A DNA stretch of 64,000 bases, taken from Mesostigma viride. Lineage: Eukaryota > Streptophyta > Mesostigmatophyceae > Mesostigmatales > Mesostigmataceae. The stretch is taken from assembly GCA_009746045.1 (NCBI GenBank), contig RPFO01000123.1, positions 1,750,542 through 1,814,541 on the forward strand, in the 5' to 3' direction. This document shows, piece by piece, positions 1 to 64,000 of this stretch; the stretch's first letter is position 1; each line of letters opens with the position of its first letter. Position numbers and translations under genes: made by a program. The notes below the pieces were generated by a model. It was not told the DNA's origin. It searched no databases and worked only from the letters and a program-made list of their open reading frames with translations.

Positions 1-435
1 ATTAGTAGTAGTATTACTCGCCAGTATGACTCAGGAGTAAATAGTAATACTCTTGAGTCATCCTAGCGAGTAATAGTATTACTCGTTAGTATTACTAGTT
101 TGCTGGTCCTTGCGAATGGCATTCAGCGAGGGTCACAGGCATCCTACCAGGTTCCCATCACCTATACCGGTGACCGGTGTCGACTATGCTGTCCACCTTA
201 CACAGTCGTCGCGTATCCCGGGACTCACTGAAACAGTCTTCTCTGCGTTGCTGAGCTGGCGGGCATGGAAGCCAGTTTCCCAAGACTGCAAATTTAGGGT
301 GCTACCTGCGTACTACGGATGCTGCGCTCGCTCATTCCTGGTCGATGAAGGAGAGTAGATAGGCACGCACATTTTGTTGCTGCAACAGCTGATGACCATG
401 ATTTCGTCTTCCACCTTTTGGTGTTAACTTAACAG
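1..435 (+). other. Intron segment of UAP56 (5' part lies outside window)
   Basis: This stretch ends in the acceptor AACTTAACAG at 426-435, just before the UAP56 exon at 436. I found no coding similarity in it; the earlier helicase exons must lie to the left of the window. It holds a strong inverted repeat at 7-80 (listed separately). Confidence 0.7.
7..80. repeat. 33-bp imperfect inverted repeat with 8-nt loop
   Basis: The arm at 7-39 pairs with 48-80 with about seven mismatches, leaving the loop AATAGTAA (40-47). The motif ATTACTCG occurs again just outside the right arm. It sits in an intron and could be a folded-back element end or a palindromic insertion. Confidence 0.75.
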
Positions 436-1773
436 GTGGGCCGTGCAGGCCGTTTCGGAACCAAGGGTTTGGCCATTACTTTTGTTGCCTCCGCTGCCGA
501 CTCGGAAGTGTTGAACCAGGTACGACAGGGGTGCTAGGGCAGGGGCATTCCTTGCATTGCTTAAGGTGGGGCATGGCTGGGGGCCAATGAGGACCTCCCC
601 TGCAATGCCTTTTGCAAGCCCTTGTGTGGGTCCTTGGTGAGCCCTCTTTGACTTCCCAATGCGACAGCATAAGGGAGACACGGCAAAATAGGCTAGCTGG
701 ACGTAATGGTGTTGGGTTTGACATGATTGTGCCCAGGGACCCGTGACCGTGGATGGGAAACGCTCACTGTCAACGTGTTCTAATTGACAAAGCGCGTGTT
801 TCTATCAGCAGTTCCTTCTAGTTGTAGGCATGCCCTTTTTATCTTGTTGATATTTCGAGGCCATGCTTATTGTCTTTCTGTCATGCTGCTACGAACAGCA
901 TCTAGCATCTGGCGTACGATTCAACCGCTGGCAGCTTGGTCGTTCCTGCCATGCACCTGGGTTCTGTCCGTGAGATTACTGCAATTTCATCCATGCTCAA
1001 GTTGCTGCGCATGGATGCCCCCAAGCGCAGCATTGACACTCATCTGCCCTCTTTTCTCCTTGGCCGCTCGCACTGTCCTCGTGGCGTGTGCTCCTTGTGC
1101 CCCGCGGTGTCGTGTGCCAGGTCCAGGAGCGGTTTGAGGTGGACATCAAGGAGCTTCCGGAACAGATCGACACCTCCACCTACAGTACGTGCGCGTGATG
1201 CCTGCTCACTGCTGGCGATGGTTGCAGGCGCCTGCATAGGTTTGCCTGCTCCTGGCGGTGTGATACATCCTCTGTTTGTTTGGAGCTTTCCTGGGCTGTG
1301 TCTCGGTGCCATCGCGAAATCGTGCGCACCATTCAAATAGCCATGCTGAGGTCGGATCGGTGTGGGTGCCGGTTGGCGCGCCGAGCCATCCTTGGCAACC
1401 CAGCAAGTGCTGTTTTGCACCAGATAAGGATGTCTCGGTGGCGAGGTCACACGCGCATAACTGCTGCAGCGCTTGAGCTGTAACGCCTAATGTAGATGCG
1501 CATGGCTTTGGCAAAGCTTGGAAGGGGGGCACAAACTTATGCGCATGTTGATGGCAGCTACATGCTGTTTTGGTTGCGGCGCATGGGTTGGTGGGATGCC
1601 TGTCATGATGGGTAATGCATCTTCTCACGATGGCACGCGTCCTTTCTTGTCTCATCTTGGTTGTGCCAATACCCCCCTTTGCCTTTGACAAACCCTTTCT
1701 TGTCTCATCTTGGTTGTGACACTACCCCCCCTTGCCTTTGACAAACTCATGGTGTATTGCAGTGCCAAGCTGA
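436..1773 (+). CDS. UAP56: UAP56/SUB2 DEAD-box RNA helicase, last three exons (partial)
   Basis: This is the 3' end of the spliceosome and mRNA-export ATPase UAP56 (DDX39B in animals, Sub2 in yeast), which works in the nucleus in the TREX complex. Exons are 436-519, 1121-1184 and 1763-1773. Exon one gives helicase motif VI ([17 protein letters not shown]) and ends SEVLNQ before GTACGA. Exon two gives [17 protein letters not shown] and ends after one base of a codon before GTACGT. Exon three starts after GTATTGCAG and supplies TG CCA AGC TGA, so the protein ends ...TSTYMPS, the same ending as plant UAP56. All phases match. Only the last 52 residues are in the window; the DECD box and ATP-binding motifs lie to the left. 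Family assignment is firm because the sequence is nearly identical to the plant protein. Confidence 0.95.
1635..1748 (+). repeat. 57-bp direct duplication at the 3' end of the last UAP56 intron
   Basis: Two near-identical copies of a unit beginning CCTTTCTTGTCTCATCTTGG and ending CCTTTGACAAAC lie just upstream of the final acceptor AG (1761-1762). This duplicates the pyrimidine-rich region before a 3' splice site. Confidence 0.8.
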
Positions 1774-4740
1774 GGCACATGGTGGGGTACGCCTGAGCTT
1801 GAGGATTCGAGAAGCACCTCAAGGTTTCCAGGATCCAAGAAGCATGTGAAACTGACACGCTGGGTGCGCGAGCAGCGATGTCTACATCACCCTGCACGAC
1901 TCCAGATTCCATGTGCATGGATGAGTTCAGAGGAGCCATTGGCAACACGAGTGATGAAAACCGTGTTGCTCAGGTACCATGGCCTCCTGTCCATGGGTTG
2001 TTTTCCCGTCTCTGCCATGGAAACACCAGGCATGTGCCATGGCGTGTCCTGTCCTGCTGGGCATAGGTGCCTGGGCATGGACGGTTGAGTGGCAGAATCA
2101 CTAGTAGAAGAAAGCAAGTGACCATGCTTGCATCGCTGGGGCATCCTGGTTACAGCCAAAGAAGGTACCAAGGAAGTGGTTCATCTTTGCAGGTGCAGCC
2201 CAGTGTTTTGCGATATAAGAGGTTCTAACAAAATAGATGTAGCTCTGCTCTTATTAAGGTGTAGGGGCTCGTGTGGATCGTGACCAGTAATGATGGCCAC
2301 AGCAACAACATACATCAACTGGAATTTGAAGCTTGCAAATAGTGATCATGGCCCCTGCCCCTGGTTTGTATAAATGCCAGATTAATAAACTCATTTATTG
2401 AAAATGTAATGAAGGACATCCTGTGATTACTTAAAATGTTGCATTTTGTGGCCAACCTTTAAACACACAGCATTTGTTGAATAGTGGGTCAATATTGCAT
2501 CAACTTGTTCAATATATTAGTTGTCACATGCAAATATTCTGCCATTCGGAGGGCTTAAATATCAATTAATTAAACAAACGGGGCACGGGCTAATTCATAC
2601 TCAGCAACTCGAACCAATGAAGTTACCACATGCAAGCAGCAATGTTACGCCTACGCTATCAACTGTGTCGAGCGCTGCTGTGCAAAAAAATTATAAGGAT
2701 ACATCCCTGGCAAGCAACACGGAACTCAATATACGGCACACAAACATGCCAACAGAATGGCCCCCAAATGGGGGTAATAATTTCTCCTTGTGACAGGCCA
2801 TGTGGATCCATCACCTCAGGCCAAAAGAAAGAATGCCTTGGTTATGCTTTACAACAAAGCAACCAAGCATGGCAGGATTGTCTTCTTGACCATTTCATGC
2901 ACTGCATACCATGGAAGCTTCGTCCCCGTTGGGTATCCAAAGGTAGATGGCATGCTCAGGCCTGGCACGTGAAGCCATAAGCCGCCCATAGCCACCAAGG
3001 GGCAATTAATTAATAGCCACCAAGGGCAAAAATCCTGCCAGCAATTGCAGGTCTCTACGCTGAAAACATGGTGGTATTCACAAGCACATGCCATACACTT
3101 GGCTGCGGCAGATTCCATTCCCAGCATGTCGCCCAATTAACACTTTCTTAGAACGTCCGCCTTCGTTTCTACGTGACCTCTTACAAAGTGTGAAGCATCC
3201 CTGAGGTCAGATTGGTGTGGGAAAGGACATCCCCGAACAAGAACCTTAAGTACAGGCATATAAATTAGCCGGGGCAGCAAAACACGGCAAGGATGACAAA
3301 GGGCGGGTCAATGTCCGTTGGTAACCCTGCGAGAGTAACGTTTTTCCATTTCCTCCCGGACAGTGCCGGCAATCGATCGTGCACTTCCAGCAATAAATGT
3401 ATCCAACTCATTTGCGTTAGCCAGGGAAGCCCGAACGGCAATCCTAGGAATAATCGGCAAACTGGAATCCGTTGCCGCACCGGGCACCCTCGACGCTGTA
3501 GGGACAACGCCAGTAGGAGCTGTAACCATCGTCGCAATCACGGGGAAAGCTCCGGCTCGCCCTGGAAGCTGGAGCTTCGGCACAACACCGGGCGTCTGAC
3601 CGGGGGGCTGTCGCGGGACCGATGGAAGTACTGGAATCATGCAACCCTTGCCGGCTGTGATTGCCGGTGATTATCCTGAAATGTAAGCGTTCCAGAGCGC
3701 ATCAAAATCTGTCAACCAAATGCTAGACTCAAAGGGTTTCTTTAGACTTCGCTACGGAAGGGGAATCATCGAACGTGAGGCCCCCTTTCCCTCTGGGTGG
3801 CCATGATCACCTTTGGCGTTAGACAAAATCAGGCCCTTGAGAAGAGAAGCCTTCGCATGTAGGCGACAGCCTAGACGCGTTCCGCAAAAATACAGGACCC
3901 TTCTGCGTGCATGACATGCGCCCTCGAAGCTGTCGTCCAAACCACAAAAGGGAACGCAAGCCCAAGCATCGCTGTAGCGGAAACGAGCGCCAACGTAGCG
4001 GAAACGAGCGATCCAACTACGTTTCCTACTTCTGCTGACGAATATCAACATTTTATTGCCGAAGATCGCGTGATTCGCGTCATTGACCTTTGGCGCGTGG
4101 TGTCGCGACTCGCGAGCTATCGGATCAGTATTGCGCGTTTGGCCGTCGCGTCGGGGGGTGACGGGGCACCTCGCGAGCGCACAGGACGTTGGAGTAAGTA
4201 TTCGGACGCTGATCTGAGAACTTATACCAGTTGTAGATCCCACTTAACTTGAACCATGCCGTATAATTATGTTAAGTAGGTACAGGGTAGGTGGGACACA
4301 ACAACAACAACAACAGGGTAGGTAAGTTCTTTCTGACCGAAACGGCAGCGTGGTGTGACGCTGGCACTGCTGTGACAAAGGAGGCTGACGCTGACGCTGT
4401 GCGCAGGCTGTGCGTTGATGAATGGGCTCCGCTGATGGTGGCCACTGGCCAGTGTACCGGCGACGTGTGCTTCTTCTAGCAGCCGCACTCTAAGCCCCCA
4501 GTCCCCAGAGCCGCGCCGCGTTGCTCTGGGACGTGCAAATAAGTTTGAGCTGTCACACCAAGACGGGCTCGCATGGTCCTTCCGTAATTTCACCATGCCC
4601 GAAGCACACCAGCTGCATCAGCACGCACAATTCGAGTAAAATAATCTCGTGGTCCTTGCCATCTAACCTATACTTCCCATCAGTATTTATTAAAGCGATC
4701 CTAACGCTTCTTTTCTTGCCGGGATTGTAGAGCCGGCAAG
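1774..4740. other. UAP56 3' flank and intergenic region
   Basis: No recognised gene. Positions 2405-2409 read TGTAA, a possible chlorophyte polyadenylation signal for UAP56, though 630 bp past the stop. The more GC-rich part at 3290-4250 is open on both strands, for example 3911-4252 (+, 113 residues) and 3308-3640 (-, 110 residues). Neither matches a family I know and both may be chance frames. The segment 4300-4740 is the likely SEC13 promoter and 5' UTR. Confidence 0.5.
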
Positions 4741-5679
4741 ATGGGGCCGACAGTGAAAACTTGCGAGACTGGGCACGATGACATGGTGCACGATGTCCAG
4801 ATGGATTATTATGGGAAGCGCATGGCCACTTGTTCATCTGACAGGACGATTAAGGTGTTTGATGTGTCTCGAGACCCGCAGGTCCACATTGCGGATTTAA
4901 CAGGTCACGACGGGCCCGTTTGGCAGGTGGCCTGGGCACACCCAAAATTTGGCAGTATCTTGGCATCGTGCTCATACGATCGCAGAGTAATCATATGGAA
5001 GGAGACTGAGAATGGTTGGACCAACGTGTACCAAACCCCTGACAACCCCAAACCCCTTCATGAGGCATCCGTGAACAGCATCAGCTGGGCACCCCACCAG
5101 TGGGGCCTTGTCCTGGCGTGCGCCTCTTCCGATGGCACTCTTTCGGTGCTTACTCGCAAGGCCGATAACACGTGGGATACCGACAAAGTTCCCCGAGCAC
5201 ACGCGATTGGGTGCACGTCTGTCTCCTGGGCACCCGCTGCAGCACCTGCGTCCCTTGTCAACGGGGGACCTGTGGGGACTCCCGTCAAGAGGCTGGCGTC
5301 CGCGGGATGCGACAATAAAATAAAAGTTTGGCGCTGCCGGGATGGCGCTTCCGGGGATTCATGGGTGGAAGAGTTTTCGCTGGAGGGCCATACAGATTGG
5401 GCACGGGACGTCGCGTGGGCGCCCAACCTGGGCCTGCCCACCAGCACCATCGCCAGCTGCGGCCAGGACGGCAGGGTGTTCATCTGGACGCAAGCCAACG
5501 AGGGGGACGCGTGGCAGCAGAAGCTGGTGCACAATTTCAAGGTCCCTGTTTGGCGCCTGAGCTGGTCCATCACGGGCAACATCCTGGCCGTGTCCTGCAG
5601 CGACAACGAGGTGACGCTGTGGAAGGAGGGCGTCGACGGCAAGTGGAGCCAGGTGTCCACCGTACAGAGCAACTCTTGA
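4741..5679 (+). CDS. SEC13: SEC13, WD40 protein of COPII coat and nuclear pore
   Basis: The protein is 312 residues, the usual SEC13 length, in one exon. SEC13 pairs with SEC31 to form the outer COPII cage on ER-derived vesicles and is also part of the nuclear pore Y-complex (and of GATOR2/SEA). Visible signatures: the N-terminal repeat with GHDDMVHDVQMDYYGKRMAT then CSSDRTIKVFD; LTGHDGPVWQVAWAHPKFG; SCSYDRRVIIWKE; ASVNSISWAPHQWGLVLACA; a blade with KIKVW; DWARDVAWAPN; and the last blade VWRLSWSITGNILAVSCSDN followed by EVTLWKE. Six WD blades fit SEC13, whose seventh blade comes from its partner. The ATG at 4741 gives the conserved N-terminus. It lacks introns although its neighbours UAP56 and PAN2 have them. 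Confidence 0.96.
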   Translation: MGPTVKTCETGHDDMVHDVQMDYYGKRMATCSSDRTIKVFDVSRDPQVHIADLTGHDGPVWQVAWAHPKFGSILASCSYDRRVIIWKETENGWTNVYQTPDNPKPLHEASVNSISWAPHQWGLVLACASSDGTLSVLTRKADNTWDTDKVPRAHAIGCTSVSWAPAAAPASLVNGGPVGTPVKRLASAGCDNKIKVWRCRDGASGDSWVEEFSLEGHTDWARDVAWAPNLGLPTSTIASCGQDGRVFIWTQANEGDAWQQKLVHNFKVPVWRLSWSITGNILAVSCSDNEVTLWKEGVDGKWSQVSTVQSNS

Positions 5680-5818
5680 GGTGGAGACTGACACAGCTAC
5701 TTTTGGGATGTCAACTAACGACGCAACTTGTACGATGCTCGCCGATCTGAGCAACTTTTGAGCTGTGGACCGTGGAAACTCTGTCACAGGGCCAGGGATG
5801 GGCGGTTTCGTTGCTCCC

Positions 5819-5823
5819 TGTAA
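5819..5823 (+). terminator. Possible SEC13 polyadenylation signal TGTAA
   Basis: TGTAA lies 140 bp past the SEC13 stop codon. In chlorophyte algae this pentamer replaces AATAAA, so its position here fits the end of the SEC13 transcript. A five-base match alone is weak. Confidence 0.4.
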
Positions 5824-6424
5824 TCAGCTCCTTGGGACAGGGTGGCTGTTTTTCCACCCCGCTACTGGCTGCCCACGTATGAAGCGCAAGTTGCTGGTGG
5901 GTTCAGCAAGCGCTGTCTTGAAGGGGGATAGCATGGATTAGGCCCTCGTCTGCTGGGTAGGGTACCTCTGCCCCCCCCTGTCTGGGTATGGCTCTCAAGG
6001 TCGGACATCCCTGAAGCGGTGGAACCGACTTGGTCGAACCTTGCTGCTGCTGCATGCCTCACTGTGCTTGTTGCCCTGACAAGCCACCATTGCGATGGCC
6101 TTAAGAATGTGCAAGTCTAAGCGGCGATTGTGGTTGGTTTTGTCTGTTGACTGGGACTCCATAATGCCGAGAAGAATAAATTTCCTAGGAGATGTAAACG
6201 CGGCGAATAAGCAGATTTCATTCTGGTAGGAACAAGCATTTGTTTCAGGGGCCAGGTGTCCCATGGCTACTGCTATTGCAGTGAGCATAGACCCAAGGGT
6301 GTCTTCATATGATGAAGTGAAGCATTTATAAATCAAAGTCGGAACCTTTTACAGATTGTCACAGACTTGTGACCATGTCATCGAGTGTGGCCTCGTGTAA
6401 CACCAGCTGCCGTGTCCTGAAGCA
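5824..6424. other. Intergenic, nothing recognised
   Basis: Between the SEC13 3' end and the repeat cluster I see no conserved coding sequence. The frame at 5995-6336 (-) resembles no known family. Confidence 0.5.
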
Positions 6425-6470
6425 TATCAAAGAGGCAACCAGCGCAGGCCAGAAATCTGGATAATCTAGA
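6425..6470 (+). repeat. Family C dispersed repeat, short fragment
   Basis: The motif CAACCAGCGCAGGCCAGAAA followed by an AT-rich end is shared with the longer copies at 16935-17165 and, inverted, 58690-58895. Confidence 0.75.
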
Positions 6471-6473
6471 CCA

Positions 6474-6950
6474 TTAATTAATTAATTAATTAATTAGGAA
6501 CATAACTTTAATTAATTAATTAATTATCAACATCACTCCGTTGGGAGTAGATGTAGCACATAGCCCTGAGAAGGGGCATATGGCTTTTAATACATTCTAG
6601 GCTACTTCATGCAAGGGTGGGAATGTAAGCTACCCCTGCTCTAGGGGCACCAGGGCACCTGCACCCTCATGGTCTATCACGCTATGCCCGGGTAAGGGGG
6701 GAGCATGCCTGTGAGGGAGGAAGATCATCATGGCTATACAAGAGCTAGGACATGGCTGCTCGACAGAGAGCATCTCTCTGCATGGCATAGCATGGCTAAA
6801 TTCTTAATGCAACATCCATGGGGGTCCCATTATAGACAAAGCATGGCTAAATGTTGAAGTCATCATCCATGGGGGCCATTATGGGCGCACATGCGCGTGG
6901 GCCACATGCTAGGCTAAGCCTTACTAATCTACACTACTGGTATATATATT
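6474..6950 (+). repeat. Family A dispersed repeat, copy 1 (about 450 bp)
   Basis: It starts in a TTAA-repeat tract and carries CCCTGAGAAGGGGC, TTTTAATACATTCTA, GAAGATCATCATGGCTATAC and GGGCGCACATGCGCGT. The same order occurs at 8778-9205, and the first third at 9826-9980. The copies border each LINE fragment, so this is probably an untranslated part of the same element or an associated non-autonomous element. Confidence 0.85.
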
Positions 6951-7861
6951 CCTCGGTCGCCTCCGTTCAATCTCCCGCCGCATTCCCTGCTCGCGTCATC
7001 GATAAACACCAGAAAACCTACGCGGGTATTCTGCACACGGCTGATTGGATTGCTCTTTTCGCGGACCTCAACGCCCAGGGACGTGCGTGGCTGTTCTCGC
7101 TTTCCTTGCGGAGTGTGGGCTCGGCGTACCTTCGTGCTCTTCCCATGGCCCCCCCATTCGCCTTGGCTCCCAGCCACTACTCGGTGGCGCTCCGGCACCA
7201 GCTATTTGCCCCGCAGCCTCTTGTTCCGGCCGGGCGGCCTTGTGGTAGCTGTGGGCAGCCGCTGGATCCCACGGGGACTCACTACCTTGCCTGCATGGGG
7301 GGCCAACAGAATCAGAATTGGTATTTGTATTTGCACACTGTCCTCCTGACGGTGGTGCTCGCCATGATTCGGTCGGTTTTCCCCCACGCGAACATCCGGT
7401 CCGAGGATGCGGATGGCGCTGCCTTCTATTCCCCCAACCACCGGCCTGACATCGTGGTGCTGGACTTTGAGGGGGGTGGCCGGCATCTGCTTATTGACGT
7501 TTCGGTGGCGCGGCCCTTGGCTCTTAGCCACGTGGCTGGGGCCTCCCTCACGGCAGGTTACACGGCGGACCGGGCGGAGCGGGCCAAGCTCCTGGCCTAC
7601 GGCGACGTCGGGCACCATCGTGTGGTGCCCTTTGTCCTGGAGGAGTTTGGGGCCATGGGGCCCCTGACCTCCGCCTTCTTCAAGGAGTGTTGCCGGCTCC
7701 GGGAGGACCGGCTGGACCTGGAGGGCCAGCGGGCCCCATGGTCGGCGCGGACCTGGACGTCATATTGGCGTCAGCGCTTGTCGGTGGCGCTGACTCGGGC
7801 CATGGCGGACATCATGCTCCGCCGTACGCGGGCTGATTTTGCGGTGCAGCAGGGCTATTAG
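6851..7861 (+). mobile_element. LINE ORF2 C-terminal fragment (zinc knuckle plus nuclease-like domain)
   Basis: The frame codes for the C-terminal part of a non-LTR retrotransposon polyprotein. About residues 130-150 hold a CGSCGQP...THYLAC zinc-binding motif. This is followed by RPDIVVLDFEGGGRHLLIDV, which looks like the PD-(D/E)XK-type motif seen at the end of many LINE ORF2 proteins. No reverse-transcriptase motifs are present; the similarity starts near 6965, right after family A repeat copy 1, so the element is 5'-truncated. The frame ends TAG at 7859. A rearranged copy of its 3' end lies inverted at 10066-10492. Confidence 0.8.
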
Positions 7862-7954
7862 GTTCCTCCCGTTAGGCGTTTCCATTGGTCTTATCGTACT
7901 TCGTAGTATAGAGCTTTGACATGGCTCTGTATATAGGTTTATAGCTGGGCGTTT

Positions 7955-8113
7955 GCTTTGGTTTGAGTGATTTCACTCTGCTGTAAGTAATTATATTTTT
8001 AATATATATTCCTAGTCTAGTTTGCTTATATATTTCCTAGTCTAGTTTGCTTTGGTTTGAGTGATTTCACTCTGCTGTAAGTAATTATATTTTTAATATA
8101 TATATTCCTAGTC
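7955..8113 (+). repeat. Tandem LINE 3'-tail repeat, two copies
   Basis: Two copies of a roughly 65-bp unit containing GTTTGAGTGATTTCACTCTG then TAATTATATTTTTAATATAT. The same sequence occurs inverted at 10066-10130, marking the element's 3' end. Confidence 0.85.
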
Positions 8114-8811
8114 TGAGGTGGCAGGAGGGGGCTGCCAGGGCTTGTGGTCAACGTGGATGACCGCCCCCCTCCAGTATACCGGCTTCCCCCTTGCGCTCTG
8201 CCGGAGCTGAAGGTAGGTCGGCCATAGCTCGCGTCGCCGCTGTTGCTGGGCCAGGGTCAAGTCGTCGTCCAGCGTGAAGCGAGTCTCCGAGAGCTTCTTG
8301 CGGCATTTAAGGAACGCCAGCTTGTCCGCCATGTACTTAAAGGTGAGGAGCACGGGTGCCGGGCCAGCCTTCCCCCGCGCGCGGGGGAGGCGGACAGCCG
8401 ACATCAAAGAGACAACATGTCCAGCTCACCAGTGAGTAACATGGGGGCAAGAATGGCGCGCTTAAATGCCTCAAGAAGGCTCGTGGAGGTCTCACCTGCC
8501 TGCTGGTCGAAGTGCTTGACGATGACATTGTGGCTGCGCCGGGCGATGTCGGCTTCCTCGCGAAGGTCGAGGGCTTGTTGCTTGAGTTGTGCCGAGATGG
8601 TGGAGGTGGTGGAGGTGGTGTGCTGCTTAAGCAAGTCCGCCCAGGTGGAGGGAGCATCGCCGGCCGGGCCAGCAGGCGCCGGCTGGGTGGCGATGTCCTT
8701 CACCGCTTGGGCGGTGAGGCCGGCGGTGTCATGCAAGCTCTCAAGGGCGTTGGCGGTGGCTTGAAGGCGTTGGGAGTTGGAACATAACTTTGTTGGGAGT
8801 ATATGTAGCAC
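8106..8811 (-). mobile_element. L1-type ORF1 protein fragment, frameshifted
   Basis: The frame at 8811-8404 gives a helical, Gln/Leu-rich coiled-coil segment (LKQQALDLREEAD) typical of ORF1p trimerisation regions. After a frameshift near 8405 a second frame (8407-8108) gives the RRM/C-terminal part: PVLLTFKYMADKLAFLK then LAQQQRRRELWPTYLQLR. That pattern matches the C-terminal domain of L1 ORF1p RNA chaperones. It runs opposite to the ORF2 fragment next to it, so the two do not form one intact element. Confidence 0.75.
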
Positions 8812-9205
8812 ATATCCCTGAGAAGGGGCGTATGGCTTTTAATACATTCTATGCTACTTCCTGCAAGGGTAGGGATGTGAACTACACCTGCTTTGGGTGC
8901 ACAAAGTGCACCTGCACACCACTGTATTCAGGTGCCTAGGGGTGCCAACAGAGGTGGGAAGATCATCATGGCTATACAAAGGCTATAGGGCATGGCTTCG
9001 ATCTCGACAGAGAGTGACTCTCTGCATAGGCAGAGCTTGGCTAAATTCTGAAGGCATCATCCATGGGGAGTCCCATTATAGGCAGGGCGTGGCATTCTTA
9101 AGGCATCATCCATGGAGGGCCACTGCCCACTATGGGCGCACATGCGCGTAGGCCACGTGCTAGGCTAATTAAGCCTTACTAATCTTTACTACTGCTATAT
9201 TCCCT
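8778..9205 (+). repeat. Family A dispersed repeat, copy 2
   Basis: A direct repeat of 6499-6950 with small indels. It begins GGAACATAACTTTGTTGGG, keeps all of the marker motifs, and ends in the same CTAGGCTAA...CCTTACTAATC segment. Confidence 0.85.
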
Positions 9206-9780
9206 AGACTGGGTTTGCTGGGGTGGCAGGGGGTGCCTGCCAGGGCTTGTGGTCGACGTGGATGACGTCCTCGCTCCAGTGTACCGTTTTGCCCCCGGCC
9301 TGCGCTCTGCCGGAGCTGGAGGTAGGTCGGCCATAGCTCGCGTCGCCGTTGTTGCTGGGCCAGGGTCAAGTCGTCGTCCAGCGTGTAGTGAGTCCTCGAG
9401 AGCTTCTTGCGGCATTTACGGAACGACAGCTTATCCGCCATGTACTTGAAAGTGAGGAGTACGGGATCCGGGCCAGCCTTACCCCGCGCGCGGGGAAGGC
9501 GAGCAGCCGACATCCGCAGCTCCGTCACCAGTGAGTTGCATGGGGGCAAGAATGTCGCGCTTAAATGCCATGAGAAGAGTCGTCGAGGTCTCGTCTGCCG
9601 GCTGGTCGAAGTGCTCAAGACGATGACATTGTGGCTGTGCTGGGTGCGGTCGGCCTCCTCGCGGAGGTCGAGGGCTTGTTGCTTGAGCTGTGCCGCGATG
9701 GTGGAAGTGGTGGAGGTCATGGTGTGGTGCTTGAGCAGGTCCGCCCAGGTCTAGGTGGAAGGAGCGTCGCTGGCGGCCGG
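9205..9780 (-). mobile_element. Second L1-type ORF1 fragment, frameshifted
   Basis: A diverged copy of 8106-8700 with the same coiled coil (LKQQALDLREEAD) and C-terminal domain (DDDLTLAQQQRRRELWPTY). Indels break the frame at different points from the first copy, so the two decayed independently. It ends next to family A copy 3. Confidence 0.75.
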
Positions 9781-9825
9781 GCCAGCAGATCCAGATCGAC
9801 CATTAATCAATTAATTTATTAATTA

Positions 9826-9980
9826 ATTAAAAACATACCTCCGTGGGGAGCATATGTAACACATAGCCCTGAGAAAGGGGCATCTATGGGTTTTAGATAC
9901 AGTCTGGGCTACAACCTGCAGGTGTAGGATGTAAACTAGCACCTGCTCTGGGTAGTGCACAAGGTGCACCTGCACCACCA
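9826..9980 (+). repeat. Family A dispersed repeat, partial copy 3
   Basis: Shares CCCTGAGAAAGGGGC, the TTTTAGATACA segment and GTGCACCTGCACC with the start of copies 1 and 2, then diverges. Confidence 0.7.
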
Positions 9981-10065
9981 TGATGGATCATGTGCACATC
10001 CCGATCAGGCACACACGGGCGGCGTGGGGAACTGGCCTAGAAGGCCTGCATGACATATGGGGTGG

Positions 10066-10492
10066 AAGATATATATTAATAATATAATTACTTACAGCAG
10101 AGTGAAATCACTCAAACCAAAGCAAACGCCCAGCTATAAACCTCTATACAGAGCCATGTCAAATCTCTATACTACGATAAGACCAATGGAAACTCCTAAC
10201 GTCGGGAGGAACCTAATAGCCCTGCTGCACCGCAAAATCAGCCCGCGTACGGCGGAGCATGATGTCAGCCATGGCCCGAGTCAGCGCCACCGACAAGCGC
10301 TGACGCCAATATGACGTCCAGGTCCGCGCCGACCATGAGGCCCGCGCTGGCCCTCCAGGTCCAGCCGGTCCTCCCGGAGCCGGCAACCGCTCCTTGAAGA
10401 AGGCGGAGGTCAGGGGCCCCATGGCCCCAAACTCCTCCAGGACAAAGGGCACCACACGATGGTGCCCGACGTCGCCGTAGGCCAGGAGCTTG
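10066..10492 (-). mobile_element. Inverted copy of LINE ORF2 3' end
   Basis: On the minus strand this repeats 7598-8010: GVVPFVLEEFGAMGPLTSAF-like coding, then WTSYWRQRLSVALTRAMAD, the stop and the 3' tail. A local indel region around 10370-10390 shifts the frame and restores it. The copy faces the plus-strand fragment at 6851-7861. Confidence 0.85.
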
Positions 10493-10796
10493 GAAGATAT
10501 ATATGGCTACGGGCTATAGCTGGTACATGGCATCTCAGCAGAGAGTAACTCCCTGCATGGGCAAAGCTGCCTACCCCCTCTCGATCGAGCCACGAGCCAT
10601 GCACGAGCCACGAGGTAGCCATGGCTGACGGCGGAGCTCGTAACTTTCACGTTTGAGCACCGAATTCAGCTGTGAATATCACAATCGCGTCGTCTTTCTA
10701 AGACGCACATGCTGATATAATTTTCCGAAGCTATTACGCAATATATGACAAGCAAACGCTCCTCGCCGCAACGCAGCCTGGCGGCTGCGCTCGGCA

Positions 10797-11590
10797 ATGA
10801 AAATACCGTCTGCAGCTCCAGCTGCAGCTTCGCCCTCAGGTCCGGCAGGCAGCGGTGACACTAGTCGCGCCCTGGTGGTTGCCCCGCACCCTCCCGGGCT
10901 TCAGCCTCGCCTGAGCCCAAACGCAGCCGCCCAACCGAACCTAGCTGGTCTGAGTACGATTTTGACGTTGACGAGTTATATTCCACCTTCGACGTCAACA
11001 GACCCGGCTATTTCGACAGGCCACACATCCGGATACTCGAGCTCCTGTTCTATTATGGGTCGTATGCCTCCCTTCTTGACCTGTGCCAGCGCCTCCAACG
11101 CCACAAATGCTTCCGCAGCCAGAATGACGGCCAGTTTCAGCCCCGCGAAAGCTGACCTGTCTGCTGCAGGCTGGTCGCGACCGCGCCTTCAGCTTGCCGC
11201 CCTCTTTTCCATCCTTCAGCGTGCTTCCGAGGATCTCTGGCAACCCATCCCCTTGACCGAATCCACCCTCCTCCACCACCTTCACGCAGCCATCTCACAG
11301 CACGTGACGCCCCTTGCTGCAGATGTGGTAGCTGTGGGTCGCACGCTTGTCTGCTGAGCTCCCCACCATCCCCACCGCGCCGGTCACCGCCCGGCCACCG
11401 CCACCCTCCTCGCCTCCCCCCCCCGGTCCCCCCCCTCCGCCTCCACCGACTCCATCACCGCCCAGCTCCGCGACATCGACCATGCAGCGCCTTAAGGACA
11501 ATGACATCGCCATCGAGGTCCTGCAAAACACCGCAACTTTCTTGACGATGACGTTGAGGCTGCACTTGGCGAGCTCGGCCTCCTCGCGGA
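10797..11590 (+). mobile_element. Proline-rich ORF1 N-terminal fragment, plus strand
   Basis: Low-complexity Ala/Ser/Pro-rich frames without a firm family match. The segment SQHVTPLAADVVAVGRT and the Pro-rich stretch after it recur on the opposite strand at 11760-12000, so this is one arm of an inverted repeat of a retroelement ORF1/gag-like region. Confidence 0.55.
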
Positions 11591-12002
11591 GCTAGGTCGA
11601 GCGTCTGCTGCTGGAGCTGTGCTGCGACGGCGGAGGTGGTGCATGGATCGAGGTGGTGTGCTGATGTCCGCCCAGGTCGCGCCGGGATGGGAGGAGCATC
11701 GCCAGCCAGGCCAGCAGGGGCTGGCTTGGCGGCAATGTCCTAGTTCACCGCCTGGGCGGTGAGGCCTGCGGTGTTTTGCAGGACCTCGATGGCGATGGCG
11801 TTGTCCTTGAGGCGCTGGTCGATGTCGCGGAGCTGGGCGGTGATGCATGGAGTCGGTGGAGGTGGAGGAGGGGGCGGGGGGGGGGTGGAGGCGAGGAGCC
11901 GGTGGCGCTGGCCGGTGGGGATATGGTGGGGAGCTCAGCAGCCAGTGTGCAGCCCACAGGCCTGCCACAATGTCTGCAGCTAGAGGTGTCACGTGCTGTG
12001 AG
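11294..12002. repeat. Large imperfect inverted repeat of a retroelement segment
   Basis: The arm 11294-11540 (CACAGCACGTGACGCCCCTT...) matches the reverse complement of about 11760-12002 (...GTGTCACGTGCTGTGAG) with moderate divergence. The spacer is about 220 bp and contains more ORF1-like coiled-coil coding sequence on the minus strand. Confidence 0.65.
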
Positions 12003-12413
12003 AGGCCTTCTTGTTTTTTTAGGATTTTGTCCATAGGTAGCTGGAAGAAGCTGCACATGATAGCCGGAGGCGGTGGTTGAGATCTGGCCTGGCAAAGAAC
12101 GCCTCCAGGCCGTCGGCGGGGATGGCCGGGCCCTAAGGGCCCAAGGAGCTTGCGTTCCTGCGCTAAGAAATGCACTATTTCGGTGCATTCTTCGCTGATC
12201 AGTTGCAGCCAGTTGCTGAAAGAAAAGCGGTCGTAATCTGGTAGGTACTTTCGCCATTTGTGTTCGTCGCAGGGTTTCTTGAGCTCGGGCGAAGCGCTGG
12301 GCGATGGGTTGGCGGGCCCAGACGGCTGCCCAGGCGAGGACGATGGCGAGTGGGTTGGGCTGGGAGCCGGAAAGCTCCTTTTCCAAACCTCGCTTGGCTT
12401 TTGGAGTCGTCAT
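11590..12413 (-). mobile_element. ORF1/gag-like fragment, minus strand
   Basis: The minus-strand frame starts MTTPKAKRGLEKELSGSQ and later contains SQHVTPLAADIV and a Pro/Ser-rich tract. This suggests the 5' coding part of the same retroelement, facing the plus-strand copy. No catalytic domain is present. Confidence 0.5.
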
Positions 12414-12602
12414 AGCTGCTTGTCACGTGCGTAAGTCTGTCGATACTGCGTTTTAGCCGCAGCCATTGTAACCGATTATATATACTGGCGGGTGCGTCTT
12501 ATAAAAAGGCGCATCGAATGCAAGTGACCTGACCGAATTTGGGGCTCAGACGCAAAAGATCTGAGCTCCGCCGTCAGCCATACCGCCGTCAGCCATCCTG
12601 CA

Positions 12603-12705
12603 CGCAGGAATTAATTAATTAATAAATTAAACTCGTGCTCCCGTTGGGGAGTCACGGAGCACCCGGAAGTGCTTTTAATCCCTGTGTGTGCACAACAGGA
12701 GAAAG
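12603..12705 (+). repeat. Family B dispersed repeat, copy 1
   Basis: After a TTAA-rich tract comes GTGCTCCCGTTGGGGAGTCA then CGGAGCACC, TTTTAATCCC and GTGTGCACAACAGG. GTGCTCC and GGAGCAC can pair as a hairpin. Other copies are at 48600-48672 (inverted), 56930-57003 and 58983-59037. Confidence 0.8.
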
Positions 12706-13059
12706 GGCAGAGATCCCCAGTCTCCTTCATGCCTAAGGCATGCCACAGCTGCGTTCGGGCACGCTAACTAAACGGACACGCTAACGATCCGGCAATCTGT
12801 GGGTGCAATAAGACCCATGTGAGCATGGCATCAGTAACAAGGAGCGACGTGGGCAAGTATAATCTGATCATAGCCAGGACATAGCATGGCTGTACAAGGA
12901 CTAAGCTAAGGCTATGGCTGGTTGTGTACCGCGCGTGAGCGGTGCACGTGACTAGGTAAGTTGGCACAGCTAGGCAAACATTCTAAGCATGGCTGCTATA
13001 GCGGCAGTGACTACCAATGGATACAAGCTAGGGCTAATAAGCAAGCTACAGTACTCTAG

Positions 13060-13200
13060 CCCGCTGGGGGCGTCCACAACTTGTGGTTGATCATCAGGTC
13101 CCCGCCCCTCCAGTACGCAGGAAGTAGCCCAGAATGTATTAAAAGCCATACACCCCTTCTCAGGGATATGTGCTACATCAATGTACTCTTATGCAACGGA
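13060..13200. mobile_element. Chimeric fragment: LINE ORF1 end joined to inverted family A
   Basis: 13065-13118 resembles 8125-8182 (ORF1 3' end: CTTGTGGTTGATCATCAGG, CCCCTCCAGTA). It is followed directly by the reverse complement of the family A start (AATGTATTAAAAGCCATACA, CTTCTCAGGGATATG). The junction shows template switching or nested insertion. Confidence 0.65.
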
Positions 13201-16200
13201 GATAATGCACCCTCCGCATTGTTAATTTTAATTCGGTTCAGCCGAAAGGCCCTTCCGGAATTAGATAATTTCGTTTCTATTTAAAACCATGGATGCATTA
13301 ATTAATTAATGGAACTCCAGGGTAACCAGACTCTTGTCCTTTTTTGCGTGTCATGCGGCCTTGGCCCGGACGGCATTTTTTCGCCACGCAAATGTTGCGT
13401 CTGAACAAATGACGCAACACATCACCTAAAAACGGCCTTTTTTGTTACATGGGGTCATATCTCCCACACATATAGTCAGATCGGGGTGCCATTCTGGACT
13501 TAAGGTCCCCCTAGGACCCTGTTCACATCACATAAATTGGGGGGCCAACTGACCTATTTTTAGCATCAAACCGTGACGTGGAAAAGTGCAAAAAACGATG
13601 TTTTCCAGGCATAAGGAGGCATAGCAGCCACACACAAGTAGTAAATGCAGTCCAATTCAGCTGGAAATGGTCATGCTTATTAATTTATATCCAAAGACAA
13701 AAACCGCCCTTAAGTATGCAATGTAGGACCAAACTATGTGCTATAATTCTGGCATACATGAGCCAAAACACCGTTTTAGTGCATTATTTTCAAACTTATG
13801 AAGCCCCTGCCAGCACATATGCGGCCCAATCATGCCAGAATTCGTCACATTAATAGCACAATACTTGAATTTACACTAGAACACAAGTTGGACATATTAG
13901 GACCACTGCCGGCCCACTAAAAGTGACGGATGCAAGCAGAAATAGAGCGATTTTTGCAAAAATACTCCATATTCTGCGCCATTGTCTTGGAAAACTTTGC
14001 ATTCTTCACTCAATTATCGTCATGGCTGTCATGGGATTCATATACATGCCACTGGGGCTGGATACATTAGCCAACACAGACTAAAAAAGCGATCATCAAG
14101 GGACAAAATCACCATCAATCACAGTAGATGCTGGCATTCGGAACAAGCACCATAGTGCCTACAAGCCTCAAGAAGGGGAGCTTGGCTGACCAGTCGTGCC
14201 TGTCGGCTGACCAGTCTCTTTTCTAAACGGGCCCCGCTCGGCAGCACACACAATCTCCTTTGCAGTACTTGGCCCACTCTGCTGGGCACCCCTGCTGTGC
14301 GTGTCTTATAGCAGCTAATCCAAATATATATCTGCCAGGTGCCTCTCTGCTACATGGAAATACAAAGCGCAATCAAGGACAGCAGTGGCTTGGGCTGCTA
14401 TTCAATTGAGCTCAGCACCTAGCTGCTGTACAACATAATTCTGCATCAGTGCCTGTCCTAATTGCGCCCCCCCGCCCCCTTGCCATCATCGTCATGCTCA
14501 TCATAGTCTTTGGAACGTGCACTGAACTCCAACCCTTGGACAGTCCATAGGTCATTAAGAATCTGTGCATGTAATGCTAGCTCTTCTCAGTTGAACTCAT
14601 CTACCACCCTCTCATGGTCGTGTCATCTCTCATGTAATCCACCTAGGTTTATCGTGGCCACTGATCTTTCAGCCCCTCCTGACATCAAAATCTGGGCAAA
14701 CACACTGTTGACATCGCCCTTCCGTTTTAGCCTGCATGGCTCCTCATGTTTACCCTTATCTCATCCCTCAACACACCTAGAACTGTCTATTCATCCCCCT
14801 TGCATAGGCGGTGCATAACTGCGGCATGATGGGGGATTGCCAAAAATAGGTGTAAAATGCATGATGGCACGGGGAGGCTCACACTCATCGGTTTACAATC
14901 ACACTCATGTGCTAACAATGTCCCTCTCTGCTTTTGACACTGCATGCACATGCATTTCCTACCGGCTATATCAAGCCTTTAGTGTGGTTTGGTGCATCAA
15001 GAGAAATGGCAGGTCAGCTGAGTGCATCAGACCACATTTGTGTTAAGTGTACGCTTGCAACGCTGTTTGCCCACCGCATGGAGCTCCCCTTTCGGACAGT
15101 GGCGCAAGTAGCACTTACACCTTACTCCCAGCCGCTCACCCTGCCCATGCTAGCAACAAGAACAAATGCATGGTCCCCATCCCAACGTAAGGTGCATCAC
15201 ATGGATGGCCCTGCCATCACCTAGCAGTGTGCCACCCCTCTCCACCTCAACCTACTCTGAAATGCCAGGGCCCCAACAAACCTTTCAAGACATGGCACTC
15301 CTCAAAGAAGGCAACCCCTCAAAGAAGGCGAGGCAGTTTAGGTCTAGGGGGGCTTTGGGTAAGTTAAAAGATGATAGAGTTCACTAACACAGGCCACGGC
15401 AACGACAACCTGCCTCACCCGCTGCATCCATACATCACAAGCCATAAACTGCACAGCCTGGCATGATTGCCTAAGGGTCACGTGATCCAAGGTGCCCTTC
15501 AGGCTCACCCCAGCACACCGGCCCATCCTCACCACCCCACTGGTCATAGTCATCTACAGTGGCATCAAACTCCTCTAGGACAGAGTGCAGTAAAGGCAAC
15601 ATAGACGTCCTGACACAATTGAATAAGAACGTGGCTGCTACCTACTGCCCTTAATAAAAAATGTCCATGGCTTGCACAAATACGCATTCAATTCTTCAAG
15701 CAAGCATGCTAACACCTTCACAGCACATCCCAAGGTTTATATCCATCGAGCTTTGTCAACAAGCATGACTTCCTGATGCAAACTTAGCTGTCAAGCTAGG
15801 AGGAGGAAAGCTAGGTAAAGAGGTGAGATAGACCCCCCCACAGCACCTTCCTGCACCAAAACCATGACAATATCATCCAGAGCTTGCTAAATACGTACAG
15901 CTAACCGGTAGCGGGCGACCTTGCAGTCCAGGTTCAGCGCGAACATCTCGTGTCAGCACCCGGCGGAGATGGCGGACGCGAACCCACAATGCTATAAAAG
16001 CGAGTCATAAGACTATTTCGGGGAGCGGTGAACGGCTTGGAACACCGAAGGTATGCCGCGACAAAAGCCTGAAGTTTTTCTCGGAAATACACGCCTGGAT
16101 GTGGATTAGGGCACCGTTGTCGTGCTTGTGCTTGCGTTGCGAGCAGGCAACCAGTGTTTCTTGCAGTGTCGAGCAGTAACAGATGGTGGCGCGAGAGCAA

Positions 16201-16934
16201 TATGTGACTTTTAAATCATGGCTACACAGCTTACACCTCCGCAGGCATGTTGGAACAAGCCCCGCCATGCCGTGAGCCGAAAAAAAGGAAGAAACGCATC
16301 AAGCAAGGACGGTCGTAAACGTCACTGAAAACAGCAAAATCTGACCTGCCGGCAGGTAATGCGACAGCCTGGAAAATGTGATTCGTTTCTCGAAAAACTG
16401 ATTAGCGCTCGTGAAAGTAGACTTGAAGCCCATTCGGATTCCACCTTTTGGGAATTGTGAGCTTCCAACAAAAAAGTTTCCCCCACAATTAATAAACATG
16501 CATTTTCGCTGCCAATTCCAGATCTGGCCGACACAAAAAATCAGCGTCTCAGTTTGCGAATTATTTTGACGCATGAACATACGCGAATAATATCTACCAT
16601 GCATCATCGCAAAGCAGGAGAGTTTACGCGTCGTTTGCATCCATCGCAGCGACTTAATATGCATAATTGACTTTTGACTGATATTCCGGCGGACATAGGG
16701 TCGACAGCCATGCGAGGTGGAATTTTTCTGGTCCCGTCGTCCTCAACGCGACGCGTTCGCGCCAAAATTCCCAGGATCTCATGTAACCGGACGGACCGAT
16801 TTTAGGTGATGTGAATGTGGCGTTCTAATTGCCGGCAGCTTACGTAAGGCTGCCGGGGCTATTAGGTCACATATTGCGTGAGAGAAAGAATCTAGATCTA
16901 ATCTTAATCACTACGCCATTAGCCAAGAAACCTA

Positions 16935-17165
16935 GACAGTGACAGGTTTATCAAGGAGACAACCAGCGCAGGCCAGAAATCGGGAGAATCCGGACCATGG
17001 TAGCTCGAGCCTGCCGTTATCTTGTCCGCGTGTTCGAGTCGTTCAGGATGATGAAGATGAATGGTGATGTCCAGAAATGTGTATCCGTGTGCATTGAAAT
17101 TATGGCTGGCTTACGTGTAGAGCGACTAGATGACCTAGACGGTGGCAGGTTTACATCTCAACGTA
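16935..17165 (+). repeat. Family C dispersed repeat, long copy
   Basis: This 230-bp segment (CAACCAGCGCAGGCCAGAAA, CTCGAGCCTGCCGTTATCTT, TTATGGCTGGCTTACGTG) recurs inverted at 58690-58895 with a few indels. A short coding-like frame (MVARACRYLVRVFESFRMMK) is common to both. The family is unknown to me. Confidence 0.85.
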
Positions 17166-17381
17166 GCTCCTGCCACCTGGCCAAGAAAAACTGGCCAAAG
17201 TTTTGGCCACGACCGATCCGGATCAGGGCCGCACCGGCCTCAAAAGGTATGTCACGTGAACCCAATAACCTAGCTATAGCGGCTACCCTTCCATCTCACT
17301 ATAAAGAAACTATGTTCAGAGAACCACGATTTATTGGTTGGAAGAAGAAGTCGACCCGTCCAATTAACTCATTATTAGTTT

Positions 17382-17401
17382 AAGTAAGTAAGTAAGTAAG
17401 T
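17382..17401 (+). repeat. (AAGT)n microsatellite
   Basis: About five TAAG/AAGT units in a row. Confidence 0.85.
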
Positions 17402-17970
17402 ACTTGCGTGTCATGCGCAAGGCATGCCACGGAGTACTATGCTAATCTCATTAGAAAAATAATTACACAAAAGTTTAAACAAATATCGTCTGCGTCATCC
17501 CCCAACCGTTAAGCACTAGATGGGGATGTAATCCTCATCCGAGCTGTCCTCTACTGTAATGGCAGACGAGGCGGTAGTGTAGCGGCTATCCTCAGGACCA
17601 ATAACCTCCACCTTATATTATTAGTTTGTTCGTTTGGTTACCGAACAACCGTTGAACTGGCTGCGCAATTTAATAACTCTTTGTTTATTTGGTATAACCC
17701 AGCCGGCAGCACCGCTGTTACTGCCAGTAAGAGCACATTTGTCAGCCAAAGATATAATAATTCTTTGTTTTTCATCGCGAAAGAAGCGCTTTTGGCAGTC
17801 CAAGAATATTTCTTTACGTACACTTTCTTTGTTTGTTTGGTAGCTGGAAAAACGAAAGGGAAGAACACTCGGGAATTAAATATTTACAATTTTCTTGTTT
17901 TATTTAGCACTTTCAGGTGGCAAACTAAAATATTTAACAATTATAATTAAAATTAACAATGCGGAGGGTG

Positions 17971-18856
17971 TATGTTACAATTTAATTTAATGGCTCATTG
18001 TGGCCATTTGCTTCCGCCCTAGCCAACGTCTTGCATCAGTTCACCTCACCTCATAAGCATGCAGCTATGCATGCCTCGATCAGCCTATATACTTATGGTA
18101 CTGCATGACCCCAGTTGCATTGCACCTACAGTTGCATGGCCCCGGCACCCTGCTGTGGAGAGAGCGCTCTAGCTGTGGCCTGCGGCATGCAGCGAGAGAA
18201 GCTCGGGCGCCCGAGGTCCCTCCTTCTCAATTGTATAGGGGTTGAAAGTTCCTTTACGTACTCTGAATTGGCACCCACGTGATCGACACACTCACGTGCT
18301 AATGAATGAATGAATGAATGAATTGATACACGGACACGCAAGTGCATACTTATAATCACCGAGGGTGACAACGTCCATGTATACTTCAATAGCTAGCTAT
18401 ACATGAAATGGCTGATGACTCTATTCGATATAAACTAATTTATGAAGCGTGGACTTTGATGATCACAAGTGCATGTTTAGCGGGACCGTAGTCTCGTACA
18501 ATTGGCAAGTGCAACCAAAAACGGCCACACCTGTGGGTTCTACGGATCGATAATCTATGAAACCAATAAATAGTCAATCGTGGCACATACCACCACCCAC
18601 ATGGTGACTGTCACCTCCGCTACGTTTCTTCTTAACAAAAAAAGCAGAGCAGACCAACCACCACATTGCCCTGCCCAGACTCTAACTGGGAAATATGAGG
18701 GCATGTGACTCTAGAGTGCAGCAAGAGCAGTACAGCGTTGGCTCGGCTAATAATGTATACAGTAGTGGAGGCCAGTCTGCTCTCCATCTTCCCAGGGTGG
18801 TCATGCAACCTTTGGGTGAAGACAGTACTGCTTGTGCTGCGGTAGGTACTGAAGCC
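17971..18856. other. PAN2 3' flank, no gene seen
   Basis: The stretch holds a short (TGAA)n run at 18301-18325 and no recognised coding sequence. The PAN2 3' UTR (minus strand) should occupy the upper part. Confidence 0.5.
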
Positions 18857-18949
18857 CTAGTTACGGGGCTTGCTGACCACTGCGCCCGCCTCCTTCACGG
18901 CGCTGACTTCCCAGTTGTGGATGCGGCCGAAACGGTACATCTCAAGCAA
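18857..18949 (-). CDS. PAN2: PAN2 exon 33 (C-terminus)
   Basis: 30 codons plus stop TAG. LLEMYRFGRIHNWEVSAV matches human VLKGLYEKGRKMDWKVP. Acceptor TTGCGCCCAG, phase 0. Confidence 0.92.
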   Translation of the reverse strand: MLEMYRFGRIHNWEVSAVKEAGAVVSKPRN

Positions 18950-21900
18950 CTGGGCGCAACAGGGCACATGACAAGGCGAAAGGAAATATTGCTCTTCTAA
19001 GGGTCAATGAAAGCATTTTGATAGGATACATCGTAGCGATTGCTGGAAGAAAAACTTATGTGCACAAGGATCCTTCATGAAAGCCACAGCTTTCACGACC
19101 ACAGAGCTCGTAGTGCATAAGATAGACTTCACAAAGCTGGATCAGGGTGGGCGGGTGGGTGGGTACTGGCTAGGTTGCATTTGAAGAAGGCCACCTACTC
19201 TCTGGGGTCAGCTCTGTGGTGAATTCGTGCATGCAGCCAGTCATGAAGGCATGCATGGGGATGCGAGGTTGGTAGGGTTTACGTGGTCGGCTTGTTGCCT
19301 ACTGGCCCATATTGGGTTCAGTACAGTACACGAAAATGCGACCTGAACACTGAAGCAAACAGCAGCAACTCTATGCCGTGCTGCTGCCCAAGTCTAGACA
19401 ACGTCGTGCTATGCCTGCAAAATGCGTTCACAGATGCACCCATGCTCTCAAACCTCCAGTAGTTACTTGTCACCCCCATGCAAGGATCATCGAGCACTCA
19501 TGGTGGACCCTCACAAACAGCGAACAAGCCCGTATGTGGGCACACACAACAATCTATATTATATACTGTGACATACTATATTATAGTATTATTATCTTAG
19601 AGTAGTATTATATTCTATTATATTCTTGTGGCCCTATTGGATATTGATATCCATGTGCTGAGCACCAAACCGGGTAATGTTTGTGTCTGCCCCCCACTCC
19701 CCGCCCCACCCACTCAAACCCTGCTTTCTCATTCTTGCCCATGCACTCACCTTTCGTCCGCTTCCAGTACTCATGCCTTCTCCTGCTGCCCTACCGTATC
19801 CGGGAAGCCTTTTTGTCCACACATCCGCCGCCATCCCTCCTTCCGTCCCATCCGCTGAGCATGTTCTCCCTTGGGAGCTCACCTTATCCTGCAGTGTGCC
19901 CTTTGCCGCCAGCTCCTCGTGAAGGTAGTACAGCTTGAGCGCCTGCGTGCCGCGAGGGTGTATGATTTGCAAGCATGCTCACATCGGTGTAAGGTTTGTG
20001 TGATGCATGGCGAGGCTGGCTGCTGGTCATATCCCACACGAGCACTGCCACACGTAGGTATTGGGGTTCCTGTGCAAAGCGGTGGCAATAGGGGGCTGCG
20101 CTGAGGGCCGTAGAGCACACCACAAGACGTTGTTTTGTAGGACGGCCGCTTGTCATGATGCCTCCACAACAACTTGGTGGATGACCGTGTGTGGTAGCGA
20201 TGTGCAGCACCATGGCAGCAGGCTGGGCGAAAGCTTATAAATCAGCATCTGGCCACCACCGATGGCCTGTGCTCGGTAAGCGATGGTGCTGCCTGTGCTG
20301 TAGAGCAAAATCAGGAGCGAGCATTTAACATCGGATTGTGGGCCACTTATGCGGCAGTCGCCACGAATATGTAACTACGACACTCACTGGCACAGTGAGA
20401 GGAGCAGATGGAAGGATGGGCAGATGGAACGATGGGCAGATGGAAGGGTGGGCAGATGCAAGGGTGGGCAGATGGAAGGGTGGGCAGATGGAAGGGTGGG
20501 CAGATGGAAGGGTGGGCAGATGGAAGGATGGGCAGATGGAAGGATGGGCAGATGGAAGGATGGGCAGATGGAAGGATGGGCAGATGGAAGGGTGGGCAGA
20601 TGCAAGGGTGGGCAGATGGAAGGGTGGGCAGATGGAAGGATGGGCAGATGGAAGGGTGGGCAGATGGAAGGATGGGCAGATGGAAGGGTGGGCAGATGGA
20701 AGGGTGGGCAGATGGAAGGGTGGGCAGATGGAAGGATGGGCAGATGGAAGGGTGGGCAGATGGAAGGATGGGCAGATGGAAGGGTGGGCAGATGGAAGGG
20801 TGGGCAGATGGAAGGGTGGGCAGATGGAAGGGTGGGCAGATGGAAGGATGGGCAGATGGAAGGATGGGCAGATGGAAGGATGGGCAGATGGAAGGATGGG
20901 CAGATGGAAGGGTGGGCAGATGGAAGGGTGGGCAGATGGAAGGGTGGGCAGATGGAAGGGTGGGCAGATGGAAGGATGGGCAGATACGCATGTGCTCCAC
21001 GGCCAGACATGAAAAAAAATGTTCCACTGGACTGGTCCCCAGGGACTGCGGAACAAGTTTATCGAAATGCACGCCAAAGTTATTAAATGGTTGCTCCAGG
21101 GACGATGAACAGTTCCGATGCCAACAACCATGGCAGCAGCAATAAGACTACACAACTGTCTTTAGATGGTTGGTCAAGTAACCAACCGACAGAGTCAGTT
21201 GGCCTGTAACCCGTGCATGCTCTAAGCACATTGCCAGCAGGGACCTTGGCTCCATCCATCTCACCGTGCGCGCGTCCTCGATGCTGTCGTGCGTCTCCGA
21301 TTGGATGTCCAGCTGGCGAAGCACCGTGGCAGGCAAGACACCGGTAGAGGTCAGTGGCCATCGCAGGCAATTTGACAAGCATGTCAATACCGTGAGGGAT
21401 AGGTAGGGGAGGCCACCGGAAAAGGGTGAAAGGTGCGGTGGCTGTCTGCACACAGCGTGTGCCATGTGGGAGGGCACACAGCATGCAGCATCCACGTGCA
21501 CGCGCAAGTACCTTCAGGGCAAACATGGGCCACACGTAAGGACACCTGGGATCGCAATAAAAGGGATTGGGACTTAGGGCAGGCTCCAAGAATGCATTGA
21601 AATGTGCCAAACCAACCGCCATCTCAGTGTGTAATTGCACAGGAGACAAAAAGGCCGCCAATTGGTGGCATTTGCGCCAGGTGCCACTCATCCCCAGGGC
21701 GCGACAGCCGCAAGCACGAGCAAGTATACTGTGAAAGAGAGGAATTGGAAGAAATGGCCAGTCCCCTTCCAAGCCCAGTAGGCCACGGCTCGCTGCCCTG
21801 AGAAACGTGTGAACAGCAACAGCGCAGATGATGGCATCGACTAGGCCAAACTGCTCACAACTGGTTGCAAGTATGTTACGTGTTGTAGCTGTAGGTCATG

Positions 21901-24900
21901 GAGCATACCAAACATAACACGTTCGCTGATTAAAGCGTGGTGCAAAGTCCACCCTGAGACAGAAAGCCGAACAGAAACAAGCATGTTACCAGAGAAGTAT
22001 TCGACATGGACCCCAGCAAAGCAAGGAGGCAGTGGCCACAAGATAGTTGAGTGGGGGTCTTAAAAGCTTGGAAGCTGTTTGTCCCACTGCTGAAGCGTTA
22101 GAGGTCGTTCGACGTGCAATGATTTCATTAAAAGAAGTGGGAGAAGAGGGAGGAAAGGGAGGGGAGGAACAAGGCGGCCTACCCCCAGCAGAAGAGGGAG
22201 GAAAGGGAGGGGAGGAACAAGGCGGCCTACCCCCAGCAGAAGAGAGAGGAGAGGGAGGGGAGGAACAAGGCAGCCTACCCACAGCAGAAGAGGGAGGAAA
22301 GGGAGGGGAGGAACAAGGCGGCCTACCACCAGCAGAAGAGAGAGGAGAGGGAGGGGAGGAACAAGGCGGGCTACCCACAGCAGAAGAGGGAGGAAAGGGA
22401 GGGGAGGAACAAGGCGGCCTACCCCCAGCAGAAGAGGGAGGAAAGGGAGGGGAGGAACAAGGCGGCTTACTCCCAGCAGAAGAGGGAGGAAAGGGAGGGG
22501 AGGAACAAGGCGGCTTACTCCCAGCAGAAGAGGGAGGAAAGGGAGGGGAGGAACAAGGCGGCTTACTCCCAGCAGGTACGCTGCAAGGAAGCGGAGCGAG
22601 ATCTTGCGCTGGCGTTTGAGGCGGAAGAGCTCCACCGTGTCGACCACCTGCCAGGAAGTAGGGGCAGGCAGGCATGCCAGGGAGGCAGGGCAGGCACATG
22701 GGATGTGGCAGTGCAGGTGCTCAACGCACGTAAGGCACAGACAAGCGTGAAGGCGCACAGGTAGCCGCCCATGACACTCTAGGTAGGCAGAGACGGCACG
22801 CACATGATGCGCAAGGATGGCCAATCGAAGGCAGCCGCTATGGGTATGAGCGTGGCGTCTACGCAAGGGGGCGATGGAGAGCGCGTGTGTGAGCGTGAAC
22901 AAGTGGCACACATGGGCACCAGCTATCCCATTAAGTCCTCCATGCCATGCTATCCCATTAAGTCCTCCATGCCAGCATGGCCAGCTGCTGAGGTTCCTCA
23001 ATGCCCCTATGGCTTGTGGTCGCAGGAGATGCATAGTTATATGATAACTGGCGTACACATTTGTTTCTACAAGGAGGGATCTGGCCTCGATGGAATCCCA
23101 CACAGCACCCATCCCCCCAAACGGAACAACCAGCACGCATATGCTGTGATCGGCGAAACACGCAGTAGGGAGCGGCCCACCTGCTCCGGCGGCACGACGA
23201 CATTCAGCCCACCTGCTCCGGCGGCACGACGACGTTGATCATGTTGAAGTCCTTCTTGAGGCCGTGGCCGACAAACTTGCAGCCGTGGTCCACCTGCCCA
23301 CAGTCCACGCAGCCGTCCATTACTGGCACGTCAGTATGCGTGCCCCATTAATGCTTGTGCGCCCCATGAGCTTGTGCGTGTGGCATGTCAGCACACATGA
23401 TTTGCGAGACCCACACATCAGCGATGGTGGGCCGAAGGGGCAGTGCCAAAGAAGGCCGCTGCCGCTTTGGTCATGCAGAAACCTCCCGCCGTCCATGAGT
23501 CATCAGGTACAGCACACCATGGGGCGGCACGAGCTCCCACCCTGTACCATACCCTCGGCGAGAGACATCACCTGCACAGAGCGTAGTAGTTGCTTCACTA
23601 TGCCGAGCAGCGCTGGTGGGGTTGGGTCGTCGTCGGCGCGCCAGGTAGTGCCGCTTGATGTCCTAGGGGGGCCTCTTACCAGATAGCGCCGCTTGATGTA
23701 ATGATTAGCCCTCTTACCAGATAGCGCCGCTTGATGTAATGATTAGCCCTGTTACCAGATAGCGCTGCTTGATGTCATGATTAGCCCTGTTACCAGATAG
23801 CGCCGCTTGATGTAATGATTAGCCCTGTTACCAGATAGTGCCGCTTGATGTAATGATTAGCCCTGTTACCAGATAGCGCCGCTTGATGTAATGATTAGCC
23901 CTGTTACCAGATAGCGCCGCTTGATGTAATGATTAGCCCTGTTACCAGATAGCGCCGCTTGATGTCATGATTCGCCCTGTTACCAGGTAGCGCTGCTTGA
24001 TGTAATGATAAGCCCTGTTACCAGATAGCGCCGCTTGATGTAATGATTAGCCCTGTTACCAGATACCGCCGCTTGATGTAATGATTAGCCCTCTTACCAG
24101 ATAGCGCCGCTTGATGTAGTGATTAGCCCTGTTACCAGATAGCGCCGCTTGATGTAATGATTAGCCCTGTTACCAGGTAGCGCCGCTTGATGTAATGATT
24201 AGGCCTGTTACCAGCTAGCGCCGCTTGATGTAATGATTCGCCCTGTTACCAGATAGCGCCGCTTGATGTAATGATTAGCCCTCTTACCAGGAAGCGCAGC
24301 TTGATGTAGGCTTTCTTGAGCGTGGTGATGTGGTGCTTGGAGACGGCCGGATCCTGCGGGCAGGCAGCACCCCATGAATGGCAAAGAAGAGCAAAGTGAG
24401 GGATGGTGATAGGGTACCAACACGCCGTCCTTGGGGCTTGTCTGAATTCGTGGTTGGAAGATCACTTCCAGTTCAAGTCGTCCTTGTACCCGTGAGGGAC
24501 GGGCAAGACTTGCAAGCCATGAGGAACGGACACCGTGGGCCACGTGCTGATACGCCGGCACCCGAGGACCACTTCACGTCGCTGACAGCAAGGCAACGAG
24601 TCACTACACCCCGTTGTCCGTTCCGGATATCTTAACTCTTACTTTATATTTTCTTTGAAAGTGTATTAATACCGCCAATGTTTTAGTTATTGGTGCGGTC
24701 ACACGTGCCCATGGGCAACAAAGCCACGCATGCCCATGGCACGCTGAAGCCACCAGGCATCATCCACACACGCTGTGACCTATACGGTTGTCTTTGCACG
24801 TGTTTACGGGCAGTACGCGAAGCGGCGTCACCTCACCAGGTTGCCATGGCATTTAGTTATGATTCATATGCCATGGCATTTAGTTATGATTCGCACCGAA

Positions 24901-27900
24901 GAGACAACGGTTATAACCATCCCCCCCCCCCTCACCAGGTCTTCATGCCCCCCCCCTCCTCACCAGGTCTCCATCCCCCCCCCCTCACCAGGTCTCCATG
25001 CTCCAGCCCCGAGAACCGCGTGAGATAGTCATAGACCGGCTCCACGCTAGACACGTAGTCGTCGATGACGCAGACAAGTTTCTGCGGACCGCTGCCCCGC
25101 ACCTGGCAGGGACAGGCAGGTGGGGCGCGCGACCAAGAGGGAACCGTCACGGGGCATGGGGCAAAGTGAGATGTGCGGGTGTAGGGGCATCACAGTTGTG
25201 CAAAACAGCCCAAAAGAGGCCGGCCGCCATGAAGGGGTTCAGGTTTATGATCACAGGTGGCGCCCGGTGACCACAAACCACAGTCAGGATGCGCTATACA
25301 GGTCTAGGACAGAAACCCAACCTGCTGAACTCAACACCCCGCCAGCTCATCATAATGGAAGGTAAGGGTGCACCGTCAGAAAGTGCAACGTCTCCCCAAA
25401 GCCTCAAGTGTGGGAATAGGGACATCCCTTGCCCAGAGGGAAGAGGGACACGGTAAGCAAATGATGATCCGCTGCCGAAGCACGCGCTGATGCAAGCATC
25501 AGCTCGCTGGTCCCTCCGCATTAACGGGCAAGTTGCAGCGGAATGCGCAAGTTGCGGTGGCAGCTCTGGTCCATGGGTTAGCGCGCACGCTAGCTTCCGC
25601 TCGCTCTTACCACGGCACACCGCGCACGCGCATGTCTGCACAAACCACACACCGCGTGCGCACGCCACCACTGCACCAAGATGCCTGCATGCTGCTACCA
25701 CGGCATGGCTGCCCAAACATCCACATGGCAGCCCAGCGGGAGCGCACTTCATGCTTGCGCACGTACCACGCTCACGCGCGCAAGGCCTAGCCGGCTGGGG
25801 CGTGTCGTTACCCGCTCGCCCTCCTCTGTGATGTGCTGGTGGCCGACAGCCATGGCATGTAATAGAGAGAAGGCGGTCATACGACGACCCAAACAACAAG
25901 TGGCCGCAGGGGATCATCCAGGCAGCAAGCACCCCAGCAGGCGAGGGAGCAGCGGTCGATGCCAAAGCGTGCCAGGCAGCAGCATCAGCAGCAGGAGCGC
26001 AGCAGCCGAGGGACAACCCACCAAACCCAGATACAGCATCAACACCAGCAGCAAGTGTCAGTCTTCAGAAGAAAGGTTGGATGCAGCCTCGGAGTGAGGT
26101 ATAGGGAATCTGGCGACAGCGGTGGGGTGAGGGGATTAGGCAGTGTGGGCGGCCAGCAAAGAACATTCCAAGCACATATCGTCTCTATGCGCGCCCCTAG
26201 GAAAGCTCTACTACCGTGCTTGAGCCTTATAACTTGACTCTTATTCTCCGCAGCCAGCACACAGATGGTGGGCCTTGCCTCTAACTATCCCATCCGACTG
26301 CAGCCAGTAGAAAGATGGTGGGCCATCGATGGGCCACCATTTTGCACGCCATCACAACACGTTGTCCGTTCTGTCACACCGCCAGCAAAAGGACCGCCAG
26401 GATATCAGCGATAGGACCGGTAGGATATTCGTGATAGGACCGGTAGGATATTTGTGATAGGACCGGTATGATATTTGTGATAGGACCGCTAGGACATCCG
26501 CGATCCTAAGGCTCTGCACGCCAACACCAGTGGTCATGCCCAAGACGGGTGGTCACAAGACGGGTGGTCATGCCCAAGACGGGTGGTCATGCCCAAGACG
26601 GGTGGTCACAAGACGGGTGGTCATGCCCAAGACGGGTGGTCATGCCCAAGACGGGTGGCCACAAGACGGGTGGTCATGCCCAAGACGGGTGGCCATGCCC
26701 AAGACGGGTGGTCACAAGACGGGTGGTCACGCCCAAGACGGGTGGTCATGCCCAAGACAGGTGGTCATGCCCAAGACGGGTGGCCATGCCCAAGACGGGT
26801 GGTCATGCCCAAGACGAGTGGTCATGCCCAAGACGGGTGGTCATGCACAAGACGGGTGGTCATGCCCAAGACGGGTGGTCACAAGACGGGTGGTCATGCC
26901 CAAGACGGGTGGTCATGCCCAAGACGGGTGGTCATGCCCAAGACGGGTGGTCATGCCCAAGACGGGTGGTCATGCACAAGACGGGTGGTCACAAGACGGG
27001 TGGTCATGCCCAAGACGGGTGGCCACAAGACGGGTGGTCATGCACAAGACGGGTGGTCATGCACAAGACGGGTGGTCATGCCCAAGACGGGTGGCCACAA
27101 GACGGGTGGTCATGCCCAAGACGGGTGGTCATGCCCAACACGGGTGGTCACAAGACGGGTGGTCATGCACAAGACGGGTGGCCACAAGACGGGTGGTCAT
27201 GCCCAAGACGGGTGGTCATGCCCAACACGGGTGGTCACAAGACGGGTGGTCATGCACAAGACGGGTGGCCATGCCCAAGACGGATGGTCATGCCCAAGAC
27301 GGGTGGTCATGCCCAAGACGGGTGGTCATGCCCAAGACGGGTGGCCACAAGACGGGTGGTCATGCCCAAGACGGGTGGTCATGCCCAAGACGGGTGGTCA
27401 CAAGACGGGTGGTCACGCCCAAGACGGGTGGTCATGCCCAAGACAGGTGGTCATGCCCAAGACGGGTGGCCACAAGACGGGTGGTCATGCCCAAGACGGG
27501 TGGCCATGCCCAAGACGGGTGGTCATGCACAAGACGGGTGGTCACAAGACGGGTGGTCATGCCCAAGACGGGTGGCCACAAGACGGGTGGTCATGCACAA
27601 GACGGGTGGTCATGCACAAGACGGGTGGTCATGCCCAAGACGGGTGGCCACAAGACGGGTGGTCATGCCCAAGACGGGTGGTCATGCCCAACACGGGTGG
27701 TCACAAGACGGGTGGTCATGCACAAGACGGGTGGCCATGCCCAAGACGGATGGTCATGCCCAAGACGGGTGGTCATGCCCAAGACGGGTGGCCATGCCCA
27801 AGACGGGTGGCCATGCACAAGACGGGTGGTCATGCCCAAGACGGGTGGTCACAAGACGGGTGGTCATGCACAAGACGGGTAGTCATGCCCAACACGGGTG

Positions 27901-30900
27901 GTCATGCCCAAGACGGGTGGTCATGCCCAAGACGGGTGGTCATGCCCAAGACGGGTGGTCACGCCCAAGACGGGTGGCCACAAGACGGGTGGTCATGCCC
28001 AAGACGGGTGGCCATGCACAAGACGGGTGGTCATGCACAAGACGGGTGGTCATGCCCAAGACGGGTGGTCATGCCCAAGACGGGTGGTCACAAGACGGGT
28101 GGTCATGCCCAAGACGGGTGGTCACAAGACGGGTGGTCATGCCCAAGACGGGTGGTCACAAGACGGGTGGTCATGCCCAAGACGGATGGTCATGCCCAAG
28201 ACGGGTGATCATGCCCAAGACGGGTGGTCATGCCCAAGACGGGTGGTCACAAGACGGGTGGTCACGCCCAAGACGGGTGGTCATGCCCAAGACGGGTGGT
28301 CACGCCCAAGACGGGTGGTCATGCCCAAGACGGGTGGTCACAAGACGGGTGGTCATGCCCAAGACGGGTGGTCATGCCCAAGACGGATGGTCATGCACAA
28401 GACGGGTGGCCATGCCCAAGACGGGTGGTCACGCCCAAGACGGGTGGCCATGCCCAAGACGGGTGGTCATGCCCAAGACGGGTGGTCACGCCCAAGACGG
28501 GTGGCCATGCCCAAGACGGGTGGTCATGCCCAAGACGGGTGGTCATGCCCAAGACGGGTGGTCATGCCCAAGACGGGTGGCCATGCCCAAGACGGGTGGT
28601 CATGCCCAAGGCGGGTGGTCATGCCCAAGACGGGTGGCCATGCTGGCATCCGCCTTCCGATCCTGTTGGGCCGTTCGCATGTCCTGTGTAGCCCTGTGGC
28701 AGGCATCCCCAAGGGGTGGCCAGTCAAGCAGCAGCTACCCGCCCCACGGTGCCCGTTCCATCGGTCACGACTAGAGCACAGAGACGCCTGCCATTTGGCT
28801 GCTGCCCACCTTCATCTGCTGTTCTGCCGGTACAGGGGGCGCATGAACATAATGCATGCGCGTGTGTGCCAGGCTTTGTATGCAAAACCGCTCGTTTAGG
28901 AGAACAGTTCCATCATTGGTTCTCAATCTAGGGAAAGTTAGATGGTTCCACGTTCCATATTTCCAGCAGGCATACAGCGGCGTGGACGCCATACGCACCG
29001 TGCGCGGCGGCGTGAGCGCCACAAACTCGGCGTCAATGCCCAGCAACGTGTCCTGCGGGATTACGCATACGTGAGCGCGTGGTAAAGTAGCATACAGTGA
29101 TGAGAAATGAGCACCCAGCAACGTGTTCTGCAAGGTTGATGCATGACACATACTCGTATCTAAGCATGTGGCTACAGGAGCACATGATGTGGTTATGCAC
29201 GAGAACCCACCAACGTCTCCTGCAGCATCGCCAACGGGGGCCATGCGGCCATGGACAGGATGCCGACCGGCCGGCAAAAGTACGGCACACACCATACAGC
29301 AAGTTCCCGTATAATGACACGAAATGGTGTAATAACGGTATAATAACACGAAACATGCAATGGTATGATGACACGTAATGGTATAATAACATGTAATGGT
29401 ATAATAACACGTAATAACATGGTATAATAACACGAAACATGTAATGGTATAATGACACGTCATGGTATAATAACACGTAATAATATGGTATAAAAACACG
29501 AAACATGTAATGGTATGATGACACGTAATGGTATAATAACACGTAATAATATGGTATAATAACACGAAACATGTAATGGTATAATGACACGTCATGGTAT
29601 AATAACACGTAATAACATGGTATAATAACATGAAACATGGTGCCTATAATATAAACATGGTACGTATATAAACATGGTGCGTATAATAACACGAAACATG
29701 GTGCCTTTGGACATGACACGGCAGGGTTACAGTCAAGCACCCCGCGAATACGGCACCATATAAGGGACCACCCACCCGCATGGCCCGGCACATTGCCCAG
29801 CACAGGTACAAGCCTGAATGTGGCAAGCAAGGACAAGGCAAGCACGGATGGATGAATGCAATGGCGTGCCGGGTAGGCTGGGTGCCCAGACCCTGACCCT
29901 GACCTGAGCGCATCGCCCTTGTGCGGGCCACCTGGCAAAAAGGTGCACCCGCACAGCCCTGCCCGCCGCAGACGCGCTGGGCAGCAGCAACCCACACACG
30001 GGTGCTCCCCGGGGGAAGTGGTGGACATCGTTTGCTGCAGGAGCGTGGCAGGCAGCCGGGGCGACCCACTGGCAATCATCATCGTACGTATTAGGCTTAC
30101 ACCTTCTGCAAGGGCGACGTCCATTCACTGAATGAGGCATCCGGGTACTTCGTTTAAAACAAATGGACGCAATGGGATCGAATGATGCCATGTTCGAATA
30201 ACAGTACTAGGACACCCGTTGGATAGGAGCCCGCCCGGGCTAGCCGGCTAGGCACCCCGCCTATGACCTCCTGGATGATACCAACCATAGTTGACCATGG
30301 CAGATACAGCAACCGGGAGCAACTGGGCCAAGACGTATCCGCCGCCCGCCTGCCCAGTACCTACCGGCCCAATCGTGTCGAGCCCCCACTTGAACGGCAC
30401 AAAGGTCGGCTTGTTGGCGCGGAACCGCTGGCTCTGGGACAGGCCAGGGTCCGCCACGTAACGCCAGAACAGTTCATCGGGGATGGGGGAGGAGCGCGCC
30501 GGGCGCGGCGGGGTGGGGGGGGACGCCGCCACCAGTTCACTCGACCGGCCCGCGGGTGTGCTGGCATCCGCATGCCCTGCCCCGGCTGGGGTGCCGATCG
30601 CTGATGACCCTGAATGGGCGGGCGTATCGTGGCAGCTGTCGACGTCACCCATGCCGTGCACGACCAGCTGGGAGTAGGATTGCGCGACGTCCACGCGCGT
30701 GTAGTGCAGAAGGCATGGGACTTTGAGGCCGCCATGGAAGTTGACCTGCGCACAAGGATGTACGCGGGGATGCATTGATCCATGCACGAGCCCATCAGCG
30801 CGGCCATCCACCCATTTCAGAGATGTTGTCAGCTCAAATGCTGCAAGTGAGGCACCCTACGATGTGCACATGCATGGAGCCTTTCCTTGGGAGACGGGTC

Positions 30901-33900
30901 GCCGCGACCCTCGCAAGGTTCACCACCAGGGAGGGGGCAGCAACGTCAGGCACGACCGTGCCCCAAGTTTCCAGTCCGCACATTCTCGTGGAACGGCTGA
31001 ATGGCTGAGTAAGGAAACCTCTTTAATAGAGTAAGAGTCAGCACCACAACGTGGTAAAGCCACCCTGGAAAACATCGCCGCATGATGTCCCTGTCCAACC
31101 TCCGCGAGAGGTCCCTGGCCGCCCGCCCTCACCTGCATGCATGGAGATCACACGGAGGCCGTGCTCGCGTGGTAGGGGGTACTAAAGCCTACTCAGGGCT
31201 GCTAAAGGCTAGTACAGGCTAGTAGATGCTAGTTGCAACAGTTTATGCTAACACCTGCAAGCAGGATCATTGACTCACCACTTCGCTCGCTGGCACCGGA
31301 GCCACCGTGAAGTCGTTGAAGAGCACCCACTGCCACGACGGCAGCGTGCTGCTGCTGTCGCTGCCAGGTGGCGCCGGCGTGGCGCCGCCCCCTTTGCTCG
31401 CGCTGCCAAACTCTTCGCTGCTGCGGCTGCGGCGTGGCGCCTTGAGTGGCGTGAACATGCCGGCGTCGGACGAGGCAGCGCCAGCGGTGGAGGAGGAAGA
31501 TGACGGCCCACCAGAAGAGGAGGAAGAGGAGGAAAACGGATGGGAACCGGGCGCTGAGCTGGCCTCCGTCCCCTCTGCCTCTCTCTCAGGTTCGGCTCCA
31601 GCGGACGTGCCGGCGGCGGCAGACACTGCGGCGGAGGCAGCATTGGCGGCCGCAGCCACGGAGGACACCCTGGGGGCTGAGCTGGCGGGCGCGGCGGCAG
31701 GCACGGGAGTGTACGGGTTACCGGGGGTGGGTGGGTGGCCGGGGGCGGGGGTGTTGGGGGCGATGCCACCCTTGCGGGCGCTGACTGCGTAGATGGGGGG
31801 TACCTGCCGTGTGGGCGCAAGTAAAAAAGAAAGGAAAGAATGTAAGTGTGGGCTGACATAGGCTGACAGTTGGGCAAGCAAGCAGCATTGTCAGACAGGT
31901 GGCGGTTGGGCAAGCAACAGACTGGTGGCATGGGTAGTGTGCACACGTCAGGACGTTGCTTGATGCACACGTCGTACTATGAACTGATGCGGATGAACTA
32001 ACAAGCATGTGACTGCGGATATAGTGACCTGATGCCCACAGTGTCTTGTCATGCATGTGGCTGCTGCCACAACATGCAACTGCATGCAGTGCGTGGGAGA
32101 GACGTGCAAGCAGCACTGGAAACCAAACACGGCTTCACGGCGTCAGAAGACAAACACGGCTTCACGGCTTCAGGAGAAGGAACATGTGCTGGGCACGCCC
32201 ATGTGCCACAATGAGCCACCACCAACAGTCACCACGGGACTCATGTTGACCAGCAACCTACAGTGACCTGCCACCTGCAGTGACCACGGGACTCACATTG
32301 ACCAGCAACCTACCGTCACCCGCCACCTACAGTGACCACGGGACTCACATTGACCAGCGACACCAGGTGGCCCAGCGCGCCATCCCGCGACTCGTCCTCC
32401 TGCGCCGCCAAGTGGACAAACGGGGCGCCGCCATGTCAGCGACAAGGCAGAAGGCATGCCAGGGAATGGAAGCACACAATCCACTCCCTTGGACGAGGGG
32501 TTGCACCCATGAAGCCCAGAACAAGAAAGACAGACGGTTAGCAGCGACAAGAAAGGCGCTCCGTGGCAGCTGCACATGTGGGTCCGCCATGTCATGGATG
32601 AAGTGCCGATAGCCCCCAATGCCATCCAGGCTAGCAGCAAGGGCATCAGTGGCAGAGACCAGCAACCATGCGAGCCTCGCTGCTTAAGCAGGAGGATTAG
32701 AAACCATAAGCCCCGTCATAAGCCCCATTTGTCTTCCAAAGTCGCTTCTGGAACACAGAAAGTACCTCTGAAACATCTACCCACAAAAATACCCATGGGG
32801 ACATGGTTGCTAGGAAAAAGGATAATGTCTATGACTGGCGCCTCACCTCATTGATGTACGCCAAAAGCGACGTGAGCATGTACATGGCTCGGCTGGGGGG
32901 GACGTCACACGTGGCAATAGAAGAGGGGGACGTCGCACGTGGCAATGAAAGAGGGAAAGAGGGTGGAGAAGGGGTGTGATAACCACGCGGTCAGGTCGTC
33001 AAGGGTAATGATATGGAGTGGCAGAGTCTGGATGCAGCACACTTGGCTGGGTTCCGACCGTGCAAGGCATGAAATGGGATACAGTTTTCTGCCCATGAAC
33101 AGTAACCAGTTGGCATTATGGAACGATATAAATAAGGCCATTTGCGATGGGCCGACGTAACCATTATGAAACACCCACCGTAGGGGCGCCATCATCATGG
33201 GGGGAGGGCATGCTGTATATATCAAATAACCATTATGAAACACCCACCGTAGGGGCGCCACCATCATGGGGGGAGGGCATGCTGTATACATCAAATAACC
33301 ATTATGAAACACCCACCGTAAGGGCGCCACCATCATGGGGGGAGGGCATGCTGTATATATCAAATAACCATTATGAAACACCCACCGTAGGGGCGCCACC
33401 ATCATGGGGGGAGGGCATGCTGTATACATCAAATAACCATTATGAAACACCCACCGTAGGGGCGCCACCATCATGGGGGGAGGGCATGCTGTATATATCA
33501 AATAACCATTATGAAACACCCACCGTAGGGGCGCCACCATCATGGGGGGAGGGCATGCTGTATACATCAAATAACCATTATGAAACACCCACCGTAAGGG
33601 CGCCACCATCATGGGGGAGGGCATGCTGTATATATCAAATAACCATTATGAAACACCCACCGTAGGGGCGCCACCATCATGGGGGGAGGGCATGCTGTAT
33701 ATATCAAATAACCATTATGAAACACCCACCGTAGGGGCGCCACCATCATGGGGGGAGGGCATGCTGTATATATCAAATAACCATTATGAAACACCCACCG
33801 TAGGGGCGCCACCATCATGGGGGGAGGGCATGCTGTATACATCAAATAACCATTATGAAACACCCACCGTAGGGGCGCCACCATCATGGGGGGAGGGCAT

Positions 33901-36900
33901 GCTGGATATATCAAATAACCATTATGAAACACCCACCGTAGGGGCGCCACCATCATGGGGGGAGGGCATGCTGTATACATCAAATAACCATTATGAAACA
34001 CCCACCGTAGGGGCGCCACCATCATGGGGGAGGGCATGCTGTATATATCAAATAACCATTATGAAACACCCACCGTAGGGGCGCCACCATCATGGGGGAG
34101 GGCATGCTGTATATATCAAATAACCATTATGAAACACCCACCGTAGGGGAGCCACCATCATGGGGGGAGGGCATGCTGTATATATCAAATAACCATTATG
34201 AAACACCCACCGTAGGGGAGCCACCATCATGGGGGGAGGGCATGCTGTATATATCAAATAACCATTATGAAACACCCACCGTAGGGGCGCCACCATCATG
34301 GGGGGAGGGCATGCTGTATATATCAAATAACCATTATGAAACACCCACCGTAGGGGCGCCACCATCATGGGGGGAGGGCATGCTGTATATATCAAATAAC
34401 CATTATGAAACACCCACCGTAGGGAGCCACCATCATGGGGGAGGGCATGCTGTATATATCAAATAACCATTATGAAACACCCACCGTAGGGGCGCCACCA
34501 TCATGGGGGGAGGGCATGCTGTATATATCAAATAACCATTATGAAACACCCACCGTAGGGGCGCCATCATCATGGGGGGAGGGCATGCTGTATATATCAA
34601 ATAACCATTATGAAACACCCACCGTAGGGGAGCCACCATCATGGGGGGAGGGCATGCTGTATATATCAAAGCATGCTATATATCAAAGCATGCTGTATAT
34701 ATCAAAGCAAAATGTTGTCCAGGGGACAAAGGACGAGGGGGGGAGGCGGGCAGAGACACTAACAAAGTGCGTCTCATACGAGAGGCAGCAAGGTGTGCCC
34801 CGACAAGACAGGGCAAAGCGCGAAGTTGAGACACAGAGACAATCCCGACCGAGTACATATAAATACCCCTGGGTCATCGATACCAGGGGCTGCTAGTATA
34901 CGTATGTAACAGGTGGTGCCTTCGATGCCAGGGAGTGCCTGCCTCAGATAGAGACACCGGACGCACTCCAACGGGGGCGCAAGACGCAAGTACATGCACG
35001 CAGGGACTGCGGAGCCGCACTGGGGTAGACACCTAAAAAGAACAGGCCAACGCCTTGCCCACGTTTCTTGGACGTACCCACGGTTTAGGTACAGAAAACC
35101 GAAAGGCGGCAACGAAGCGGCCAGATTTGATCACCAACCAATGACGAGAATCCGAGATGAGAACATCACGCCCACGAGCACTTACAACGAACGTCGGCCG
35201 ATTAGGGAACCAAAAAAAGAGGCATAATTAGGGAACATACCTGATTAGGGAAATAAGAGGCAATCAGGGAACACACCTGGGCCCTGCTCCAGGTGATTTG
35301 GGGGTGCCCCCATCAGGTGGTGGAGGCCCCGCCCCGCTTGCTCCCGCACTAGGTTCATGACCTGGCGACGCCAGGGAGTCGTGCTGGCAGGGGCCACCGA
35401 GGGAGCAGAGAACCAGGTAGAGAAAAAGGGTAGAGGACAAAGAGAAAAAGTGGAGAGGACAAGGTAGAGGAAAAGGGAGGAGCAGAGATTATGCAACCAA
35501 GATGAGACAGAGCATTCACAATTTTCGGTTCCGTCAGCCGAAGGCAAACAGGATCGTAATTCTGGTCGTGCAGAGAAGTTAGGGTTTGGCTTCCCGTTCA
35601 CAACGAAAGAGAAGAGCGCAGAATTGCACGCAAACCAGCAAGCCAACAGCCAGCGGCCCGGGATCCCGTTCCTGGCATGCGCCACTGCCTCATCCCAGAG
35701 AGGCGCTGACCTGTCCGCACCACTATCCCATGGCCCGTGCGGCGATACCCCATGACATGCCGCTCGCCCCACATATCCTGGCACCCTCACCCCAGCCTCC
35801 CCCCCCCCGGGTGCAATTACACAACCAACGACTACACCGCCTGCATTGGAAGTTTTTAAAAATAAAGAGTTGCTCGAAAACTTTCCGCCTGAAAATGTTA
35901 AAACTCCCGGGGCTGTGGACGTCATCCAAGATGAACTAGCAAACAAACAAAGTAAATAAATCAATTAAATATTGCCAGCCCTGGGTGATTATTCTGGGGG
36001 AAACAGCAAGCAAACGACATAAAGCCGGGGTTGCCATGCTAAATATATCCCCGACTGCCTTGAACGGCCGCATGACGAGAAAATGAACAAAGAGTTTTAA
36101 TTAAATATATTTAAAAAATGGGGACCCTGCTTGTCTCCCATCAATCGAGCCAGGGTAATCAAATGCAAACAGGGCAGAAACTGGGTATGCATCAAAGCCT
36201 CCAATGCGGGCGTTGTACGGCGGGCTCGACCATGGCATCCATGACTCTCAACAATGATAATCACGCGCTCAATGATGACAAGCTCCCTCCCCTGCCTTCA
36301 CCCTGCCCCCCCGTACCTCTGTGACGGAGACCTCGTTCCGTTCGGGCTGCAACTCCACGGTGACCACGAACGGCAAAAAATGTGCGCGCTCCGCGGCGCC
36401 ATCATCGGAGCCGCGCAGCTCTGACGCCGAGGCCCCTGGCAGGGTGCCCGCCTGGTCGGTCGCCATCCCAGCCTTGCCTCTGGCTGCGGGAGTGGGGTCC
36501 GTCCACGCCTGCATCTCGGTGGCATCGCTGATGCAGCAGTTGATGCTGAGGATGGAGGGCAGGCTGGTCACCACGCGCGTCTGCAGGCACGAGGGCGTGA
36601 TGGGAACAAGAGAGGGCCGCAAAAGGGGAAGGCGCTAAACGAGAGAGGAAAGAGAGGGAATTGATAGAATAGTTGATGCGCAATACATGCGCCTGGCATG
36701 TTGCACAACTGGGCCGCACTGGGCACTAAGACGTGGGCACACATTGTTGAGTGCGTTTGGGGATAACTGGGCTAGTGGTCTAGCAGAATGTAGGGGTAGG
36801 GAGCCAATAGCGGGTGGAGCAAATAGGGGGTGGAGCAAATAGGGGGTGGAGCAAATAGGGGGTGGGTTATGGACAGGTAACCCAAGCAATCGACGGGACA

Positions 36901-39900
36901 ACATCATAGCCCCATCTCGGCGGAGTGATAGCGCAACGGGCAATCAATAGTGCCTTTGCATCCTGTGAAAGTCAAACCTGTTGTGAAAACCCTAGGTGAC
37001 GCACAGAAGCTCATATGTAACTGCGACTTGCATTAAGCATCGTAATGCGAAGAGACACATAAGAAACTAGACATGCAGGGCAGGGATGGACGCACCGTAC
37101 GGCTGCTCACAGCGGCCAGGAACAAATTGCTACCCCACCGCAAAAAATACACAGACACATGTGAAAGTATTCAAGTATCTTCCCACCCACAGGCACCACC
37201 CTATGACACGCAAATACTTACTTACGTACCCCATCATGAGCATCCTCAGCGAGTACAAGCACAATACCCCCATCAAGATGCACATTAAAAGCAAATATGC
37301 AGGAATATACCCCCATCCGATGGCCCGCACGTCGCCGCACATCGCCTTGCGAAGCCGTAGCACAAGCAGGCTCGTGCTCACCTGCTTCACCGTGTGGTAG
37401 CCCTGGCAGTGGTCGCACCACGCACGAATGTCCTCTTCCCTCCGCAGGCTGCGTTCGAGGACCTTGGCGAATGAGGGGGGTGGCGACGGCAGCTCTTTCC
37501 GGAAGTTGTACTGGCATTCCCACGGCAAGCCATCGGCAGTTGCAAGGTGGCCACGGAGGAAGCAAAGGGCACCAAACACCCAGTTTAGACCAAGCTGTAC
37601 ACAAGCTAGGCCAGTACCTGAAATAAAGGAGCCCAACGGGTATCTGCCTTGCAAGCATGTGAATATTGAACACATAAGTTCTGCGCTGGTTGTCTCCTTG
37701 ACATAAGTGCCCGCACACAGGGTATCATGCGCAGTCATTCTAGGCTTCGCGATAGCCACCCCTTCCCATTGGGTTGCGGGCTGACATGGTTCGGATGCGC
37801 CGAATCTGGTTCTTCTGAATACCAGCATATCCACTCTTCCGAATGCAAGTATATAGAGTATCGACCAATCAATATGGAATTAAGAATACAAGCATATCCA
37901 CCCTGCATCACACGCATGCGTAACCGGAAGAAAAGCGGCGCCATCAAACCCGGCGAACAGCTTCACAGAAAGAGCAGTGAAGGTTATAGCCACATTTGCA
38001 GCCATGTTCCTAGCGATGCTTTCCTTGCGGCTTCCCACCTGCAGGTCGAACTGGAACGAGCGCGTGAGCCGCACGATGTCGCCATCCGGTTTCTTCGGGC
38101 ACTGTTTAGCGCGGTGCATGCGGGGGCACATGGGAGGCCACATGAGGGAAAGGCTAGTCACACACACGTTGGTATTAAGTTGGAAATGTAAAAATTCACT
38201 ATGCATGTTTCTAAGCTCACAGAGTCTTAGAAAGGGATCGAAATCTTCTGGGTCGTACGGCGGGATCCACACCCTCGCGGCCCCACACATAAATACATCA
38301 CAACAGCACTGGCCCAGACAAAGTAGTCGCACCAGGGCCATACTTGTCCATGATAAGACAGAGGTTGGCAATGGGCGGCATGACGACTTGGCAGGGGGGG
38401 TGCAACTGCAAGAGCACACACACCTGGATCACAGATTTCACCGAGGCACCGAACAAGCGGTCTGCCAGGGACTCTTTCGACCGGGATGAAACACCCTGGG
38501 CTGCCACTGCCGCCTTGGCCTGTGACTGCGGGCGCAGGGGGCTGACTTCCGTGCTACCTGCGCCCGGAGTTGTCGTGGCCTCTTTGTGAAGCTGCAGGAA
38601 GCGCATGCAGACGAAGGGGCAAGGAGATTTGTTTTGTGGGCCCAGGAAGACACGTGTGAGGGCAGGAAAGAGAATGGAAGAGTTCTCAAGGGGTACAGGA
38701 CTTGGCCATTGCCGCACTCAGGGGGGGGGAGGGGGATGCAACTTGGTTCCATGAATACGTCCACCAGTGCAGCCGATAGGGTTGGATCGGGTACCGGTTC
38801 TAGCCCATCGGTACCGGAACCGGTACTTGCCCTCGGCTACCGGTACCGGTATCGGTTACCGGGAATGGTGATCGGTGCCGGTACCGGTTACCGTCGGTTA
38901 CCGGTACCGGTACCCAAAGGCATGCCGAACCAGTCAAGGCCCAGGTAAGGCCGGCTAAAAGTCCAGTGCGAGTGTGCTAGTACTCGTTATCGGTTACCGG
39001 TACCAATTACCATCGGTTACCGGTTACCGGTCCCATATTGCTGTCTGAGAGACTGACGAAATCCTTTCCGGGCTGGCTGTTGGCACTTGGCGCAGCGCCG
39101 AAGTAACGGTAACCGAGCGGAAACCGAGTACCTCGGTTACCGAGGATGGCCTTCAGTACCGGTACCGGTTACCGGGGAGGCCGTCCGTTACCGGTACCGG
39201 TACTACCGGTAACCGGTTCCGGTAACCGACCTCTCGGTTACTCCCCGGTAAGCGACCCAACCCTAGTACAGCAACACCAAGTACATGCACGGGTACGTCC
39301 GCCAATAAAGCAACACCAAGTGCGTGCACATTTGGACAAGAAACCGCACCCCCCTGGTACCCACCCGCTTGCCCACGCTCGCTGTGACATGCGTAGCCAG
39401 CAGAGAACACATGATGCGCAAGCAACGCTGATGTCGGCACGGCTTTCGTAGTAGTACACAGACACATGGTGAAGATCCTTTCAAAAGAGAAGACAAAGCT
39501 GATCGATGCTAAGGATTGTCCAAGCCGAACACCCCCTAAAAAGAAGAATCACTAGATCTTAGCGCTGCTACCTTGCAACTTGTACGAAAACTCAAGGTGC
39601 CATAGGTAGCCCCCCCCCCCCTGTCAGGGAGGGTGATCCGTGACCATACGTGCAGACATCTAGTATAAGCTTGCGATAGCTCAGCTGAAAGGTCTCATCA
39701 AGAGGATCCAGAGTCGCGTGTACGACACCCAAGTTGAAATCTTCCTCTACAAGTTTGCAAGTGGCAAGTTGCAGCAGAGAGAAAAAGGTTTTGGCTCCCA
39801 GGAGGAACCTGGATTGACTTTCTCCGACATTTTACGGCACTGAAGGGATGTTGCGTCCGTGGATAAGTTGTTTTCAAAGCCCCAGGTCAAACCGAAAAGT

Positions 39901-40567
39901 CTGACTACTTTTAAGGTTGTAATGTTTGCATGCAGTGCTTTCCATGCAAAGTTTAGCCTCAAAATTCATCACTTGTACTAGCCACCTCTAGAAATCACGC
40001 TGACTGAACAGGCTAACTCGTCGTGGACGTATCTAATTGGCTGCGAAATATTAGCTCCAGAAGATTTGTTTTGTGGCCATGCCTAGGTTGGGGGGATGCC
40101 CCCCCCCATTGGGACTGAAGTGCGACCTTTTGGCTGGGCCGGGTGCACTTTTGGCGGGGCGCGCCAGTTGGCGCCAAAGTCCTGGCGCCGGGTGCCGAAG
40201 GTTACCTACGGTCCACCTTAATGTGCAAGGTGACTGCATTACCATTCTCTAGCAGGATCTCACAGCCAACTCAGAATAGCTGGGTCACCAAATGGGTGGC
40301 GGCCTGAGAGAGGGCACAGCACCCCCCAGCGTTACACGGGTGGGCAGGGGAGCGGTCTCCCTATTGCGGCAACTCGGCTACGACAAACCCTTATCGGAAC
40401 ATGTGCACGCAGGACGTACCCATATCACAATCCCACTTATGCTACCAAAGATGGACAAAAAGATCTGCCACATGGAGGGGGGTGATATCCTCCGTATCTT
40501 CCCCCACCCCCAACATCACACACCACCAGCAGCAGCCGCAGCCGCCGCCGCTGCCGCCGCCGCCACA

Positions 40568-40598
<31 letters not shown>

Positions 40599-43500
40599 CA
40601 ACATTAACAACAATAAGCACCTGCTCGAGTAGAAACCGGCTGAAGCTTTGGATGCGCCGTGCCAGCCGCTTTTCCTGCATGGGCGAGGCATGGGCCAGGG
40701 TGTTGGTGGCCGCCGGATGATGAGGCAGGGGAGAGCATGAGAGTGCGGGCGAAGGAGGCTGCCAGGGGATAGAGATAATTAATAAGCGCGTGAATGCGTC
40801 ATGTGAGCACAAGAAAGAAAAGAGGTTTACAAAAGTGCCATTTCAAACAGTAGAAGCAAGAGAGAGAGCTCGAGGGAGATCTCTGTGCCGTGGGAAAGAC
40901 GAGGGAAAACTCTCACGAATACGCAGATGGTACGGTCCGAAGCATTTGCATGGGCGCGGGGAGAATGGGCAGGGAGGGGCACAGGCTGCAAGCAGAAGCG
41001 TGGCGGCGCGGGCAGAATGGGCAGGGCTGGGCACGGGCTGCAAGCAGAAGCGTGGCGGCGCAGGCAGAATGGGCAGGGCTGGGCACGGGCTGCAAGGAGA
41101 AGCGTGACGGCGCAGGCAGTGATGGTTGTGGGCATCGGGGAGGGGACATTGGCACAAAGGGATGGTGCACATGCAGCAATTTGACTACTGACATCTCCCA
41201 GGCCATATTGGTCCGATGCGTCGTCCAGCAGACCCAACGCGGCCGCCTCGCGGATTTGTGCCAGCGCACGCAGGATGTTGCTGGCCTGCGGTCATCGCGG
41301 TCCAGAGGAGGAGGCAACAGGGGGGGATGGGGCGGAAAAGTCAGGGGAATGGAGCTGTTAGCACTGAGATGTGTGCAAGGAGAGTAACAAGAATAGGGCT
41401 CGGGGCCGTGGAGGAACATGCCCAGGGAATAGGATAGCAGGAGAGCTTCAGGTAATTTAAACTGCCTTTGAAAACTCCTCTACATAGCCTCTCATGCCTG
41501 CGACAGCCACGGGATAACAAAGGGAACAAACGCCCTCTGTAGGCTGGCGATGGCAACGGGGTGGGCACGCGCAACCTCCAAGCCAGAGAGGGCAGAAACA
41601 CTGAGAGTGCAGCAACCACTCCGGTGGCTTGCACGACTTATCACTACATGACATACAAGGCAAGGCGGGTGGCTGGCTGTCATGCATCATACCGTGTGAT
41701 CAAACACCGCGGGCAAGATGCCAAACGCAGAGTGTCGCACTAATGGGCGTGGGCTGTCCCTGCATGACTGCAAGTGTCAGGTCCTGCAATCCATGCCTGT
41801 TCACAGCTCCATGCGTGAAAGGTACTCAGCTCAGTCCACTACCCGCCCCACTGGCAGAACTCCACTAATTGCCAGATGCCCGCGGTGCCAGCTGTGCACG
41901 TCACTTCGTGCCCATAGTCACGTCCCTGGCAACCTTGAACTTATGTTCAAGGTTGTGTGCGCCTACCCTGCATATATCTGTCTCATATATGTCCCATGGA
42001 GTACCCGGGGGGGATGCTGTACTGGGTGTCGCGGACGCACGTACTGGCAGGAGCTCTATGGGCTGTCCTTCTTTGTCTTGTGTTCTGTCACCCCTGTGTT
42101 GATCACCCCTGCTTCTACCAAGGTCCCCCCCCCCCCCTTGTTCTCTCCCCCCCCCCCCATCCTGGCTGATGGTTGCCAGGAAAGGTGTGCGATGATGCCA
42201 TCGTCCCCCCTCCCCCCCCCCTTTGTTCTCTCTCCCCCCCCCCCCTCCTGGCTGATGGTTGCCAGGAAAGGTGTGCGATGATGCCATCCTTGCATGCACC
42301 ACCAGAATTTTGTCTTGCCCAGTAGACCGTTTCAGCAGTGCATGATATATCACTTAAACAACAAAGCATGCGTACACAATCTACAGAGTACAGCGATTCC
42401 CTTCATAACTACTCTATTTCCTGGCGCCACAGCTCATCTGCTGGCAGACGCATCACCCACCTGGCAGGTGCCGGCTCGCGAGATGGTCAGCATGTGCATG
42501 AGGAAGCCCAGCTCGCAGCTGTGGGGGGGAAGCATCAGGCAGGATTACCGCCAAGCAGCAACCAAGCACCAACCAAGCACCAACCAAGCACCCAATCAAG
42601 CACAAGCAAGCACCTAAGCACAACCTCCAGCCGGTGAATAGAACCGGTCTCAAGTCAACCATGAAACAGGACCGCGCTAATTTACGTGCAGTGCGCAGTA
42701 GGCAGACAATACATGCGGCCGCAAGGGCGTCTAGCAATAAAACGCGCCTTGCCTGCGTGATGGTCCCCATCGCCAGCGAAATCAGGAGCTGAGGAAGGAT
42801 GGCACGCGGCGCTATATGGGACTGGAGCGTACAGGGGACTTGGGCGCTACATGGCAATCATCCATGGCATGAGGAAATGGGTTAATGGAACGCACACTCT
42901 GCCAAGGTAAGCCAAACGAACACTATTGCAGCTGCCACCCACAGCCCACGGGCAGCTGCTGCCGAACAACGCCCCTCTACCTATCCAGGCTGCCGACACC
43001 ACCCACAAATGCCATTCACAGGACCGACGTATGGCCCTTGCCCAGGGACACGGGCGCAAGGTGATGGCACACATGGTGGGAGGAGGTCATGCCTGTGGCG
43101 TGCTGGTTACGTACGTCAGGCAAAACTCCCGTTCGCAGATGTGGGACAAGACTGCCTCTCGCAGTGCGGGGATGAAGAACAGGATCTGGGGGAAAGGGGG
43201 GCGCGTGGGCAATCGTTAGAGCACGGTGGTGGGCGCGTGGGCAATCGTTAGAGCACGGTGGTGGGCGCGTGGGCAATCGTTAGAGCACGGTGGTGGGCGC
43301 GTGGGCAACCGTTAGAGCACGGTGGTGGGCGCGTGGGCAACCGTTAGAGCACGGTGGTGGGCGCGTGGGCAACCGTTAGAGCACGGTGGTGGGCGCGTGG
43401 GCAACCGTTAGAGCACGGTGGTGGGCGCGTGGGCAACCGTTAGAGCACGGTGGTGGGCGCGTGGGCAATCGTTAGAGCACGGTGGTGGGCGCGTGGGCAA

Positions 43501-46500
43501 CCGTTAGAGCACGGTGGTGGGCGCGTGGGCAACCGTTAGAGCACGGTGGTGGGCGCGTGGGCAACCGTTAGAGCACGGTGGTGGGCGCGTGGGCAACCGT
43601 TAGAGCACGGTGGTGGGCGCGTGGGCAACCGTTAGAGCACGGTGGTGGGCGCGTGGGCAATCGTTAGAGCACGGTGGTGGGCGCGTGGGCAACCGTTAGA
43701 GCACGGTGGTGGGCGCGTGGGCAATCGTTAGAGCACGGTGGTGGGCGCGTGGGCAATCGTTAGAGCACGGTGGTGGGCGCGTGGGCAACCGTTAGAGCAC
43801 GGTGGTGGGCGCGTGGGCAATCGTTCGAGCACGGTGGTGGGCGCATGGGCAACCGTTCGAGCACGGTGGTGGGCGCGTGGGCAACCGTTAGAGCACGGTG
43901 GTGGGCGCGTGGGCAACCGTTAGAGCACGGTGGTGGGCGCGTGGGCAATCGTTAGAGCACGGTGGTGGGCGCGTGGGCAACCGTTAGAGCACGGTGGTGG
44001 GCACGTGGGCAACCGTTCGAGCACGGTGGTGGGCGCGTGGGCAACCGTTCGAGCACGGTGGTGGTGAGTAAACGGGAAAGGTTGCGTACGCGCCAGGTTC
44101 GAGTGTTGGCCCAGGTTGCGTGTGAGCCCGGTTCGAGGGGTGGTGGAGGCAGGTTGCGTGTGGGCCCGGTTCAAGGGGTGGAGGCAGGTTGCGTGTGGGC
44201 CCGGTTCAAGGGGTGGTGGAGGCAGTTTGCGTGTGGGCCCGGTTCAAGGGGTGGTAGAGGCAGATTGCGTGTGGGCCCGGTTCAAGGGGTAGTGGAGGCA
44301 AAGTGTGCGATGCAACCATGGAGTCGACACATTCAGCGGCAGCCAACAACAGCATACGTCAGGGCACAACAACGGCAACCTACGTTCCATCCGCCCCCCT
44401 TTTCACCTGCCACCCCCCTCGCATCTCAACTTTGAAACAAGGTTACAGCAAGTGTCCCTGGGGCATCTCGGTCGTTAGGACCTGGCGAAAGTGCTATGCT
44501 GCCTTACGTTGCCCCATCACAAAAAAAGGCAAGAATGCATACAAAACCAGCCGTCAGGATTGCCCTGACTGAAATCTTCACTGCCACTTTTGCAAACCTC
44601 ACGCACACAGGCATGTGGGAAGACCAGCCTTGCGGTAATACCGGCATGAAATACGTGCGATGCGAGAGATTATACTTGCACACAGGAGTTGCCGCAGAGG
44701 AGGCGTTACCTGCATCAGCGAGTTGCAGTAGCAGAGGGGGATGTCGTTCTCCAGCCCTGCAAAGCGTGTCTTGTTGTAGTAGCTGAAGTCAAACTCCTGT
44801 GGAGCCAGCATCAAGAGGAAAACGATGAGGCCAAGGGGCAAAGCGATATTCACGTTAGTTGGAGAAATGGGTGCAAGTGGCGGGCATAGCGCAAGCAACT
44901 TGGCGTCCAGTGGGGAGTGCTGCTCATTCCAGAGGGCAGTCAGAGTAACCCTAATACGAGCGCATGGAAAACCAAGTGTGACCCCGGGATGCGACGGGGA
45001 GGAGCCGAAGGAAACAAATTTCAAGCTGCTCCCATTGGTCGTAGCGACTAGGAGGCATAGCAGAAGAAAGGAATGAGGAGGAGAGACAGTACGGCGGCTG
45101 GAGAAGTGGGGGACGGCAGGCTGCGCTTTGCTTGTAAGGCCCGGGGAAAGAGGTAGGTGGAATGGGCGGGATGCAGCAAACTCTGTGCCACTTGTTAGCG
45201 CAGGAGACAGCCATCCCAAGAACGATGTCATAGGTGTAAGGCACGTCTGTTGACATAGTTGTCATAGTTCCCTGTTTTGCCATCACGGCGCACCCCAGAC
45301 CAGAAGGACCTTCCTCGTGCTTTAGGGAAAGCCTGACACTGAAAACCCCCAAGGCGAAAGGAAGGCACACTGATGGAAGCTATCACACTCGAGGATTGCC
45401 TTGCGACGTGGGAGGGGGTATGACAGCAGTACACATGGTCAGGGCAAGGGGGAAAAGGCAAACAACATCTTTCTACAAAATACCAACAAGGCCAAAAAAA
45501 AGGGACTTTGGTTACCTTTTGACGCCTGAAAGCAAAGCACAGCATGACAATTTTTTTCCAAAAAGGATCCAAATGAGTAGTCAGACGTGTGTTCTGTGCC
45601 TGAATGACACCGAACACTTCAGGCCCAGACCTCAACGATGACGTCCATTCCCAAACTAAAGCTTCTCGTCGACAAGAATGTCACTACCCAAGACCTTGTA
45701 ACCCCGCCCCAAACTTGAAGCTGGTGTTCCAAGTAACATGTTCTCGTCGACATCAACAACACTGCGCAAGACATTGCCCCCCACCTCAAACTTGAAGCTG
45801 GTGATGGAGCTCTGGATCTCCACATGGCGATACAGCTTGGGGATCCTCTTGCCCCTGCCATCTGCCCCGTGCGGCCCATCCCCCTCCTGCTCCCCCATGC
45901 TGCTGCGACGGGAGGGGGGACCACCCCCCCGCCCGCCCCCCTTGCCCCCATCCTTGGTGGCCGCGCTTCGAATGCGGCTGTTCCGCAGCTGCCAGGACTT
46001 GCGCGTGGCCTCACCAGGTGGCGCCGTGCGGCTGCCAGAGGGGACCAAAAGCTCAATTCCCTTGTCAGCACCTTGATCCATTCTCCAACGTGCTTTTATT
46101 CACGGGACTATACTGCAGGGCTGACAGGGAAAGCAAGGGGACACTGGCATCTGCCACCAGCCAGACATGACATGACTGACTGGTCAGCTCCTCCTGACCT
46201 GTTCACTTCTCCACAGGAAAAAATGGCTTCGCCACTAGCGCAACGCTAATACCATTTATCACCTTAGGAGACTTGGGCAGAGCAGCAGGATCGGATAGCA
46301 TGCTGAAATGACATCGGCTGCAGGCTCACCATGGCAACGTACATAAGGAACTAATGAACCCTTCAAATGCCATATCCGCCAAAAAGTACCTGGCGGAGAT
46401 GTTTATAATACAACATTCGCCACCTTGACTGTCACAAAGGGAGTCGATAACCAGCAACTTGACAACCACCAACATGTAGACATGGGAGCTTGGCTGCCGG

Positions 46501-49500
46501 GCGATCAGGTTTTGTGCACCCAGATACCCACGTCCGAGTTGCTGATGCCCAAACAAAGAATATCCCGCCACCCAAACACCCCTTGCAGCACAACCTTAGT
46601 TTCATGGCGTAGAGGAAAGGTCTCTTGTACGCAGGTAATTAGCAAGGGAATACACAAGCACGCTAACTGGAAACCTGCGGCATGCGCCCCACCTTCATCC
46701 CCACCTCCGGCCCCCACTTTATCCCCCCCTTCACCCCCCCCTCGCCCCCCCCTTCCCCCCCCTTCACCCCTCCCCATCAACCCCCCATTCCCCCCCCCCT
46801 CCCCTTCCCCAGCATACCTGAAGAAGGGGTTGTCCACGTAACCCACGAAGTCAATTGTCTTGATCTTGCCCGCCAGGTCAGCGGGGATGGTCCGCGGCGG
46901 CTGCCCCACGTGATACAGTGATGTTGGCTCGTAGGCTGACAGTGGCAGCTCCATTGACAGGAGTACACTGGGCAGGTTGGCCCCGGTAAAGGGGTCGCCC
47001 TCGGCCAGGGACACGCAGGGGACCATTTCCGGCATCTGGGGGTGACGGGGGACCGTGATGGCGGCGTTGACGGCAGAGATGGCCAAGGGGCAACGCGATG
47101 ACGGACGTATGACGCAAGAACATCACGGCACAGAGCCACGTGTGTCAGTTTTCTGCGTGCATGCTCGTGATAGTGGGGGGAGGCGTCCATAAAGGGTGCC
47201 TGCGCACGTCACGTGGAAGGCAGCGAGCAGCAACTCCTGCCGTGACGCGAGCGTCGTTGACAGATGGGGAAGATAACAACGACCGCTAGGCCCCAACCGC
47301 CCATCCCACTCAGTTGTAACCTCAGGTAAAGAAACCAGCATGCCAGCGTACGCGTGCTGGAATCATGAACAAAAATCGCATGCTTGTCTCATCGCGGTTG
47401 CCATGGTCCCAGGCAGATGAGCCACTGCCTTCAGCTCCCACCACTTACCCACCGGTCTACCCAACCCACCCAAAGTAGTCAGTTCCCACAATCTACCCTG
47501 TCCACGTCAACTCCCTTATGTACCCGCCTTGAGCGCCCCGGACTCAACATTCTTGAGTGAGAACAGGTGAGGGAGTTCAACACCATGCCTGGCTGGTCCG
47601 GCCGCCAGCATACCTCGGACGGCACGGAGATCAGGTTGGCACGCGGCTCGTTGGTGGCGGCCCACAGGTGGAAGAACCCACCCTCGTCTGCAAAGCCGAT
47701 GCTCTCGCCACTGCTGCTGACGTCACAGCAGAGCATCGCGTCACCCTCGCAGTCCACCTGGAGGCGGGGGGGGGGGGGGGAGAGGGGGGAGAGCAGCCAG
47801 GCACAATGGTGTGCGCCCCAGGGGCGTTCATATCCTGTAGCGTGGATAATTTCTTGCGTTCTTAAGTGCTCTGGAACCTCGGAAACAATCACGCCCCCCG
47901 CCTCCGCAATTATTGTGGCTATCCCCCCCCCCACACACACACAGCCAGATAATGCCCATCACTTGTCCGGGGCCGGCGGAGCATGGAGGTATCCGTTTCC
48001 TAGTTCATGCTTACAGATCGCGGCACCATCTCCTGCTTGGGCAGCATCACTTGCGTGGGCGATGGCAAGGTGTCCGCCCGGCGCAAGCACATGCGCATCA
48101 GTACATGCGCAGCCGGCATGCGAGCCACAAGAATAAATCCAAGCGCGCACATACCGTGCATACCTTGCAGTGCATACTACCCCCGACCCCAACCACTTCC
48201 CGACTACGTACTTATGAGGGTGGTACCCCCGACCCCAACCACTTCCCGACTACTTATGAGGGTAGTACAACCACCTGCCGCAACCCTTACCAGCGGCGCA
48301 TGTCGATGTCGATGGATCCTGACTGGGGGGTGTGGGTGAGCCCTGGGTATGCCCCTAAAACCCCTCAGGCTCCCGGAGAGGCCTGTATATTCTCCCAAGC
48401 CGGTGCCTCTGAATGAGTTCCAAGCCTATCTGTGGCCACTGAACCATGGGGGAGCCCTACTGCACCCGCATTGCTTTTGCTATGTCGAAGCTTTATTGCA
48501 CCCACAGGGGATGCCGGATCGTTTCGCCCGGGTCAGATTGTGCACCCTGTGGCATGCCTGTGGCATGAGGGAGGGGGGGGTTCTCTGCCCCCTGCCCGCT
48601 GTGCACACACAGGGATTAAAGGCACTTTGGTGCTCCGTGACTCCCCAACGGGAGCACGTGTCTAATTAATCAATTATTGTTCCTGACAAGAGGATGCGTG
48701 CCAGCGGCAGTCTCAGCCCTTGTGGCACTTAGAACAAGCAAGTTGGGGCAAAGTTGCCCAATGCCACACCAGCATGGGTCACGGAACACCCCATGGCGCG
48801 GCACACATGCCAGTGGCACCTCGCATCCACCTGGTCCATCGGACGTACCACACATGGGATGATAGCAATCTTCTGACTGCCAAGCATAGAACAGCCAACA
48901 CCCACATGAAACATCCCGTGTGGCTGACTGCGATTGCCTGCCAGCACACACCTGATACGTCCCGTGTAAAAGAATTGTAGTGGGCCAGTTCGCACCTGGA
49001 ATGTCCCATCGTAGTTATGCTACCAAACGTGCGACAGCCAGCACCCACCTGGAACGTCTTGAAGTTGGCCCCCGGGCTCTGCACATCCTCCAGCATAACT
49101 GACCCTGTGGCAGACGCCACCAGAAGCATGCTTGAGAACTTGGGCAGGAAACGGAGCATCTGGCGAGGGTGGAACAGTGACAACGGGGGGGGGGGATGGC
49201 AACGAGGGGACCATGAAAAGGCGGCGAAAGAGGGGGGTGGGGGATGAAGGGGCAGGGGTGGAGAAGGGCAATGAAATCCATGCTGGATGATTTAGGGAGG
49301 GGCAAATGCAAATAGCAACAAACAGGGTCCAAAAGCGTGCTTGTGCAGCCATGCATGGCATCAAGAGGGCGATGACCGTCGACTACATGACTCCTAATGA
49401 TCAACATGAGACAGCAGAATTTTGTGGGATGGCAGGCATGCCCAGGTGCAAACTTGACAGACGCCCTAGAAATGCTCATGAGACAGGAGATCAGAATAAA

Positions 49501-52500
49501 GCTGAAAAAAAGCTGAGTAGAGCAGGTGGCGCCCCTCAATGAATCACACCGGCGCGGTTTTGAGGTAACAACACGCAGTGGCGGCACCCACCATGGGCCC
49601 TGGGCTGAACGGCAGGTGTGTCAACGCGCGCGCCACCGACCGGATGTCAAACACCTGCCGCGAGACACGAGCGCACCCAGGCAGGGGGGCGCATGGCATC
49701 CGGACCGCACGGGAGGGGGGCAGCACGCCAGCACAAGAGCGGTACACAGCGCAGCGATAGTGGCCACATAGCGGGAATATGCAATATTAGACCTAAGAAA
49801 AAATCCATGACCTCATAGAATAGAAGGCCTAACCACCTGGTTTTGACTCCCTGGCTTCATTCACAGCCTGAGGTCGGGTAGCAGCAACCAGCGCAAGTGT
49901 GAATGACGGGCCATTTGAATGTGAATGCCTCTAATTCAACCCACTAACAGCTGACGACAGGATTGCCATGAAAGGGTCCAAGGCTGTGCATAAAATCTGC
50001 AACTGGCACGCATACTTCACAAAGCCAAAGAGCTCACTAAACTCACTGCCACAATAAGGCAGGCAAGGAGCAGATGGGTTCCTGCCCACGTGTCCTATTC
50101 AAGGCGGCATGCTTGCCTCAACCGAACAAGCGACAGCACACCATATTTGGCACAAACTCCTTCGAGTTAATGTAGAGGCACCTGTTGCGATAAACATTAC
50201 ACACGTGATTGAATAAAACGTATAAAAGCTTTTAAACATGGTAACCTTGATGCCATATTCATGATGCCATATTCATGATGCCGTATTCATGATGCCATAT
50301 TCATGATGCCATATTCATGATGCCATATTCATGATGCCATATTCATGATGCCATATTCATGATGCCATATTCATGATGCCATATTCATGATGCCATATTC
50401 ATGATGCCATATTCATGATGCCATATTCACGCCGTCTACCTTCTCACATGACAGATTCATGCCATATTCATGCCATCTTCTATGTCAACCACATACAAAA
50501 CACTTAAGAAAGGGCGCACTTGCACCGGGCTGGCAATCCTGTGGAGAATACTCAAGCCCTAAGGGACTCGGCACTGGAGGGGAACTTCAGGGGGACACAC
50601 CAATGGCCCAAGGGGAGACAGGGAGACATGTCCAGGACCAACCCAAGGGCCACAGGGGGGCGGGGGTGCACCGCAGCACTCTACTCAGTGCCTACTGGTA
50701 ACTCTTCATCTAGCGCAGCGTCCAGGTGACGTGGCTGCCATGTGCCGCGCCCGCTCACCTTGATGAGGTGGTCCACGTAGCTGATGCCCATGTGCTGGAT
50801 GATGCCAGATGTCACAAGCAGGTCGCCCTTGACGTCCAGCGCCGCCACCGGGCCTGCACCATGCGATGTACATTAATATACAGAGCGGAAGCCAGGTGAA
50901 ACAGATGTAGCAAGTGCGCAAGTGTTGGCATGGGTGCAGGCCGCGCGCGCAGGCATCACACACTGACATGGTGGGCATGGCAGGTCAAAGAGAAGGAGCA
51001 GCGGAGTGGATCGCTGCCTTGGCATCCAAAGGAGCTGGGATACACAGGCCTGGAGGCATCACAAATATGGCACTCGGCCCTCACCCATCCTATAAGTGTA
51101 GCACTCGTCACTCACCCACCTCATCAGTACAGCACTCGTCATGTGGGCATCGCTCTGGCACTCGCCACTCACCCATGTGGGCGTCCAGCGAGCTCTCCCG
51201 TCGTAGGCTGCGCGGGTCGTGCAGAGTCACTTTGCCACTACTGCTGCCGCACGCGAGGTAGTGGCCCCCGCGACGCATCACCGTCACGTTTTCCACCTCC
51301 GAGTTCTGTCGGACGGCACATTTATGCATAGCAGGGGATAGAGGGCACAAAGCGTGCATGCTATTCACGGACTACCGCAGTAAGAGCAACTTACTTGGGT
51401 GAATGTTTGCATATACGTGTGAAATTCAGGAAACCAATAAGGTCAAATTTTGTGGGTACTGAGCACAAGGCATGAGGACAGGGTAGCCTCAGTCTGTTAC
51501 ATCATGCAGTTATGCACTTGAAATGGATACTACAAGTCGACAACAAGGGGTTGCGGATGGAATGTATCATGGGACGCCTGCAACGTGCTCCACTGATGAC
51601 CCATCCAGGTGCCGTACGACATAACAGGGGCCGTGCCTGGGCCGTGCCTACATGAATGGATACACCCACAGGATGCCAAGTACGAACCGAGAACTGACGC
51701 ATCTCGCCACCTAACACCCGGCAACCCTTCCTCCCCAGCGCTCGGCGTACGCTTACTACCCAGCTATTCTTGCAACGAGACACACTTACCACCTACTAAA
51801 TCTAGCAAATGCAACAAATGCATGCACATGCCATAAAATACAACTCCACTCAGAAAATTAAGTGGAGCACATGCCACCAATTAACTCTAAACACTGCGCC
51901 TGATTCCAAATGCTATGGCACGCCTTACCACCGCATAGTGCCAGCACAAGCCACAGCAGTTCTAGACGCGCTCACCACCGCATGCAGCTGCTGCGTGACG
52001 AGGTCGAAGGAGGACAGCGAGGGCCCCAGGTGGCCCACCGCCACGCTGGAGCTCATGTAGTCCATCGTCTGCCACTCCAGCGCGGTGAAGTCGCCCGCGG
52101 GCTCACTGGAGGGGCAAGGGGGAAAAACATGATGGGGCGTGGCCACAGGGGGCGGCCACAGCAAACACATGTGGTGCATGCCAAGCCATTGATTACACAG
52201 CAGGCATGGCAACAGGGTTGGGCCACAGGGCGCGGTAGGCACGGCAGGCCACGGGGGCAGCAAGCGACAGCTAGGGCAAGCATAGGAATGAAGTGAACAG
52301 GGGGGTGGCGTCCTGAATCAATAAACTATTTAGTGGCAGTGCGTGATGCAGGGCAGAAAGGGAAAGGGGGGATGGACCGCTTACTGGCACCATCGCTACA
52401 TTGATACACTGCTAGTGCCAGCACCGTCATTAACCCCCCCACACACACACACACAGGTTTAAGATTGGGTCCGGCCGACCCAGGGCTGCGATCTTAAACC

Positions 52501-54546
52501 TAAAATCAAATCCAGGGCTGACGATCTTAAAGTTGAGAGCGGTAGGATCTTAAACCTGACGCCGCATACCTGAGTACATAATCTGTATCGCAAACCACTG
52601 ACCAGCCATTTGTACCTACTCTTCTTCTTCTTTTGCCCAAAACCAGCCCTGCGATCTTAAACCTGAAATTTCAAAATCCAGGGTCTCAAGGTCTTAAACC
52701 TGGGAATCTTAAACGTGGGGCATGGGGTGTACAGGCACCATCACATCAGGTCAGGGGGGGTGGATTAGGAAATTGTTGGGAGGGCCCGCCCACACGTCCG
52801 CACATCCACACGGGAGATGGGGACCCCCACCATCCCCTGCACGGTTGTGGGTGGGGTTGTGCGTGGAGGGAGAGGCACGCTCGGCCTCGCATCCAGACCA
52901 CCGCACGGCCTGCATGGCAAACGGTACCCCATACCCCTCACCCCACACGCGACACCCTACAACCCTGTAGGCAAGGTCCCCGAACCACTACTGGAAAAAT
53001 GTAGCTGGTTGCATGCACGGTATGCGTGCAAGGAAGCCTTGCTCGGCCATGCAGCGACGCAAGGGGCATCCACGCAACTTGACCACCTGTGGGCCAGGGC
53101 ATCGGGTGGCCCTTTCTCCAGCAAAGCATCCACCGAACTATCCATCAAACCATCCACGGACAGCTGTGCTATATGATATATACACACACCACGCTCCACT
53201 ACACATCCACCCCGCTCCACTACACATCCACCACGCTCCACTACACATCCACCCCGCTCCACTACACATCCACCACGCTCCACTACACATCCACCACGCT
53301 CCACTACACATCCACCACGCTCCACTACACATCCACCACGCTCCACTACACACCCACCACGCTCCACTACACATCCACCACGCTCCACTACACATCCGCC
53401 ACGCTCCACTACACATCCACCACGCTCCACTACACATCAACCCCGCTCCACTATACACCCACCACGCTCCACTATACATCAATCACCAGTAGACATCATT
53501 TCTTTACGGAGGATGTAAATTAACTCCGTTGCGCGAGCGTACAGAAATGCTTCCCTGTACATTGATCACCAGTAGACATGATTCACACTGCAGATTTGAT
53601 GGGAAGAAATTATCACAAACAATTGCGCACAGCCATCCCATGCACATCTTGGGAGTTGTGATGCAAGAGCTTCTAGGAATGCTTCAAGGAAAACACATAT
53701 TGATAATAGCTGCACGGCGACAGGGATAGGGATGCCAGGCAAGCGCTGTGGGCCTTACATGTGTGCATGCAGCTGCAGGCCTGTCCGGGCATGGATAGCG
53801 ATGGTGTCTGCTGAGACCGAGACGAGGCCATTTGCAAACGTGCACAGGCCCTCCACGGGCAGGATATGCGCCTTGAAGCCAGTGTAGCGGGCCAGGGAGG
53901 GAATCATAACCGATTGCAGCCAGCCCTGGCCGTGGTAAGGCATACACGTGGCGGGATCGGTGCGGGACACCGATGCGGCGGGGCATCGATAGCGTGGAGC
54001 ACGACACAGAGGATGAATGATAAGCAAATAATTGAAAGGCAAGGGAAATCTTGCTTACGCCAATGCAAGAGCGAAACTCGATTGCCCGCAGGGATAGCAC
54101 TCGCAATTGGCGACCAAATCTTTCCGACCAAAACGCCACTGCCAATCAGCTACCGATTTTATTGCCCCAAAAGCAGAGCATGAACGGCTCCAGTGTTCGA
54201 AGTCGAATTCTTTTTTTTATTATATTGCGAAGTTGCATTTCCCAATAAGTTCAAGCCACTGCCTGAGCTTGTCCGATGAGCCACATTTCCATATTCAAAT
54301 TGGCCAGTGACGAAAGCATCCAATTCTGCACGTGGCTGAAAAGTGTCCATCACGAGGAGCCCGGCACTGATCCGGTACAACAACCTAAAATCCAAAACAA
54401 TAAATTGAACGAACCTCCTGCGTCCCCACCCACGCAAGTTCTTCTCTGGTGTCGAACACTGTCTTCCTCGGCGGGTCCAAAACCTCGCACCTCTGCCCAT
54501 TGTAAGGCACTGTGGCAAGCTCATAATGCCCCTCGCCCCTATGCAT
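18857..54546 (-). CDS. PAN2: PAN2, catalytic subunit of the PAN2-PAN3 poly(A) nuclease
   Basis: PAN2 shortens mRNA poly(A) tails in the cytoplasm, recruited by PAN3 and poly(A)-binding protein. I assembled the gene from minus-strand exons that each match human PAN2 in order. 32 exons are located (listed one by one) and one is missing between 28999 and 25102. Coding total without it is 4,107 bp (1,368 residues plus stop; human 1,202). Order: WD40 propeller (exons 1-8), linker, UCH-like pseudo-protease fold (10-23), then the DEDD-type exonuclease (25-33). All four acidic residues are visible: D and E in GIDAEFVAL (exon 25), D in GHGLKKDF (29), D in HDSIEDAR (31), the last with the DEDDh histidine. 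The extra length is mostly Ala/Ser/Pro-rich insertions in exons 23 and 24. Introns hold most of the window's minisatellites. Donors are GT and acceptors AG throughout, and phases agree at every placed junction. The least certain pieces are exon 20, the exon 21 acceptor and the initiator ATG. Confidence 0.93.
19883..19942 (-). CDS. PAN2: PAN2 exon 32
   Basis: 20 codons ALKLYYLHEELAAKGTLQDK (human ALQLYRKYLELSKNGT). Acceptor GGCACGCAG, donor GTGAGC. Confidence 0.95.
20405..20985. repeat. 16-bp minisatellite, about 36 copies (PAN2 intron 31)
   Basis: The unit AGATGGAAGGGTGGGC alternates with a GATGGGC variant and rare GCAAGG variants. It is open in several frames on both strands; the predicted 200-276-residue proteins (GRMGRWKDGQ, LPSAHPSICP) are artefacts. 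Confidence 0.95.
21265..21312 (-). CDS. PAN2: PAN2 exon 31 (Exo III)
   Basis: 16 codons LDIQSETHDSIEDART (human LKIQGETHDSIEDART). Supplies the DEDDh His and last Asp. Donor GTGAGA. Confidence 0.98.
22137..22575 (-). repeat. 48-bp array seeded at the exon 30 donor, nine copies
   Basis: Each unit on the minus strand reads CTGCTGGGAGTAAGCCGCC... and then a pyrimidine-rich filler. It therefore repeats the last codons of exon 30 and the 5' splice site. The three copies nearest the exon keep GTAAGC, the others have GTAGGC. As 48 is a multiple of three the reading frame stays open (GVSRLVPPLPFLPLLL repeated). Confidence 0.95.
22567..22647 (-). CDS. PAN2: PAN2 exon 30
   Basis: 27 codons VVDTVELFRLKRQRKISLRF then LAAYLLG (human LDTVYLFHMPRKRMISLRFL). 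Donor GTAAGC, the first of nine tandem copies. Confidence 0.97.
22921..22975. repeat. 27-bp direct duplication in PAN2 intron 29
   Basis: CTATCCCATTAAGTCCTCCA plus TGC occurs twice in tandem. Confidence 0.85.
23213..23293 (-). CDS. PAN2: PAN2 exon 29 (Exo II)
   Basis: 27 codons with CKFVGHGLKKDFNMINVVVP then PEQ (human VKFVGHGLQKDFRVINLMVP). Supplies the second catalytic Asp. The exon end and its donor GTGGGC are duplicated once downstream (23175-23208). Confidence 0.97.
23641..24290 (-). repeat. 38-bp array seeded at the exon 28 donor, 17 copies
   Basis: Minus-strand unit: TACATCAAGCGGCGCTATCT, then the donor-like GGTAACAGGGC and CTAATCAT. It matches the exon 28 end (TACATCAAGCTGCGCTTCCT, then GGTAAGAGGGC). 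So 22 bp of exon plus the 5' splice site are copied in each unit. The most distal copy has GC in place of GT and is degenerate. Confidence 0.96.
24288..24353 (-). CDS. PAN2: PAN2 exon 28
   Basis: 22 codons DPAVSKHHITTLKKAYIKLR then FL (human KISSKHLTTLKSTYLKLRFL). Donor GTAAGA. The last 22 bp and the donor seed the 38-bp array that follows. Confidence 0.97.
24830..24995 (-). repeat. Copies of exon 27 end plus donor, 3-4 units
   Basis: The minus strand shows CATGGAGACCTGGTGAGGGG three times with variable G-runs, and a diverged copy near 24830-24848. Again the unit is exon end plus 5' splice site. Confidence 0.9.
24989..25102 (-). CDS. PAN2: PAN2 exon 27
   Basis: 38 codons, VRGSGPQKLVCVIDDYVSSV then EPVYDYLTRFSGLEHGDL (human [20 protein letters not shown] and VVDYLTQYSGIKPGDLD). 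Donor GTGAGG, followed by more copies of the exon end and donor. Confidence 0.97.
26391..26505 (+). repeat. About 23-bp degenerate repeat, five copies
   Basis: Unit approximately GTGATAGGACCGGTAGGATA plus TTT. It lies just before the large 15/19-bp array in the same PAN2 intron. Confidence 0.85.
26527..28640. repeat. 2.1-kb array of mixed 19-bp and 15-bp units (PAN2 intron)
   Basis: Units GGTGGTCATGCCCAAGACG and GGTGGTCACAAGACG are interspersed irregularly, roughly 115 in all, with point variants (GGCCATG, CATGCACAAG, CAACACG). All three plus frames are open, giving spurious 333-741-residue proteins. Confidence 0.96.
28735..28850 (-). other. Possible location of the unresolved PAN2 exon 26
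   Basis: Human PAN2 has about 27 residues between LDAEFV and VRGQGP that I could not place. In this stretch one frame reads PNGRRLCALV before GTGACC, loosely like the conserved SVARITC. Another frame just upstream has LRTNDGT, like LRSDGT. Neither is convincing; the exon must have phase 0 on both sides. Confidence 0.25.
28999..29052 (-). CDS. PAN2: PAN2 exon 25 (DEDD motif Exo I)
   Basis: 18 codons DTLLGIDAEFVALTPPRT (human GDLVGLDAEFVTLNEEE). It supplies the first catalytic Asp and Glu. Acceptor AATCCCGCAG, donor GTGCGT. Confidence 0.95.
29300..29700. repeat. AT-rich 17-21-bp array (PAN2 intron 24)
   Basis: Repeats of GGTATAATAACACG with AAACATGTAAT spacers. The Tyr/Ile/Cys-rich minus-strand frames here are repeat artefacts. 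Confidence 0.92.
30365..30745 (-). CDS. PAN2: PAN2 exon 24 (UCH end, linker to exonuclease)
   Basis: Begins VNFHGGLKVPCLLHYTRVDV (human DMNWKVPAILYYVKRNL), runs through a disordered Pro/Ala/Ser segment and ends FVPFKWGLDTIGP. Donor GTAGGT. Confidence 0.9.
31279..31803 (-). CDS. PAN2: PAN2 exon 23, with large low-complexity insertion
   Basis: 175 codons from VPPIYAVSARKG to WQWVLFNDFTVAPVPASEV (human QQWYLFNDFLIEPIDKHEAV). About 130 residues rich in Ala, Ser, Pro and Gly are inserted where human PAN2 has some ten. Donor GTGAGT. Confidence 0.93.
32215..32350 (-). repeat. Exon 22 end plus donor, three copies of about 53 bp
   Basis: The minus strand has GCTGGTCAATGTGAGTCCCG, then GTGGTCACTG, repeated twice more with small changes. 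The third copy has mutated GT to AT (AACATGAGTCC). Confidence 0.92.
32349..32399 (-). CDS. PAN2: PAN2 exon 22 (UCH His-box region)
   Basis: 17 codons EDESRDGALGHLVSLVN (human SRTGGSLVAHIKVGE). The upstream in-frame TGA forces the acceptor GGCGCAG. Donor GTGAGT is followed by two more copies of exon end plus donor. Confidence 0.85.
32847..32887 (-). CDS. PAN2: PAN2 exon 21
   Basis: Codes MYMLTSLLAYINE (human VYDLMATVVHILD). Donor GTGAGG. Phase with exon 20 requires the second of two AGs (CCCAGCCGAG); the first would start at 32892. Confidence 0.75.
32890..32948. repeat. 29-bp direct duplication upstream of the exon 21 acceptor
   Basis: GGGGGACGTCACACGTGGCA with ATAGAAGA is present twice, next to the 3' splice site of exon 21. 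Confidence 0.85.
33158..34680. repeat. 69-bp minisatellite, about 22 copies (PAN2 intron 20)
   Basis: Unit contains CATTATGAAACACCCACCGT, GGGGCGCCACCATCATGGGG and GGGCATGCTGTATATATC. It is in multiples of three so long frames appear on both strands; no gene is implied. Single-base indels at a few units break the frames. Confidence 0.96.
35277..35361 (-). CDS. PAN2: PAN2 exon 20 (tentative)
   Basis: 28 codons plus one base, VMNLVREQAGRGLHHLMGAP ... HLEQGP, with acceptor CGTCGCCAG and donor GTGTGT. No strong residue match to human PAN2. It is supported by phase (0 in, 1 out), by position, and by the copied exon-end/donor motif at 35222-35245 seen in other introns of this gene. Confidence 0.5.
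36317..36580 (-). CDS. PAN2: PAN2 exon 19
   Basis: 88 codons. Begins TRVVTSLPSILSINCCI (human TRNIRHLPDILVINCEV) and later has HFLPFVVTVELQPERNEVSV (human VWLPFSIRMKMTKNKGLDV). Donor GTACGG. Confidence 0.93.
36785..36865 (+). repeat. 17-bp repeat, four copies (PAN2 intron 18)
   Basis: GGGGGTGGAGCAAATAG in tandem. Confidence 0.88.
37382..37510 (-). CDS. PAN2: PAN2 exon 18 (zinc-site Cys pair)
   Basis: Contains SFAKVLERSLRREEDIRAWC then DHCQGYHTVKQ, aligned with human DFAQVLKRSICLDQNTQAWC DTCEKYQPTIQ. Donor GTGAGC. Confidence 0.95.
38039..38101 (-). CDS. PAN2: PAN2 exon 17
   Basis: 21 codons with CPKKPDGDIVRLTRSFQFDL then Q, aligned with human CRCGSETVRASSTLLFTLSYP. Donor GTGGGA. One of the human Cys pair is not conserved. 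Confidence 0.85.
38424..38591 (-). CDS. PAN2: PAN2 exon 16
   Basis: Starts LHKEA (human LHQDM), then a 35-residue low-complexity insert, then SLADRLFGASVKSVIQ (human SVIGQLFSCEMEN). Donor GTGTGT. Confidence 0.88.
38770..39245. repeat. Degenerate GGTTACCGGTACC repeat region (PAN2 intron 15)
   Basis: Dozens of overlapping self-complementary GGTACCGG and GGTTACCGG motifs. A related region lies at 62635-63130, outside the gene. Confidence 0.9.
40500..40616 (+). repeat. CAG/CAA/GCC triplet run next to the exon 15 donor
   Basis: CAGCAG... and CAACAACAAC tracts start five bases inside the intron after exon 15 (minus strand reads TTG/CTG). Alanine/glutamine frames here are intronic. Confidence 0.9.
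40621..40674 (-). CDS. PAN2: PAN2 exon 15
   Basis: 18 codons EKRLARRIQSFSRFLLEQ (human NLARLIQRWNRFILTQ). The donor GTGCTT is weak and is followed at once by a TTG/CTG triplet run. Confidence 0.9.
40955..41120 (+). repeat. 51-bp repeat, three copies (PAN2 intron 14)
   Basis: Unit contains AATGGGCAGGGCTGGGCACG and CTGCAAGCAGAAGCGTGGCG. Confidence 0.9.
41193..41285 (-). CDS. PAN2: PAN2 exon 14
   Basis: Codes ASNILRALAQIREAAALGLL then DDASDQYGLGD (human NNFLRAFRTIPEASALGLIL). Donor GTCAGT is non-consensus. Confidence 0.92.
42112..42290 (+). repeat. Duplicated segment separated by poly-C tracts (PAN2 intron 13)
   Basis: TCCTGGCTGATGGTTGCCAG and AAAGGTGTGCGATGATGCCA occur twice, with long CCCC and CTCTCC runs. 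Confidence 0.88.
42461..42518 (-). CDS. PAN2: PAN2 exon 13
   Basis: Codes CELGFLMHMLTISRAGTCQ (human CELGFLFHMLDLSRGDPCQ) after one base that completes the previous codon. Donor GTGGGT. Confidence 0.96.
43115..43185 (-). CDS. PAN2: PAN2 exon 12
   Basis: Codes ILFFIPALREAVLSHICERE then FCL (human VLYFLEPVRCLIQNHLCQKE FCL). Ends phase 2 before GTACGT. Its acceptor CCCCCAG directly abuts the 32-bp array. Confidence 0.95.
43200..44060. repeat. 32-bp minisatellite, about 27 copies, abutting the exon 12 acceptor
   Basis: Unit GCACGGTGGTGGGCGCGTGG plus GCAACCGTTAGA. The array starts about 15 bp from the AG of exon 12, so it adjoins the pyrimidine tract on the minus strand. Confidence 0.96.
44085..44305 (+). 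repeat. 36-38-bp repeat, five copies (PAN2 intron 11)
   Basis: GGTTGCGTGTGGGCCCGGTT with CAAGGGGTGGTGGAGGCA, immediately next to the 32-bp array. Confidence 0.9.
44710..44796 (-). CDS. PAN2: PAN2 exon 11 (UCH Cys-box region)
   Basis: 29 codons with FDFSYYNKTRFAGLENDIPL then CYCNSLMQ, aligned with human FDFKHYNKTLFAGLEPHIPN AYCNCMIQ. The first C of CYCNS lies where active proteases have the catalytic Cys. Donor GTAACG. Confidence 0.97.
45662..45803 (-). repeat. Duplicated exon 10 end and donor region
   Basis: 45662-45725 and 45740-45803 share TTCTCGTCGACA and CAAACTTGAAGCTGGTG. The second copy spans the real exon end and donor; the first is intronic. Confidence 0.85.
45785..46031 (-). CDS. 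PAN2: PAN2 exon 10 (PAN3-binding linker / start of UCH-like domain)
   Basis: Acceptor CCCCTCTGGCAG in phase with exon 9. It has a Gly/Lys-rich middle and ends IPKLYRHVEIQSSITSFKFE, aligned with human VSKKYRKVTIKYSKLGLED. Donor GTGGGG; a copy of the exon end and donor region lies at 45662-45725. Confidence 0.85.
46818..47035 (-). CDS. PAN2: PAN2 exon 9 (WD40-UCH linker)
   Basis: Contains LSMELPLSAYEP and KTIDFVGYVDNP, aligned with human KVGFIGYAPNP. Ends phase 2 before GTATGC; the split codon AG|C is completed by exon 10. The intron begins with a very C/G-rich tract. Confidence 0.93.
47614..47757 (-). CDS. PAN2: PAN2 exon 8 (last WD40 blade)
   Basis: 48 codons with DVSSSGESIGFADEGGFFHL then W, aligned with human DVSASKQALAFGDSEGCVHLW. 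Donor GTATGC. Confidence 0.94.
48178..48268 (+). repeat. 45-bp direct duplication (PAN2 intron 7)
   Basis: CCCCGACCCCAACCACTTCC, then CGACTAC and TATGAGGGT, present twice. Confidence 0.88.
48600..48672 (-). repeat. Family B dispersed repeat, inverted copy inside PAN2 intron 7
   Basis: The reverse complement of the 12603-12705 core: GTGCTCCGTGACTCCCCAAC followed by GGGAGCACG and TAATTAATCAATTATT. Confidence 0.82.
48895..49060 (-). repeat. Degenerate copies of exon 7 end plus donor
   Basis: Three diverged copies of CAGC(C)A-CACCTGGAACGTC-type sequence on the plus strand precede the true exon end at 49049. The minus-strand donor GTGGGT appears as GTGCGA and GTGTGC in the copies. Confidence 0.65.
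49049..49159 (-). CDS. PAN2: PAN2 exon 7 (WD40)
   Basis: 37 codons beginning MLRFLPKFSSMLLVASATG, aligned with human LRFIPTYTSRLAIISQSG. Donor GTGGGT, followed in the intron by degenerate copies of the exon end and donor (48895-49048). Confidence 0.93.
49592..49654 (-). CDS. PAN2: PAN2 exon 6 (WD40)
   Basis: 21 codons, VFDIRSVARALTHLPFSPGP plus M, aligned with human VYDLRMMRAITPLQVHVDPA. Acceptor CGCGGCAG, donor GTGGGT. Confidence 0.92.
50240..50435 (+). repeat. 14-bp minisatellite, about 14 copies (PAN2 intron 5)
   Basis: ATGATGCCATATTC in perfect tandem except one GCCGTATTC variant. Confidence 0.95.
50759..50853 (-). CDS. PAN2: PAN2 exon 5 (WD40)
   Basis: Codes LDVKGDLLVTSGI...VDHLIK, aligned with human FDVHGNLLAACGF...CDRFLK. 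Donor GTGAGC, phase 0. Confidence 0.92.
51060..51173 (-). repeat. Degenerate copies of exon 4 end plus donor
   Basis: On the minus strand GGGTGAGTGGCGAGTGCCA recurs as GGGTGAGTGACGAGTGCTA and GGGTGAGGGCCGAGTGCCA. GCCCACATG of the exon end recurs once. Confidence 0.8.
51173..51305 (-). CDS. PAN2: PAN2 exon 4 (WD40)
   Basis: Codes VTVMRRGGHYLACGSSSGKV then TLHDPRSL, aligned with human VTIMRQTNRFFFCGHTSGKV. Donor GTGAGT. Degenerate copies of the exon end and donor follow at 51060-51172. Confidence 0.95.
51976..52105 (-). CDS. PAN2: PAN2 exon 3 (WD40)
   Basis: Acceptor CCCCTCCAG, donor GTGAGC. Codes ALEWQTMDYMSSSVAVGHLG then TQQLHAV, aligned with human DMHSLLLTDSSTLLVGGLQ. Confidence 0.9.
52440..52720 (+). 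repeat. Degenerate GATCTTAAACCTG repeats (PAN2 intron 2)
   Basis: The core GATCTTAAACCTG occurs about six times with AATCCAGGG spacers. Confidence 0.85.
53190..53482. repeat. 21-bp minisatellite, 14 copies (PAN2 intron 2)
   Basis: Unit CTCCACTACACATCCACCACG. As a multiple of three it creates open frames on both strands; none is a gene. Confidence 0.95.
53759..53925 (-). CDS. PAN2: PAN2 exon 2
   Basis: Starts after CACGGCCAG with GWLQSVMIPSLARYTGF (human FFGPALERYSSF) and ends phase 2 before GTAAGG. The split codon AT|T is completed by exon 3. Confidence 0.88.
54415..54546 (-). CDS. PAN2: PAN2 exon 1 (start of WD40 domain)
   Basis: 44 codons from the first in-frame ATG after an upstream TAG. 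It contains TVFDTREELAWVGTQE, matching human FDLHEEMLWVGSHG. The donor is GTTCGT, phase 0. A further 5' exon cannot be excluded. Confidence 0.8.
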
Positions 54547-55094
54547 CTCAGGGGCTAGCAAAAAATCAACCTGTATTTTACCATCAACCGACTAATTCCT
54601 TCCTGGAAATATCGGCTGCAGGGCTCTTCAAACTTCCGCCATAGCCATGCACGTGTTTACGTCCACAGACGGGTGAGGCAGCAGAGAGCGAGCGAGGAAA
54701 ACGTCGGGACATGATCACGAGCGAAATAAATGATAAATCTCAGAGCGACCGTACTATACTGGCTTTGGAAAATGGAACACACGTCATCGAAGCCAAGAAA
54801 CTAGGGAGATACTTGGCTGGGCGCGCTGCCAGGCGGTGGAATAAAACACACTGCAGCGACGCTCTCGTATTGCGATGCCACGCGTGCTGTCAGTGGAATG
54901 AACTGACTGACTGACTGACGCGTGCTGCCAGTTGCCACTGCTTATGAGCCACTGCCCCGGTCCTTGCCAGGTGCGGCTCCCGCGGGCGTTGTAGCTTCAT
55001 CTGCCAAGTGCACAATTCAACCGCCATTACCCATAACACCCCATCAGTGGCGTGTTTATCGGGTTGGGCACGTTCCCGTGCACACCGATTATCC
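54547..55094. promoter_or_regulatory. Head-to-head spacer between PAN2 and DapL
   Basis: 548 bp separate the PAN2 ATG (minus) from the DapL ATG (plus), so both promoters must lie here or overlap. The only repeat seen is (TGAC)n at 54901-54922. No core element is obvious. Confidence 0.55.
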
Positions 55095-56450
55095 ATGGCG
55101 TCTGCCGTTGTGTCCCTTCAATCAAGCTTCCTGGGTGTGAAGAGCGATGCGAAGCCGGGCGTAGCTCTAGCAAGCAAGAGGCCGGCGGCCCCACTGGCGA
55201 CCCGTTGTGAAGCACACAAAGGAACCACAAAGGTCAAGCGTAATGCCAACCTCGGCTTGCTGCAAGCCGGGTACCTTTTCCCACGCATTGCCAAGATCCG
55301 GCGCGAGCACCAGGCAAAGAACCCGGATGCGAAGATCATCCCTCTCGGCATTGGTGACACGACCGAGCCTCTCCCACCATTCATTGCGGGGGCACTGCGC
55401 GATGCGGCCATTGGGCTGGGCACCCGGGAAGGCTACAGCGGGTACGGCGCGGAGCAGGGCAACAGCGACCTGCGCGCCCTTATCGCCAAGGAGCTGTATG
55501 GCGGTCTTGGCATCAAGGACACCGACGTGTTCGTGTCCGACGGATCCAAGTGCGACATCGGACGGCTGCAGGTCCTCTTCGGGAAGGACATGACCGTCGC
55601 GGTGCAGGACCCGTCGTACCCGGTCTACGTCGACTCGGCGGTCATCATCGGCCAGGCGAGCGCGCTGGACCCGGCCAAGAACCAGTACGGCGGCATCGTG
55701 TACATGCCGTGCAACCCGGCCAACAACTTCTTCCCGGACCTATCCTCCTTCCCACGCACCGACGTCATCTTCTTCTGCTCCCCCAACAACCCGACGGGCG
55801 CCGCCGCCACGCGCGCGCAGCTGACCCAGCTGGTGGAGCACGCGCGCAAGAACGGCTCCATCATCGTCTACGATGCCGCCTACGCGGCGTACATCGAGGA
55901 CGACAACTGCCCCAAGTCCATCTACGAGATCCCTGGCGCCCGCGAGGTGGCCATCGAGACCTGCTCCTTCTCCAAGATGGCGGGCTTCACCGGTGTCCGC
56001 CTGGGGTGGACCGTCGTGCCCGACACGCTGACCTATGCGGACGGTTCCCCCGTGTCCGCCGACTGGAACCGCATCATGTGCACCATCTTCAACGGGGCGT
56101 CGAACGTGGTCCAGGCGGGCGGCGTGGCCTGCCTGTCCCCGCAGGGTCTCAAGGAGTGGCGCGAGGTCGTCGCGTTCTATAAGGAGAATGCGCGCATCAT
56201 CAAGAAGTGCTTCGAGGACTGCGGGCTCAAGGTGTACGGCGCAGTCAACGCGCCGTACGTTTGGGTGCACTTCCCGGGCAAGGGATCGTGGGAGATCTTC
56301 GAGGAGATCCTCACCCAGTGCAACATCGTGACCACGCCGGGGTCGGGCTTTGGGCCCGCCGGTGAGGGCTTCCTGCGGGCGAGCGCGTTCGGGACACGGG
56401 CCAACATCCTGGAGGCGACCGAGCGCTTCAAGAAGTATTTCAAGAAGTAA
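55095..56450 (+). CDS. DAPL: LL-diaminopimelate aminotransferase, plastid-targeted
   Basis: This PLP enzyme converts tetrahydrodipicolinate directly to LL-diaminopimelate in lysine biosynthesis in plants, algae and Chlamydiae (Arabidopsis AGD2). Single exon, 451 residues from the ATG at 55095. The first ~45 residues are Ser/Ala/Lys-rich with almost no acidic residues, as in a chloroplast transit peptide. The catalytic domain begins KRNANLGLLQAGYLFPRIAK. Further hallmarks: IPLGIGDTTEPLP, FVSDGSKCDIGRLQ, VQDPSYPVYVDSAV, FCSPNNPTGAAATR, and the PLP-lysine motif SFSKMAGFTGVRLGW with Lys at about residue 294. Coding GC is much higher than in the flanks and the gene has no introns. The frame is open further upstream, but the ATG at 55095 gives the leader. 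Confidence 0.96.
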   Translation: MASAVVSLQSSFLGVKSDAKPGVALASKRPAAPLATRCEAHKGTTKVKRNANLGLLQAGYLFPRIAKIRREHQAKNPDAKIIPLGIGDTTEPLPPFIAGALRDAAIGLGTREGYSGYGAEQGNSDLRALIAKELYGGLGIKDTDVFVSDGSKCDIGRLQVLFGKDMTVAVQDPSYPVYVDSAVIIGQASALDPAKNQYGGIVYMPCNPANNFFPDLSSFPRTDVIFFCSPNNPTGAAATRAQLTQLVEHARKNGSIIVYDAAYAAYIEDDNCPKSIYEIPGAREVAIETCSFSKMAGFTGVRLGWTVVPDTLTYADGSPVSADWNRIMCTIFNGASNVVQAGGVACLSPQGLKEWREVVAFYKENARIIKKCFEDCGLKVYGAVNAPYVWVHFPGKGSWEIFEEILTQCNIVTTPGSGFGPAGEGFLRASAFGTRANILEATERFKKYFKK

Positions 56451-56925
56451 AATTTTCCAAGAAGAAGAAGCGAGTCTCGTCAAGTCGAGAATTTTTTTCT
56501 AACAAGTAGAATGTGCGAGGGCGGGGTGCCAAGCAGCCATTCAAGAAGTATGAGGGGGAGAAGGGTTTGCCCCTTGCAGGTGCAATTGGGGGAAGTTGAT
56601 GATAAGGCCACACAGTGACGATATTGATTTGGAGCGCACATTTTTGCAGCCATTTTTTTGGCGAATGCAGGTAGGTTGTGTAGAAACTCCTGAGCTGGGA
56701 AATGCACCGAACATCTTCCATGGATGGTGCAGCGTTTTACCTTACAAGCAGTGCCAAGAATACAAGAAAACAGATTCATGGCACTGTGTTGGAGAATGGC
56801 ATTGACTAAACGCGCCCATTTGCCAGGTGCCTTGAATAAAAAGCCAGAATAATGAGAATATACATGCAAGTTTTAATGGTCTGCCGTGTCAATGATGCGC
56901 CTGTGACTACCCTGCTAATAATGAA
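56451..56925. other. DapL 3' flank
   Basis: The 3' UTR contains two AAGAAGTA-type copies of the coding end (56463-56550). I see no other gene. Confidence 0.5.
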
Positions 56926-56929
56926 TTGA

Positions 56930-57003
56930 TTAAACACGTGCTCCTGTTGGGGAGTCATGGAGCACCGGGGTGCTTAATTAAATCCCTGTATGTGCACAAC
57001 GGG
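56930..57003 (+). repeat. Family B dispersed repeat, copy 3
   Basis: GTGCTCCTGTTGGGGAGTCA, TGGAGCACC, then TTAATTAAATCCCTG and GTGCACAACGGG. Confidence 0.82.
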
Positions 57004-57538
57004 TATGCCCCCGGCCCGGGGGGGTGCGCTCATTCGGACCCGTCGAAACGATCGTCCGGGGCATCCCCTGTGGCCTGCAATATGACCCGTGTGAGCATTG
57101 CTGTGGAGACGTGATGAAACAAGCAGTGCTAGGCAAGACACATATATAGCTACTCCTACACACACAGATCTCGAATGATTTATCTAGTACCAAATCCGAA
57201 ACGAAGTACATGATCTCCCAACGGAGGCATGTTATAATTTAATTTAAAAAATCCGAAAGGCTTGCATCACTCCCCGGAGAGGAGAACTTTTGCGGATGAC
57301 TGTAGGTGTAAGTTGGCGATGCCCTAGGATCCGGAGACGTCCGTCCTATAGTCAGCGAAAGCTGGTGCGAGAGGTCCCCAGTTCGATTCCGGTCGGATTC
57401 ATTTGCAGATCGCGATTTCCGCGTTTTCCGCGGACCGGCACTGAACGCAAATGGTTTTCACCTTTGCGGCGTGCCAACTCAGAATATAGCTAGGCTGGCG
57501 GATGCTTATAAGGCTGGCGGGATGCTTATAATTATATT

Positions 57539-58300
57539 ATCACGAAGGCTGACCTTGTTCATTGGATCTCTTATCTTGTTGATAACACCTTCATTTGTTT
57601 TGCGGGCAATGTATACCAACAAGCTATCGGCATCCCTATGGGCACTAACTGTGCCGGGCTCCTTGCAAACCTCTATCTATACACTTATGAGCTTGCATTC
57701 ATGGAGAATCTCATTGCCTCAAACGATGATGCTCTCATCAGGCGTTTCATCCACACATGTCGATACATTGATGATCAATGTCATTGCTTTCGACAACCCT
57801 GATTTCGCAACCCATTTGTATATCACCGCTGGTCTGCCTGGCATCTACCCGCAAGCGTCCCTCACTTTAAAGCTCACGTCGGAGGATACTCATTGCAATT
57901 ACCTCGATCTTAACATTACCCATAACAAGAAGGGCTGGCGTACGGCTGTCTATGATAAGCGCAAGGACCCTAAATACCAGCAAATTCCTTTTATTCGTTA
58001 CCCCGATATTCACAGTCTCCTTTCCCACACAGCAAAATATGGTGTTGTTCTTACAGTAGTCAGTTACATCGTTTTTCTCGTCTTTGTTCTTATCGTGTCG
58101 ATTTCATCACGACTCTTGTTGAACTCTTGCATCGTTTGTTGGTCAAAGACTATGACCGAGACATTATGGTGATTATGCTCCGTCAAGTCCGGTGTTTTTT
58201 GCAACGTCACCCACATTTGTTCGGTGCTGCCCCTTGGCACAAGCTCTACTGCAAACAGGTCGTGGACCGGCTGGATCGCATAGTATCTCCGCACATCTGA
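57539..58300 (+). pseudogene. Penelope-like reverse transcriptase fragment, frameshifted
   Basis: Three frames join into one RT C-terminal half. Frame one (57539-57802) has YQQAIGIPMGTNCAGLLANL and the catalytic box YIDD within HTCRYIDDQ. Frame two (about 57795-58045) has CNYLDLNITH and VYDKRKDPKYQQIPFIRYPD then KYGVV. Frame three (about 58055-58300) has QLHRFSRLC and LVELLHRLLVKDYD. The GIPMGTNCA and YxDD boxes with the following LDL...YDKR segment fit Penelope-like elements. The N-terminal RT motifs and any GIY-YIG endonuclease are not visible. The two frameshifts make it non-functional. Confidence 0.8.
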
Positions 58301-58689
58301 ACCCTGTGATGCCAGATCTCCTTTGCGGCCGTTCCGAGCTTGGCACTGGATTCGTTGTCCACATCGTCGCGTCGCTGCAGCAACACGATGTTTTCTGGCA
58401 TACGCGGGCTTTCATGGTTCCCGCCGCACATTTGATTCAAGTGCTGTCCGGTCCGGCTTTTTGCCTTTGCGCCGTGTGCAGTTCTTGGGCGTTTGGAATC
58501 ATGGCATGGCTAACGTGATGACTGACTACATAGCTAGACCTTTTCAGTGGTTTTCCATTTGCGGGTATTTCCTCGCGTAAATGGTGGGAGAGCGATCGCA
58601 GCAATGGTGCTCACCACTAGACACTCCCGGCCATGCAGTTAGGCTCGAAACACACGCCCTGATCATGCAAGCGTGCTGTTTCCGGCCCC

Positions 58690-58895
58690 ACCGTCTATAG
58701 GTCATCTAGTCGCTCTCCACGTAAGCCAGCCATAATTTCAGTGCACACGGATACACATTTCCATCACCATTCATCTTCATCATCCTGAACGACTCGAACA
58801 CGCGGACAAGATAACGGCAGGCTCGAGCTACCATGGTCCGGATTAATTCTCCCGATTTCTGGCCTGCGCTGGTTGTCTCCTTGATAGCTTGGCTG
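58690..58895 (-). repeat. Family C dispersed repeat, inverted copy
   Basis: The reverse complement matches 16935-17165 with short indels (AATTAATCCGGACCATGG; GGTGATGGAAATGTG). Confidence 0.85.
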
Positions 58896-58982
58896 GCGGA
58901 TGTCTGTTGGCTAATGGTTTGGCTATAGGCACGCATGGCTACGTTCTACCCAGCGCATGCATCATTGGCATCAATTGCACCA

Positions 58983-59037
58983 TTATTTAATTAAAATTAG
59001 TTAGACTCACGCTCCCGTTGGGGAGTCACGGAGCAAA
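58983..59037 (+). repeat. Family B dispersed repeat, partial copy 4
   Basis: CTCCCGTTGGGGAGTCACGG followed by AGCAAATTAACCCC, ending where the (ATGG)n array begins. Confidence 0.78.
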
Positions 59038-59045
59038 TTAACCCC

Positions 59046-59970
59046 GATGGATGGATGGATGGATGGATGGATGGATGGACGGACGGATGGATGGATGGAT
59101 GGATGGATGGATGGATGGATGGATGGATGGATGGATGGATGGATGGATGGATGGATGGATGGATGGATGGATGGATGGATGGATGGATGGATGGATGGAT
59201 GGATGGATGGATGGATGGATGGATGGATGGATGGATGGATGGATGGATGGATGGATGGATGGATGGATGGATGGATGGATGGATGGATGGATGGATGGAT
59301 GGATGGATGGATGGATGGATGGATGGATGGATGGATGGATGGATGGATGGATGGATGGATGGATGGATGGATGGATGGATGGATGGATGGATGGATGGAT
59401 GGATGGATGGATGGATGGATGGATGGATGGATGGATGGATGGATGGATGGATGGATGGATGGATGGATGGATGGATGGATGGATGGATGGATGGATGGAT
59501 GGATGGATGGATGGATGGATGGATGGATGGATGGATGGATGGATGGATGGATGGATGGATGGATGGATGGATGGATGGATGGATGGATGGATGGATGGAT
59601 GGATGGATGGATGGATGGATGGATGGATGGATGGATGGATGGATGGATGGATGGATGGATGGATGGATGGATGGATGGATGGATGGATGGATGGATGGAT
59701 GGATGGATGGATGGATGGATGGATGGATGGATGGATGGATGGATGGATGGATGGATGGATGGATGGATGGATGGATGGATGGATGGATGGATGGATGGAT
59801 GGATGGATGGATGGATGGATGGATGGATGGATGGATGGATGGATGGATGGATGGATGGATGGATGGATGGATGGATGGATGGATGGATGGATGGATGGAT
59901 GGATGGATGGATGGATGGATGGATGGATGGATGGATGGATGGATGGATGGATGGATGGATGGATGGATGG
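59046..59970. repeat. (ATGG)n array 1, about 230 units
   Basis: Nearly perfect tetranucleotide repeat with one GGACGGACGG variant near 59077. All MDGW/IHPS frames are artefacts. Confidence 0.98.
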
Positions 59971-59973
59971 CCG

Positions 59974-61276
59974 GGTTGGTCTGTACGCCGCACTTTTGCG
60001 ATAAAATGCGGGATAAAGCATATTATGGGCCTCGACGTATTTTACGCGTATTTTACGTCTGACCACGCGGTTTGGACTTAGAATTTTTCAGGGGTACCAG
60101 CGGGCAGCGGGCACTGGCGCGGTGCCCAGGTTCTGGGCGCGGCGCGCTCACTGCACATTTGAGATTTTTACTACTAGAAGTAGATGCGTACAGTTCTTTT
60201 CATAAAGCGCAAGCCTTGCAAAATGTTTGGCCGGTAGGAGACAGCTAGGACTAGGTACATAACGCATAAATAACAGTGTGCCAGCAAATGCCAGCTGTGC
60301 TACTGACGGTGTAATGCAATATAGCGACGACGAGGCCAGTGCGACTGTGCGACAGTGTGCAGCCATTTTCGATTTGCAGCCATGAAGAAGAAAGGGCCTG
60401 AATGGGATTTCGTTCTCGAGAAGAAAGAAGCAGTCACAGATGCTGTTAGTAACAAAACGCAGTTTGTGTCGAATAAGTTCTGCTCATTTTGCAACAAGAA
60501 GTTCTCATACGGGGCGGGGGCAATCAGCGTATTCCGAGTCCGTGCACACTTTGCCGGAATCGCAGGGGAAGGGATGTTACCCTGCGACAAAATTCCACCG
60601 AATATCCGGAGCAGGTTTCTCAGGATGTATAACAACAAGTCGCAGCAGTCAGACGCCAAGAAGCAGCACAATTTGAACAGGGCAATGGCGGAGATGGGAG
60701 GGGCAGCTGCGCCGGCTGACTTGTCGTCGGTTCCCAGCAAAGGCCAGCTGAGCATCACCAAATGGCTGGTTCCCGTCGACGAGAAAGGTGTCCAGCTGCT
60801 GGCTGCCGAATTTTTTATCGAGAACGGCATTGCTTCAATGCGGCTGAGAGCGCCTCTTTCAAGCAGATGGTGGCCGGCATGATCCAGTACAAAGGAGGGC
60901 ACGTCACCCCTCCTTCTCGGAAGTTGTGTCTTATGTACTCTCATGCATTATATAGTGGATGGCTTTCCTTACAATCAATTAATTAATTGAATCCTTACTA
61001 TTCCCGTTGCAGCATGCTCCCCCCTGCATTTAACAAATCATAATCAGATAGGATTGCAGGGCATAAATGGAAGATGTTAATAAATAAGCATATATATACA
61101 CCAAATTTCAGTTGTAATAACTGCATGACCATCATCAAGGAGCGTGCTAATTGGGTGACTGACAATTGGACCACAAAAACTGTCGCGCATTTTACCACCG
61201 CGTATTTTATACCCCCCACGTATAATACGCGTATTTTAAGTCCACGTATTATACCCCGCACACGTATTTTCCAACC
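59974..61276. mobile_element. hAT-derived insertion within the (ATGG)n array
   Basis: About 1.3 kb between the two (ATGG)n arrays begins GGTTGG and ends CCAACC, with GCGTATTTTA-rich motifs near both ends. The interior codes a BED-finger hAT transposase N-terminus (60382-60940). The identical orientation of repeat on both sides suggests an insertion into one array. Confidence 0.6.
60382..60940 (+). pseudogene. hAT transposase N-terminal fragment with BED zinc finger
   Basis: The frame starts MKKKGPEWDFV and shows CSFCNKKFSYGAGAISVFRV with RAHFAGIAGEGMLPC, a BED-type finger. Later AAEFFIENGIA is followed in the +1 frame by FNAAESASFKQMVAGMIQYK, as in the DUF659 region of hAT transposases. A one-base loss near 60837 breaks the frame, and the catalytic core and dimerisation domain are absent. 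Confidence 0.78.
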
Positions 61277-62492
61277 TGGATGGATGGATGGATGGATGGA
61301 TGGATGGATGGATGGATGGATGGATGGATGGATGGATGGATGGATGGATGGATGGATGGATGGATGGATGGATGGATGGATGGATGGATGGATGGATGGA
61401 TGGATGGATGGATGGATGGATGGATGGATGGATGGATGGATGGATGGATGGATGGATGGATGGATGGATGGATGGATGGATGGATGGATGGATGGATGGA
61501 TGGATGGATGGATGGATGGATGGATGGATGGATGGATGGATGGATGGATGGATGGATGGATGGATGGATGGATGGATGGATGGATGGATGGATGGATGGA
61601 TGGATGGATGGATGGATGGATGGATGGATGGATGGATGGATGGATGGATGGATGGATGGATGGATGGATGGATGGATGGATGGATGGATGGATGGATGGA
61701 TGGTGGATGGATGGATGGATGGATGGATGGATGGATGGATCATGGATGGATGGATGGATGGATGGATGGATGGATGGATGGATGGATGGATGGATGGATG
61801 GATGGATGGATGGATGGATGGATGGATGGATGGATGGATGGATGGATGGATGGATGGATGGATGGATGGATGGATGGATGGATGGATGGATGGATGGATG
61901 GATGGATGGATGGATGGATGGATGGATGGATGGATGGATGGATGGATGGATGGATGGATGGATGGATGGATGGATGGATGGATGGATGGATGGATGGATG
62001 GATGGATGGATGGATGGATGGATGGATGGATGGATGGATGGATGGATGGATGGATGGATGGATGGATGGATGGATGGATGGATGGATGGATGGATGGATG
62101 GATGGATGGATGGATGGATGGATGGATGGATGGATGGATGGATGGATGGATGGATGGATGGATGGATGGATGGATGGATGGATGGATGGATGGATGGATG
62201 GATGGATGGATGGATGGATGGATGGATGGATGGATGGATGGATGGATGGATGGATGGATGGATGGATGGATGGATGGATGGATGGATGGATGGATGGATG
62301 GATGGATGGATGGATGGATGGATGGATGGATGGATGGATGGATGGATGGATGGATGGATGGATGGATGGATGGATGGATGGATGGATGGATGGATGGATG
62401 GATGGATGGATGGATGGATGGATGGATGGATGGATGGATGGATGGATGGATGGATGGATGGATGGATGGATGGATGGATGGATGGATGGATG
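61277..62492. repeat. (ATGG)n array 2, about 300 units
   Basis: Same strand as array 1, interrupted at about 61702 (TGGTGG) and 61740 (GGATCATGG). Extremely long open frames here are artefacts. Confidence 0.98.
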
Positions 62493-62634
62493 GGGGCACA
62501 CAATCCTACCGGTCGAATCTATCTACAACATCAAGCCAACTCTATTCTAAGCTCTCTACCCTAGGGGTCCTGTCTAGCGTGCTTCCCGCGTGTTTGCAAA
62601 CGCGGGCGCTTCCCCACGCACTAGGAGTTAATTT

Positions 62635-63130
62635 TACGGGGCGTAAACGCCCCGGTTGAGGTTACCGGGGCGGTTACTGGCCAGTAACCATGTACGTTTA
62701 AGGTTACCGGCCAGGTTACCGGCCGGTAACCCGGAATGCAACAGACTAAATACCGGCCGGTAATGGTTACCGGGCGGTATTAGTTACCGGAACGTTTACT
62801 GGGCGGTAACTTTTACCGGAGCCGTAACCATGCCCGTAACCTATCTGGGTTACGGTCATGGTTACGGCCCAAGTAGAAGTTACCGGGCGGTAAACTGGTA
62901 TGGTTACGGGACCAGTTCTGAGAACCGGGATGGGTTACCGGCATGGTTACGGGACCAGTTAGATGATAACCGGGCCTGGCTACTGGCCTGGTTACGGGTC
63001 CGTCAACCGTCCCGTAACCTGCAGTAGTTACGGCCCAGTAGTTGACCCTGGTTACTGCGGTGGTTACGGGGCCGGTTATGCCCCAGTAATATTAGTAACC
63101 CATGCCTACAACGCAGCCTGTCCGGGTTAT
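62635..63130. repeat. Degenerate GGTTACCGG/GGTTACGG repeat region
   Basis: The core GGTTACNGG with ~12-20-bp spacing occurs over 25 times. It is related in motif to the intronic region at 38770-39245. Confidence 0.88.
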
Positions 63131-63404
63131 GGCCCCGAATTCTAAAATGCATTGACCCCGGCTATGGTGAGTGGCTTGCATGATATGGTGCTTTTCAAGA
63201 TGCATTAAATTTGAATTAGGCATTTCATTAAAATGTTTAAGAAGTCATTAATAATCAATTGCACGAATCACTTCCATCCGATGTTGTCAACGTGGGCTTC
63301 ATGATGAAATCGTGGAGATGACGCACATGAAGTTCACGGAACATCTTAGGTAATAAATTAAGCCGTTACGGCAGTAGAACCTTGGCCGATGAGGGTGGCG
63401 TCTT

Positions 63405-63568
63405 GAAGCTGTTGTCACCCTCAAGTCCCCTCGGCCAGCAGGGGTAATCGCCCATGTTGATTTGAAAGGTACCGCCGTCCATATGGCGGCTCCGCTTTTG
63501 GTGCGAGTTGACCAACTTCCCGTCTTAATCATTCCGGATTGCCTGCAGTTCATTCCGCCTTTGTCCAA
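63405..63568 (+). CDS. Possible exon of an unknown gene
   Basis: One frame codes RPAGVIAHVDLKGTAVHMAA then PLLVRVDQLPVLIIPDCLQF, which reads like folded protein, and ends CAA|GTAAGA, a good donor. The acceptor is not clear and I do not recognise the family. Confidence 0.35.
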
Positions 63569-63599
63569 GTAAGACAGCAACTGTCACGCACTCATAGAA

Positions 63600-64000
63600 A
63601 ACGCAAAATGCCCCGAATGCAGTTACGGCCATACGGTAGCGAGGAATAGCAGTTGAAATTTCTAGTACACAGGCAACTAGTAAGAAAAGGGACGATGCGT
63701 GCACCACCACCAATACGTACGTGCATCCCTCTCTTGAAAATGACAGCATCTTCCATGCCGTCCAAGAAAAACGCAACGTATTTAACATGAACCCGAATGC
63801 AGTTACGGTCGTAGACTAGTGAGGACTGGCAGCTGAAAGTTCTAGTTGATGGGCTGAGAATAAGGAAAAAAATGATGCGTGCACCCACCTAACCTATTAC
63901 GTCCCTCCCATGGCAAGGAACCAGCAAAACCACCCACATACCCTGTTGTGTCCCTCCCTTGACAAGGAACAAGCACGTGCACATGCCCCACCCCACATGC
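63600..64000. repeat. About 180-bp imperfect direct duplication
   Basis: 63611-63715 and 63790-63895 share CGAATGCAGTTACGG, AGCAGTTGAAA/AGCTGAAAG TTCTAG and GATGCGTGCACC. GTCCCTCCC...CAAGGAAC occurs twice more at 63900-63975. Confidence 0.75.

Follow-up and report, generated by a model that had tools for sequence, protein, structure and literature searches.

The window, the whole stretch of 64,000 nucleotides analyzed here, carries on its minus strand the gene for PAN2, the poly(A) nuclease that forms the catalytic subunit of PAN2-PAN3 (Table 1). Pfam domains UCH_1 (6.9e-69), PAN2_N, and RNase_T are present, and the gene matches PDB PAN2 chain 9qtu (5e-65). When spliced, the 33-exon model is the same as the public protein P0001 (jgi/Mesvir1) over 1371 of 1371 residues, and P0001 matches the locus exon by exon. 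The first donors of exons 27 to 30 are bridged without a break by the alignments of both P0001 and PDB PAN2. As the conserved protein is read through the first, exon-proximal donor, the additional copies described below are intronic.

Table 1. PAN2, duplications over its splice sites, and intron-only arrays, by position in the window
Feature	Position	Strand	Details
PAN2	~18860..54546	minus	33-exon model
48-bp unit x9 over exon 30 donor	22133..22575	minus	donor base 22566
Two copies over exon 29 donor	23175..23236	minus	donor base 23212; offset 32; 24 exon bases
38-bp unit x17 over exon 28 donor	23641..24309	minus	donor base 24287
25-28-bp unit over exon 27 donor	24831..25000	minus	donor base 24988; donor in 4 copies, one farther away
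Mid-intron array, ~19-bp units, ~116 copies	26521..28643	minus	TRF
Duplication over exon 25 acceptor	29039..29131	minus	counter-example; mirror image of donor pattern
52-bp unit x3 over exon 22 donor	32208..32361	minus	donor base 32348; GT lost in third copy
Mid-intron 69-bp array x22	33158..34709	minus	TRF; without exon sequence
Two copies whose start lies 3 bases within exon 20	35226..35279	minus	donor base 35276
32-bp array x27 just upstream of exon 12 acceptor	43196..44064	minus	TRF; without exon sequence
Two copies over exon 10 donor	45702..45803	minus	donor base 45784; offset 77
Degenerate family over exon 7 donor	48894..49058	minus	donor base 49048
Duplication family over exon 4 donor	51068..51176	minus	donor base 51172; 4 exon bases in common

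Exon-end copies in PAN2 introns

At 9 of the 32 PAN2 donors, copies of the exon end and its GT continue into the intron. These are the nine named in a preliminary description of this DNA (exons 4, 7, 10, 20, 22, 27, 28, 29, and 30), and each was confirmed by a family of copies whose 5' edge lies within the last 50 exon bases. The share of exon sequence in the unit, given there as 10 to 25 bp, ranged from 3 to 24 bases, so that the earlier figure holds for some donors but not for all. In a 20-base copy test that covered eight donors, with exon 20 outside it, exon 28 had 17 copies (its own included), exon 30 had 9, exon 7 had 5 degenerate ones, exon 27 had 4, exon 22 had 3, and exons 4, 10, and 29 had 2 each. 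The five donor-like copies at exon 7 lie at 0, +53, +97, +143, and +218, the last of them outside the family listed in Table 1. Across the PAN2 donors, the smallest copy offsets were 25 to 77 bp. Exons 4, 22, 27, 28, and 30 bear arrays detected by TRF that fit the minisatellite form, head-to-tail with units in the range of ~10 to 100 bp; the duplications at exons 7, 10, 20, and 29 comprise 2 to 5 copies and are absent from the TRF table. In all 12 donor-crossing families of PAN2 and the kinase genes described below, pooled, the exon and intron parts follow one another as they do in the genome, which does not favor the suggestion that the copies were reinserted from spliced RNA.

Repetition in PAN2 is not confined to exon ends. 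No mid-intron unit had seemed to stand out, but 27 of the 37 PAN2 duplication families are intron-only, and the longest ones are among these (Table 1). Such intron-only families are frequent, with 75 in 78 kb. In M. viride NIES-296, repeats make up 30.1% of intron space and introns average 1142 bp, according to the genome paper (PMC6947507). 5' edges deep in exons were rare: none was found at 50 to 200 bases before donors (5.8 kb), and one was found at 50 to 200 bases after acceptors (5.6 kb).

Duplications at donors and acceptors

The main donor and acceptor counts, with 32 PAN2 donors and 59 pooled donors, come from the corrected 33-exon model. A less complete PAN2 model, without exon 26 and the acceptors of exons 1, 2, and 10 and with incorrect starts for exons 15 and 20, underlies the 58-donor counts, the range of shared exon bases, the family totals given above, the rules for crossing, the identity comparison, the comparison of edges before and after donors (14 versus 3), and the intron swaps. 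A family was assigned to a donor if its 5' edge fell in the last 50 exon bases, and the expectation was taken from the density of edges in introns. By this rule PAN2, the gene selected because the pattern was shown there, has families at 9 of 32 donors versus 1.3 expected (P = 1.1e-5, or 4e-4 with chance matches added) and at 1 of 32 acceptors versus 2.1 expected. That single acceptor, of exon 25, bears a mirror-image duplication, and donor-side exclusivity does not survive it.

A sample of kinase genes was drawn independently of PAN2: 40 of 135 kinase-exon matches were selected by visual inspection, on the grounds that the domain was only partly covered and the open frame short, with repeats disregarded, and their splice sites were placed by our own scoring rather than from an annotation. 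Donors at 13 of the 40 loci and acceptors at 15 were unscorable (score of at least 7, position or open-frame rule), and duplication-bearing sites were among those dropped (two donors, at L029 and L035, and two acceptors, at L037 and L061). Exon-tail copies were present at 8 of 27 kinase donors versus 1.9 expected (P = 0.00085, or 0.0056 with chance matches). Kinase acceptors carried copies at 4 of 25 versus 1.4 expected (P = 0.052), and in this small sample donors and acceptors were not distinguishable (Fisher P = 0.33). Pooling PAN2 with the kinases gave 17 of 59 donors versus 3.3 expected, or 4.8 with chance matches. The proposed anchoring at donors is supported as an excess, in the kinases as well as in the pooled set; the stronger form, donors only, depends on PAN2, because kinase acceptors are borderline raised and do not differ significantly from the donors.

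The position of the edges and the strictness of the rule both affected the outcome. In the pooled set, the terminal 30 exon bases held 14 of the 5' edges at donors versus 2.0 expected and 2 at acceptors versus 2.2 expected, with 5 versus 1.2 expected at the donors of the kinases alone, whereas just downstream of donors there were 3 versus 2.0 expected. When 8 bases were demanded on each side of the junction, 6 of 58 donors were crossed versus 2.06 expected (P = 0.019), along with 1 of 54 acceptors, and in the kinases alone 2 of 27 donors (P = 0.28). The donor excess shrinks as the overlap rule tightens. Copies of this kind were also seen at other genes, at both exon ends, and on other contigs. 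No donor statistics were drawn from a gene-free analysis of 200 kb in contig C1, since the ab initio exon chains looked mostly like transposon proteins by eye.

Origin of the copies

The reading that we favor, to which we give about an even chance, is that these are ordinary short tandem duplications made in place in a repeat-rich genome and tolerated over donors, with a several-fold donor excess in addition to the effect of this filter. Unspliced genomic DNA would be duplicated in tandem and in place, at offsets of ~25 to 150 bp, and some arrays would expand afterwards. Where a 5' splice site falls within the unit, both the exon and the donor it began with would remain intact and come first, leaving the protein the same and the extra copies intronic. 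Exon-internal duplications would be purged, and acceptor-crossing duplications are the less frequent ones (PAN2 and kinases pooled), presumably because they place a functional AG ahead of the true acceptor. For the duplication step, the most plausible routes seem to be replication slippage or the repair of breaks by fill-in and end joining; small tandem duplications have been attributed to fill-in by Pol alpha-primase at break ends followed by end joining (PMC8355091). The copies themselves, the first-donor reading of the annotated protein, and the donor excess are observations; both the repair mechanism and the selective filter are what we infer. The filter alone is insufficient: it predicts donor edges at the intron rate, yet the pooled donor count is several times higher, with or without chance matches. 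In a simulation, the longer detectability of a conserved exon copy produced only a 1.3-fold excess.

Short DNA duplications may thus form, or persist, with unusual success at splice donors. Should the excess prove to be genome-wide, introns would have a way to lengthen at the expense of no sequence but copies of their own exons, and DNA breakage by splicing-related events could be tested naturally. With two sequenced strains of this long-intron streptophyte alga, intron growth and minisatellite birth would be open to direct measurement. On the more ordinary reading, too, introns that hold copies of exon tails and decoy donors can mislead gene prediction.

A more specific alternative, possible but in our judgment doubtful, is that the 5' splice sites of M. 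viride are true mutational hotspots, owing to breakage or copying linked with transcription or splicing. The last 10 to 40 exon bases, the donor, and the intron start would be duplicated repeatedly, seeding minisatellites and lengthening introns genome-wide. The independent kinase donors and the peak of pooled edges in the last 30 exon bases, rather than just downstream, are consistent with such a process, but kinase acceptors are raised as well, and the kinase donor excess loses significance when 8 bases are required on each side. Copy age is similarly two-sided. Donor families are not detectably older than intron-only families (median first-copy identity, 0.92 and 0.94, respectively; Mann-Whitney P = 0.40), but near-identical donor families are few: over the first 40 bp, 1 of 12 donor families versus 20 of 77 intron families were at least 99% identical, and 3 of 12 versus 32 of 77 were at least 95% identical. 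Genome-wide, a strong donor 9-mer formed close pairs in 59 of 2583 occurrences (2.3%) versus 22 of 1831 (1.2%) for its reversed control. This excess is under 2-fold, and the 59 pairs are confined to 18 places, the comparison of 59 with 22 being one of occurrences and not of places. Two other uses of identity were set aside. An initial indication that only old copies lie at donors came from a comparison of unlike segments, and like-for-like segments gave no difference; a near-perfect-identity filter (0 of 58 donors versus 0.97 expected) was too strict for multi-copy arrays.

Selection could instead retain the extra donor copies, for U1 recruitment, as a guard against early polyadenylation, or for the tuning of splicing. 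GT is kept at 42 of 44 PAN2 donor positions (8 of them the exons' own), many with a good donor score. However, 13 of the 16 downstream copies at exon 28 carry a weakening change after GTAA, giving the weaker donor GTAACA, and at exon 10 and at exon 22 a single copy has lost GT; we regard retention by selection as improbable.

Chance would suffice if tandem repeats, dense as they are in these introns, simply reach over donors, and if donor motifs find matches in cryptic donors. Repeated copies cover 26.6% of PAN2 intron positions, and by the same rule 8 of 30 donors are crossed, so that donors are not unusual by coverage and a coverage-based excess was rejected. Swapping whole introns between loci, which supplies the chance figure, by itself gave 1 to 2 matches per 58 donors; a partial swap, in which the first 35 intron bases are kept and real short-offset copies are thereby retained, gave 3 to 5. 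When each array was counted once by its 5' edge, however, only 1732 of 61,617 intron positions (2.8%) resembled a crossed donor, versus 12 of 58 donors (P = 6.5e-8) and, in the kinases alone, 4 of 27 (P = 0.0065). Chance is therefore disfavored and, in our view, unlikely. An assembly artifact is very improbable, since the copies differ among themselves, like events occur on other contigs, and the published 441.8-Mb NIES-296 assembly, close in size to the present one (439.9 Mb) and presumably identical with it, was built from PacBio reads and optical maps (PMC6947507).

Comparison with described systems

The preliminary description knew of no comparable system, but there are published cases both of tandem repeats located at exon-intron boundaries and of duplications in tandem that cross them (PMC2812944, PMC4974935). 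Human minisatellites and internal tandem repeats resemble the PAN2 arrays in having ~30-bp tandem units at exon-intron boundaries; they vary between recent human paralogs, where they give rise to novel introns or to alternative exons (PMC2812944). In PAN2, unlike in the human case, nine donors of one gene are involved, and the first donor is used by the annotated protein. Intron gain under the AGGT model, as in the potato RdRp gene, likewise involves a short boundary-crossing tandem duplication, but the new intron takes its sites from two copies (PMC4974935), whereas in PAN2, for the introns after exons 27 to 30, the acceptor lies outside the duplicated stretch. At these exons, no donor and acceptor derived from different copies were found; for example, the array at exon 28 stops at 23641, short of the exon 29 acceptor at ~23293, which is outside it. 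Duplications made by break fill-in and end joining are also short, tandem, and free of mobile elements, and the abstract of that report makes no mention of splice donors (PMC8355091). Among the titles and abstracts matched in one open-access library, no report of donor-anchored minisatellites was found. The words "minisatellite" and "splice" occur 0 times in the available text of both M. viride genome papers, and that of the Limnomonas genome paper held nothing further on this pattern.

Introner elements are likewise repeats tied to introns, but they are scattered through many of them as copies of a single sequence, and the units at PAN2 exons 27 to 30 are local instead. In a search of the 439.9-Mb genome that skips simple repeats, the 3.3-kb stretch with the exon 27 to 30 arrays had one full-length match and no second near-identical site, and the other 13 of the 14 matches were 65 to 81% identical. 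One sequence shared among many introns was not seen for this stretch, and these matches support a probable local origin for the exon 27 to 30 arrays.

The PAN2 gene and copies at its donors

The gene of the window was identified as PAN2, on the minus strand, by Pfam matches to the PAN2_N, UCH_1, and RNase_T domains, and PAN2 chains were its matches in a PDB search. The closest of the 45 proteins found for it was jgi/Mesvir1/Mv13978-RA.1, of which 1371 of 1371 residues were identical to the spliced 33-exon model; the exon numbers of the preliminary description match this model. Each donor (5' splice site) was compared with the following 500 intron bases by off-diagonal alignment. Tandem copies had been claimed after exons 4, 7, 10, 22, and 27 to 30, and junction-spanning copies were recovered after all of these annotated exons (4, 7, 10, 22, 27, 28, 29, and 30), with a weak one after exon 3 (score 22). 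The copy claimed after exon 20 is present; however, it begins 3 bases inside the exon and includes only those exon bases. A second scan, by an independent gapless method with a complexity filter, detected 37 duplication families (sets of copies): 8 cross donors, and 1 crosses an acceptor (3' splice site; exon 25). Copy number is 17 at exon 28 and nine at exon 30, and the five degraded copies at exon 7 each keep GT. Since residues of the annotated protein continue directly over the first donor, that model places the additional copies within the introns.

Within the exon 28 array, 13 of 16 downstream copies carry GTAACA in place of GTAAGA; GTAACA is the weaker donor, and it looks as if a weakened decoy spread within the array.

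Excess of family edges at donors

By coverage, donors are unremarkable: repeated copies cover 26.6% of PAN2 intron positions. As an alternative, each family was counted once, at its 5' edge (where it starts). With PAN2 (before correction of exon 26) and kinase loci pooled, 2.8% of 61,617 intron positions had the look of a crossed donor, versus 12 of 58 donors. Edge density was 1.17 per kilobase in introns, 50 to 500 bases from the donor, and about 7 to 9 per kilobase over the final 30 bases of exons, where 14 edges were seen versus 2.0 expected. The first 30 intron bases held 3 edges (2.0 expected), zero edges lay 50 to 200 bases inside exons from donors, and mirrored edges at acceptors showed no excess (2 versus 2.1 expected). 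With the corrected PAN2 model, edges were counted at 9 of 32 donors (1.3 expected) but at only 1 of 32 acceptors (2.1 expected). Exchanging introns while retaining exon tails produced 1 to 2 false hits for every 58 donors; in the corresponding exchange for acceptors, where the final 35 bases of the intron were retained, 0 of 54 sites scored. An exon copy that is held constant remains detectable longer and could mimic a donor excess. Because this effect was only 1.3-fold in simulation and first-copy identity showed no detectable difference between donor and intron families, the donor excess looks real, on small numbers.

Because PAN2 had been picked for showing the pattern, kinase loci served as a comparison sample: 40 of 135 protein-kinase hits, chosen without looking at repeats, in which a fixed score rule yielded 27 donors and 25 acceptors. 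Exon-tail copies lay downstream of 8 of 27 donors, versus 1.9 expected (P = 0.00085) or 2.6 once chance matches were added (P = 0.0056); exon-head copies lay upstream of 4 of 25 acceptors, versus 1.4 expected (P = 0.052). Under a stricter rule of 8 bases on each side, the donor count was 2 of 27 (P = 0.28). The copies at kinase loci contain coding pieces (43 bases across the donor at locus L055; 37 exon bases at L046). The gapless match ends 4 to 7 bases before the donor at L039, L046, and L065 and begins 9 bases inside the exon at acceptor L042. The proposed anchoring at 5' splice sites stands as a donor excess over intron density, but kinase donors and acceptors did not differ (P = 0.33); donor specificity derives mainly from PAN2.

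Exon-start copies within the upstream intron, at L033, L042, L044, and L067 and, outside the score rule, at L037 and L061, form an acceptor-side counterpart of the donor finding. Genome-wide, the donor 9-mer CAGGTGAGT was paired at a spacing of 12 to 42 bases in 59 of 2583 cases, versus 22 of 1831 for the reversed control; since the 59 pairs are confined to just 18 places, the Fisher P of 0.0086 overstates this excess.

Origin of the families and known relatives

Judged from sequence, the families look like DNA-level duplication in place: in donor-crossing families, exon and intron sequence follow each other as in the genome, and no near-identical place exists elsewhere in the genome for the arrays of exons 27 to 30. 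The latter result speaks against spread of an element as the source of those arrays, and genomic order disfavors spliced RNA, and with it the reinsertion of RNA-templated ends suggested earlier. After in-place duplication across a donor, the original exon and donor would remain first in line, and the duplicate would end up in the intron and be tolerated. Such a filter would produce near-empty exon interiors and donors able to carry copies; it leaves the donor excess over ordinary intron sequence unaccounted for. This excess would stem either from duplications arising more often at donors or from copies being retained better there.

The nearest relatives found are repeats at human exon-intron boundaries that create new introns (PMC2812944), a potato intron produced by tandem duplication across an intron-exon boundary (PMC4974935), and small tandem duplications induced by breaks (PMC8355091). 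The preliminary description knew of no comparable system; boundary repeats and boundary-crossing duplications are published, but no report of the many-donor form with the first donor retained was found in the open-access literature searched.

Other features of the window and genome

Features located in the window and on other contigs of the assembly (G000)
Feature	Location	Strand	Remarks
PAN2 exon in the 33-exon model (26 by annotation)	window 25767-25835	minus	
Exon 28 array	window 23641-24309		
Interval between PAN2 and a divergent single-exon gene	window 54546-55100		roughly 550 bp; gene on plus strand, start ~55095, presumably resembling LL-diaminopimelate aminotransferase
WD40 exon, then transposon-like sequence	window 4986-7823	plus (exon)	exon taken to be SEC13-like; transposon-like sequence also in sample of contig C1
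Very long, nearly pure tetranucleotide array	window 59046-59970		GATG x231
Very long, nearly pure tetranucleotide array	window 61277-62493		TGGA x305
Donor-like 9-mer CAGGTGAGT, densely clustered	G000:C2:491552-500569	minus	partly a 34-bp tandem array
Run of 22 similar protein-kinase hits	G000:C1107:651917-1310254	one strand	mostly 15-40 kb apart
Three CCT/TCP1 exon hits	G000:C1641:60944-67934		scores equal to those on C887
Three CCT/TCP1 exon hits	G000:C887:341605-349664		scores equal to those on C1641

Open frames in the kinase run are mostly over 1000 aa, and the run may be a gene-family expansion or an integrated element. The two CCT/TCP1 copies are possibly two haplotypes, and the pair could permit allele comparison of intron arrays.
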